DNA from: Verrucomicrobiales bacterium | Lineage (GTDB): Bacteria > Verrucomicrobiota > Verrucomicrobiia > Limisphaerales > UBA9464 | Direction of reading: 5' to 3' | Assembly (NCBI GenBank): GCA_016793645.1 | Contig: JAEUHD010000304.1 | Span: 1-46,554 of the forward strand | DNA length: 46,554 nucleotides | In this document: piece by piece, positions 1-46,554 of the stretch | Layout of the letters: each line of letters starts with the position of its first letter | Position numbering within the stretch: position 1 is the first letter of the stretch | Notes under the pieces: model-generated | What the model was told of the DNA's origin: nothing | Databases searched by the model: none | What the model saw: the letters and a program-made list of their open reading frames with translations, nothing else | Position numbers and translations under genes: made by a program

Positions 1-617
1 AGGAGCAACCCACCCAGGGCGGGTCCGACGCAAAGGCCGACCGCCTGGGCCGCCGACTGGATTCCCAGCGCCCTGCCCCGGTTTCCGGGACCCACGGCGG
101 ATACAATCAAGGCCACGCTGTTGGCACTGAGGAGCGTTCCTCCGAGGGCCTGGACCATCCGGGCGCCGATCAGGACCGGCAGGTTGGGGGCGAAGCCGCA
201 CGCGGCCGAGCCCACGCCGAACAAGGCGAGTCCGAACACGTAGAGGCGTTTCCGTCCCTGCTGATCCGCCAGCCAGCCCGCCACGGGAAGCATCGCGGCC
301 ATGACCAACAGATACGCGACCGACACCCACGCCACCGCGCCCACCGAGGCGCGGAACTGGACTTCCAGCGCGGGAAGAATGATCTGCGCAATGCTCGCAT
401 CGATCTGCCCCATGAGGGCGCCGATGCAGACCGTTCCGACCACCCACCAGGGATAGGACCCGAGACGCTGCACCCACGCCGCGGGTGCGGACTCGCGCGA
501 GCGGGACCGTCCGGAATCCTCCGGGTCGCGTTCCGCCGCAGAAGGCGTGTGGTTCACGCGCCGAGCCTGACGCTTCCGACGTCCACTTGCCAAACCCAAC
601 CCCAGCTTCGGATGCAT
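1..617 (-). CDS. MFS drug:H+ antiporter, DHA2-like (N-terminal part, cut by window edge)
   Basis: Inner-membrane transporter of the major facilitator superfamily. Reading the minus strand gives a hydrophilic N-terminus of about 50 residues, then hydrophobic segments with the DHA2 (EmrB/QacA) hallmarks: 'GQIDASIAQIILPAL' in TM1, 'AVAWVSVAYLL' in TM2, the motif-A loop 'GWLADQQGRKRLY', and the motif-C-like 'GPGNRGRALGIQSAAQ..G..VGPALGG'. At least five membrane segments are present; the rest lies beyond base 1. Start: ATG at 617 (MHPKL...) is chosen; an in-frame ATG at 650 adds 11 residues, while the ATG at 413 would remove TM1. It diverges from the small lipoprotein gene at 680 with about 60 bp between them. 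The substrate (drug or metabolite export) cannot be told. High GC creates other open frames here, but only this one gives membrane protein sequence. Confidence 0.85.
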   Translation of the reverse strand, partial: MHPKLGLGLASGRRKRQARRVNHTPSAAERDPEDSGRSRSRESAPAAWVQRLGSYPWWVVGTVCIGALMGQIDASIAQIILPALEVQFRASVGAVAWVSVAYLLVMAAMLPVAGWLADQQGRKRLYVFGLALFGVGSAACGFAPNLPVLIGARMVQALGGTLLSANSVALIVSAVGPGNRGRALGIQSAAQAVGLCVGPALGGLL

Positions 618-679
618 CCGGAGATCGACAGAATCCGGGCGACACCGCATCACTGGGGAACGTCCGTCATTTCAACGTT

Positions 680-853
680 GTGAAAACCCTCATCCTTTTC
701 CCCGTCCTCGGAGTCCTGGGGCTCCTCCTGTGCGGCTGCCAAACACCCGAAGAGCGGATGGAGCGCCAGATGGACGAGATGGTGCGACAATTGGACCAAA
801 TGCAGAAGACGATGGATCGGATGAGTGAGAAGATGGATGCGATGGGCAAGTAG
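680..853 (+). CDS. Small coiled-coil lipoprotein
   Basis: A 57-residue protein starting at GTG 680. Residues 1-18 form a lipoprotein signal with a short basic start (VKT) and a hydrophobic core, followed by the lipobox L-C-G-C. Acylation would fall on the second Cys of 'LCGCQT'. The mature part (about 38 residues) is Met-, Glu-, Gln- and Arg-rich with heptad-like spacing ('RMERQMDEMVRQLDQMQK') and should form an amphipathic helix or coiled coil, broadly like Lpp-type murein lipoproteins but without the terminal Lys anchor context. The frame stays open upstream to 485, but the lipobox decides the start. No ribosome binding site is visible. Envelope spacing or scaffolding is a guess. Confidence 0.65.
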   Translation: MKTLILFPVLGVLGLLLCGCQTPEERMERQMDEMVRQLDQMQKTMDRMSEKMDAMGK

Positions 854-1002
854 TTCGTCCCGACCCTTGGCGCATCCGTCGCAAGAGCGTCTCCCGAATC
901 GAAGATGCCCGGCACCGAGGATCTCCCTCTTGCAGGTGCACTTGAATCCCGGAATCCTTGGGCGACGTCCAGCCCCCGTCCCTCGTGCCGCGATTCCGCA
1001 CC

Positions 1003-3720
1003 ATGACCGTCCCTTTCGGACTTCCCTTCGTCCAGGGACGCCGCCTTGCGGCACTGGTCGCCGGATTGCTCCTCCCGATTTCCCTGACGGCCGATGCCGC
1101 AACGCCCGGTCCGGGCAAGCCGGATCCAACCCAACACTGGGCCTACCAGCCGATCCAGCGCCCAGAGGTTCCGGGAACCGGCAATCCGGTCGATGCGTTC
1201 ATCGGCGCCACCCTGGAGCGGAAGGGCCTTCGCCGCAGCCCGCCGGCCGATGCGCGCACGCTGGTTCGGCGAATCCATTTTGATCTGACGGGCCTCCCCC
1301 CGACGCCCGCCGAGATCGACGCCTTTGAACGGGACGCCTCGCCGGATCGGTACGAACGCCTGGTGGATCGCCTGCTCGCCTCCCCCCGCTACGGGGAACG
1401 CTGGGGACGCCACTGGCTGGATGTCGTCCGCTACACCGAAAGCCAGGGATTCGAATACGACCGGCTTCGGGATAACGCCTGGCCCTATCGGGACTACGTC
1501 ATCCGGAGTTTCAACGCCGACAAGCCCTACGACCGATTCATGCGCGAGCAGGTGGCTGGCGACGTCCTCGAACCGGTCACCGCCGAAGGAATCATTGGCG
1601 CAAGCCTGCTGGTGTCCGGCCCCTGGGATCAGGCCGGAAACTCCCAGGCGAATGCCACCCAGCGCGCCATCACCCGGGAGGAGGAAATGGACGACCTCGT
1701 CGGTGTGGTCGGCCAGACGTTTCTCGGACTCACGATCAACTGTGCGCGCTGTCACGACCACAAGTTCGACCCGATCCCCCTGGTCGACTACTACCGCGTC
1801 AAGGCGGTCTTCGACGGTGTGAAGCACGGGGAGCGGCCCGCGGAGGATTCCGCGGAGATTGCCGCACGCCACGAACGCCGCGCCCGGGCGCAGCAGGACC
1901 TCTCCGCGGCCCTGGACCGGGTGGCCGCCCTCGAAACCGACGCGGCTCGCGAGGCATTGCGGGGCGGTGCCAGTGCTTCCGCCGGTCCCGTTCCGATTCC
2001 CCTGGCCAACTGGTCCTTTGGCGGCCCGACGGGTGCCTCGGCGCCGGGCGCGGCCCGCGATGGCGCGGTGGTTGCCGATGGCCGCCTGTCCCTTCCGTCG
2101 CCCGGCGCTTATTTCGAGTCCGACCCGATCCCGTCCGATCTTCGCGAGAAGACCTTGGAAGCCTGGGTATCGCTCTCCGATTTGCAGCAGGGCGGTGGCG
2201 CCGTGATCTCCCTCGAGCGGAAGGATGGCGCCCTCTTTGACGCCCTGGTTTTTGCCGAACGCCAGCCCGGGAAATGGATGGCGGGAAGCGAGGGCTTCGC
2301 GCGGACGCGCGATCTCGACGCCCCGGTCGAGGATGCGCCCCCGGGTGCCTGGGTGCACGTCGCGGCCGTGTATTCCGGAGACCGCATGATCGCCCTGTAT
2401 CGAAACGGGGAACCCTATGGCTCCCCCTATGCCGCCGGGGCGCCGCTGCCCACGTTCAAGGCCGGCGAGGCCCGGGTGGTGCTGGGACGACGCCACCTCG
2501 GAGGCGGACGCCCCTGGTTGACCGGCGCGATTCTCCAGGCGGCTCTGTATGATCGTGCCCTTTCCCCGGCCGAAGTCTCCGCCTCCTTTCACTGGGGTCC
2601 GACCCGCATGTCCCGGTCGGAACTTCTCACATCGTTGCCCCCCGCCCGGAAGAGCGAGCGGGACGTCGCGGTGGCCTCCTTCGAACGGGCCCGGAAGGAA
2701 CTCGCCGAAGCGGACAAACCCGTCCGGATCGCCTACGCAGGCGTCCGGCAGCAACCCGGGCCCACGCGGGCGCTCAGGCGCGGCGATGTCAAATCCCCGG
2801 GCGACACCGTCGTCCCGTCCGGACTCTCCGCGGTACGATCCCCCGCTCCCGATTTCGGCCTGGCCTCCGACGCCCCCGAGGCCAGCCGTCGCCTGCGGTT
2901 CGCGGACTGGCTCGCCGACCCGCGGAATCCCCTGCCCCCGCGCGTCCTGGTGAACCGGGTCTGGCAGTTTCATTTCGGACAGGGACTGGTCTCCACCCCG
3001 AGTGACTTTGGCGTCAGCGGTGCCCGGCCCAGTCATCCGGAACTGCTCGACTGGCTCGCCTCGGAGTTCATCGCGAGCGGCTGGAGCCTCAAGGCCCTGC
3101 ATCGGAGGATCGTCACGTCCGAAACCTACCGGCAGTCCTCCGATTTCCGCGCCGACGCTGCGGCGTTGGACGCCGAGAACCAGCTTCTGTGGCGGTATCC
3201 GCCGCGGCGCCTGGAGGGCGAGGCGGTTCGCGATGCCATGCTCAGTGTGAGCGGGGAGCTGAATCTCCAGCTCGGGGGACCGAGTTTCCGTCCGTTCACC
3301 ACGTCGGAGTATGGTGCCACCTTCTATCACCTCTTCGACAAGGGGGAGCCGGAATTCAATCGGCGCACGGTGTACCGGATGAACATCAATTCCGGAAAGG
3401 AGCCGCTGCTCGACGCCTTTGACTGCCCGGATCCTTCGGTGAAGACGCCGCGCCGTGGCGTCACCACCACTCCCCTCCAGGCGCTGGGCCTGATGAACAG
3501 TTCCTTTGTCCAGAGACAGGCCGCCTCCCTGGCCGACCGGGCCCTGCGGCTCGCGCAAAACGATCCAGTCCGGGCCATCGAGACGACCTGGCGTCTGGCG
3601 TTGGGACGTCCGCCCTCGGAGAACGAACGCGCCTCGGCCGGAAATGCCGCGAAGGAGCGGGGCCTTTCCCACGTCTGCTGGGTGCTGCTCAACTCCACGG
3701 AGTTCGTGTATGTCCGCTGA
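1003..3720 (+). CDS. DUF1549/DUF1553 (PSCyt2-PSD1) protein with inserted LamG-like domain
   Basis: Secreted protein of the planctomycete/verrucomicrobial PSCyt2-PSD1 family, 905 residues from ATG 1003. An ATG at 958 is in frame but would place 15 polar residues before the signal peptide. Order: signal peptide (1-32); PSCyt2/DUF1549 (about 45-275) with 'IHFDLTGLPPTPAEIDAF', 'YGERWGRHWLDVVRY' and a CXXCH motif (CARCH, 247-251) capable of covalent heme binding; a LamG/concanavalin-like beta-sandwich (about 345-530) with 'EAWVSLSDLQQGGGAVISLE'; then PSD1/DUF1553 (about 630-880) with 'LVNRVWQFHFGQGLV.TPSDFG' and 'ETYRQSS'. The N-terminal PSCyt1 heme domain found in many relatives is absent. The ATG of the DUF1501 gene lies inside the 3' end of this one, so the two are probably translationally coupled. 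The family is abundant but biochemically uncharacterised; polysaccharide or sulfated-glycan use is often proposed. Confidence 0.9.
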   Translation: MTVPFGLPFVQGRRLAALVAGLLLPISLTADAATPGPGKPDPTQHWAYQPIQRPEVPGTGNPVDAFIGATLERKGLRRSPPADARTLVRRIHFDLTGLPPTPAEIDAFERDASPDRYERLVDRLLASPRYGERWGRHWLDVVRYTESQGFEYDRLRDNAWPYRDYVIRSFNADKPYDRFMREQVAGDVLEPVTAEGIIGASLLVSGPWDQAGNSQANATQRAITREEEMDDLVGVVGQTFLGLTINCARCHDHKFDPIPLVDYYRVKAVFDGVKHGERPAEDSAEIAARHERRARAQQDLSAALDRVAALETDAAREALRGGASASAGPVPIPLANWSFGGPTGASAPGAARDGAVVADGRLSLPSPGAYFESDPIPSDLREKTLEAWVSLSDLQQGGGAVISLERKDGALFDALVFAERQPGKWMAGSEGFARTRDLDAPVEDAPPGAWVHVAAVYSGDRMIALYRNGEPYGSPYAAGAPLPTFKAGEARVVLGRRHLGGGRPWLTGAILQAALYDRALSPAEVSASFHWGPTRMSRSELLTSLPPARKSERDVAVASFERARKELAEADKPVRIAYAGVRQQPGPTRALRRGDVKSPGDTVVPSGLSAVRSPAPDFGLASDAPEASRRLRFADWLADPRNPLPPRVLVNRVWQFHFGQGLVSTPSDFGVSGARPSHPELLDWLASEFIASGWSLKALHRRIVTSETYRQSSDFRADAAALDAENQLLWRYPPRRLEGEAVRDAMLSVSGELNLQLGGPSFRPFTTSEYGATFYHLFDKGEPEFNRRTVYRMNINSGKEPLLDAFDCPDPSVKTPRRGVTTTPLQALGLMNSSFVQRQAASLADRALRLAQNDPVRAIETTWRLALGRPPSENERASAGNAAKERGLSHVCWVLLNSTEFVYVR

Positions 3721-5185
3721 ACGTTCCTCCGCACCTCCGTCCGCCCGGATGCTTCCGGCGGTCCTGCCGCGACGCCACTTCCTGTCCACCTCCGCCCACG
3801 GACTGGGCGGCGTCGCGCTGGCTTGGCTGTTGAATCGCGACCGTCTCCGGGCCGGAAGTGCCGCGGACGCCGGGCCGGGCCCCGCGCGTCCGCCCCAATT
3901 TCCGCCCCGGGCGAAGCGCGTGGTGCAGATCTTCTGCTGCGGGGGCGTGAGCCATCTCGACACCTTCGACTACAAGCCCGAGCTGGAACGGCTGCATGGA
4001 AAATCGCTCGAGGGCAAGGGCGAGAACCTCGGGTTTTTCGGGCAGCCCGGAAACCTGATGAAGAGCGTCTACGAGTTCCGCCGGCACGGGCAAAGCGGCG
4101 CCTGGGTCAGCAGCCTGCTGCCGCACCTCGCCGGGTGTGTGGATGACCTCTGTTTCATCCACTCGATGTACGCCAAGAGCAACAACCACACGCCCGCGAC
4201 GTTCCAGATGAACAGCGGGTTTACCCTCAACGGATTCCCCTGCATGGGCGCGTGGCTGAGTTACGGACTCGGGACCGAGAACGAAAACCTGCCCGCGTTC
4301 GTCGTCCTGCCCGACCCGCGCGGACTTCCGGCCGGTGGCTCCATCAACTGGACCTCGGGGTTCCTCCCCGCCAACCACCAGGGAGTCCCCTTCCGCACCC
4401 ACTCCAGGGAGCCGGTGGTGGATCTGCGCACCCCGGAGTCCATCTCCGCCGACGCCCGCACCGCCGACCTGCGCCTGCTGGATTCCATGAACCGGGACTT
4501 CGCCGACGCGCATCCGGGCGACCAGGCCTTCGCCGCGAGACTCCGCTCGTACGAACTCGCCGCGCGCATGCAGTCGAGCATTCCGGAGGCCACCCAACTG
4601 GACGCGGAATCGGAAGCAACGAAGCGCCTCTACGGACTGGACGAGGATTCCAACAAGGGATTCGCCCGGAACTGTCTCATGGCCCGGCGCCTGTTGGAAC
4701 GGGGAGTCCGGTTTGTCCAGATCATCAATGGCGGCGCCTTTGGAAGTCCCCGCATCAACTGGGACGGCCACGAGAACCTGAAGGAGAATCACGACACCCA
4801 GGCCGCCACCATGGACAAGCCGGTGGCGGCGTTGATCCGCGACCTCAAGGACCGGGGTCTCCTCGAGGACACGCTGCTGGTCTGGAATACGGAGTTCGGA
4901 CGCAGCCCCGTGACGCAGGGATTGAACTCCACCGGACGCGACCACCATCCCACCGTGTTCACCTGCTTTCTCGCAGGGGCGGGGGTGAGGGCCGGGCACC
5001 ATTACGGCGCGTCGGACGAGGTGGGCTACTTCGTGGGGGACGGCAAGGTCACCATCCCCGACTTCCACGCCACGATCCTGCACCTGCTCGGCATCGATCA
5101 CCAGAAGCTCACCTTTTATCACAACGGCATCAACCGCCGCCTGACCGACGTCCACGGTGAGATCGTTTCGGGAATTCTCAGCTAG
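3710..5185 (+). CDS. DUF1501 protein (sulfatase-like fold), Tat-type signal
   Basis: A 491-residue protein of the DUF1501 family, which is distantly related to alkaline phosphatase/sulfatase-type hydrolases. The start ATG at 3710 overlaps the last codons of the DUF1553 gene (11 bases shared), the usual coupled arrangement of these partners. The N-terminus has 'PRRHFLSTS' followed by a hydrophobic stretch ('GLGGVALAWLL'), which fits a twin-arginine signal and export of a folded protein. Family motifs visible: 'QIFCCGGVSHLDTFDYKP', 'FIHSMYAKSNNHTPATFQMNSG', 'WDGHENLKENH', 'TEFGRSPVTQG.NSTGRDHHP' and 'HATILHLLGIDHQKLTF'. A frame upstream to 3506 is open but antisense-like. A hairpin with a T-run follows at 5231. 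The reaction is unknown for the family. Confidence 0.9.
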   Translation: MSAERSSAPPSARMLPAVLPRRHFLSTSAHGLGGVALAWLLNRDRLRAGSAADAGPGPARPPQFPPRAKRVVQIFCCGGVSHLDTFDYKPELERLHGKSLEGKGENLGFFGQPGNLMKSVYEFRRHGQSGAWVSSLLPHLAGCVDDLCFIHSMYAKSNNHTPATFQMNSGFTLNGFPCMGAWLSYGLGTENENLPAFVVLPDPRGLPAGGSINWTSGFLPANHQGVPFRTHSREPVVDLRTPESISADARTADLRLLDSMNRDFADAHPGDQAFAARLRSYELAARMQSSIPEATQLDAESEATKRLYGLDEDSNKGFARNCLMARRLLERGVRFVQIINGGAFGSPRINWDGHENLKENHDTQAATMDKPVAALIRDLKDRGLLEDTLLVWNTEFGRSPVTQGLNSTGRDHHPTVFTCFLAGAGVRAGHHYGASDEVGYFVGDGKVTIPDFHATILHLLGIDHQKLTFYHNGINRRLTDVHGEIVSGILS

Positions 5186-5230
5186 GACAGCCCGCGCCCG
5201 CGTCCGACTCTTCGCGGAGCGTCTTGGACT

Positions 5231-5252
5231 GCGGTAGCCCCCTACCGCTTTT
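5231..5252 (+). terminator. Rho-independent terminator after the DUF1553-DUF1501 pair
   Basis: A perfect 7-bp stem GCGGTAG/CTACCGC with a 4-base loop (CCCC) is followed directly by TTTT. It sits 46 bases after the DUF1501 stop and before the sigma factor gene, where termination is expected. The rest of 5186-5410 holds no gene that I can support. The hairpin and its flank may belong to an interspersed repeat family, but only one copy is in this window. Confidence 0.65.
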
Positions 5253-5410
5253 CGTCCCGTCTTCCGGGCATCGAAGAACCCCACGTCCACACCGCACACA
5301 TTCCCCAATCGGTAGCGGCAGTTTCTCCGCCGAATCCCCTTCGTTCCCCTCAGGGATGAGCCGCCTTGCGGCTTCCCCGGTTCCGTTTCCTGGGACACGC
5401 TGCCGGACGA

Positions 5411-6181
5411 ATGGAGACGAACGAACGGTTCCCATGGGAAGGATCCACCAGTTCCGGCGCCGACTTCACGGCGACGGTCTGGACGGATCTCGAGGCCGTG
5501 GTGTCCGGAGGCGACCCCGTCCGTCAACGCGAAGCCCTCGAGCGGCTGTGCCGCACCTATTGGAAGCCCGTCTACGCCTTCATCCGCCGACGCGGCAACC
5601 CACCCGACGAGGCCCGTGATCTGACCCAGGATTTCTTTCATCACCTGTTGCGCAAGGAACGCCTGAAACTGGTGGACCAGCGGCGCGGACGTTTTCGATC
5701 CTTCATTCTCCGGGCGCTGCAGAATTTCATGGCCTCGGATTGGGACCGCCGATCCGCGCAGAAAAGGGACGTGCGGCTCGTGGTTTCGCTCGACGCCCCG
5801 ATCGGTGATGGCGACTGGCTCTGGGAACCCGCCTCGGGATCCCCCAGTCCCGCCCACATCTTTGACCGTCTCTGGGCCCTGGACCTCCTCGGACGCGTCC
5901 GCATGCGTCTTGAGAATGAACTGGCCTCCCCCGATCAGCAGTCCCTCCGCCGTCTCGTTCCCGCCGCCATTCAGGAGGACCGCGACACACCCTACGCCAC
6001 CCTGGCGGTGGAGATCGGAAAGTCGGTGGATGCCGTGAAGAAGGCGGTGGAACGCCTGCGAAAACGGTGGACCCAGATTCTCCGTGAGGAGGTGGCCTTC
6101 ACCGTGCAGACCGAGGACGAGGTGGACCCGGAACTTCGGGAGATTCTCGCCGCCCTCCGCGATGAACCCCCGCAATCGTAG
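5411..6181 (+). CDS. ECF-like RNA polymerase sigma factor
   Basis: A 256-residue sigma-70 family protein of the type common in Planctomycetota and Verrucomicrobiota. Region 2 is visible at about residues 33-90: 'ALERLCRTYWKPVYAFIRRR' and 'DEARDLTQDFFHHLL' (core binding and -10 recognition helix). Region 4 is near the C-terminus (about 195-235) with a helix-turn-helix: 'PYATLAVEIGKSVDAVKKAV' and 'ERLRKRW'. The linker is long (about 90 residues). An upstream ATG at 5366 adds 15 residues unlike the family; ATG 5411 (METNER) is preferred. In this group the sigma gene is usually followed by a Ser/Thr protein kinase with WD40 or TPR repeats. Here gltX follows after 140 bp, so the regulon and the control are unknown. 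The FecR-containing proteins at 37.9-45.2 kb are too far away to count as its anti-sigma partners. Confidence 0.85.
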   Translation: METNERFPWEGSTSSGADFTATVWTDLEAVVSGGDPVRQREALERLCRTYWKPVYAFIRRRGNPPDEARDLTQDFFHHLLRKERLKLVDQRRGRFRSFILRALQNFMASDWDRRSAQKRDVRLVVSLDAPIGDGDWLWEPASGSPSPAHIFDRLWALDLLGRVRMRLENELASPDQQSLRRLVPAAIQEDRDTPYATLAVEIGKSVDAVKKAVERLRKRWTQILREEVAFTVQTEDEVDPELREILAALRDEPPQS

Positions 6182-6321
6182 TGGGGGACGAGACGCGCTC
6201 CGCAGGCGCGGGAGGCCACGGTTGGGATGAATCCATTCCCGATCCCCCGCGCCGCGGGAGGTCAAATTTGGGGACGCTTTCGGCTTCGATTTTGAGTCCG
6301 GGACGCGCAGGCTCATTCCCC

Positions 6322-7683
6322 ATGTCGTCTCCGGTTCGCGTTCGCTTCGCGCCTTCCCCGACGGGCTACCTGCACATCGGCGGGGCCCGCACCGCCCTTT
6401 TCAACTGGCTCTACGCCCGCCACCACGGCGGCACCTTCGTCCTGCGGATTGAGGACACCGACACCGCCCGCAATACGCAGGCGGCCGTCGAGGTGATCTT
6501 CCAGGGACTTCGCTGGCTGGGACTCGACTGGGACGAGGGCCCGGAGTCCGCGGACGCCGACGGCCCGAGCCGGGGAGACCGGGGCCCCTATTTCCAGAGC
6601 CGCCGGGGCGACCTTTACCGGCGCCGGCTCCAGGAGCTGCGCGACCGCGGCCTGGCCTATGACCGCGACGGCGCGGTGTACTTCCGCATGACCCGCGAGC
6701 CCATCACGATTCCCGACCGGATTGTCGGCGACGTGTTGCGTCCACTGACCGACCGTGAGGAACAGGACCCGGATTGGGTGCTGTGGCGCAGCGATGGCCA
6801 GCCGGTCTTCCATTTCGTGAACGTCGTGGACGACCTCGAAATGGGGATCACCCACGTGATCCGTGGCGACGATCACCTCACCAACACCGCCAAGCACATC
6901 GCCCTTTTCCGGGCCTTTGGAGTGCCCGCCCCGGAATACGGGCACCTTCCCCTGATCCTGAATGAGGACGGTTCCAAGATGAGCAAGCGGGACCGCGGCG
7001 CGGTGGTCACCGGGTACCAGGACGAAGGCTTCCTGCCCGAGGCCGTGGTCAACTATCTGTCCCTGCTCGGATGGTCGCCCGCCGACGGTCAGGAGCTGCT
7101 GCGGACCCCGGAGATCATCACCCGCTTCGGACTCGACCGCATCAACCGCAGCCCGGCCCGATTCGACGTCAAGAAGCTGACCGCGCTGCACTTTGAACAC
7201 ACCCGCCGGATGGATCCCGACGCGTATGTGTCCCTGGGTGTCGAGTATCTCCGCCGCGCAGGCATCGAAACCGGCGGCCACGATCCGGCCTACGTCCGCG
7301 CGGCCCTGCTGACCTCACAGGAGAAGGGAAAGCTGTTTTCCGAGCTGCCCCTCTGGACGGATTTCTTCTTCGCGGAGGATGCCGCCCTGGTGCTGGATTC
7401 CGAGGCCCGCGCCAAGACGCTGGTCCCCGCCGCACGCCCCCTGATCGAGCGACTCGCGGCTGCTTTTGCCGCAGTACCCGAATTCTCCGCCGCCACCCTG
7501 GAGGCCGCACTCAAGCAACTGGCGACGGAACTGGGAATCAAGGCCGGCGCCCTGGTCCAGCCCTGCCGGCTTGCCTGCACGGGGCGACTGGTGGGGCCGA
7601 GCCTCTACCACCTTCTGGAAGTCCTGGGCCGCGACCGCGTCGCTGCACGATTGTCCCGCGCCGCAGCCCTCGCGGTCGCCTGA
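6322..7683 (+). CDS. gltX: Glutamyl-tRNA synthetase
   Basis: Class I aminoacyl-tRNA synthetase that charges tRNA-Glu with glutamate using ATP (cytoplasm). It has 453 residues from ATG 6322 (MSSPVRVRFAPSP); the open frame back to 6181 has no family sequence. The HIGH signature is H18-I-G-G in 'APSPTGYLHIGGARTALF', and the KMSKS loop is KMSKR at 219-223 within 'NEDGSKMSKRDRGAVVTGY'. Rossmann-fold elements 'RIEDTDTARN' and 'VNVVDDLEMGITHVIRGDDH' are intact, and a helical anticodon-binding domain follows. Length is slightly below the usual 465-500. Whether it is discriminating or also charges tRNA-Gln depends on gatCAB or glnS elsewhere. A 7-bp perfect inverted repeat overlaps the stop codon (7671-7688) but has no T-run. 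Confidence 0.97.
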   Translation: MSSPVRVRFAPSPTGYLHIGGARTALFNWLYARHHGGTFVLRIEDTDTARNTQAAVEVIFQGLRWLGLDWDEGPESADADGPSRGDRGPYFQSRRGDLYRRRLQELRDRGLAYDRDGAVYFRMTREPITIPDRIVGDVLRPLTDREEQDPDWVLWRSDGQPVFHFVNVVDDLEMGITHVIRGDDHLTNTAKHIALFRAFGVPAPEYGHLPLILNEDGSKMSKRDRGAVVTGYQDEGFLPEAVVNYLSLLGWSPADGQELLRTPEIITRFGLDRINRSPARFDVKKLTALHFEHTRRMDPDAYVSLGVEYLRRAGIETGGHDPAYVRAALLTSQEKGKLFSELPLWTDFFFAEDAALVLDSEARAKTLVPAARPLIERLAAAFAAVPEFSAATLEAALKQLATELGIKAGALVQPCRLACTGRLVGPSLYHLLEVLGRDRVAARLSRAAALAVA

Positions 7684-7823
7684 CCGCGGAGTTCCCTCGG
7701 GCGACGGAATGGAGGGGCCGCGGAAATCATCCTGCAATCAGTCGCCTAATACAGGCGCAAGGCAGTTCCGTTCCGCAGTGATACCGTTCCTGGAGAAACG
7801 CTCCCGGCACCGGGCGTGCTGGA

Positions 7824-8606
7824 ATGGACCGAATGGGGTTGCATGTCTTGTTGGCGTGGGTTTCCGGAACGCCGGGGCTTCCCGATCTCCCCGTGATGTC
7901 GGGCATTTCCCCGCCCGACCCCGGCTGGTTGACCGGGTCAGGGGGCGTTCTCCTCGTGTCGATTCTCACGGTCTCATTTGGAGCAGTGGGTTACTTTTTG
8001 TCCCGTCAGCTCAGGACGACACAGATGGGTGTCCGCGCCCACTCCCGTGACCGGGCCACGCGGATCCGTCCCGAACCCAGGAAGCAGCCCACCCCCGTCG
8101 CGAACGGGCGCGTACCCCTGTTGCAGATTCCCGATCCGGACCGGCGGGTCGGGATCGCCGACGTGCGCCTCCTGCAGCGATTTGGTGCCGGCGTCGATTT
8201 CCGCCGGGTGCTCGGACCGTTTCACGCCGAAGTGGACTCCCGTTTGCCGCAGGGGACGCCGGTCATCCTGTGTGTGGAATTCAACGGGGCGTCTCCCGGG
8301 CAGGTCGAACTCGACCTCGACGGGTTGCCCGCCTTTCTGGAACACGACCCGGGGCCGGGCGATGTCGATGGGCGCCACTGGATTCGCTATGACTATCTCC
8401 CGGAGCGACACGGCAGCCCCATGCGTTTCACTGTGAAGTACCCGGGTCCGGGGGGAACCCCGGTCCGGGAGCAATACCAGACCCGACACGGATTCCGGGA
8501 ACTGGAGTTCCTGGAGGCACCGGAGACCGGATCGGAGGGGGGCGCAACCGCGGGTTCATCCCTTCCCATTCCCCGTTCCACCCCCTCGTTCCAAACGGCC
8601 CGCTAA
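7824..8606 (+). CDS. Hypothetical single-pass membrane protein
   Basis: Not recognised. A 260-residue protein whose N-terminal part has one clear membrane segment ('GGVLLVSILTVSFGAVGYFL', about residues 39-58), followed by a basic stretch and a soluble, probably beta-rich domain (about 95-230) with 'IADVRLLQRFGAGVDFRRVL' and 'IRYDYLPERHGSPMRFTVKY'. The C-terminal 30 residues are low complexity (Gly/Ser/Pro). Start ambiguity: ATG 7824, 7833 or 7896 are in frame, and the last still leaves the membrane segment. Codon use matches the neighbours, which supports a real gene. It lies between gltX and the TPR/FG-GAP gene on the same strand, with about 140 and 105 bp gaps. Confidence 0.6.
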   Translation: MDRMGLHVLLAWVSGTPGLPDLPVMSGISPPDPGWLTGSGGVLLVSILTVSFGAVGYFLSRQLRTTQMGVRAHSRDRATRIRPEPRKQPTPVANGRVPLLQIPDPDRRVGIADVRLLQRFGAGVDFRRVLGPFHAEVDSRLPQGTPVILCVEFNGASPGQVELDLDGLPAFLEHDPGPGDVDGRHWIRYDYLPERHGSPMRFTVKYPGPGGTPVREQYQTRHGFRELEFLEAPETGSEGGATAGSSLPIPRSTPSFQTAR

Positions 8607-8710
8607 GGGGACTCTTTCCGGGGCTCCTCTCCACGGCCAGCGGGCCGCCCCATTTTCGCCCCAAATTCATCGCAAGCGGGCGGCCGGGTTGACCTACGGT
8701 TCGGCCAACT

Positions 8711-11700
8711 ATGGATCAACGCGCAGCGAAGGGCGGCGGGTCGGGCGTGGTTTACGTCCTGGCAGTGATCCTCTTCGTCGCTGCCATCGCCGCCGGGGTT
8801 TGGTGGATGTCCGGTCGAAGCGGACGGGGCGATAATCCGGACGCCGCCTTCTCCGGGATCATGGCGACCGGCAGGACCCTTTACGAACGGGGGGAACCCG
8901 CCAAGGCGGTTGACGCATTTCAACGCGGACTCCTGTTGAATCCGGCCAATCCGGACGCCCGCCTGAATCTGGCGAATGCGCTGCTGCTGGCCGGCCAGCC
9001 CGCACCCGCGGCCGCCGAGGCGTTGGAGGCCTTGCGCTACGAACCGGGCAATGCCGCCGCACTTTACGTGCTGGGCTGCGCGCTCCTCCGTCAAAACCAG
9101 TTCTCCAATGCCGTCCAGGCGCTGTCCGAGGCCAAGTCCGCGGATCCCACCGAAAACCCGGTCAGCTTCCAACTCGGCCGGGCATTCCTGGGCTGGGGCA
9201 AGCCGGAGGACGCCGCAGGCCAGTTCCGGGAGGTGCTCCAGTTCGAAACCAACCATCCCGCCGCCAACTATCTGCTGTCCCAGGCACTGCTCCGGTTGGG
9301 ACAACGCGAGGAAGCCCAGGCGGCCCTCGCCGAGCACCAAAGGATCAATGCCGGCAAGGTGGGCAATGCCGACAACCCGGCCCTGTACGAGCGCAGCAAG
9401 TATACGGCGATCCGGGTTCCGTTCTCCCTCGAACAGCCCGCGTCCCCCGGCGTTCCGGTCCGATTCGTGGACGACACCGACCGCGCCTTCGGCGGTGCCG
9501 GCGGAACGTTGCGCGGCCCCGTCGCCCTTCTGGACATCAACCGCCGCGGCGCGAATGACCTTTTCCTCGTCTCCCCGGCGGGCGCCCGGGTCCTTCTGAA
9601 TTCCAACGGAGTCTTCACCGCGGCCGCGGACCCCACGCCGCTCACGGGTGCGGACCATCCCGCACAGACTCTCGTCGGGGATGTCCAGAATGACCGCTAC
9701 GAGGACGCCCTGGTCATCACCCCGGAGGGCCTGTCCCTGCTCCGCTTCGCCACCAATGGCAACTTCACCGACGCCACTCCCTACTCCGGACTTCGCCAGG
9801 CGAAGGCGGCAGGCCGCGCCGGTGCGCTCGCCGATCTCGATTTCACCGGAAAGCTGGGACTCCTCCTCGCGGATCCCGACGGCCGGCTGCGCGGATTCAC
9901 CAATCTCGGCACCGGGGTCTTCCGGGAACGACGCCCGCCCGCCGGCGCGCCCGATCCGCTCGCCGTCACCGACGTGACCCAGATCACTATTGATGATCTC
10001 AACAGCGACGACCTGCCGGATGTGCTGCTGACGCGCAGCAACCTGCCCCCGTACGTCCTGCTCAACATCCGGGGCGGCGGACTCAGCGCCACCAATCAAC
10101 CCATCGACTGGCCGTCGGCCCGGGGCCTGGGAACAGGCGACTTCAACAATGACCTCCGGGTGGACGTCGCGCTGGCCACGGAAGGGGCCGTCGAACTCCG
10201 GTTTGGAGGCTTGAAGGAGCCCCGGCGGCTGGCCGCCCGGGGCAACCGCATCCAGCGCGTCCGAGCCCTCGATTACGACAACGACGGATGGCTCGACGTC
10301 GTCGCCTGGGGCGACGATGGGCTCCACGTCTGGAGGAACAAGGGGAGCATCGGATTCGAGGAATCCACGGAAGTCCTCGGACTGGCCCCGTTCCGGGGCA
10401 AACGGATTCTCGACCTCGTCGCGGCCGACTTCGATGGCGATTGCGACCTCGACTGGATCGTGGAGGTGGCGGGCGAGGGATTGAAACTCCTCCGGAACGA
10501 CGGCGCCAACGCCAACGGACTGCTGACGCTTCACCTGCTGGGAAACCGCTCCAACGCCAGCGCCCTCGGGGTGAAGGTGGAACTGGCCGCCGCTGGGTGG
10601 CACGCCCTGCGGACGGTGCAGCAACTCCCGGTTGAAATCGGCATCGGCAAACACTCCCAACTCGACCTGGTGAGCACCCGGTGGTTCGACACCAAGCTGG
10701 ACACCACCGAGGTGAAGGCCGAATGCCGGCAGCCCCTCACGGTGTTCGAATTGGTCCTTCCCACCGGATCCTGCCCGTACCTTTACGCCTGGGATGGCAC
10801 CCGCGCCCGCTTCATCACCGACCTGCTCGGAGCCGCCCCCGTCGGACTCCCCGCCGCGCCCGGCCACTACATCGAGGCGGACCCCGACGAACTCGTACGC
10901 ATCGGCGACGACCGGGACTTCGCTCCCCGCGACGGGTCCTACGAGGTCCGCCTGACCGAGGAACTTCGAGAAATCCTCTACCTCGATTCCGCGCGCCTCG
11001 TCGTCGCCGATCACCCCGCCGGAACGGAGGTGTTCTCCACGGGGAAACTGGTTCCCGGCCGACCGTTCCCCAAGTCCGGTCTGGTCCAACTCGGCGGCCG
11101 GGTCCCCCTCCGTCGCGCCGAACGTGCGGGGTCGGCCTCGGATGCGCCGGAGGACGTCACGGCCGCCCTCGCTGAAATCGACGGCGTGCGGGTTTCCCCG
11201 CTCCGGCTTCGCGGCCCCCAATATCGCGGCCTGGCGGAACCGTATTCCGTGATCCTCGACTTCGGCGACCAGCCCCAGGGACGACCCCAGGTGCTCGCGC
11301 TGACCGGCTGGCTGCGCTTCGGCGGCGGCATGGCCAATGTCGGAGGTGCCCACAATCCGGAGTTCCCCTTCCCCTTCCCGGTGCTCGAGGCGGAAACCCC
11401 GCAGGGCTGGAAGCCTGTGGACGTCACCGTCGGCGCTCCGGCCGGCAAGACAAAATCCATCGTGGTGGACCTCACCGGAAAGACTCCGCCCGGAGCCCGC
11501 CGCCTCCGCCTGACCCAGGCCTTCGAGATTCACTGGGACCGCATCGCGCTCTTCACCGAATCCAGCCCCCTCGAAGGCATCGCGGTCCGCCCGGCGACCT
11601 CCGATCTCCACTGGCGCGGCTACAGCGAGTTCGAGAACCGCCCCTGGACGGACCCGCTGACGCCCGATCCCGCCCGGGTGAACTCTGCTCCGCCCTGGCG

Positions 11701-12058
11701 GATCACGCCCTCCGGATGGGCCACCCGATACGGTCCGGTCGATGAACTGATCGCGGAACGGGACAACGGTCTCGCCGTCATTGCGGGAGGGGATGAACTA
11801 ACCCTTCGCTTCCCAGCCGGAAATCTGCCGGTGCGGAAGCAGGGAATGGAACGCGACTACTTCCTCGAGACCTCCGGCTGGGACAAGGACGCCGACTATC
11901 ATGTGGCCCGCGGAACCACCATTGAACCGCTCCCGTGGCACGGCATGAATGACCAGCTCCACGGCGTCGAGGTGCGCCCCGTGTTCCCGAGCGATGTCCT
12001 GCACACCCGCTACAACACACGCTGGGTCGGCGAGCTGACCTTTACCCGGCGACGCTGA
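8711..12058 (+). CDS. Membrane-anchored TPR + FG-GAP/VCBS repeat protein
   Basis: An 1115-residue protein. Residues 12-33 are a membrane segment ('VVYVLAVILFVAAIAAGVWW'), so the rest is exported but tethered. Residues about 45-215 are tetratricopeptide repeats ('LYERGEPAKAVDAFQRGLLL', 'NPDARLNLANALLLAGQ', 'AALYVLGCALLRQNQFSNAV'). Residues about 250-610 form an FG-GAP/VCBS beta-propeller with repeated acidic calcium-type loops: DINRRGAND, DVQNDRYED, DDLNSDDLPD, DFNNDLRVD, DYDNDGWLD, DFDGDCDLD. After these comes an ASPIC/UnbV-like segment (about 615-670), then about 440 residues of unassigned mostly beta sequence. Such TPR-propeller proteins are common in Verrucomicrobiota and Acidobacteriota, with no known reaction; scaffolding or glycan/protein binding in the periplasm is plausible. 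The start ATG is well placed before the membrane segment. Confidence 0.85.
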   Translation: MDQRAAKGGGSGVVYVLAVILFVAAIAAGVWWMSGRSGRGDNPDAAFSGIMATGRTLYERGEPAKAVDAFQRGLLLNPANPDARLNLANALLLAGQPAPAAAEALEALRYEPGNAAALYVLGCALLRQNQFSNAVQALSEAKSADPTENPVSFQLGRAFLGWGKPEDAAGQFREVLQFETNHPAANYLLSQALLRLGQREEAQAALAEHQRINAGKVGNADNPALYERSKYTAIRVPFSLEQPASPGVPVRFVDDTDRAFGGAGGTLRGPVALLDINRRGANDLFLVSPAGARVLLNSNGVFTAAADPTPLTGADHPAQTLVGDVQNDRYEDALVITPEGLSLLRFATNGNFTDATPYSGLRQAKAAGRAGALADLDFTGKLGLLLADPDGRLRGFTNLGTGVFRERRPPAGAPDPLAVTDVTQITIDDLNSDDLPDVLLTRSNLPPYVLLNIRGGGLSATNQPIDWPSARGLGTGDFNNDLRVDVALATEGAVELRFGGLKEPRRLAARGNRIQRVRALDYDNDGWLDVVAWGDDGLHVWRNKGSIGFEESTEVLGLAPFRGKRILDLVAADFDGDCDLDWIVEVAGEGLKLLRNDGANANGLLTLHLLGNRSNASALGVKVELAAAGWHALRTVQQLPVEIGIGKHSQLDLVSTRWFDTKLDTTEVKAECRQPLTVFELVLPTGSCPYLYAWDGTRARFITDLLGAAPVGLPAAPGHYIEADPDELVRIGDDRDFAPRDGSYEVRLTEELREILYLDSARLVVADHPAGTEVFSTGKLVPGRPFPKSGLVQLGGRVPLRRAERAGSASDAPEDVTAALAEIDGVRVSPLRLRGPQYRGLAEPYSVILDFGDQPQGRPQVLALTGWLRFGGGMANVGGAHNPEFPFPFPVLEAETPQGWKPVDVTVGAPAGKTKSIVVDLTGKTPPGARRLRLTQAFEIHWDRIALFTESSPLEGIAVRPATSDLHWRGYSEFENRPWTDPLTPDPARVNSAPPWRITPSGWATRYGPVDELIAERDNGLAVIAGGDELTLRFPAGNLPVRKQGMERDYFLETSGWDKDADYHVARGTTIEPLPWHGMNDQLHGVEVRPVFPSDVLHTRYNTRWVGELTFTRRR

Positions 12059-12349
12059 AACGGAGGGATCCGGCGATCCAAGTCCAAGCGGCACGCCGCA
12101 AACACGCGATGGCACCCTCGGAATGGACGGGGGAAGACGGTGGAAGCGGAGGGTACCCGAATGTCTGCTCTCCTGGTCCTCCGGCGGTGCCACGGACCGA
12201 GCACAGTTTCCAAAGCTCGGCTATTGCGCCCGTCCGGCGTTCCGCGTTCAAGTACGTGGGTCCGGGTTGACCCGATCCGTCCCGGACCACCCCGAGGATG
12301 CCGCCCAGGCCCCCGGGGACCGGCAACCCAATCCGATCCAACCTCCCCC

Positions 12350-13363
12350 ATGACGTACAAGCGGTGCCTCCGATGCAGCGCCCTGGTGGAGATGCTCACC
12401 CCCGTCTGCCGTCGGTGCGGCGCGGCCCGATGGGGTCCGGATACCAGTCCCCCCGAAAAGCCATCACGCTCCCCCCGGCTGCTCCTTCCGGCTCTCGGAT
12501 TGATCCTTGTCGCATTCTGGGTGCGGGGAGAATGGCAGTATTCACGGCTAACCCGCCAGCATGCCGCGGAACGAAGCGCCCTGGAGGAACAGCAGGCGGC
12601 CGAAGATGCCTCCCTCGCCGCTGCGATCCAGGAACGGGCCTCCGCCGCGGAAGCCGCCCACAAAAAGCTGCTCGCCGACACGGAATTCATCCAAGGGAAG
12701 GTTGGGGCGCGTGCCCGAAACGCCGAGTGGGAGCGGCGTCTCGCGCACGATCCGGCTCTGGCCACCACCGTGTTCGAGACCAATCTGCTGCGCATGTCCC
12801 GTCTGGGCGCCGATCCCCGGGTCTCCGCCCGCGAGGCGCTCACCGAAGTGGGACGGCTCTCCTCCCCTCCGGGATCCCGGGTGGAGGTCGTGCCGAGCGG
12901 CGATCAGTTCGTGGTCCGGGTGGCCTTCAAGATGTCCGCCCTGGCCTCCGAAGAAACCGGTGCCGTCACCAAGCACAAGTCCAATGAGTCCATGCGCCGG
13001 GAAGTGGAGGAAATCTCGGCCCGGGTCCTGCGGGATCTTTTCGACTCCTGCGGCACCCGCGGCATCGCCAAGATCCAGGTCTCCTGCAACCACGCGGTGC
13101 AGCGCGGAATCGTCCCCTCCGAAGCCACAGAATCCGAACGCCGGGAAATCATGTCCCGCTCGTCCATGGTCATGGACAAGCTGTATCGCATGAGCCTCGA
13201 TGCCGCCGGGGCCCGGGCCATCGGCGACTGGCGCCGGCTTCCCCTGAGTGAACTGCTGCGACGGATGTCGGTGGAGTTTGACGGATTCAACGCCCTGACG
13301 ATCAACCCCTCCCTCGGACCCACCGGTGACCCAAAGGATCCCAACACTCCTCTTCAATTCTGA
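12350..13363 (+). CDS. Zinc-ribbon, membrane-anchored coiled-coil protein of unknown function
   Basis: A 337-residue protein starting at ATG 12350 (MTYKRC). N-terminal zinc ribbon CX2C-X10-CX2C (Cys6, 9, 20, 23), one membrane segment (about 43-58, 'LLLPALGLILVAFWV'), an Ala/Glu/Gln-rich coiled coil (about 63-120), then a mixed domain (about 145-260) with 'SSPPGSRVEVVPSGDQFVVR' and 'SARVLRDLFDSCGTRGIAKI'. The frame is open upstream to 12140, but the Cys pairs and codon pattern begin at 12350. The 291 bases before it (12059-12349) show no other gene and no terminator. The next gene (13432) has the same layout and a similar middle domain, so the two probably work together. A zinc ribbon before a membrane segment is also seen in envelope proteins, but no family name is justified. 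Confidence 0.75.
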   Translation: MTYKRCLRCSALVEMLTPVCRRCGAARWGPDTSPPEKPSRSPRLLLPALGLILVAFWVRGEWQYSRLTRQHAAERSALEEQQAAEDASLAAAIQERASAAEAAHKKLLADTEFIQGKVGARARNAEWERRLAHDPALATTVFETNLLRMSRLGADPRVSAREALTEVGRLSSPPGSRVEVVPSGDQFVVRVAFKMSALASEETGAVTKHKSNESMRREVEEISARVLRDLFDSCGTRGIAKIQVSCNHAVQRGIVPSEATESERREIMSRSSMVMDKLYRMSLDAAGARAIGDWRRLPLSELLRRMSVEFDGFNALTINPSLGPTGDPKDPNTPLQF

Positions 13364-13431
13364 CCCGCGACGAGTCCCCGCACTGGGAACCGCCCCGGGC
13401 CCCCGAATCCCGCCACTCATCCCGATCTGAA

Positions 13432-14631
13432 ATGAATGGCTCCACCCGCGCCCTCCCCATCACCCTCACCCTGGTGACGGCCCTCCTGGTCCTGTGGGTG
13501 ATCACCGGAAAAAACGCCTCACGGATCCGATCGGAACAGGAGCGTCACTCGGAGTGGATCTCCTCACAGAACTTGATGCGGGCCCGCGCCCGTTCGGATC
13601 GTGAACTGTCCGCCCTGGAGGACGCCCGACACCAGTCCGAACGGTTCCGTTCCGAGGTGATCCAGGCGGCGGGGGGCGAATTGGCGTACGCCCTCTGCGA
13701 CCCCGGGGTCAGTTTGAGCCAATCCCTGGCCCTGATCGCCGGAAAATGCCTGCCGCCCGGCACGGTGGTCGACGTGCGCGTTGAACGGTTCGTTGAGTTC
13801 GAGGTGGTGGCGATTCTGCCGGTCCGCGCGACAATCCACACCATGGCAAAGGCCGCCCGCTGCACCCTCATCGAGGCCGCGGGCCTCATCCATTCCCTCT
13901 CCTTTGTCGCCAACGGTGTCGTCCTAGCCCGGCTGGATCGCCGGACCATCGAGTCCGTTGCCGATTGGGCGAGCATCCCGGAGTCCCAGTTGGAAGCACT
14001 GCTGTCCGAGGGGGAACCCGTTCCCGCGCCCCTCCGACCACCTCCGCCTCCCATCGCAAACCAGGACGCGGACTCCCCGTCACCGGAAATGGAACGGATC
14101 CGGGAGGTTCAGGCGGCCTTTGACACGGCGCATCAACAGCGGATCGAGACCATGAACGCCAAGGCCGGCGAGCTTCTCAGGCTGGCCGACCTCGGGACCC
14201 TGAACGGTTCCGTCGACATCAATGCACGCATCGCGAAGACCCGCGAGTTGGCCGGCGAAATCAAGGAGCTGCGCAATGGACTTCTGGACCCATTCCCCGA
14301 GATGACCCAGCAATTGCTCAACGCGGGCGCGGATCCGGTGCTGGTGCGGGTCATGGTCCGGACCTACCGCCAACGAACGCAGCCGTCCCGGACCGCCCTC
14401 AGCAGTGTCCTCTCCTCCCTCATCGAAATGGCGTCACCGATGGAGGAATTCCTGGCCCTCGCCGGAAGAACCTGGGGGCGGTGGTCCACCGATCCGACCG
14501 GAACCCGGTTCACCTTTGAGGACATCGAAACCCGGGATTCCTTCACCAACTACCGGGCCGCGCTCGACCTTGCCGTCAGCGTGTACAACGTCGCGATCAC
14601 GACTTCCAACCAACTGAACACCCGCCCCTGA
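13432..14631 (+). CDS. Membrane-anchored coiled-coil protein, likely distant paralog of its upstream neighbour
   Basis: A 399-residue protein not recognised by family. Residues 8-25 are a membrane segment ('LPITLTLVTALLVLWVI'), then a charged helix (about 30-75, 'SDRELSALEDARHQSERF'), then a domain (about 80-190) containing 'CLPPGTVVDVRVERFVEFEV' and 'EAAGLIHSLSFVANGVVLAR'. This resembles the 'PPGSRVEV...FVVRV...LFDSCGTRGIAKI' stretch of the preceding protein. A Pro-rich linker (about 198-212) leads to a second helical part (about 218-330) and a C-terminal globular end. It begins 68 bp after its neighbour, same strand, probably co-transcribed. It lacks the zinc ribbon. Envelope location is likely, function unknown. 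Confidence 0.75.
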   Translation: MNGSTRALPITLTLVTALLVLWVITGKNASRIRSEQERHSEWISSQNLMRARARSDRELSALEDARHQSERFRSEVIQAAGGELAYALCDPGVSLSQSLALIAGKCLPPGTVVDVRVERFVEFEVVAILPVRATIHTMAKAARCTLIEAAGLIHSLSFVANGVVLARLDRRTIESVADWASIPESQLEALLSEGEPVPAPLRPPPPPIANQDADSPSPEMERIREVQAAFDTAHQQRIETMNAKAGELLRLADLGTLNGSVDINARIAKTRELAGEIKELRNGLLDPFPEMTQQLLNAGADPVLVRVMVRTYRQRTQPSRTALSSVLSSLIEMASPMEEFLALAGRTWGRWSTDPTGTRFTFEDIETRDSFTNYRAALDLAVSVYNVAITTSNQLNTRP

Positions 14632-14660
14632 GATTCGAGGGAAGGCAACCCGGTTCGCGC

Positions 14661-16034
14661 ATGCCCCTCTCGAAGGATCCCACGATGAAAGGCACTGCCA
14701 TCGACACCGATGGGTCCCCGCCTCCGGCACCCACGGACGGATCCCAACGCCTCCAGGCGCTCGATGTCCTCCGCGGATTCGCCCTGCTCGGCATCCTTCT
14801 GATGAACATCGTCATTTTTGGGCTCTACTTTGAGTCCTATGACAACCCGACCTCCGCCGGGGGCGCGACCGGTGCCAATCTCGGGGTCTGGGTGGTCTTG
14901 CACATCCTCGCCGAGGGCAAGATGCGCTGCCTGTTCTCCCTCGTCTTCGGAGCGAGCGCCATCCTCCTGACGTCGCGTCTTGACCATCGTCTCGACGGGG
15001 CGGACATCTATTTCCGACGGACCTTGTGGCTGTTTCTCTTCGGCGTCGTCCACAGCTTTCTGCTCTGGCACGGCGAGGTTCTCTACCCCTACGCGGTGTG
15101 CGGCCTCTTCCTCTATTCGTTCCGGCACCTGCGTCCGAAAGGGTTGATCCTGCTGGGCACCCTTTCCCTGCTGCTGCTGTCGGGGTTCTCGCTGATCGAT
15201 GCGTCCTACAAGCGGGACATGATCACCGATGGCCAGGCCGCCGTCGCCAAAGAGGCCCGCGGCGAAGCCCTGAACGAAACGGAACAGGACGCCAAGGTGG
15301 AGTGGGAAACCTTCCGGAAGAGCCGCAATCCAACTCCGGAGAAACTGGAGGAGGATGCGAAGGAGTGGCGGGGCAGCCCGTGGCAGGTCATCCAGGCCCG
15401 GGGCGCCGTCCGACTGCACTACGACAGCATCCCGGTGTATCACCCGTTCATGTTCGACATGTGGGGCATGATGATGATCGGCATGGGACTCTTCAAATTG
15501 GGCATTCTCAGCGGGGAACGTTCCACGCGATTCTACGGGGTGATGGCCGCCACCGGCTTCCTGGTTGGAATTCCGATCACCGGCTACACGGCCTGGACCA
15601 ACGTCCAGCACCACTTCGATCCGGTGGTGCAACTCCAGTGCGGGAGCCTCTACCAGGTGAGTCGTTACGCGGTGACCACCGGCTACATGGGACTCCTCCT
15701 TCTCCTCTGCAAGACGGGGACCCTCCGCTGGCTCACCAACCGCCTCGCCGCCGTGGGCCGGATGGCGCTTTCCAACTACCTGTTCCATTCCGTCGTGTGC
15801 GCTTTTCTCTTCACCGGATACGGCTTCGCCCTCTACGGACGTCTGGAGCGCCACCAACTTTACTATGTGGTGGCCGCCCTCTGGATCTTCCAGCTCATCG
15901 TGAGTCCCCTTTGGCTTCGCCATTTTCGTTTCGGCCCCTTCGAATGGCTCTGGCGTTCCCTGACCTACTGGAAACGCCAGCCGTTCCGGATCGACCACTC
16001 GCGGCAACCCAGCGTCACCGCGCCCGCCGGATAA
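14661..16034 (+). CDS. DUF418 family membrane protein
   Basis: A 457-residue polytopic inner-membrane protein. The N-terminus carries the family start 'RLQALDVLRGFALLGILLMN' and a conserved 'RCLFSLVFGASAILL'. The C-terminal DUF418 domain (about 285-440) shows 'TGYMGLLLLLCKTG', 'AVGRMALSNYLFHSVVCAFL' and a closing aromatic/basic stretch ('FGPFEWLWRSLTYWKRQPF'). About 8-10 membrane segments are interrupted by a charged loop (about 190-255). Related proteins (YeiB-like) resemble acyltransferase-3 type membrane proteins, but the reaction is not established. ATG 14661 is chosen; ATG 14685 (MKGTAI) would also fit. It follows the two coiled-coil genes by 29 bp on the same strand and may belong to their transcript. 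Confidence 0.88.
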   Translation: MPLSKDPTMKGTAIDTDGSPPPAPTDGSQRLQALDVLRGFALLGILLMNIVIFGLYFESYDNPTSAGGATGANLGVWVVLHILAEGKMRCLFSLVFGASAILLTSRLDHRLDGADIYFRRTLWLFLFGVVHSFLLWHGEVLYPYAVCGLFLYSFRHLRPKGLILLGTLSLLLLSGFSLIDASYKRDMITDGQAAVAKEARGEALNETEQDAKVEWETFRKSRNPTPEKLEEDAKEWRGSPWQVIQARGAVRLHYDSIPVYHPFMFDMWGMMMIGMGLFKLGILSGERSTRFYGVMAATGFLVGIPITGYTAWTNVQHHFDPVVQLQCGSLYQVSRYAVTTGYMGLLLLLCKTGTLRWLTNRLAAVGRMALSNYLFHSVVCAFLFTGYGFALYGRLERHQLYYVVAALWIFQLIVSPLWLRHFRFGPFEWLWRSLTYWKRQPFRIDHSRQPSVTAPAG

Positions 16035-16059
16035 GACTGCGGCAACACTCCCGGCCAGG

Positions 16060-16119
16060 GGGAGCAGCCTGAAGGCTGGACTACGAACGAACGCTCGTCG
16101 TGCAGGCTTCAGCCTGGCC
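16060..16119. repeat. Interspersed palindromic repeat, single copy (same family as the 19.45 kb array)
   Basis: A unit of about 60 bp between the DUF418 gene and pgm. It contains two hairpin-forming cores: AGCCT-GA-AGGCT and CAGGCT-TC-AGCCTG, separated by about 30 bases including 'GGACTACGAACG'. It is the reverse-complement orientation of the units at 19451-19730. No coding potential fits it. The rest of 16035-16239 holds no feature that I can support. Confidence 0.8.
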
Positions 16120-16239
16120 TCCGGGTAGCACGTCCGCTTCGCCCTGGGCCGGAGGGTGCCTGCCGCAAATCCGCTTCAAGCCGGGAGCAATCTCCCGCAT
16201 TCTCCGCCCGTCTCGATCGATCCCATTTTACTCGCTGCC

Positions 16240-17886
16240 ATGCCTCTCTCCCCGCTCGCCGGAAAACCCGCGCCCCGCGAACTGCTGGTTGATCTCGCCC
16301 GACTGGAACGCGATTACCTGGAACAGCGCCCGGATCCGTCGGATCCCAACCAGCGCGTCAGTTTCGGCACCAGCGGACACCGCGGCACGTCCCGCAACGG
16401 CACCTTCACCGAGGCCCACATCCTGGCCATCACCCAGGCGATCTGCGAATACCGCCACCGCCAGGGCACCACGGGGCCGCTCTACATGGGCAAGGATACC
16501 CATGCGCTGTCCGCCCCCGCGCAGCGGACCGCGCTGGAGGTGCTCGCCGCCAACAACGTCACCGCCGTGATCCAGTCCGGGGACGGCGTCACGCCCACCC
16601 CGGTCATCTCCCGCGCCATCCTGGTCCACAACCGCGGCAAAACCGCGGGCCTGGCCGACGGCATCGTCATTACACCGTCGCACAACCCCCCCGACGACGG
16701 CGGCTTCAAATACAACCCGACCAACGGCGGCCCGGCGGACACCGAGGTCACCCGGTGGGTGCAGGATCGCGCCAACGAACACCTCGCCGCCGGCAATCGC
16801 GACGTGAAGCGTCTGCCGTTCGCACAGGCGCTGAGGGCGGCCTCCACCCGGCAGGAGGATTTCATCCTGTCCTATGTCCAGGACTTGAAGAACGTGGTCC
16901 AGATGGATGCCATCCGGTCCGCCGGCCTCAAACTCGGCGTCGATCCGCTCGGTGGCGCCGCCCTGCCCTACTGGGAACCCATCAACGCCACCTACGGACT
17001 CCAGATCGAGGTGGTGAATCCCCGGCTGGATCCCCAGTTCGCATTCATGTCCGTGGATCACGACGGCAAGATCCGCATGGATTGCTCCAGTCCCTACGCC
17101 ATGGCGGCGCTCGTGGGATTGAAGGACCGCTTCCAGGTCGCCTTTGCCAACGATCCCGACTCCGACCGCCATGGCATTGTCACGCCATCCGCGGGATTGA
17201 TGAACCCCAACCACTACCTGGCGGTGGCCATCGGATATCTTCTGACGAACCGGCCGGGCTGGTCCGCGAAGGCGGCGGTCGGGAAAACGCTGGTGAGCAG
17301 CGGCATGATCGATCACGTGGTGAACAGGCTGGGGCGACGGCTGTGGGAGGTGCCGGTGGGATTCAAGTGGTTTACGCCGGGTCTGTTTGACGGCTCGGTG
17401 TGCTTTGGTGGCGAGGAGAGTGCCGGCGCCAGTTTCCTGCGTCTGGACGGAACCGCGTGGTCCACGGACAAGGACGGCCCCATCCTGAACCTACTGGCCG
17501 CCGAAATCACTGCGGTCACCGGGCGGGACCCGGGACTTCATTTCCGGGATCTCGCCTCCGAATTCGGCACGCCGTACTACACCCGGATTGACGCGGCCGC
17601 CACGCCGGCGCAAAAGGCGCGCCTCCAGAAACTCTCGCCCCAGGATGTGCGCGAGGATCGTCTCGCCGGCGAACCCATCACCGCGAAACTCACCCGCGCT
17701 CCCGGGAACGATGCACCGATCGGAGGCTTGAAGGTGACCACCGCCGCCGGGTGGTTCGCGGCCCGGCCCTCGGGCACCGAGAACATTTACAAGATCTACG
17801 CCGAGAGTTTCCGGAGTGAGACCCACCTTCAAACCCTGGTGGAGGAAGCCCGGCAACTGGTGGGCAATGCCCTCGCCGGTTCCTGA
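16240..17886 (+). CDS. pgm: Phosphoglucomutase, alpha-D-glucose type
   Basis: Interconverts glucose-1-phosphate and glucose-6-phosphate in the cytoplasm, linking glycolysis with glycogen, trehalose and nucleotide-sugar synthesis. It has 548 residues from ATG 16240 ([12 protein letters not shown]), close to the 546 of E. coli Pgm, and aligns with it by eye throughout: '[10 protein letters not shown]', '[11 protein letters not shown]', the catalytic phosphoserine loop '[17 protein letters not shown]' (Ser147), the metal loop '[13 protein letters not shown]', the sugar-binding '[12 protein letters not shown]', and the phosphate-binding '[16 protein letters not shown]'. An in-frame ATG at 16156 adds 28 residues without similarity. 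No Shine-Dalgarno is seen. It stands alone between a palindromic repeat and htrA, so probably has its own promoter. Confidence 0.97.
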
Positions 17887-17940
17887 GCGCGCGGCGTTTC
17901 CCGGAGTTGCGGCCCCGTCGGGTCACCTTAGTCTCCGACC

Positions 17941-19428
17941 ATGATCGTTGACGTCCGGCACCGTGCCGCCCGCGTGGTTCTCCTCGCGCTCCTCCTCACG
18001 CCCTCCCTGGCTCTGCGCGCCTCGGATGCCTCCAAGGCCCTGGACCTCGCCCGCCAACTGAACGAGGCCTTCGTCGCCGTGGCGGATTCAGTTTCCCCCG
18101 CGGTCGTGATCATCGACGTCGCGCAGGAACCGGAGGACGTGGACGGAGACCCCGGACAGGCAAATCCCTGGCTGAACCTGCTCCCCAAGGAGTATCGGGA
18201 CCAGTTCCGCAAGGAACTCGAGAAGCGCCGGGAACAGCGCCCTCCGGATGCCGGGGAGGAGTTCAACGGACAGGGCTCGGGCATGATCCTCAGCAAGGAG
18301 GGCGACATTCTCACCAACCATCACGTGGTGGAGGGTTCCAAACGCCTGCGCGTCCGGCTCAAGGATGGACGCCAGTTTGACGTCGATGTGAAGGGAACCG
18401 ATCGGGATTCCGATCTGGCCGTCCTCCGGATTCAAAATCCGCCGGCGAATCTTCCCACCGTGAGGTTCGCCGACTCCGACCAGGTCCGCGTCGGCGAATT
18501 CGCCATCGCCATCGGGGCTCCCTACCGACTCGACTACAGCGTCAGCTATGGCCACGTCAGCGCCAAGGGACGCAGCAACCTGATGGGCGGGATGTTCGAC
18601 CAGGACTTCATCCAAACCGACGCGAACATCAATCCGGGCAATTCGGGCGGCCCGCTGGTGGACATCGAGGGTCGCGTCATCGGCATCAATTCGATGATCC
18701 GCGGACTCAACTCCGGCATCGGGTTCGCCATTCCGTCCAATCTCGCCCGGGAAATTGCCACCCGGTTGATTGAGGATGGCCGGTTCGTGCGCTCCTGGCT
18801 CGGACTCCAAATCGACTCCCTCCGGGACCGGGCATCACTCCGAAAGACCCTGGCCGACCTGAAGGAAGGCGTCGTCGTTGACGCAATCTCCCGGAATGGT
18901 CCGGCCAGCCATGCGGAACCGGCACTCAAGCCCGGGGACGTCATCACCTCGGTGGATGGACACCCGGTGGCGGATCCCGCGCAGCTCAGGGCCGTGGTCT
19001 CCCGCAAGCGGCCGGGCTCCACGGTGGTCCTGGACGTCCGGCGGGCGGCGGAATCCCTCAAGGTGAAGGTCCAACCCCAGGCGCTGCCGGAAGCCGGCGA
19101 CCGCATTGCGGGCTTCATGCCGCGGCGTCCCGCAGGCGATTCTCCGGAGGACTACGGCATCCACGTGGATCGTCTTTCGCCTGAGGTGGCCAGGAAGCAG
19201 GAGGTGGAATCCGGAGTCATCATCCAGTCGATTTCGCCGGACAGTCCGGCCGCGGGCCAGGATCTCCGCCCCGGGGATGTGGTCACGGAGGTCAACCACC
19301 AGAGCGTCGAGTCTCCCGACCAATTCCAGGAGATCTTGGGAGAAGCCGCCCTCAGCAAGGGGATTCTCCTCCAGGTCGTCCGGGACGGCCAGCCGGGTTT
19401 CCGGGTGCTCAAGCCGGGGAAGGATTGA
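17941..19428 (+). CDS. HtrA/DegP-type periplasmic serine protease
   Basis: A 495-residue envelope protease/chaperone that degrades misfolded exported proteins. Signal peptide about 1-27. The trypsin-like domain (about 40-285) has the full catalytic triad: His128 in 'ILTNHHVVEG', Asp158 in 'DRDSDLAVLRI', Ser235 in 'NINPGNSGGPLVD'. Two PDZ domains follow (about 290-380 with 'LKPGDVITSVDGHPV', and about 400-490 with 'LRPGDVVTEVNHQSVESP'). A charged insertion (about 62-108) between the first strands corresponds to the LA-loop region of DegP/DegQ. Because DegP, DegQ and MucD-like proteins cannot be separated by eye, no symbol is given. The start ATG lies only 6 bases after a weak -10-like TAGTCT. 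It is followed by the 94-bp repeat array. Confidence 0.95.
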   Translation: MIVDVRHRAARVVLLALLLTPSLALRASDASKALDLARQLNEAFVAVADSVSPAVVIIDVAQEPEDVDGDPGQANPWLNLLPKEYRDQFRKELEKRREQRPPDAGEEFNGQGSGMILSKEGDILTNHHVVEGSKRLRVRLKDGRQFDVDVKGTDRDSDLAVLRIQNPPANLPTVRFADSDQVRVGEFAIAIGAPYRLDYSVSYGHVSAKGRSNLMGGMFDQDFIQTDANINPGNSGGPLVDIEGRVIGINSMIRGLNSGIGFAIPSNLAREIATRLIEDGRFVRSWLGLQIDSLRDRASLRKTLADLKEGVVVDAISRNGPASHAEPALKPGDVITSVDGHPVADPAQLRAVVSRKRPGSTVVLDVRRAAESLKVKVQPQALPEAGDRIAGFMPRRPAGDSPEDYGIHVDRLSPEVARKQEVESGVIIQSISPDSPAAGQDLRPGDVVTEVNHQSVESPDQFQEILGEAALSKGILLQVVRDGQPGFRVLKPGKD

Positions 19429-19450
19429 ACGGGCCGGAGCCTCTCCAATA

Positions 19451-19730
19451 CCGACAGGCTGAAGCCTGCACTACCAACGCTCCGCCCGTTCGTAGTCCAG
19501 CCTTCAGGCTGCTTCCCCACCCCCTGCGTCATTCCGCACCCCACCCGACAGGCTGAAGCCTGCACTACCAACGCTCCACCCGTTCGTAGTCCGGCCTTCA
19601 GGCTGCTTCCCCACCCCCTGCGTCATTCCGAATCCCACCCGACAGGCTGAAGCCTGCACTACCAACGCTCCGCCCGTTCGTAGTCCAGCCTTCAGGCTGC
19701 TCCCCATCTCGCACCCCCATTCCGCAGCCC
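19451..19730. repeat. Tandem array of a 94-bp palindromic repeat (about 3 units)
   Basis: Units begin at 19451, 19545 and 19639 (period exactly 94). Each carries CAGGCT-GA-AGCCTG, then about 30 bases including 'CTACCAACGCTC' and 'CGTTCGTAGTCC', then AGCCT-TC-AGGCT, then a C-rich tail 'CCCCACCCCCTGCGTCATTCC'. Units 1 and 2 are nearly identical; unit 3 has a diverged tail. The two hairpin cores are complementary to each other, so the unit can fold internally or pair between copies. The same element occurs once, inverted, at 16060. It fills most of the htrA-pyrH gap (19429-19772) and stops just before the pyrH promoter candidate. Confidence 0.9.
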
Positions 19731-19732
19731 GT

Positions 19733-19761
19733 TTGACCCGCGGTGCGGCGACTGATACAAC
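19733..19761 (+). promoter_or_regulatory. Candidate pyrH promoter
   Basis: TTGACC (19733-19738), a 17-base spacer, then TACAAC (19756-19761); the overlapping GATACA is an alternative -10. The pyrH ATG follows 11 bases later, so the transcript would be leaderless or nearly so. The spacing and -35 are good for a sigma-70 promoter; the -10 is moderate. It is inferred from sequence only. Confidence 0.4.
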
Positions 19762-19772
19762 GCCCACCGCCG

Positions 19773-20510
19773 ATGCAAAAAAAATCCCAGCCCAAGCGCG
19801 CCGCCCGTTTCCAACGCATCCTGCTGAAACTCAGCGGCGAGGCTCTGGGAGGCCCCCAGGGCTCCGGTATTGATCCGGAGTCCGTCCACGACATGGCGTC
19901 CCAGGTCGCCGAGGTGCGGAAACTGGGCGTCGAGGTCGTGATCGTCGTCGGGGGCGGCAACATCTTCCGAGGCATCGCCGGCAGCGAAAAGGGCATCGAA
20001 CGCGCCACCGGGGACTACATGGGCATGCTGGCCACCGTCATCAACGCCCTGGCCCTGCAGGATGCCCTCGAAAAGCAGGACGTCCATACGCGCGTCCTCA
20101 GCGCCATCACCATGACGGCCATCGCCGAGCCGTTCATCCGCCGCCGAGCCATCCGCCATCTCGAGAAGGGGCGCGTGGTGATCTTTGCCGCCGGCACCGG
20201 GAATCCCTATTTCTCAACCGACACCGCCGCCGCCCTCCGTGCCAATGAAATGAACGCCGAGGTCGTCCTCAAGGCAACCAAGGTGGACGGCGTGTACAAC
20301 AAGGACCCCAAGAAATTCCCGGATGCCGTCCGCTACACCCGCCTGAGCTATGACGACGCCCTTCGGCAGGATCTCAAGGTGATGGATTCTGCGGCGTTCG
20401 CGCTGTGCCGCGACAACAAGATGCCGATCATTGTCTTCGACTTCTTCAAACCCCACAACCTGCTGCGGGTGGTGACTGGAAAGCCGGTCGGAACCCTCGT
20501 CAGCGACTAA
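19773..20510 (+). CDS. pyrH: UMP kinase
   Basis: Phosphorylates UMP to UDP with ATP in pyrimidine synthesis; bacterial hexameric amino-acid-kinase fold. It has 245 residues from ATG 19773 (MQKKSQ). An in-frame ATG at 19743 lies inside the promoter-like region and is unlikely. Motifs: '[11 protein letters not shown]' (ATP site), '[13 protein letters not shown]' (phosphate-binding glycines), '[20 protein letters not shown]', '[19 protein letters not shown]' (acceptor site), '[14 protein letters not shown]' and '[19 protein letters not shown]'. It is followed after 28 bp by frr, the widely conserved pyrH-frr pair, probably one transcript. Confidence 0.97.
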
Positions 20511-20538
20511 ACCGTTCCCTTCCCACCCCCCTTTTTCC

Positions 20539-21099
20539 ATGACCATTGACGACATCCTGCTCGAAACGGAGGAGAAGATGCTCAAGACCGAGGAGCATCT
20601 GGTCCACCAGTTCGCCGGCGTCCGGACCGGCAAGGCATCCCCTTCCCTCATCGAAAACGTGATGATCGAAGCCTACGGCTCCCACATGCGCCTCAAGGAG
20701 CTGGCCACCATTTCCGCACCGGAATCCCGGATGCTGATGGTGACCCCGTTTGACCAAAGCAACGTCAAGGCCATCGAGAAGGGCATCCAGGCCGCGAATC
20801 TCGGCCTCAACCCCGCCACCCAGGGCAAGTTCATCCGCATCGTCCTGCCCGATCTCAGCACGGAACGCCGCCAGGAGTTCGTGAAGATCTGCAAGAAGAT
20901 GTCCGAGGACAGCCGGGTCGCCCTCCGCAATGAGCGACGTCAGGCCCTGGAGGGATTGAAGAAGGTGAAGGCCGATGGCGGCGTTTCCGAGGACGAGGTC
21001 AAGACCGCCGAGGGCGAAGTGCAGAAGCTCACCGACCAGTACATCGCGAAACTCGACCAGCATCTCGCCCACAAGGAGAAGGAAATCCTCACCGTGTGA
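20539..21099 (+). CDS. frr: Ribosome recycling factor
   Basis: Releases the 70S ribosome from mRNA after termination, together with EF-G. It has 186 residues, close to the standard 185. Three-helix-bundle and tip sequences are recognisable: 'HLVHQFAGVRTGKASPSLIE', 'LKELATISAPESRMLMVTPF' , 'VKAIEKGIQAANLGLNP' and 'GKFIRIVLPDLSTERRQEFV', then the long C-terminal helix 'EDEVKTAEGEVQKLTDQYI'. It begins 28 bp after pyrH. The bases before ATG 20539 are a C/T tract with no Shine-Dalgarno. It converges with hisA (42 bp between the stops); no terminator hairpin is seen in that gap. Confidence 0.97.
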   Translation: MTIDDILLETEEKMLKTEEHLVHQFAGVRTGKASPSLIENVMIEAYGSHMRLKELATISAPESRMLMVTPFDQSNVKAIEKGIQAANLGLNPATQGKFIRIVLPDLSTERRQEFVKICKKMSEDSRVALRNERRQALEGLKKVKADGGVSEDEVKTAEGEVQKLTDQYIAKLDQHLAHKEKEILTV

Positions 21100-21141
21100 C
21101 GGGATCTGCCGCCTCCCCTGTCCGGAAGGCGCGGTTCGGTC

Positions 21142-21981
21142 TCAGACGCGCGGACGCTGCGGACGCGAGCGGTTGAACGCGACCGCGTCCACGTAGCGCA
21201 CGCCCGTCCCGCCAAACAAATCGAGGGCGCTTCCGATCGTCAGATCGACACGCCCTCCCCCGAGTTCCTCGACGCGCTCCAGATCCTCCAGCGATCGGGC
21301 GCCGCCTGCGTAGGTGACCGGTACGGGAGACCACGCGGCGAGGTCCGACACCAGATTCCCGTCGATGCCGTGGCACAATCCCTCGACGTCCACGGCATGG
21401 ACGAGGAATTCGGAGCAGGAGGCCGCCAGCCGGGCAAAGACCTCCGGACCCAGCCGCAGTTCGGTGAACTTCTGCCATCGGTCGGTCACCACAAAATAAT
21501 CGTCCCCGCGCTTCCGGCAGCTCAGGTCCAGGACCAGACGCTCGCGCCCCACCGTCGTCACCAATTCCGCCAGACGCTCCGCGTCCAGGGCGCCCTCTCG
21601 AAACACCCAGGAGGTGACGATCACCCGCTCCGCCCCGGCATCGAGCCAGGCCGGGGCGTTGGCCGACGTCACGCCGCCTCCGTATTGGAGCCCGCCCGGC
21701 CAGGCTCCGAGCGCCTCGCGCGCCGCGGCTTCGTTGCCGGGCCCGAGGGCGATCACATGTCCGCCGCGGAGATTATCGGCGCGATACCGCGCCGCAAACC
21801 ACGCCGGCGGATGGGAGGCGACAAAGTGGGTCCGGACGCCAAAGCCGGAGTCCGACAGCGTCCCCCCGACAATCTGGACCACTTTTCCCTCCCGGAGATC
21901 GATGCACGGTCGGAACACGCGGAAACGATAGCCGTTTCCGCGGCGGGACACAGCGAGAAACCGGGACGCGGACGCGGGCAT
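21142..21981 (-). CDS. hisA: HisA, eukaryotic-type ProFAR isomerase
   Basis: Phosphoribosylformimino-5-aminoimidazole carboxamide ribotide isomerase, histidine synthesis step 4, TIM barrel. The sequence follows the fungal/plant HIS6 type rather than the usual bacterial HisA: 'RPCIDLREGKVVQIVGGTL', 'HPPAWFAARYRADNLRGGHV', 'LGPGNEAAAREAL', 'LQYGGGV', 'RVIVTSWVF', 'RLVLDLSCRKRGDDYFV', 'HAVDVEGLCHGIDGNLV', 'VTYAGGARSLEDLERVEELG' and 'VDLTIGSALDLFGG'. The catalytic aspartates of the CIDL and HAVDVEG strands are present. It has 279 residues from ATG 21981; yeast HIS6 has about 261, so the true start may be nearer the barrel (the first 20 residues are not family-like). No other his gene is nearby. 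It diverges from the receiver gene by 55 bp. Confidence 0.92.
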   Translation of the reverse strand: MPASASRFLAVSRRGNGYRFRVFRPCIDLREGKVVQIVGGTLSDSGFGVRTHFVASHPPAWFAARYRADNLRGGHVIALGPGNEAAAREALGAWPGGLQYGGGVTSANAPAWLDAGAERVIVTSWVFREGALDAERLAELVTTVGRERLVLDLSCRKRGDDYFVVTDRWQKFTELRLGPEVFARLAASCSEFLVHAVDVEGLCHGIDGNLVSDLAAWSPVPVTYAGGARSLEDLERVEELGGGRVDLTIGSALDLFGGTGVRYVDAVAFNRSRPQRPRV

Positions 21982-22036
21982 GGAACGATCGCCGGAAAAT
22001 TCGTGAATTCAGAATCCGCCCGGACCACCCTTCGCC

Positions 22037-22411
22037 GTGACCAAACCGTTGGCCATTGTCTTTCACGAATCCCTCCTGCCCGGCAGCCAGATCGCCAATC
22101 GGCTGACCGACCTCGGCTGGCGGGTGCACACGGTGACCGTGGCGGCAAACGTCGTGGACCTGGTGCGTCGCGAAAAGGCCATGCTCCTGGTCGCCGAATT
22201 GTCACTGCGTCATGGTGACTTCTGCGGAGTGATCCAGGAGTTGAAGCGCGACCCCGCCCTGGCCCACGTGCCCGTCATCGGCTTCACGCCCCAGTCGAAC
22301 CGAAAACTCCAGGACGATGCCGTCGCCGCCGGTGCGCGCCTCGTGGCCGCCAATTCCGCCATCCTGGAACAGTTGCCGCAATTGCTCGAATACGCCCTCG
22401 CCGTCGAATAA
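22037..22411 (+). CDS. Degenerate response-regulator receiver domain protein
   Basis: A 124-residue stand-alone protein with the length and alternating strand/helix pattern of a CheY-like receiver, starting at GTG 22037. Strand 1 'LAIVFHES' has His-Glu where receivers have an acidic pair. Strand 3 'AMLLVAELSLRHGDFCGVIQ' has Glu at the position of the phosphorylated Asp. 'VPVIGFTPQSN' fits strand 4, and the strand-5 Lys is missing ('ARLVAANSA'). It is therefore a pseudo-receiver, unlikely to be phosphorylated in the normal way. It ends 17 bp before hemQ and is probably co-transcribed, diverging from hisA. The role is unknown; protein-protein regulation is the likeliest idea. Confidence 0.7.
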   Translation: MTKPLAIVFHESLLPGSQIANRLTDLGWRVHTVTVAANVVDLVRREKAMLLVAELSLRHGDFCGVIQELKRDPALAHVPVIGFTPQSNRKLQDDAVAAGARLVAANSAILEQLPQLLEYALAVE

Positions 22412-22428
22412 ACCCAGTCCTCCGATCC

Positions 22429-23241
22429 ATGCCCCTCCCTTCCGTCAAGCTCACCCAGGGCGTCCACGTCGCCCATCTCTTTTTCCGGATGGACCGTGCG
22501 CGCTGGACATCACTATCCGCGGAGGCGTCCGCCAGCGCCCTCGCCGCATTGGAGCGCGTGTGCGCCGCCCATCCCGGCCCCGCGGCTCCCCGGGTGATGG
22601 CGTTCGCCGGCGTCGGCGGAAAGGCCGACCTGGCCTTCATGATCCTCGCACCGGAACTTCAGCAGTTGAGCGCGCTTCAGCGCGACGTGGAACTCGCCTT
22701 CCCGCCCGGCACCCTGCAACCGGTGTACACCTACCTGAGCGTCACCGAACTGCCCGAATACGTCGCCACCGATGACGACCTGAAGGGGATCCTGGCGCGG
22801 GATGGCGTGGTGCCTGGACATCCGCAATTTGAGGAACGCTTCGCGGCCGCCCAGAAGCGCAATGCGGAATACCAGCATTACCGCCTCTACCCCGAACTGC
22901 CCGACTGGGAGATCCTTTGCTTCTATCCGATGAACAAGAAGCGCTCCGGGGGCGACAACTGGTACTCCCTCGATTTTGAGACGCGAAAGAAGCTGATGGC
23001 CGGTCATGCCCGGACCGGACGCAAATACAGCGGACGCATCTCGCAACTGATCACCGGGTCCACCGGGCTCGACGACTGGGAATGGGGCGTCACCCTTTTC
23101 GCCCACCAACTCGATGCCGTGAAGGAGATCGTGTACGAAATGCGCTTCGACGAAGTCAGCGCGCGGTACGGCGAATTCGGTCCTTTCTACATCGGGCTGC
23201 GCATGGATCCCGCCACCCTCTGGTCGCATCTCCGCCTGTAG
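22429..23241 (+). CDS. hemQ: Coproheme decarboxylase (HemQ/ChdC), chlorite dismutase family
   Basis: Final step of the coproporphyrin-dependent heme pathway: peroxide-dependent decarboxylation of coproheme to heme b. A 270-residue ferredoxin-like double-barrel protein. Conserved C-terminal family block: 'YRLYPELPDWEILCFYPMNK', 'GGDNWYSLDFETRKKLMAGH' with the likely heme-ligand His193, 'GRKYSGRISQLITGSTGLDD', then 'WEWGVTLFAH' and 'KEIVYEMRFDEVSARYGEFG'. The Tyr pair near 148-151 could include the radical Tyr. HemQ rather than chlorite dismutase is supported by the PMNKKR and LDDWEW blocks; a Cld reading is less likely because the chlorite-specific distal Arg context is not seen. The reading frame stays open for 74 codons after the TAG stop. 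Confidence 0.9.
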   Translation: MPLPSVKLTQGVHVAHLFFRMDRARWTSLSAEASASALAALERVCAAHPGPAAPRVMAFAGVGGKADLAFMILAPELQQLSALQRDVELAFPPGTLQPVYTYLSVTELPEYVATDDDLKGILARDGVVPGHPQFEERFAAAQKRNAEYQHYRLYPELPDWEILCFYPMNKKRSGGDNWYSLDFETRKKLMAGHARTGRKYSGRISQLITGSTGLDDWEWGVTLFAHQLDAVKEIVYEMRFDEVSARYGEFGPFYIGLRMDPATLWSHLRL

Positions 23242-23679
23242 CCGTCGGCCTCGGACTCGAGAGCGCTGCGGATTCATCACCGTGCCTGCGACGCCGCCGA
23301 GCCGGAAGTCGCGGCCCTGGTGACCAGGGGCCACGCACTCATGATCCAGACCGCCGGAGTGCCGCGTCGCGGCATGCAGGTCGTGGCTCCACTCCGTTCA
23401 CAAGGCGAACGGACCGCAGGCAACGACACCAAGGTCCCCGCGGGCGTCGAGATCCTAAACCATTGACGCAGGGAGGCGCACCGCGGTGCGTCACCTCCAT
23501 CGAAGGAATCCTTAGGAAACCCCGGGAAGTTGGATCCACGATACCGGGATCCTCCCCAGGACAATCCGGGCCAATTCCCGCATTGTCAGAAGGAACCGCC
23601 TTGAGTTGACCGCACCTTTTGTCAGTCTTCAGGAGGCTCCCGCCTCCCGACCCGAAGCATTCCCACGTCCCACATTTCC
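23242..23679 (+). other. Intergenic stretch with a possible gene remnant
   Basis: A 438-bp gap between hemQ and GlyA. From 23242 to 23465 the hemQ frame is open beyond the TAG stop for 74 codons and looks coding in third-position GC and composition ('RACDAAEPEVAALVTRGHAL', '...VPAGVEILNH' then TGA). No good start codon with a signal precedes it; ATG 23341 would give 41 residues. It may be the 3' remnant of a lost gene. From 23466 to 23679 I see nothing recognisable; the TTGACC at 23606 has no matching -10. Confidence 0.3.
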
Positions 23680-24942
23680 GTGAAACAAACGTCTCCATTT
23701 TCCTCGGTCGTGCTGCTCGCCCTGCTGTCCTCCATGCGCATCGCGGCCGACATCAGCATCCCTGGAATCTCCGGCACACCCGTGGCCGGCATCGATGGCA
23801 ATTTCGCGCCAACATCACCCACCACCATCATCGATCTTTCAACCTCGCTCATCGGAGCCTGGGACAGTGCTCCTGCCAGCGGAACGACCGGGGTGTACGA
23901 CCCTGAAAAGTGGGGCGTCGTCTTCAAGTACTCGTCGGTGAACATACCGGCGGGCGTCACGATAAAATTCAGGAACAACGCGACGCGGGCACCTGTGGTT
24001 TGGTTGGTGACCGGGGATGTCACCATCTCTGGAAACATCAACCTTTACGGAGAAGACGGATCGATTCGCCAATTCCCGGAGCCCGGGCCGGGAGGGTTCA
24101 GGGGTGGCTCACACTTTACCCCGGTTGGAAGCGGCGGCATGGGACCCGGAGGGGGAAATCGAGGACAGAATCCAATCGGAGGTTCGAGCACGCCCGGCGG
24201 AGGCAGTTACCGAACCAATGCCAGTGCAAACTCCGGACCGTCCTATGGCGACCCTGAAATAACCCAATTGCTGGGTGGGTCCGGGGGAGGGAGCCATCGG
24301 GAAAGCACCCGGGGTGGAGGAGCAGGTGGTGGCGCAATCCTGATCGTCGCCACCGGACGGATCCACCTTGGTGGATCGATTGATGCCTTTGGCGGGACTT
24401 CCAGCATTTACGGCGGAGGTGGAAGCGGCGGATCGATTCGGTTGGTGGCTTCAGAGCTCACCGGCACCGGTTTTATCAATGTCCTAGGCGGAGGATCGGG
24501 AGATCTGGCTGGGAGCCCCGGCTTCATCCGCGCCGAAGCCGAGGTTTTCGGGGCCAATTCCGTTTCCGCCTATCCGCCCGGGATCAGCTCCGAGGTGATT
24601 TCAGGCCCCGCACGAATCTGGCCCGAGGAAACCGGCCCAAGAGCCCGAATTCTCTCGGTGTCCAACCTTCCGATCCCTCCCGATCCCCGATCCGATCTCG
24701 GCCTGGCCCCGACGGATGTGAATGTCCCCTTCAATGGTTCCCGCGAGGTCCGCATCGAGACCCGCAATTTCCCGACCACGGGCACGGTCACGTTGTTCGT
24801 CACCCCGGCCCAAGGTGACCGAACCTCGCTGAAGCCTGCGCTCCTCCCGGGCGGAACGAGTGCCTTGGCGACCTGGCAGGCCACCCTCGATTCCGCACTC
24901 TCCGGTCGCGTGGCGCTCCAAGTCCGCGCCGCGGCTGAATGA
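23680..24942 (+). CDS. Secreted glycine-rich protein GlyA (family copy 1 of 4)
   Basis: A 420-residue exported protein starting at GTG 23680 with signal peptide to about residue 23 ('SSMRIAADISIPG'). Layout shared by all four copies: (i) mature start 'ISIPGISGTPVAGIDGNF'; (ii) beta-domain with 'GVYDPEKWGVVFKYSSVNIP' and 'RAPVVWLVTGDVTISGNINL'; (iii) glycine-rich centre with 'PGPGGFRGG', 'GGMGPGGGNRG', 'YGDPEITQLLGGSGGG' and beta-helix-like turns 'GGAILIVATGRIHLGGSIDA' and 'GGGGSGGSIRLVASELTGTG'; (iv) C-terminal beta-domain with 'LAPTDVNVPFNGSREVRIET' and 'TGTVTLFVTPAQGDRT'. I do not recognise a named family; the centre resembles glycine-rich right-handed helix segments of bacterial adhesins. 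No anchor, catalytic motif or sorting signal is seen. The middle has clearly lower GC than C or D. Confidence 0.85.
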   Translation: MKQTSPFSSVVLLALLSSMRIAADISIPGISGTPVAGIDGNFAPTSPTTIIDLSTSLIGAWDSAPASGTTGVYDPEKWGVVFKYSSVNIPAGVTIKFRNNATRAPVVWLVTGDVTISGNINLYGEDGSIRQFPEPGPGGFRGGSHFTPVGSGGMGPGGGNRGQNPIGGSSTPGGGSYRTNASANSGPSYGDPEITQLLGGSGGGSHRESTRGGGAGGGAILIVATGRIHLGGSIDAFGGTSSIYGGGGSGGSIRLVASELTGTGFINVLGGGSGDLAGSPGFIRAEAEVFGANSVSAYPPGISSEVISGPARIWPEETGPRARILSVSNLPIPPDPRSDLGLAPTDVNVPFNGSREVRIETRNFPTTGTVTLFVTPAQGDRTSLKPALLPGGTSALATWQATLDSALSGRVALQVRAAAE

Positions 24943-24945
24943 CCG

Positions 24946-25051
24946 CCCGTAGACGACGTCAGACTCCATTCCCTCCCCCCCATCACCCACCCGCATCGAC
25001 GCTCCAAAGACGCAATCAGTGCCTCGTCACCTCGCCAGCTACCAATTCCCC
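24946..25051 (+). repeat. Intergenic repeat unit, about 105 bp (one copy)
   Basis: Starts 3 bases after the GlyA stop. It reads CCCGTAGACGACGTC, then 'AGACTCCATTCCCTCC', a C-rich middle, 'CGACGCTCCAAAGACGCA' and ends 'GCCTCGTCACCTCGCCAGC'. It matches the units after GlyB at 26287. The start codon of GlyB follows about 20 bases later. A spurious extension of the GlyB frame (PRHLAS) is created by this repeat. Confidence 0.85.
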
Positions 25052-25072
25052 CAATTCAAGAACCACACCGTC

Positions 25073-26284
25073 ATGAACGCCATCCACCGCATTCTGAAAC
25101 ATCTCCCCCTGCTGCTGCTGGCCTGCTGGCCTGCCACAGCAGCCATCACCATTCCCGGAATAACCGGTACTCCCGCCGCAGGTGTTGATGGGGAATTGAA
25201 CCTGGTGAGTGACCATCGCGTTATCGATCTCTCTGAGTCACTGCCCGGGACTTGGGACAGCATTCCAAGGGATGGAACAAAGGGAGTCTACGATACCAAC
25301 AAATGGGCCGTCGTTTTCAAATATTCCTCAGTGAACATATCGAGAAATCTAGAGCTGGGATTTAGGAACAATTCTGCGCGAGCGCCCGTTGTATGGCTCG
25401 TTTCCGGAGATGTCACCATCACCGGGACACTCAATCTCAATGCCGCGGCCTATACGGCTTCGGCCGACTATCAGGAACCGGGACCTGGCGGATTTCGGGG
25501 CGGAACCGAAATCGGAGTGCGTAGTGGAGGCATGGGGCCGGGTGGCGGCAATCGCAATTCCGCTGGCGCCAGCCACAAAAGACAGGATGGTATCGAAGCA
25601 GGCCCCTCGTACGGGGACCCAGAAATTCGGCAGCTCATCGGCGGTTCAGGTTCCGCGGCGAATTCAAGCGGCCGGGGAGGAGCCGGCGGCGGTGCCATCC
25701 TCATCGTGGCCACCGGAAAGATTGTGGTGAATGGAAACATTTTTGCCAACGGGAGTACGGTGTCGGGAGTGGGCGGGGGAAGTGGAGGCGCGGTTCGCCT
25801 CGTTGCCTCGAGCATTGAAGGCTCGGGATTGATTCAGACGCTAGGCACGGGAACCAGTCCTGGATTCGTCAGGACTGAGGCGGAGACGTACGGAGTCAGC
25901 AACCCCTCCGTTCACCCATTAGACTATAGCGTCGCCACCATCACGGGACCCATCGCGATCTGGCCGGAGGACAATGCCCCGACGGCACGGATTGTTTCCG
26001 TCTCCAACCTTCCGGTTCCAGCCGATCCCAAGGCGGCTCTGGGACTGGCGCCTACCGATGTCAATGTCCCCCTCAATGGCTCGCGACAGGTCCGAATTGA
26101 AACCCGGAACTTCCCCACGTCGGGAACCGTAACCCTGTTCGTGACTCCCGTTCAGGGGGATCGGACCGCACTCACTGCGACGATGCTTCCCGGTGGCAGC
26201 AATGACTTGGCCACCTGGGAGGCCACCCTCGACTCGGCGCTGACGGGACGCGCCGCGCTCCAAGTCCGCGCGGCCGCCGAATGA
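25073..26284 (+). CDS. Secreted glycine-rich protein GlyB (family copy 2 of 4)
   Basis: A 403-residue protein from ATG 25073 (MNAIHRILKH) with signal peptide to about residue 24 ('LLLLACWPATAA'). The frame is open from 25019, but that part is translated repeat DNA. Same domain order as GlyA: 'ITIPGITGTPAAGVDGEL', 'GVYDTNKWAVVFKYSSVNIS', 'RAPVVWLVSGDVTITGTLNL', 'EPGPGGFRGG', 'GGMGPGGGNRN', 'SYGDPEIRQLIGGSG', 'GGAGGGAILIVATGKIVVNG', 'GVGGGSGGAVRLVASSIEGS', and C-terminal 'LGLAPTDVNVPLNGSRQVRI'. Closest to GlyA, with which it shares the downstream repeat, so the pair probably arose by tandem duplication. The central DNA is the poorest in GC of the four copies (about 40% in one sampled line). Function unknown; surface or matrix protein inferred. 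Confidence 0.85.
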   Translation: MNAIHRILKHLPLLLLACWPATAAITIPGITGTPAAGVDGELNLVSDHRVIDLSESLPGTWDSIPRDGTKGVYDTNKWAVVFKYSSVNISRNLELGFRNNSARAPVVWLVSGDVTITGTLNLNAAAYTASADYQEPGPGGFRGGTEIGVRSGGMGPGGGNRNSAGASHKRQDGIEAGPSYGDPEIRQLIGGSGSAANSSGRGGAGGGAILIVATGKIVVNGNIFANGSTVSGVGGGSGGAVRLVASSIEGSGLIQTLGTGTSPGFVRTEAETYGVSNPSVHPLDYSVATITGPIAIWPEDNAPTARIVSVSNLPVPADPKAALGLAPTDVNVPLNGSRQVRIETRNFPTSGTVTLFVTPVQGDRTALTATMLPGGSNDLATWEATLDSALTGRAALQVRAAAE

Positions 26285-26286
26285 CT

Positions 26287-26550
26287 CCCGTAGACGACGT
26301 TAGGAGACTCCAATCCCTCCGCCCCATCCCCACCCGCAACAACGCTCCGGAAGACGCAGTATGTGCCTCGTCACCTCGCCAGCTACCCACCCCGTAGCAG
26401 ACGACGTCAGGAGACTCCATTCCCTCCGCCCCATCCCCCATCCGCAACAACGCTCCGGAAGACGCAGTATGTGCCTCGTCACCTCGCCAGCGACTCACCC
26501 GTAGAAGACGACATCCGGAGACTCCGTTCCGTCCCACCCCGATCCACCCC
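26287..26550 (+). repeat. Tandem intergenic repeats, about 2.4 units of 104-107 bp
   Basis: Units begin at 26287 (104 bp), 26391 (107 bp) and 26498 (partial, to about 26533). The first begins 2 bases after the GlyB stop. Units 1 and 2 share long identical stretches ('CAACGCTCCGGAAGACGCAG', 'TATGTGCCTCGTCACCTCGC'). The partial third unit runs into the short leader before the E1 start codon. Same element as 24946-25051. No hairpin with a T-run and no promoter is evident in it. Confidence 0.88.
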
Positions 26551-29500
26551 ATGAACTCCCATCCAAGCCACCGGGTGATACCCTACAGGCTCGCCCTGTT
26601 GTTCCTGGCTGCCGTCCTCGCCAGTTTCCCCAGCCTCGCCCAGTCCGCACCCGTCGAGGCGATCTCCAGGGAAATCTCCATCACTCTGGAGTCTGCGCCT
26701 GCGACCACCGGTTCCGAGGCCATCTCACGGGAGATCAGCCTCAGCATTCCCAGCCAGGCACCCGGCCCGGCCGGCGAAGCCATCTCCAGGGAATTGTCGA
26801 TCCGGATTCCCAGTCCCGAGGACGCCACCCGCCCGCGCTTCGAAGGTATTTCCCGCGAAGTCACCCTGGCCCTGCCCGCCGTCGGGGAGCCTCCCCGGCC
26901 GTCCGCCGAGGCGATCTCGCGCGAACTGACGCTCTTCGCCGCCACCAACTCCTCGGCCGTCCGCCTTCCGCAGGATTTCGCCAGCGGCAGTTTCCGATTT
27001 GAATCCATCGCCGATACCCGGCCCACCAATCCCGACCGCGCGCCGGCCGCGGACGTTAACGCCCTGTCGTCCGCAGGCACCATCACCCTCGGAACCGGAG
27101 CCTCCGCGTTTACCGGACCCGCCTACCAGAATCCTCCCGACGCCCTGCCGTCCGTTCAACTCGACTCCGCGCGCCAACTCACCGTGCTCCATCCGGGACC
27201 GGGATCCCGGGGCGCCTCCGCCGGCATTCCCCTGGGTCGCGCCGGACGCTACCTCATCCAGGGCCGCTTCGCGCGGGCCCACGAGGGCCGCGGTCTCGGC
27301 AACGGCGTCAGCGTCGCGATCCTGCGCAATCTCGACACCACCAATCTCCTCTTCACCGCATCCGTCAGCTCCGATCACCCGGCGAATCCATCGGCGCCCT
27401 TCGCCGGAACCAGCAGGGTCCCCTTCTCCGTCGTGGCCGAGTTCGTGGAAGGCGACGTCCTCCGCTGCGTCGTCTTCAGCGGGTCGTCGGGCAACGACAC
27501 CGCCGGCGACGTGACCGCACTTGAACTGCTGGCCGTGGCCCTGGAGGACGCGCCGCCCTTCTTCGCGTCCAGCAAACCCGTCCTCGTCGTGTCTCCCGAG
27601 GACGCCTCAGTTCAACGCGGTTCGAGCGCCTACTTCGACTGCGTGGCCCTGGGCGCGACGCCGCTTCAATACCGCTGGTTCCACAACGACCGCGAAATCT
27701 CCGGCGCCACCGGACCGACCCTCACTGTCGCCAACGCCACTCCGCAGGACGCCGGACGCTACTTCGTGACGGTCAGGAACTCCGTCGGCGAGACGTCCAG
27801 CACGGTCGCCAATTTGAAGGTGACGCCACGTCAGGGGGCCTTCCGGGGACTTGGATTCCTCCCTGGCGGCACCCAGGAAAGCGATGCGGTGGCGGTGTCA
27901 GATGATGGAGGAGTGGTCGTCGGAAATGCATCCTCCGCCCGTGGGCCGGAAGGATTTGTTTGGAAAGACGGGGCCATGGGCGGGATTGGATTCCTTCCGG
28001 ACCGGCGCAAGGATTTTAGCCAGGCCCTCGGAGTGTCCGGGGACGGACTGACCGTTGTCGGCTACGGCAGTTCGACCCCGCTACCAGGCTCCAGCAATTA
28101 TGACTGGGAAGGATTCACCTGGAAGGAGGGCGTCATGCAAAGCCTCGGCGTACCGGATGGCCCCCTGGTCCCCGGGGGACCGACGTACGACGCCACCTAC
28201 TCGATCGCTTATGCCGCGTCCCGCGATGGATCGTTCATTGTCGGCCAGGCCTTTCAAAATGTCGGCGGCCGACCGTGTTTCTGGGACTCCGGGGTCGGCA
28301 AGGTCCTGTTCGTCCTGGAGCCGGACGACCAGGCTTTGGCCTGGTCGGTGAGCGCCGACGGACGGGTAATGACCGGCCGCATTTCCGGATCCCCTCCAAC
28401 GGCCGCCCTCTGGCGGGACGGCGTGCCCTCCCGGATCCCGGAACTCTCGCCGGGCACCCGCCCCAAGATCTCCGCCGACGGACGGGTCATCGTCGGCACG
28501 GGTCTGGATGCACTGGCCAACCAGGCCGTCCGCTGGGAGTCCGGAACGGTCGAACCTTTGGGCGACCTTCCGGGCGGCGACCTCCGCAGCGAAGCCACGG
28601 GCACCAGCGCAGACGGAAGCGTCATCGTGGGCTGGGGAACGACCGACGCCGGGACGGAGGCATTCCTCTGGGACCGAACCGCAGGCCTGCGCTCCCTGCG
28701 ATCCCACCTCGCCAGCGAACTCGGGGTTGATCTCGCCGGATGGCAACTACTCCGGGCCAACGACATTTCCGCCGACGGCTCGACGGTCGTCGGCCAGGGT
28801 CTCAATCCCGACGGCAAACTGGAGGCCTGGGTGGTGCGCATCAAGGCGTCCGGCGCGCCGGTCATCCTTGGGCAACCCGTCGCCGCATCCGTTGTGGCCG
28901 GTCAACCAGTCACCTTCACCGTCAACGCCCTTTCCGAAACCGCTGCAACTTATCGCTGGTATCGCGACGGCAATCTGCTCGTCGGCGAAACCGCCAACCA
29001 ACTGACTCTCGCCTCGGTCAAGGCCTCGGATGCCGGTGCCTATTCCGTCTCCGTCGGGAATGCCGCCGGTCGTATCCTCAGCACGTCCGCCCGCCTCGAC
29101 GTCCTGATACCGCCCAAAATCGTGGAGGAACCCCAGCCCTACACCGCGAAGGCGGGCGAAAGCGCCCTCTTCACCGTGCGGGCCCAGGGAACGGAACCGC
29201 TGTCCTACGAATGGCGATTCAACGGAACTCCCCTGGGTGCGCCCAACCTTCCCACCCTCCAACTCGTCAACCTCGCCATCCCCAACGCAGGGCAGATCTC
29301 CGTCCGGGTCACCAATGCCGTCGGCACCGCCACCAGCGGTTCCGCCCGACTGCGGGTGATCGAACCCGGACGCCTCGCCCAGCCGCTTCCCTCCCTGTCC
29401 GCCGTGGACCTCGACGGTGAACTGATCCTCAAGGCCGACGTCGCGGGCACGCCCCCCTTCACCTACCAATGGCGGCTCAACGGACAGGACATCCGGGATC

Positions 29501-31419
29501 GCGATGCCTCCGGCCCCGAACTCCGCATCAGCCCGATCCGCCTCCAGGACGCCGGTATTTACACCGTGATCGTGGCCAATGAGGCCGGCGCCATCACCGG
29601 AGGACCCGCGGAGGTCCGCGTCCGCGTTACACCGCGACCCGGCAACGACGTGTTTGCCCAGGCGACCGATCTGACCGGCATCGACGACCCCGTGACCGGC
29701 ACCAACACAGGAGCCACCCGCGAGCCCGGCGAGAAGAACCATGCGTCCCAACCCGGCCACCAGTCGGTGTGGTACCGGTGGACACCACCCCAGGACGGCA
29801 GTGTCACGTTTCGAACCGTCGGCAGCGCCTTTGACACCCTGCTGGCGGCCTACACCGGCACCCGGGTGGACCAGCTCACCGAAATCGCCAGCAACGACGA
29901 CGCCACGGATGGCGCCTTCTTCGCCAGCGAGGTGCGCTTCAGCGTCCAGCGGAATACCCCCTACTTCCTGGCCGTGGACGGACTCGGCGATGACGCCGGC
30001 AATTACGTGTTGAGCTGGAACTTTGAACCCAGGGTGGCCCTCGTTCCGCGAATCACCCGTCATCCGGACAGCGTCACCCGCCTCCGGGGTCAACCGGTGA
30101 CTCTGAGCGTGGACGCCGAGAACGCGACCGACGTCACCTGGGAATTCAACGGCCGCCCGCTCACCGGTGTCTCCGGTTCCCAGCTGAATCTTGGTCCGTT
30201 GACGCCCGAGGACGTGGGAACCTACGTCGCCGCCGTCCGCGGGAACGGTGGCACCGTGTTCTCCCACCCGGCCGTCGTCGAAATCGGCCCCCAGCCGGAT
30301 GTCCGTTCCTACGACAAGCCGGCCGCGCGTCCCGCCTCCCAGATCGCGCCCAGCCCCATCGCGCGCCAGGCGGAGGGCGGATTCGGTCTCCTGCTTTCCC
30401 CGGGGCGTCCCGTGGAGCAATGGGTCAACAACGAGGTCAACACCACCCAACGGGAGGAGGCGAATCACTGCGGACGCCTCACCCGCCGCACCGGCTATCT
30501 GCTGCTCGAAGTCGAGAAGGACGGCCAGTTGGTGATCAACGTCACCAATACCGCCATCCCCCTCGTCCTCGCGTTGTACTCGTTTTCGGATCCGGACCAA
30601 TCCCTCGCCTGCGGAGACAACAACCGACTCGTCCTCGCCGACGCCAGGGCCGGCAGGATTTATTCCCTTGTCTTCGGCAGCGCGGCGGACCTCGGAGGCG
30701 TGATCGGATTGTCCTGCGTCAGCGGCACGCCACCGCCCGTGATTGAGAATCCTCCCACCACCACCGCGGTGGAACCGGGCCGGGGAGTCACCCTGCGCGC
30801 GCCACGGATTGAAGGACTGGAACCTGTGGCCCGGTATCAATGGTATCGCAACGGACGGAAGATCGAGGGGGCGGTGGGGGAATTCCTGCAACTCGAACCA
30901 TTCCAACCCGAGATGGCCGGCGACTATTCAGTCGTGCTCGACAACGAAGTCGGGCGAACCGAGTACCAGATTGGATCCCTCGCCGCGGACCTTCCCTTGT
31001 TGCCCGCAGCCCCCTCGGAATCCGTTCCTGGAGTGTTCACGTTCCGCCTCACGGGAAATCCCGGCCAGCGGGTGGCCGTCGAGCAGGGTTCCGAGCTGGG
31101 CGTCTGGAACAGCCGCGAAGAATTCTGGCTGCCCGCCGGCGGACAGGAATATCGCGATGAGGCCATGGCCAGCCGTTCCAGCCGCCTCTTCCACCTGACC
31201 GAGGTGCCGCTGACGATTGCCGAGGATGTCCCGCTCGAAGACGGCCGCCGCACCTGGCGCATCTCCGGCGGCCGCATCGGCGACCGCTACGTGTTGGAGC
31301 AATCCCTCAACGGAACCCAGTGGACCCCCATCCGCACCAACCGGGTGGAGGTCGGTCCGTTTCTTCACGTCGAGCCCGCTGGATTCAACGCTTCCCTCCG
31401 CAGCCGCCGCGCCGAATGA
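26551..31419 (+). CDS. Giant secreted multidomain protein E1 (EAISRE array, Ig-like, HAF propeller, PPC)
   Basis: A 1622-residue exported protein; signal peptide about 1-31 ('LASFPSLAQSA'). Order: five tandem EAISRE-type motifs (36, 56, 76, 98, 120); unassigned beta-domain (about 140-335, 'GVSVAILRNLDTTNLLFTAS'); Ig-like 1 (about 342-425); HAF-type repeats forming a propeller (about 430-765, 'VSGDGLTVVGYGS', 'SADGSVIVGWGTT'); Ig-like 2-4 (about 768-1028); a pre-peptidase-C-terminal-like domain (about 1030-1160, 'SVWYRWTPPQDGSVTFRTVG'); Ig-like 5 (to about 1245); a second, Cys-containing PPC-like domain (about 1275-1395, Cys1307, 1354, 1389); Ig-like 6; and two C-terminal 'YVLEQS..GTQWTPIRTN' type beta modules. 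No catalytic residues, sortase signal or PEP-CTERM are seen. Adhesion or matrix role inferred. Preceded by the tandem repeats, followed after 78 bp by GlyC. Confidence 0.88.
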   Translation: MNSHPSHRVIPYRLALLFLAAVLASFPSLAQSAPVEAISREISITLESAPATTGSEAISREISLSIPSQAPGPAGEAISRELSIRIPSPEDATRPRFEGISREVTLALPAVGEPPRPSAEAISRELTLFAATNSSAVRLPQDFASGSFRFESIADTRPTNPDRAPAADVNALSSAGTITLGTGASAFTGPAYQNPPDALPSVQLDSARQLTVLHPGPGSRGASAGIPLGRAGRYLIQGRFARAHEGRGLGNGVSVAILRNLDTTNLLFTASVSSDHPANPSAPFAGTSRVPFSVVAEFVEGDVLRCVVFSGSSGNDTAGDVTALELLAVALEDAPPFFASSKPVLVVSPEDASVQRGSSAYFDCVALGATPLQYRWFHNDREISGATGPTLTVANATPQDAGRYFVTVRNSVGETSSTVANLKVTPRQGAFRGLGFLPGGTQESDAVAVSDDGGVVVGNASSARGPEGFVWKDGAMGGIGFLPDRRKDFSQALGVSGDGLTVVGYGSSTPLPGSSNYDWEGFTWKEGVMQSLGVPDGPLVPGGPTYDATYSIAYAASRDGSFIVGQAFQNVGGRPCFWDSGVGKVLFVLEPDDQALAWSVSADGRVMTGRISGSPPTAALWRDGVPSRIPELSPGTRPKISADGRVIVGTGLDALANQAVRWESGTVEPLGDLPGGDLRSEATGTSADGSVIVGWGTTDAGTEAFLWDRTAGLRSLRSHLASELGVDLAGWQLLRANDISADGSTVVGQGLNPDGKLEAWVVRIKASGAPVILGQPVAASVVAGQPVTFTVNALSETAATYRWYRDGNLLVGETANQLTLASVKASDAGAYSVSVGNAAGRILSTSARLDVLIPPKIVEEPQPYTAKAGESALFTVRAQGTEPLSYEWRFNGTPLGAPNLPTLQLVNLAIPNAGQISVRVTNAVGTATSGSARLRVIEPGRLAQPLPSLSAVDLDGELILKADVAGTPPFTYQWRLNGQDIRDRDASGPELRISPIRLQDAGIYTVIVANEAGAITGGPAEVRVRVTPRPGNDVFAQATDLTGIDDPVTGTNTGATREPGEKNHASQPGHQSVWYRWTPPQDGSVTFRTVGSAFDTLLAAYTGTRVDQLTEIASNDDATDGAFFASEVRFSVQRNTPYFLAVDGLGDDAGNYVLSWNFEPRVALVPRITRHPDSVTRLRGQPVTLSVDAENATDVTWEFNGRPLTGVSGSQLNLGPLTPEDVGTYVAAVRGNGGTVFSHPAVVEIGPQPDVRSYDKPAARPASQIAPSPIARQAEGGFGLLLSPGRPVEQWVNNEVNTTQREEANHCGRLTRRTGYLLLEVEKDGQLVINVTNTAIPLVLALYSFSDPDQSLACGDNNRLVLADARAGRIYSLVFGSAADLGGVIGLSCVSGTPPPVIENPPTTTAVEPGRGVTLRAPRIEGLEPVARYQWYRNGRKIEGAVGEFLQLEPFQPEMAGDYSVVLDNEVGRTEYQIGSLAADLPLLPAAPSESVPGVFTFRLTGNPGQRVAVEQGSELGVWNSREEFWLPAGGQEYRDEAMASRSSRLFHLTEVPLTIAEDVPLEDGRRTWRISGGRIGDRYVLEQSLNGTQWTPIRTNRVEVGPFLHVEPAGFNASLRSRRAE
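26656..26940 (+). repeat. Five-fold EAISRE-type motif array encoded in E1
   Basis: Codes for five successive copies of E-(A/G)-I-S-R-E-(I/L/V)-(S/T)-(I/L)-x-(I/L) at residues 36, 56, 76, 98 and 120, spaced 20-22 residues apart by Pro/Ala-rich linkers ('ESAPATTGS', 'PSQAPGPAG'). It starts within a few residues of the predicted mature N-terminus. The conserved part reads as a short beta-strand with an invariant I-S-R-E. An independent four-fold array is in E2. Confidence 0.92.
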
Positions 31420-31497
31420 ACCGCGAGATCCTCCGGATCCTCATTGCCTGAGCCCATACTTCTTCCACAATTCCCACGCAAAAACCCCAAGCCTCCC

Positions 31498-32736
31498 ATG
31501 AAGTCGTTTCTTGTGGTCGCGATCGCCGCGGTCTCGTTTGTCCTGCAACCTCCGATCAGGGCCGACATCGTCGTCCCCGGCGCCAACGGACGCGACGGCG
31601 TCTTTGCCCCGGTCTCCAATATCGAAGTGGATCTGTCCCAGGCCATCACGGCGACCTGGGATTCCACCACAGAGAGCGGCGGCCGTGGCGTCTATGATCC
31701 CGCAAAATGGGCCGTCGTCTTCCGATATGCCTCCGTCAATATTCCGGAGGGAGTCACGGTCACCTTCAAGAACCATCCCACTCGCGCCCCCGTGGTATGG
31801 CTCGTGTCGGGTGACGCCAGCATCGGGGGGCGGGTCCTCCTCGATGGGAAGGATGACTCCTCCCTGAACCCCGTGGAACCGGGACCCGGTGGGTTTCGCG
31901 GAGGGCGCGGCGGGAATACCTCCTCGACTCCAGGAGGTGGAGGCATGGGACCCGGCGGAGGCAAGCCGACGCCGGATGCCGCCACACCCAGTGGGGCGAG
32001 TCACAGCATTCGCGGCAGCACCTATTCCGGTCCCGCCTATGGGGACAACGGCATCCGACGCCTCATGGGTGGATCCGGTGGAGGCGGGATTCTGACCGCG
32101 GACGGATCGGGCGGGGGAGGAGGCGGTGCCATCCTCATCGCGGCGCAGGGAACGCTGAACCTCACCGGACTCATCCGCGCCAACGGCGGCATTGGAAGAG
32201 TCGGCGGCGGAAGCGGCGGGGCCATCCGGATGATCGCCAATTCCTTCACCGGAGCGGGGACGCTGAGGGCCATCGGAACACCGTCCCGGGGGGTATTGTT
32301 TGATGGACAGCCCGGATACATCCACGCCTCGTCGCCGGGTTTGGAGGGTGAGATTCTCGGCAATATTGCCTCCCAACCGTCGGCCACGACGGAATCCTTG
32401 TCCGGGACCGTCGAACTGTGGCCCGACGAATCGTTTCCGCAGGCGCGGATTCTATCCGTCGCCGATCTCCCCGTCGCTGCGGATCCCGCGGCCGCCCTCG
32501 CTCCCCAGGCGCCGGATGTCTCCCTGCCCCCCGCTGCCCATCATACGGTGGTCATCGAAACGCGGAACTTCCCCCCAACCGGAACCGTGACTCTCTTCGT
32601 CACCGCCCTCCGCGGGGATCGCACCGAAGTCATTGCCAGCCATACCTCCGGCAATGAGACCGTCTCCACCTGGACGGCGACGCTCAGCGGCGTCACTGGA
32701 CGCCACGCCCTGCAGGTTCGGGCAGTGGCACCGTAG
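31498..32736 (+). CDS. Secreted glycine-rich protein GlyC (family copy 3 of 4)
   Basis: A 412-residue protein from ATG 31498 (MKSFLVV), signal peptide to about residue 22 ('FVLQPPIRADIVVPG'). Upstream in-frame ATG 31444 would put polar residues in front of the signal. It is the most diverged copy: the N-terminus reads 'IVVPGANGRDGVFAPVSNIE' instead of the PGISGTPVAGIDG form, but 'GVYDPAKWAVVFRYASVNIP', 'RAPVVWLVSGDASIGG', 'VEPGPGGFRGGRGG', 'MGGSGGGG', 'GGGGGAILIAAQGTLNLTG', 'GGGSGGAIRMIA' and 'TRNFPPTGTVTLFVTALRGD' keep the common plan. DNA composition is high-GC like the host chromosome, unlike A and B. It lies between the two giant proteins (78 bp after E1, 40 bp before E2), which suggests one transcript and a matched role with them. 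Confidence 0.85.
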   Translation: MKSFLVVAIAAVSFVLQPPIRADIVVPGANGRDGVFAPVSNIEVDLSQAITATWDSTTESGGRGVYDPAKWAVVFRYASVNIPEGVTVTFKNHPTRAPVVWLVSGDASIGGRVLLDGKDDSSLNPVEPGPGGFRGGRGGNTSSTPGGGGMGPGGGKPTPDAATPSGASHSIRGSTYSGPAYGDNGIRRLMGGSGGGGILTADGSGGGGGGAILIAAQGTLNLTGLIRANGGIGRVGGGSGGAIRMIANSFTGAGTLRAIGTPSRGVLFDGQPGYIHASSPGLEGEILGNIASQPSATTESLSGTVELWPDESFPQARILSVADLPVAADPAAALAPQAPDVSLPPAAHHTVVIETRNFPPTGTVTLFVTALRGDRTEVIASHTSGNETVSTWTATLSGVTGRHALQVRAVAP

Positions 32737-32776
32737 ATTTCGGAATGCCCTTCCTGGAACCCTCCGGATCACCTTG

Positions 32777-35700
32777 ATGAAAACGCCTACAGTTTTCACC
32801 ACTGTCTCCCGGAGCGTGGTTCGGGGCATTCTTCCGTCTGCGGGACGCTCTTGGCCGTGGGGTGCGGTGTGCCTTTTTGCGGTCATCCTCACCGTCCGTG
32901 GTGCCGAGGCAATCTCGCGGGAGATCACCATACATGCCCCGAGCCCGGCGGAGGTCTCTCCGCCGCCGGAAGCCATCTCGCGCGAGGTGACCGTCTTTGC
33001 ACCACGACTGATCGGTGTCCCGTCCGCCCCGGAGGCGATTTCCCGCGAGATCACCATCTACTCGCCCCGGATTCCATTGCCACCGCCGCTGAGTGAGGCC
33101 ATCTCCCGCGAGATCAGCATCGAGGCGGATCCCTGGATTCCCGAGATTACCCGCCTGCCCGCGGATTTCCGATCCGGAACCCTCCGGTTCGAATGGCTTG
33201 CGGATACCCGGCCGACGAATCCGGATCGGTTGGACTTACCCGCCGATATCAGCCTTGGGCCCCTGGAGGATCGCGGAACAATGACCATACCTTGGGGTGG
33301 AAACACGATCATTACCGGTCCTGCATTTCTCCGTCCCGGAAACTATCCGGGCATTCAACTGGATGAGAGCCGTCTCTGGACGGTGTTGCATCCGGCGCCG
33401 GAGCTGCTGGGAGCCTCCCTCGGCGTTCCCATCCAAAAGGGGGGCGAGTATCTGATCCGCGGCCGCTTCGCCCGGGCCAATGACCTGCCGCGCATCGGAA
33501 ACGGCGTGTCCGTCGCCGTGATCCGCAATCTCGACACGACCAATCTTCTTTTTACCGCGGCCATTGGCTCAGACCATGAAGTCCCCCCCGGGAATCCCTT
33601 CAACGGCACTGGCGTGGTGGAGTTCAGTCTGGCGGCCGCGTTCTCGCCGGGCGATGTCGTGCGTTTTGTGGTGTTCGCAGGGGCGGCGGGCCGCGATGTC
33701 GAATACGACCTGACCGCCCTGGAGGCGACGGTGGTGCTCCGGGAGGATGCACCGGGTGTGTTCGAGAACGGGCCACCCTTCATCGCGCTGCAGCCCGCGA
33801 GCCTCTCCCGGCGCCTGGATGAGAGCGCACGATTTGATGTCCTCGCCTATGGGCTCCAACCCCTCACGTTCCAATGGTATCGCGATCAGTCCGTCCGCTC
33901 CGGCGAAACGGCACCCTCGCTCACATGGACCGGAGTCCAGGCGGCCGATGCCGGCACCTATTCCGTCCTCGTGGAGAACCCGCTCGGACGCGTCCTCAGT
34001 TCGCCGGCGCGATTGGACGTCCTCGTCACCCCGGAAATCACGCGGGATCCAGCCCCGCTGACCGTCAGGTCCGGCGCGGACGCCTCCTTCTCCGTAGGCG
34101 CGACGGGCAGCGAACCATTGCATTTTGATTGGCGGTTCAATGGCGCCAGTCTCCACGCCCCCGACCAGCCCGAACTTCGATTACCCGGCGTCACCTCCGG
34201 ATCCTCGGGATTCATCTCCGTCCGGGTCACCAACGCGGCCGGCTTCGCGGACAGCAGGGCCGCCGAATTGCGCGTCGTGGAACCCGCACGCCTGGCGCAA
34301 CCGCTGGCCCCGCTGACCCAGGTTCCCCTGGACGGGGGCTTTCTCCTGTCCGTGGGAGTCTCGGGAACCGCCCCCTTCGACGTCCAATGGCGCCTGAATG
34401 GACAGGACATCCCAGGTGCCAACGATCTCGAGTACCGGGTCAATCCCGTCGGAATCGAGCACGCAGGCATCTATTCCGTCGTGGTTGCCAACGAGGCCGG
34501 CGCCATCACCGGAGGTCCGGCGGAGGTCCGGGTTGAGATCCCCGAGTTTCCCGGAAGCGACGCGTTCTCCTCAGCCGCGGACCTTTCCTCCCAAAAGGGT
34601 CCGCTGGGCGGATCCACCGTTCGAACAACCCATGAGCCCGGCGAACCCAGCCACGCGGGAAAACCGGGGAACCGCTCCGTCTGGTACCGATGGACCGCGC
34701 CCGGGGATGGCCGGGTGTCCTTCCGGACCGTCGGAAGCGCCTTCGACACCCTGCTGGCCGCCTACACCGGCTCCCGAATCGATCAACTCACGGAGATTGC
34801 CAGCAATGACGACGCCGCCGGCGGTGCCTACTTTGCCAGCGAGATCCGGTTTAGCGTCCAGGGAGGGACCACATATTCCCTCGCCATCGACGGCCTGGGT
34901 GACGACTCCGGCAACTACATCCTGAGCTGGCTCTTTGAATCCCGGGCACCCGCCGTACCGAGAATCACCGCACAACCCCGCAGCCAATCCCAGCTCCGTG
35001 GACAACCGATCACCCTTCGGGTGGAGGCGGAGGAGGCAACGGGCATCCAGTGGGAGTTCAATGGAAGGACCCTGGCCGGCGCCGCGGGCGCCACGGTGGA
35101 AATCGCCGCGCTGGAACCGGAGAATGTCGGCACCTACGTCGCGGTGGTTCAAGGTGCGGGCGGAACGGTGTTCTCACATCCGGCAGTGATTGAGATTGGT
35201 CCCCAGCCGGAGGCGCGGTCGTTCGACAAGGAGGCGGAATTGGGCGGCGGAACCGCGTCGCCCGAAGGACGGGTGAACCGCCAGTCCGAAGGGGGGCTGG
35301 GCCTGCTTCTGTCCCCGGGACGTCCGGTCGAGCAGTGGGTCAACAACGAGGTCAATACCACCCAGGGTTCCGAGGCCAATCATTGCGATTTCCTCATCCG
35401 CCGCACCGGATGGATGCTGCTGGAGGTCGAGCGGGATGGCCATCTCGTGGTGACCGCGACCAACACCACCGTTCCGCTGATCCTCGCGCTCTACGGGTTT
35501 TCCGATCCCGATGTGCCCCTGGCCTGCTCCCAGGGCAACCGGCTGGTGCTTCCCGACGCCAGGGCCGGGCGGATTTACTCGCTGGTCTTCGGCAGCACCG
35601 CGGATGTCGGTGGATTGATTGAACTGGTCTGCGTCAGCGGCACCCCGCCTCCGCCCCCGCTCCCGCCGGGCCCGGTGACCGAGGTGGAGCCCGGCCGCGG

Positions 35701-36355
35701 GGTCACGCTGGTTGCCCCCACGGTCTCCGGCCTCCAACCGGACGCCAGGTATCAGTGGTTTCGCAACGGGAGGGCCATCGATGGGGCCCGCGACCGGGCG
35801 CTGGTTCTGGATCGTTTCACTCTTGAACTGGCGGGAGACTACTCCGTCGTTCTGGATAACGGCGTCGGGCGCACCGAATTCGTGATCGGAACCCTGCAAC
35901 CGGATCTGCCCCTCCAGCCCGCCGGCGCCCCCGAAACCGCCAACGGTGTGTTCATTTTCCGGCTCACCGGCAATGCCGGACAGCGCGTCGCCGTGGACCG
36001 GGGAACCGACTTGGGCGTGTGGAACACCCACGAAGAGTTCTGGCTCCCCGCCACCGGATTGGAATATCGCGACGACTCCATGGCTACCCGGTCGCGGCAG
36101 TTGTTCTCGCTGTCCGAAGTCCCGATCCACATCCGTGAGGAGTCTCCCTTGGACGATGGCCGCCGCACGTGGCGCGTCCACGGCGGAAGGCTGGGAAGCC
36201 GCTACGTCCTGGAGCAGTCCGTGGATGGCATCCAGTGGACCCCGGTGCGCACCAACCGGGTCGAGGAGGGTCCATTCCTTCACATCGGTTCCGCGGATTC
36301 CCCCGCCACCTCCCGCGTTCGCATCCAGCCCGGAAACTCCCCGCAGCCCTTTTGA
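32777..36355 (+). CDS. Giant secreted multidomain protein E2 (EAISRE array, Ig-like, PPC), paralog of E1
   Basis: An 1192-residue paralog of E1, starting at ATG 32777 (MKTPTVF). The open frame from 32633 overlaps GlyC and is not used. Signal peptide about 1-43, cleavage probably at 'TVRGA/EAISRE', which places the first repeat exactly at the mature N-terminus. Order: four EAISRE motifs (44, 65, 86, 107); the unassigned beta-domain (about 125-325); three Ig-like domains (about 333-587); PPC-like domain (about 588-720, 'SVWYRWTAPGDGRVSFRTVG'); Ig-like (to about 808); Cys-containing PPC-like domain (about 837-957, Cys870, 917, 952); Ig-like; two 'YVLEQSVDGIQWTPVRTN' type modules. Compared with E1 it lacks the whole HAF propeller and one Ig domain. 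It is followed by GlyD after 39 bp. Confidence 0.88.
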   Translation: MKTPTVFTTVSRSVVRGILPSAGRSWPWGAVCLFAVILTVRGAEAISREITIHAPSPAEVSPPPEAISREVTVFAPRLIGVPSAPEAISREITIYSPRIPLPPPLSEAISREISIEADPWIPEITRLPADFRSGTLRFEWLADTRPTNPDRLDLPADISLGPLEDRGTMTIPWGGNTIITGPAFLRPGNYPGIQLDESRLWTVLHPAPELLGASLGVPIQKGGEYLIRGRFARANDLPRIGNGVSVAVIRNLDTTNLLFTAAIGSDHEVPPGNPFNGTGVVEFSLAAAFSPGDVVRFVVFAGAAGRDVEYDLTALEATVVLREDAPGVFENGPPFIALQPASLSRRLDESARFDVLAYGLQPLTFQWYRDQSVRSGETAPSLTWTGVQAADAGTYSVLVENPLGRVLSSPARLDVLVTPEITRDPAPLTVRSGADASFSVGATGSEPLHFDWRFNGASLHAPDQPELRLPGVTSGSSGFISVRVTNAAGFADSRAAELRVVEPARLAQPLAPLTQVPLDGGFLLSVGVSGTAPFDVQWRLNGQDIPGANDLEYRVNPVGIEHAGIYSVVVANEAGAITGGPAEVRVEIPEFPGSDAFSSAADLSSQKGPLGGSTVRTTHEPGEPSHAGKPGNRSVWYRWTAPGDGRVSFRTVGSAFDTLLAAYTGSRIDQLTEIASNDDAAGGAYFASEIRFSVQGGTTYSLAIDGLGDDSGNYILSWLFESRAPAVPRITAQPRSQSQLRGQPITLRVEAEEATGIQWEFNGRTLAGAAGATVEIAALEPENVGTYVAVVQGAGGTVFSHPAVIEIGPQPEARSFDKEAELGGGTASPEGRVNRQSEGGLGLLLSPGRPVEQWVNNEVNTTQGSEANHCDFLIRRTGWMLLEVERDGHLVVTATNTTVPLILALYGFSDPDVPLACSQGNRLVLPDARAGRIYSLVFGSTADVGGLIELVCVSGTPPPPPLPPGPVTEVEPGRGVTLVAPTVSGLQPDARYQWFRNGRAIDGARDRALVLDRFTLELAGDYSVVLDNGVGRTEFVIGTLQPDLPLQPAGAPETANGVFIFRLTGNAGQRVAVDRGTDLGVWNTHEEFWLPATGLEYRDDSMATRSRQLFSLSEVPIHIREESPLDDGRRTWRVHGGRLGSRYVLEQSVDGIQWTPVRTNRVEEGPFLHIGSADSPATSRVRIQPGNSPQPF
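32906..33130 (+). repeat. Four-fold EAISRE-type motif array encoded in E2
   Basis: Four copies of EAISRE-(I/V)-(S/T)-(I/V) at residues 44, 65, 86 and 107 with a strict 21-residue period and Pro-rich linkers ('HAPSPAEVSPPP', 'FAPRLIGVPSAP'). Linkers differ from those of E1 while the I-S-R-E core is invariant, which argues for selection on the motif rather than recent copying. Confidence 0.92.
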
Positions 36356-36394
36356 ACGTTCGATCCCGATTCGCAGCCTCACCCCCATGAATTC

Positions 36395-37666
36395 ATGAAT
36401 GCCTCCCGTCTCATCCACCCGCTCGTCGGGATTCTTCTTTGCGTTCCGGCGACCGCCGTTTTTGGAGCCATCGAAATCCCCGGCATTTCGGGCACTCCCG
36501 TGGCGGGGATCGACGGAGCCTTCGAACTCCCTGCGTCCACGGTGGTGGACCTGGGAACGGCGGCCACGGGTACCTGGGACAGCGCCCCGCCCGCTGGATT
36601 CCGCGGCGTGTACGACCCGGAGAAATGGGCCGTGGTTTACAAGTTCTCCTCCGTCAGCATCCCCACAGGTTGGGGCATCACATTTAGGAACCATCCCTCC
36701 CGGGCTCCAGTCGTCTGGCTGGTCACCGGGGACGTCACGATCAACGGAAACCTGATTCTCGATGGCGAAAGCCCGGGCAGTCGTCAGTTCGCCGAACCGG
36801 GACCGGGCGGGTTTCGCGGTGGCGCCAATATCAGCAAGCCCGGCGGCGGCGGCCTTGGACCCGGCGGCGGGGCTCTCGGTGACTATTCGCTTCCCGTAAC
36901 CTTGTTCCCAGGAGGCGGAGGCCATCGGGAACCCGGCCCCAGCCCGGGATCTGTCGCCTACGGGGACCCCGGGGTTCAAGTCCTCCTGGGCGGCTCCGGC
37001 GGAGGCGCCCGCGAAACGGGTGTCGGCGGAGGCGGAGGCGGGGGTGCCCTCCTGATCATCGCCACCGGACGTATCACCCTGAACGGGACGATTACTGCTC
37101 GCGGTGGACCCGGCCGCTACACCGGCGGCGGCAGTGGCGGTGCCGTCCGGCTGGTGGCCTCGGAAATCTTCGGCAACGGGCAGATCAATGTGGAGGGGGG
37201 CACCGACCTCAACAGCTTCAATCCCAACTCCGCCGGACGCCCGGGCTATGTCGCCACGGAGGCGATCTCCTACGGTCTGGACACCATCAGTGCGATTCCG
37301 GGCAACATCCAGGCCTCCCTCCTGACCGGACCCGTCCGAGTCTGGCCAAACACGACGACGCCCACGGCGCGCATCGTCACGGTGGCCAACCTGGCCGTGC
37401 CGCCGGATCCCCGCGCCGCGCTGGGGGTCGCACCCACGGATGTGAACGTGCCCGTGGGCGGTTCCCGAAAGGTCCGGATCGAGACGCGGAATTTCCCCAC
37501 CACCGGCACGGTTCGCCTCTACGTCACCCCCACCCAGGGCGAACGCACCGAACTGTTGGCCTCGGTCCTTCCCGGCGGGACGGAGTCCCTCGCCCAATGG
37601 GAAGCCACCCTGGAGTCAGCGCTCACGGGACGCGTCGCCCTGCAGGTCCACGGCACGGCACCTTGA
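36395..37666 (+). CDS. Secreted glycine-rich protein GlyD (family copy 4 of 4)
   Basis: A 423-residue protein from ATG 36395 (MNASRLI), signal peptide to about residue 24 ('CVPATAVFGAIEIPG'). Carries all family segments: 'IEIPGISGTPVAGIDGAF', 'GVYDPEKWAVVYKFSSVSIP', 'RAPVVWLVTGDVTINGNLIL', 'EPGPGGFRGGANISKPGGGG', 'AYGDPGVQVLLGGSGGG', 'GGGGGGALLIIATGRITLNG', 'GGGSGGAVRLVASEIFGNGQ', and C-terminal 'LGVAPTDVNVPVGGSRKVRI', 'TGTVRLYVTPTQGERT'. It begins 39 bp after E2. The following 204-bp gap has a hairpin (CTGCCG-AATC-CGGCAG near 37776) without a T-run and no clear promoter. Function unknown. Confidence 0.85.
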   Translation: MNASRLIHPLVGILLCVPATAVFGAIEIPGISGTPVAGIDGAFELPASTVVDLGTAATGTWDSAPPAGFRGVYDPEKWAVVYKFSSVSIPTGWGITFRNHPSRAPVVWLVTGDVTINGNLILDGESPGSRQFAEPGPGGFRGGANISKPGGGGLGPGGGALGDYSLPVTLFPGGGGHREPGPSPGSVAYGDPGVQVLLGGSGGGARETGVGGGGGGGALLIIATGRITLNGTITARGGPGRYTGGGSGGAVRLVASEIFGNGQINVEGGTDLNSFNPNSAGRPGYVATEAISYGLDTISAIPGNIQASLLTGPVRVWPNTTTPTARIVTVANLAVPPDPRAALGVAPTDVNVPVGGSRKVRIETRNFPTTGTVRLYVTPTQGERTELLASVLPGGTESLAQWEATLESALTGRVALQVHGTAP

Positions 37667-37870
37667 GACTTCGGACTTCGGGAATGGCATCCGGGTCATG
37701 GACTGCCTTATTGTCTACTCCCTGATGTGCCGGAAAGAAGCCAGGGGATGTGGTGTTCCGGGCATCTTTTCCCTGCCGAATCCGGCAGTGGACGCCCATC
37801 CCGCCACGAGACGGGTCACCGTTCTCCCGGAATCCCGTAGGAAGGGTTCGAGGTCCGCGCCCTCCCCGAG

Positions 37871-40800
37871 ATGATCCGCCTCCAGTCCATGCGTCTGTTT
37901 CCCTTCCTCGCGGCTCTGCTGCTGTTCTCCGTTTGGGCGGTGCCCGGCCGTGCGGCGGACTCCGAGGAACTCGCCCGGGTCGAGGCCGTGGTGGGCACCG
38001 TGCAGATCTCCCCTGCCGGCGCCCGCACTTGGGTGACAGTCACGGCGTCACAACCCCTGTTCGCCGGCGACCAGGTCCGGACCGGTGAGCGGAGCCGGAT
38101 GACGCTCCGGATGCGCGACGGATCCATCGTCCACCTCGATGAACTCACCACGACCCGCCTCGAAGGCCAGCCGTCCGGACTGATCCTGAACGTCCTCCGA
38201 GGCATCCTCTCGTTCTTCCATCGTAATGAGCCGGGCAGCCTTGAAGTGCGTTCGGGTTCGACCTCGGCCTTGATTCGCGGCACCGAATTCGCCTTTGCGG
38301 CCTCCGAGGACGGGACCGTTCAACTCACCCTGCTGGACGGCGCCGTGCTCCTCAAGAATCCCCTGGGTTCCCAGGAGTTGACCGGAGGCGAGGCGGCCAT
38401 CGCGAGCCCGACCGTGGCGCCGCACCGGACGGCCCTGCTCACGGAAGGCCCGGTCGAGGCCCTGCAATGGCAGTTGTATTATCCGGCCATTCTGGATCCC
38501 GGGGAATTGAACCTGCCTTCCGATATCGTCGCGGAACTCGCCGCCGTCCTCCAACGATATCAGGAGGGGGATCTTCTCGGCGCCCTCGCCGCCTATCCGG
38601 CCGGACGGGAACCTGAGGATCCCCGGGAACAGATCCTCCTGGCCGCATTGGTGCTATCCGTCGGCAATGTCGCCGAAGCGGAGCGCCGGCTCGCCTCGCT
38701 TCCCCGCGACCCGACCCTCGAACGCTTTGCGGTCTCGCTGCACCAGTTGATCAATGCCGCGCGGCTCCTTCCGTGTGACGGGCATGATGCTCCGAATGCG
38801 GCGACGCCCGCCCTGGCCACCGAATGGATGGCACGCTCCTACTGTCGTCAGTCGGCGAGGGATCTCGACGGTGCCCTGGCGGCCGCGCGAAAAGCCGCTG
38901 AACATCGACCGGACTTCGGATTCGCCTGGGCGCGGATCGCGGCGCTGGAGTTCAGTTTCGGACACCGTCGCGCCGCCGCCGAAGCGTTGGACCGAGCCCT
39001 GCAACTCTCTCCGCGCAACGCCGCCGCCGTGACCCTTTCCGGATTTCTGGCGGCGGCACGATTTGAGTTCAAGAAGGCCTCCGAGAGGTTCGATGCCGCA
39101 CGCGCACTGGATCCCCGCCTCGCCGACGCCTGGCTGGGGCGGGGCCTGGTCGCCATGCGGGAAGGCAGGACCGCCGCGGCGCTTGAGGACATGACAATTG
39201 CGGCTTCCACGGAACCGCAGCGGGGCGTCCTGAGAAGCTACCTCGGCCGCGCCTACGCGATGGACCACCAGCTCACGCAGGCCGGCAAGGAACTGGACCT
39301 CGCGGAGAAGCTGGATGCGGAGGATCCCACGGTCTGGCTCTACCGCGGCCTGCTGCTCCAGCAGGAGAGCCGCATCAACGAGGCGATCCGCGCGCTCAAC
39401 ACCGCCGAGGATCTAACCGAGGAACGGGCTCTCTATCGCTCCCGCCTTCTGCTTGAACAGGACCGGTCCGTCGTCAACGGCAACCGCGCCATTGCCTATC
39501 GGGATGGCGGATTGGAACCCATCGCACGGCGGGAGGCGGGGCGCGCCCTCAGCCTCGACGCGGCCAATGCCGGAGCGCACCGGTTTCTAGCGGACAGCTA
39601 TGCCTCCACCGAGCGGGTAAATCTCCGCTACGAATCCGCACGCGCCGCCGAGTATCTTCAGGCCAATTTGCTCGCCCCCGTTGGTGCCGGACCGTTGTCC
39701 GCGTCCCTCAGCCAGCAGGACTACTCCCCGCTGTTGGAGCAGGACCGTCCGCACGTCTATTCCGTCACCAGCTATGAACAGGTTGGTGGCTGGCAGCAGA
39801 CCGGCGGCATCTATGGCACCACCGGCCGGCTCGGCTACGCCGCGGATGCCTACTATGCCTCGGGCGACGGCGTGGCGAGCAACACCGACTTCGAACAGAC
39901 CGCCGTCCAGGTCCAGGGAAAGTTCCAGGCGGGCGACCGCGACACCGTCTATCTGCAGGCCCTCGGGGCGTGGCAGGAGGCCGGGGACCTGGTCACTTAC
40001 GGCGACCCTTATTTCAGCAACACCGATCTGCGCACCACCGAGGAACTGCATCCGATCCTGGCCGCCGGATGGCACCGCGCCTGGTCGCCGGAACACCATA
40101 CCCTGGTTCTGGGCGGATGGATCGACAGTTCGCAATCGCTGACCGATCCGACCAGCCAGGGGCTGGTCATCACCCGGAATCCCGCAGGACAAATCCGCCT
40201 GATCGATTCCTTCCCGGCTCCCCAGCCGGTGGGCCGCAGTTACGACAGTTCCGAATCGTGGCTCTCCATCGAAGGGCAGCATATTTGGGAGACCCCCCGA
40301 AACACAGTGATCGTCGGCGTGAAGTATCAATCCGGCCGCCTCGACGCAGAGAATGACTATTCCGGATTGAACCGCCTGCTGGCGCCGCCCGGGACGTCCC
40401 TGAACGCCGACGCCCGCCGGACCCAGATTTACGCCTATGACACCTGGCGGATCGTGGATTCCCTCGCGCTGACGGCGGGGATCAGCGGAGATTGGGAAAC
40501 CTATCCTGGGAACTTCCGCTCTGGTCCGCTCACCGACGGTGATGAACAGGCATCGCAGGCTTCCCCCAAGTTTGGTGTGGTATGGGAGGCCAGGACCAAC
40601 CTCTGGTTGCGGGGCGCGTACACGCGCTCCCTCGGAGGCGTCGGCTTGGAGCAAAGCCTCCGGCTGGAACCCACACAGGTCGCCGGATTCAACCAGGCCT
40701 TTCGCAGCCTGATTCCCGAGTCCGTGGTCGGGACAGTTCCAGGGACGCAGATGCAGACGGGAAATGCGGCGATCGAAACCCGTTTCGGTCCGAACACGCT

Positions 40801-41380
40801 TCTCGGACTGGAAGGCGACTGGTTGAAGTCATCGGGATCCCGCCGGATTGGCGCCTACGGATTGGTAACGGATCCCAGGGAACGATTCGCCCCCACGTCG
40901 TTCGCCGAGGATCTGGAGTTTGTGGACCGGGGCATCACCGCGTACGTCGGACAACTGGCAGGCAGGGACTGGACCTTGTTCCTCCGTTATCGGGCGGGTT
41001 TCACCGACTATGAGGAATCCCTTCCCGAGGCCGCCTCCAACATCCGAATCCGGGTGCCGGGCCTCGCCAGCGAATCCTCCACGGACATCGTCACCCAGGC
41101 CGTCACGCTCAGCGGGCGGTTCAATCATCCGACCGGCTGGTTCGCCGGTGCGGACACCACCTGGACCCACCAGTCGGGAAGCGGCGCTTGGGCGGAGCCG
41201 ACGGATGCCTATTGGATGGTCAATGCCTTCGTCGGGCACCGGTTCTGGGAACGCCGGGTGGAAATCCTGGTCGGTCTCGAAAACCTGGCGAACCAGTCCT
41301 ATCAGGTGAGTCCCCTGACCCTGATCGCCGCCCCCCCCCAGGAACGGTCCTTCGTTGCCCGGCTGAAGTGGACGTACTGA
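37871..41380 (+). CDS. F1: FecR domain + TPR solenoid + outer-membrane beta-barrel
   Basis: An 1169-residue exported protein. Signal peptide about 1-29 ('VWAVPGRAADSEEL'). FecR domain about 36-195, with 'GILSFFHRNEPGSLEVRSGS' and 'LIRGTEFAFAASEDGTVQL'. TPR-type helices about 225-600 ('NAAAVTLSGFLAAARFEFKK', 'ADAWLGRGLVAMREGRTAAA', 'TVWLYRGLLLQQESRINEAI'). From about 630 to the end, alternating amphipathic strands form a large barrel ('SPKFGVVWEARTNLWLRGAY', 'LENLANQSY'), closing with 'RSFVARLKWTY', the terminal-aromatic signal for BAM insertion. There is no TonB box or plug domain. The TPR-barrel order recalls BcsC/PgaA-type exporters; the FecR part could face the periplasm as a binding or peptidoglycan-linked module. 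The exported cargo is unknown; the neighbouring Gly and E proteins are candidates. Confidence 0.87.
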   Translation: MIRLQSMRLFPFLAALLLFSVWAVPGRAADSEELARVEAVVGTVQISPAGARTWVTVTASQPLFAGDQVRTGERSRMTLRMRDGSIVHLDELTTTRLEGQPSGLILNVLRGILSFFHRNEPGSLEVRSGSTSALIRGTEFAFAASEDGTVQLTLLDGAVLLKNPLGSQELTGGEAAIASPTVAPHRTALLTEGPVEALQWQLYYPAILDPGELNLPSDIVAELAAVLQRYQEGDLLGALAAYPAGREPEDPREQILLAALVLSVGNVAEAERRLASLPRDPTLERFAVSLHQLINAARLLPCDGHDAPNAATPALATEWMARSYCRQSARDLDGALAAARKAAEHRPDFGFAWARIAALEFSFGHRRAAAEALDRALQLSPRNAAAVTLSGFLAAARFEFKKASERFDAARALDPRLADAWLGRGLVAMREGRTAAALEDMTIAASTEPQRGVLRSYLGRAYAMDHQLTQAGKELDLAEKLDAEDPTVWLYRGLLLQQESRINEAIRALNTAEDLTEERALYRSRLLLEQDRSVVNGNRAIAYRDGGLEPIARREAGRALSLDAANAGAHRFLADSYASTERVNLRYESARAAEYLQANLLAPVGAGPLSASLSQQDYSPLLEQDRPHVYSVTSYEQVGGWQQTGGIYGTTGRLGYAADAYYASGDGVASNTDFEQTAVQVQGKFQAGDRDTVYLQALGAWQEAGDLVTYGDPYFSNTDLRTTEELHPILAAGWHRAWSPEHHTLVLGGWIDSSQSLTDPTSQGLVITRNPAGQIRLIDSFPAPQPVGRSYDSSESWLSIEGQHIWETPRNTVIVGVKYQSGRLDAENDYSGLNRLLAPPGTSLNADARRTQIYAYDTWRIVDSLALTAGISGDWETYPGNFRSGPLTDGDEQASQASPKFGVVWEARTNLWLRGAYTRSLGGVGLEQSLRLEPTQVAGFNQAFRSLIPESVVGTVPGTQMQTGNAAIETRFGPNTLLGLEGDWLKSSGSRRIGAYGLVTDPRERFAPTSFAEDLEFVDRGITAYVGQLAGRDWTLFLRYRAGFTDYEESLPEAASNIRIRVPGLASESSTDIVTQAVTLSGRFNHPTGWFAGADTTWTHQSGSGAWAEPTDAYWMVNAFVGHRFWERRVEILVGLENLANQSYQVSPLTLIAAPPQERSFVARLKWTY

Positions 41381-41546
41381 GCGTTGGGGTCCACGGGGAC
41401 GAAAGGTTCGACCCGGGAGACGCGTTCTCCGTTGGGGTTTCAGACGGCTGGACGTCGCCGACACGGAACCCGCACGCACACAACCCACCAATGCAGGATC
41501 GCCAAACCGCTTCAACCGGGGCAACCATCACCATGAGGGCCCTGAA

Positions 41547-44500
41547 ATGACGTCACCTCCGTCCGCGGACCCCGTAGAAACCCGCATGAGTGCCCAACCC
41601 ACTTCAGGATCACCACGGTTTCCAGGCCGGTCTGGGAGGGAAACGCGGCCGGACCGGTTTCTGTCTGCGGCAGGGTGGCTCGGCCTCGTCCTCACGGTCC
41701 TGATGGCCTCGTGCGTCCGAGTCCAGGCGGCCGACGAACCCCGCGCCGAAGCCACGGTCCAGTATGTTCAGGGCCTGACCGTGCAGGTGATCCGTGCGGG
41801 CGCGACCACCGGCGACCCGATTCAGGCCAACGCCGTCCTGCGGGCGGGTGACACGCTCCGAACGGGCGAACACAGCGAAGCCGGCCTGCTGCTGAGTGAC
41901 GGAACGATCTTGAGTGTCAGGGAGATGGCCACCGTGGAGATCCAAAGGGCCGATGCCAGCGTGATGGTCAATCTGGTCCAGGGCATCCTCTCCTTCTTCC
42001 ACCGGGATCGTCCGGGAAGCTTTCGAGTCCGCCGGGGCACCACCGTGGCCATCGTTCGGGGCACGGAATTCGTTTTTGCCGCCGCACCGGACGATGGCGT
42101 CGTAATGACCCTGTTCGATGGAGAAGTGGTCTTCCCGGATCAGCAGGGCGGCGACTACACCGTCCAGGCGCTCCCTGGGGCGCCGGTGCGCGTGACGGTG
42201 GTTCCCGGCCAGCCTCCCCATCAGACCGCAGTGCTCGCCTCCGAAGCCATCGAGGCGATCCAATGGCTGCTGTATTACCCCGGGGTCCTGGATCTCCGCG
42301 ACCTCCAGTTGTCCGCGGAATCCAGGTCCGCACTTTCGGAGTCCATGAAACTCTATGAACAGGGCGACCTCATCGGTGCGTTGAGAAAATATCCCCCTGA
42401 ACGTCCTGCGGCGGACGCCGATGAGGTGCTCTTCCATGCCGCCATCCTCCTGTCGGTCGGGGATGTCCCGTCCGCGCTGCAACTCCTGTCCACGCTGCCC
42501 CGTGAGGACCGGATCCAGCGCCTTGCCGACGCCCTGCGTCAGTTGATCGCCGCCGTTCAATTGCGGGCGTGCACCGACGATCCCGGGCGAACCAATCTTC
42601 TGACCACGGAATGGATGTCCCGTTCCTATTGCCTCCAGTCCGGCGCCAAACTTGAGGAGGCACGCGAGGCCGCCCGCGCGGCGACGGTGTCCTCACCCGA
42701 CTTCGGATTTGCCTGGGCCCGGCTTGCGGAATTGGACTTCAGTTTTGGCGACCTCCGGGCGGTGGAGAAGGCCCTCGCCCGTGCCCAGGTCCTGTCCCCG
42801 AGGAACGCCCAGGTTTTCGTGCTCAACGGATTCCTGCTGGCCGCCCGACGGGAAAGCCGAAAGGCGGAGGAGCAGTTCAACCGCGCCATCGCCCTCGACC
42901 CCGGCCTCGGCAACGCGTGGCTGGGGCGGGGCCTGATGCGAATCCGGGAGGGAGATCGTGTCGGGGGTAGAAGGGACCTGGCCATGGCCACAGCACTGGA
43001 ACCCCAGCGGGCCGCGTTTCGGAATTATCTGGGGAAGGCCTATTCCGCAGAACGCAACGGAACCCAGGCGCTTCACGAACTGGAGCTGGCCCGAAAGGCG
43101 GATCCGGTGGATCCAACCTCGTGGCTCTACAAGGCCCTGGAACTGGACGCCCAAAATCGCGTCAATGAAGCGATCCGGGAACTGGAAGAAGCCCAGAATC
43201 TCACTGGGACCCGGAATCTGTACCGCTCCCCGGCATTACTGGCGCAGGATCTATCCATTGCCAGCGTCAGCCTTGCCCGATTGTACCGCGATGCAGGACT
43301 CTCGGAATGGAGCCTGAGCCAGGCTGTCCGGGCGGTGGATGCCAGCTACGAGAATTTCTCGGCCCACCTGTTTCTTGCGGACAGCTACCAACTGATGCGG
43401 GATCCGAATCTCACCAACCTCCGGCTCGAAAGCGCCGCCTTCAGTGAATACCTGATCGCCAATCTCTTTGCCCCAGGAGGGGTGCGAATCTTCTCCCCGG
43501 CCATGTCGCAGCAGGAATACGCCCAACTGTTCGAACAGCACCGCATTGGCGGCAGTACCGCCACGGACTTCTCGAACCAAGGCGCCTGGCAGGAGACCGC
43601 TCAAGTCTTCGGAACCTTCGACAAGAGCAGTTTCGCCGTCGAGGCCTTCTACGGAAGCAGCGCGGGGTACCGCCCCAACAACGACCAGGACATCCGCCAG
43701 TTCTCCGCACTCTGGCGCCAGCAGGTCACGGAAAGCGACACCCTCTTCGCCCAAGTCTACTCGCTCTATCGCGACGGAGGCGATCTGCGGCAAATTGGAA
43801 ATCCAACAAACTTCAACACATACTTTCACTTCGAGGAACGGCAGAATCCGGATGTGGCGCTGGGGTATCGCCATGAATGGAGTGTGGGAAATAACACCCT
43901 GTTCCTTTACAGCCATGCCCGGGATCTGGTTTCGGTCACGAATGTAGCCCGCGTGCCCCTGGTTTCGAGGCAAGATATGCGCCCTCCGCTGACTTTGCCC
44001 TCCCCGTTCGGCCTGGATCTGGACCGCTCCCTAAATCTCAACAATGTTGAACTCCAGCAGGTCGCTACATTGGGAGTGTGGTCCATAATTGCCGGCGGCC
44101 GGGTTCAGTTCGGGTCTGGCAGTGCAGACTCCCTCCTCTTTCCGACGGAAGTATTCCCAATTCCCGACGAGGGTTTAGGGATTCCCGATTCCGTCCCCAG
44201 CTCCGTGGACGGATCCTTGGGGCGCCAGACCGCCTACACCTACCTTTATTGGACCCCGCGTCACTGGCTTACAATGGTCGGTGGCCTTGCTTTTGATCAC
44301 CTAAACTACCCTCAAAGCCTCGACTACCCTCCATACTCCGGGGAGCAGACCAGTATTCATCACTGGTCCCCCAAGGCGGGAGTGGTGCTCACACCCAGTG
44401 ACCTGACGACCTTCCGGGCCGCCTACACTGAGTCCCTCAACGGATCGGACCTCGACCAAAGCTATCGCATAGAACCCCCGCAAATCGCCGGCTTTGTGCA

Positions 44501-45197
44501 GACGTTTCGGAACGTCGTTCCCGAATCTCTCCTCGGAGCCACTCCAGGCGCTGTGGTTCAGGACGCCGCCATTGCCTGGGAGCAGCGCCTGAATCACGGA
44601 ACCTATATGGGGGCACTGGGACAAATCCTATGGAGTGACTCCACACGCACCGACGGATCTTTTGACATCGACTTCCTTTCGGGGGATCCACCCCAACCCT
44701 CCACGTTCGAGCGCCAACTCAGCTTTCGAGAACGACGAGTCGGAGCGTACATTCAGCAGTTGCTTGGAGACTCCTGGAGCGTCGGTGTTCGCTATCTCTG
44801 CACCGAAGGGGAATTGGACGCCCCCAGCCCCGATATTCCCCAGTTGAACACCGAGAACCGGGGCCTCCTCAACCAGGTGGGGATGTTTGCAATCTTCAAT
44901 CTGCGCGGAGGATTCTTTGCACAGGCCGAAGCCCTGTGGAACGACCAGCACGGCACCACGGACGAGGTCAGTTTCGATGGCGATACGGGCGAAATTTTTG
45001 CAGTGCCCGGATCGTTCGCAGAGACCTTCTGGCAGTTCAACTTTATGGTGGGATACCGCTTCGCCCGCCGTCAAGGTGAAGTGGCCTTGGGGATCCTGAA
45101 CGCCACGGGTTCGGACTACAACTTGAACCCCGTCACCAGCTATATGGACCTCCCGCACCAACGGGCACTGGTCGGAAGATTTCGAATTCAATTCTAA
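41547..45197 (+). CDS. F2: FecR domain + TPR solenoid + outer-membrane beta-barrel, paralog of F1
   Basis: A 1216-residue paralog of F1 directly downstream (166 bp). A long N-terminus precedes the signal core ('WLGLVLTVLMASC...VQAADEP'); the in-frame ATG at 41586 may be the true start. 'MASC' resembles a lipobox weakly, but cleavage at VQA/ADE is more likely. FecR domain about 66-230 ('GILSFFHRDRPGSFRVRRGT', 'RGTEFVF'). TPRs about 255-640 ('NAQVFVLNGFLLAARRESRK', 'GNAWLGRGLMRIREGDRVGG'). Barrel from about 675 ('SPKAGVVLTPSDLTTFRAAY', 'IAGFVQTFRNVVPESLLG'), ending 'RALVGRFRIQF'. The DNA of the barrel half (from about 43,790) is markedly poorer in GC than the FecR/TPR half. It converges with the minus-strand gene, 17 bp between the stops. 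Confidence 0.87.
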   Translation: MTSPPSADPVETRMSAQPTSGSPRFPGRSGRETRPDRFLSAAGWLGLVLTVLMASCVRVQAADEPRAEATVQYVQGLTVQVIRAGATTGDPIQANAVLRAGDTLRTGEHSEAGLLLSDGTILSVREMATVEIQRADASVMVNLVQGILSFFHRDRPGSFRVRRGTTVAIVRGTEFVFAAAPDDGVVMTLFDGEVVFPDQQGGDYTVQALPGAPVRVTVVPGQPPHQTAVLASEAIEAIQWLLYYPGVLDLRDLQLSAESRSALSESMKLYEQGDLIGALRKYPPERPAADADEVLFHAAILLSVGDVPSALQLLSTLPREDRIQRLADALRQLIAAVQLRACTDDPGRTNLLTTEWMSRSYCLQSGAKLEEAREAARAATVSSPDFGFAWARLAELDFSFGDLRAVEKALARAQVLSPRNAQVFVLNGFLLAARRESRKAEEQFNRAIALDPGLGNAWLGRGLMRIREGDRVGGRRDLAMATALEPQRAAFRNYLGKAYSAERNGTQALHELELARKADPVDPTSWLYKALELDAQNRVNEAIRELEEAQNLTGTRNLYRSPALLAQDLSIASVSLARLYRDAGLSEWSLSQAVRAVDASYENFSAHLFLADSYQLMRDPNLTNLRLESAAFSEYLIANLFAPGGVRIFSPAMSQQEYAQLFEQHRIGGSTATDFSNQGAWQETAQVFGTFDKSSFAVEAFYGSSAGYRPNNDQDIRQFSALWRQQVTESDTLFAQVYSLYRDGGDLRQIGNPTNFNTYFHFEERQNPDVALGYRHEWSVGNNTLFLYSHARDLVSVTNVARVPLVSRQDMRPPLTLPSPFGLDLDRSLNLNNVELQQVATLGVWSIIAGGRVQFGSGSADSLLFPTEVFPIPDEGLGIPDSVPSSVDGSLGRQTAYTYLYWTPRHWLTMVGGLAFDHLNYPQSLDYPPYSGEQTSIHHWSPKAGVVLTPSDLTTFRAAYTESLNGSDLDQSYRIEPPQIAGFVQTFRNVVPESLLGATPGAVVQDAAIAWEQRLNHGTYMGALGQILWSDSTRTDGSFDIDFLSGDPPQPSTFERQLSFRERRVGAYIQQLLGDSWSVGVRYLCTEGELDAPSPDIPQLNTENRGLLNQVGMFAIFNLRGGFFAQAEALWNDQHGTTDEVSFDGDTGEIFAVPGSFAETFWQFNFMVGYRFARRQGEVALGILNATGSDYNLNPVTSYMDLPHQRALVGRFRIQF

Positions 45198-45214
45198 AGC
45201 GAATCCCGCTCATT

Positions 45215-45940
45215 CTACCGGACTCCATCTACTGGATTCCAGGATACATCCGCCTGGATCACCCCGGATGAAAATGCTGCGTCCAACGCATAGATCTGCA
45301 GCAGGCACCCCGCCCCCTTGTTGATATCCGCGCCGAGTTTACTATTCGCAACCCCGCAGAATCGTTTTGGTGGATAGCTCTGAATAATGGATGTTTGATA
45401 CTGAAACCCGTTCGAATTTCCCAAAACATTGCCTACACTGATGTGACGATTCTTCAAATCAGGCGGAACCCACACATAGTCGGGCACACCGGATTGAGGT
45501 TTCGCCAGCTGCACCATCCCGAAAAACTGTCCACACGGCCCGAAGGATGCCCCACCTCCACCAGGGTAAGGACAGTATACCGGAAGGGAGGCGACTCTGA
45601 CACCATTCGTCATGGAGGTGACGGTTGGCCCGTACAGCATCAGTGCGACCAGATTTGACGGAACTTCCTGAGATCCAACGGTGCAATAGTAGTATCCAAC
45701 ATTCCCAACCTGCACATTATTAAACGTCAGATTGGTTCCCTGCTTGAGCATGTTTGCATTCCCACTTTTATACCACTTTACCACCGAACCCGAGAAAACC
45801 GGCACCACCGTGAAGGTTACCGTGCTCCCAATGGCTGCATTTACATCCTTGGGTTGGGTTTGAATCAAGGATTCTGCGGCGGAAATCCGCGCGAGGATCC
45901 AAATTGCTGCAATTGACAACTTAAATAGGGTGCCTTTCAT
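45215..45940 (-). CDS. Secreted Ig-like protein with a C-terminal Cys-containing module (copy 1)
   Basis: A 241-residue protein from ATG 45940 (MKGTLFK); the frame is open upstream to 46171 but that part overlaps the neighbour's coding sequence. Signal peptide about 1-22 ('AAIWILARISAAES'). Ig-like domain about 27-102 ('AAIGSTVTFTVVPVFSGSVV', 'VGNVGYYYCTVGS'). Then a module (about 104-237) with 'LPVYCPYPGGGGASFGPCGQ', 'FFGMVQ', 'YVWVPPD', 'IIQSYPPKRFCG' and 'IQADVSWNP'; Cys123, 136, 195 and 212 could form disulfides. The same module is in the adjacent gene. GC content is low (about 43-53% in sampled lines). It starts 13 bp after the upstream gene's stop, so the two are one operon. Not recognised as a named family. 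Confidence 0.8.
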   Translation of the reverse strand: MKGTLFKLSIAAIWILARISAAESLIQTQPKDVNAAIGSTVTFTVVPVFSGSVVKWYKSGNANMLKQGTNLTFNNVQVGNVGYYYCTVGSQEVPSNLVALMLYGPTVTSMTNGVRVASLPVYCPYPGGGGASFGPCGQFFGMVQLAKPQSGVPDYVWVPPDLKNRHISVGNVLGNSNGFQYQTSIIQSYPPKRFCGVANSKLGADINKGAGCLLQIYALDAAFSSGVIQADVSWNPVDGVR

Positions 45941-45953
45941 AGGTCTGCGAGGC

Positions 45954-46554
45954 TTATCTCTGCCACTCGATAGTCGCGTTAATCGGGGTCCCTTTCGGCA
46001 GGCTCGTGGGTGCACTGACGTACATGGTAAACTGGTAACTGCTATTTCCCACCGACGCCGTCGTGCTGCTGAGGCCGTAGCTGCACGTTCGACGGGGTGG
46101 ATACCCCTGAAGCACGGACGCTGTGGACACCATTCCTGGTATCGAGGTTGTTGTGCCGTAGAAGCGGACATTCGTCGCGCCAGGCTCAGGGATCCAGCTG
46201 TAGTTCAACGAGGTTCCCCCAGGCCGGGGGTATTTGACCATTCCGATATAGTTCCCACAAGGTCCGGAGACACTGGTTCCGCTACCGGGATATGGATACG
46301 AAACGGGAACCGTGGTGATCCCACCCCCCGTAGACGCAGCACCAACGACTGCAAGGGACGCCTCCCGCGAACCCACCGATGGACTCGCACTGGCAGTGCA
46401 GGAATACAACCCAACATCGGCAAACGTAACCCCTGTGATCACCAGCAGACTGTTGGTCGCATTTGTGATCACCACTCCGTTCTTGTACCATTGAAACCTC
46501 GCTTCAGGCGGAGTCACCTGCACGATGAAGGCCGCATTGCCTCCCGCCAGGATG
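45954..46554 (-). CDS. Secreted Ig-like protein with a C-terminal Cys-containing module (copy 2; N-terminus outside window)
   Basis: Reading continues without a stop to the window edge, so the start is missing; the GTG at 46523 lies inside the Ig strand pattern ('AGGNAAFIVQVTPPEARFQW') and is not the start. Visible: an Ig-like domain ('FQWYKNGVVITNATNSLLVI', 'FADVGLYSCTASASPSVGS'), then a module (46343-45957) with 'VPVSYPYPGSGTSVSGPCGN', 'YIGMVKYPRPG', 'YSWIPEPG', 'SVLQGYPPRRTCSYG' and 'PINATIEWQR'. This matches the downstream copy position by position. More Ig domains may lie beyond the edge. Low GC like its partner. Function unknown. Confidence 0.8.
   Translation of the reverse strand, partial: ILAGGNAAFIVQVTPPEARFQWYKNGVVITNATNSLLVITGVTFADVGLYSCTASASPSVGSREASLAVVGAASTGGGITTVPVSYPYPGSGTSVSGPCGNYIGMVKYPRPGGTSLNYSWIPEPGATNVRFYGTTTSIPGMVSTASVLQGYPPRRTCSYGLSSTTASVGNSSYQFTMYVSAPTSLPKGTPINATIEWQR

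Follow-up and report, generated by a model that had tools for sequence, protein, structure and literature searches.

The gene cluster described here is not one system but two conserved modules that meet in a giant protein, E, whose F-linked body is joined to a Gly-linked tag. The pair formed by this tag and its partner is the real novelty of the locus and points to an undescribed tag-and-partner system by which surface proteins would be built or anchored. A literature search found no paper on the repeat motifs of the tag or on the pair of Gly and tandem-repeat proteins. Giant Ig-rich proteins are abundant in Verrucomicrobiota and related phyla. A common tag with a cognate partner would help to find out where these giants go and how they are held.

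Organization of the locus

We have analyzed a stretch of 46,554 nt (the window), in which all eight ORFs of the locus are present on the plus strand in the order Gly-Gly-E-Gly-E-Gly-F-F. The features are the following:

23680..24942, plus strand: Gly1, glycine-rich, with a beta-helix-like body and an Ig-like domain at the C-terminus
25019..26284, plus strand: Gly2, paralog of Gly1, likely ATG at 25073
26292..26534, no strand: intergenic 107-bp tandem repeat, 2.3 copies, 91% matches, directly upstream of E1
26551..31419, plus strand: E1, giant multi-Ig protein, predicted to be secreted, with a PPC-like segment and a HAF-repeat insert
26656..26955, plus strand: N-terminal SRE array of E1, 5 repeats (EAISREISIT...)
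30283..31380, plus strand: E1 counterpart of the C-terminal part of E2
31444..32736, plus strand: Gly3, Gly paralog, likely ATG at 31498
32777..36355, plus strand: E2, giant multi-Ig protein, predicted to be secreted, 58% identical to E1, likely ATG at 32777
32903..33130, plus strand: N-terminal SRE array of E2, 4 repeats
35195..36301, plus strand: C-terminal part of E2, whose relatives in other genomes adjoin F genes
36395..37666, plus strand: Gly4, Gly paralog
37871..41380, plus strand: F1, with a FecR domain, TPRs and a plug-less beta-barrel like that of TonB receptors
41547..45197, plus strand: F2, same architecture as F1 and 39% identical to it

The division into three paralogous families, with this order and strand, had been proposed by a previous sequence-only reading and was borne out by the ORF positions and by identities far above chance within each family (50-60% of the Gly paralogs to Gly1, 58% between E1 and E2, 39% between F1 and F2). 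The same reading described several gaps of 39-78 bp, and four are of this size (Gly1-Gly2, 76 bp; E1-Gly3, 78 bp to the likely ATG; Gly3-E2, 40 bp; E2-Gly4, 39 bp). The other three are longer (Gly2-E1, 266 bp, filled by the 107-bp tandem repeat; Gly4-F1, 204 bp; F1-F2, 166 bp). Given these longer gaps, a single transcript for all eight genes is only putative. Scans for promoters and terminators gave counts no higher than in shuffles, and Rfam gave no match. The genes upstream of the locus are ordinary housekeeping ones, for instance those of glutamyl-tRNA synthetase, ribosome recycling factor and a chlorite dismutase-like protein. A trypsin/PDZ protease gene is followed by an intergenic repeat with a 94-bp unit (19451-19706; 2.7 tandem copies, 95% matches). 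The contig ends 1.4 kb beyond F2, and an Ig-domain protein, putatively secreted, is encoded there on the opposite strand (45215-46171, minus).

The giant proteins and the Gly proteins

Ig domains were detected by Pfam in both E1 and E2. Neither has a Pfam PPC match of its own, but their PPC-like segment matches other giants that do have Pfam PPC. Directly after the signal peptide (those of the window proteins were called by eye) we found tandem repeats of about 20 residues, EAISREVSVFN-like, five in E1 and four in E2, that we call SRE repeats. Their core is [AG]-I-S-R-E-[VIL]-[ST], after which come hydrophobic residues in alternation. At residues about 430-780 E1 has a HAF-repeat insert that is missing in E2, which is a modular gain or loss within the giant; NCBIfam gave only weak TPR and HAF matches. 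Neither the SRE arrays nor the insert exclusive to E1 had been mentioned in the sequence-only reading. When the SRE repeats were modelled alone the pLDDT was about 30 and they were predicted to be unstructured, from a thin alignment of six sequences, and the model of the E2 repeats with the next domain had an uninformative pLDDT of 45. The value of about 30 would be expected if the tag becomes ordered upon binding, and it may reflect merely the six-sequence alignment.

No Pfam or NCBIfam match was found for the Gly proteins. The structural model (pTM 0.87) contains strands resembling a beta-helix at residues 17-284 and an Ig-like domain at 295-398. Compared with the two-partner secretion domain of HxuA, the beta-helix part gave a middling Z of 7.9 over 129 residues, values near 8 being in the range of common arrangements. 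Foldseek with this model returned nothing below 0.001, in rows that came mostly from the Ig-like C-terminal domain and probed the beta-helix part poorly. A profile of 24 Gly proteins had no match among PDB sequences, and Gly1 had no relatives in viral contigs. The four Gly proteins of the window form one clade in a tree of 69 Gly proteins, indicating local duplication.

Gly genes and repeat arrays are neighbours across phyla

The Gly and E genes had been taken as part of a dedicated surface or matrix set, and their gene linkage turned out to be very strong. When the repeat region of E1 was searched against 145 related genomes, the six matches outside its own genome all directly adjoined a close Gly homologue. 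We extended the search with an SRE-array profile to another 388 genomes from 199 genera of the phylum and found arrays in four genomes besides its own; strong matches to the Gly profile (> 300 bits) appeared in those same four, an overlap with a chance of 1 in about 9e8. Array and close Gly homologue were adjacent at 5/5 places in these genomes. The repeat HMM found no arrays in shuffled proteins or in F neighbourhoods. The same pair is present on contigs of Armatimonadota (L104, L109, L110) and Planctomycetota (L111). Adjacency on contigs was scored on stop-to-stop ORFs, since a simple gene caller missed some low-GC3 Gly genes. L107 (2188-11926), whose record is labelled Candidatus Eisenbacteria, has seven Gly paralogs in tandem ahead of an ORF of 3067 aa, in which diverged SRE repeats were read by eye. 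The number of repeats did not track with the number of Gly paralogs.

A similar pattern was found with other repeat types. Beside 40 more distant Gly homologues, the same-strand neighbour codes for a protein that appears to be secreted, is often giant and carries tandem repeats of 20-25 residues, usually at its end and rarely at its start, and these repeats are VVAQPPVSVLLP-like, SAPVSYLNA-like or SPVVSYQYY-like; VAQPPVSVLLP is a repeat of the AQPP type. Some of the distant Gly loci, such as L121, L136 and L147, have no clear terminal array. In the opposite direction, which is unbiased, a profile of the AQPP-type array located 37 loci in the 145 genomes, 32 of them within 2 kb of a Gly-superfamily match; one or more of the remaining five reach the end of a contig. 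The genome of the window has two more Gly-superfamily genes on other contigs (C316 and C296; L076, L077), adjoining giants with C-terminal repeats of the AQPP type. Repeat type matches Gly subfamily: in the Gly tree (69 proteins) two changes suffice to explain which type the neighbour carries, the minimum for three types, against a mean of 27.5 after shuffling, although the labels of some rows were assigned by eye and near relatives inflate this kind of clustering. The partner giants have very different bodies (Ig, CARDB, TSP3, fn3, Big_7). As the pairing is kept across phyla in spite of such divergent bodies, the conserved unit is the tag plus Gly and not the body.

F genes are linked to other partners

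In F1 and F2, Pfam detected FecR, TPR and a TonB-type barrel, with FecR and TPR preceding the barrel and no plug model. PF00593, a 22-strand-type barrel, was matched over the cut-off in F1 (positions 23-436 of 436, 5e-7), the match of F2 being partial and under the Pfam cut-off. A profile of 22 F barrels retrieved TonB-dependent receptors from the PDB, weakly and over part (best E 6e-6). The analogy with BcsC and PgaA that had been drawn for F is unsupported, as the matches are to TonB-dependent receptors and no BcsC/PgaA barrel model was found in a Pfam scan to E 0.1. Nor is there support for F as an exporter. Among the Pfam matches of the genes of the window there was no polysaccharide synthase.

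F genes are common in the order. They were detected in 136 of the 145 related genomes (with a loose cut-off), Gly genes in 54, and none of 98 F genes had a Gly-superfamily gene within 2 kb (one had such a gene within 10 kb). The sequence-only reading had joined Gly, E and F in one system, and had itself named families standing apart in other genomes as evidence against it, which is what we found for F. Instead, CHASE2 sensor genes (kinase, cyclase or histidine kinase fusions) were located within 2 kb of 43 of the 98 F genes. At the F loci L083-L097, CHASE2 is fused to a Ser/Thr kinase, cyclase or histidine kinase. This neighbourhood of a FecR-TPR-barrel protein and a CHASE2 sensor, F-CHASE2, is widespread in the order and worth naming. 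Beside F1 and F2 no CHASE2 gene was found in the window, whose contig ends shortly after F2. The 43 include an F fragment on another contig of the same genome (C264; L075, 1-4614), a truncated barrel behind which a CHASE2-PAS-histidine kinase-receiver protein is encoded.

Searches with E were swamped by common Ig domains, and we used the 18 best matches to its C-terminal part, of which three were within 2 kb of an F gene and six within 10 kb. PPC giants flank F at several loci as well. In gene order, a weaker link between E and F is therefore real.

Proposed function

The account that we favor, with a probability of about 0.55 as a whole, reads the repeats as a multivalent docking tag for Gly and places F at the outer membrane. 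The first module would be an obligate two-gene set, a secreted Gly protein with a beta-helix body (to which the subfamily of the window adds an Ig-like domain at the end) and a large secreted protein in which 3-8 short, strand-like repeats form an array. Outside the cell each array would bind the Gly protein cognate to it, and by way of these Gly proteins the giant would be anchored, linked or assembled into a surface layer or matrix of Ig proteins. The second module would consist of the body of E and F, the latter an outer-membrane FecR-TPR-barrel protein. For F we infer from gene neighbours alone that at the outer membrane it most likely senses, holds or stabilises the giant and signals inwards, as suggested by the CHASE2 sensor genes that often accompany F elsewhere.

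If Gly were a dedicated partner for secretion or folding (a chaperone or an exoprotein-handling factor) and the repeats an export signal instead of a permanent dock, the picture would be identical, with cognates paired one-to-one, a tag at the terminus and matched types, and the middling resemblance to HxuA fits this as well. We find this unlikely: common arrangements reach similar scores, neither a barrel nor POTRA nor any Pfam match is found in Gly, which itself looks like an exoprotein, and repeats at either the N- or the C-terminus, in 3 to 8 copies, would be unusual for an export signal. The adjacency of Gly and array could derive from common regulation or history rather than from contact. 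In another reading, repeats and Gly would be just lineage-specific low-complexity surface proteins linked by co-transcription, without direct interaction; these genomes are rich in Ig giants, and local duplication yields Gly paralogs. However, the persistence of the link across phyla, with tag and Gly conserved beside very divergent bodies, and a repeat type that follows the Gly tree make this distinctly improbable.

That all eight genes form one export system, with Gly and E exported or anchored by F1/F2, has in its favor that they are adjacent on the same strand here and that relatives of the C-terminal part of E adjoin F in three other genomes (G031, G144 and G059, gaps 75-166 bp). We give this very little credit, considering the separation of F from Gly, their different distribution among genomes, the type of the barrel and the link of F to CHASE2.

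Going further from the docking account, there might be a multi-phylum surface assembly system in which several repeat types serve as addresses and every type is recognized by a separate subfamily of glycine-rich beta-helix proteins, so that one cell could carry several independent giant-protein layers. We propose this tentatively, as a possibility that falls short of even odds. The pairing would give names, as pairs, to dozens of neighbours now called "hypothetical". It could also supply new orthogonal protein-docking pairs.

Comparison with known systems

Cohesin-dockerin scaffolds have elements similar to those proposed here, namely repeated modules on a giant secreted protein, a cognate partner and specificity types. 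Unlike them, E1, E2, Gly1 and Gly3 have no cohesin or dockerin domain in Pfam, the repeats of the window are strand-like motifs of about 20 residues, and the Gly and E genes are obligate neighbours. A beta-helix-like secreted protein in a two-gene set is also known from two-partner secretion (FHA, HxuA exoproteins); the HxuA match of Gly is middling, and Pfam gave no match to the TPS (haemagglutination activity) domain in Gly. However, no adjacent POTRA-barrel transporter is found among the Pfam matches of the window, and the partner is a repeat-tagged Ig giant.

In the case of F, a FecR-domain protein gene lies beside a CHASE2 histidine kinase in the BiofilmReg operon of Burkholderia contaminans (PMC5192318), the arrangement seen with CHASE2 sensors at 43/98 F genes, although F1/F2 lack such a neighbour in the window and the BiofilmReg protein has LysM and no TPR-barrel (PMC5192318). 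The polymer exporters BcsC and PgaA share with F the succession of TPR and outer-membrane barrel, but F has FecR in addition and its barrel is of the TonB-receptor type. With TonB-dependent receptors the barrel is alike (PF00593 in F1), but no plug model was matched in F1/F2, where FecR and TPR regions precede the barrel.
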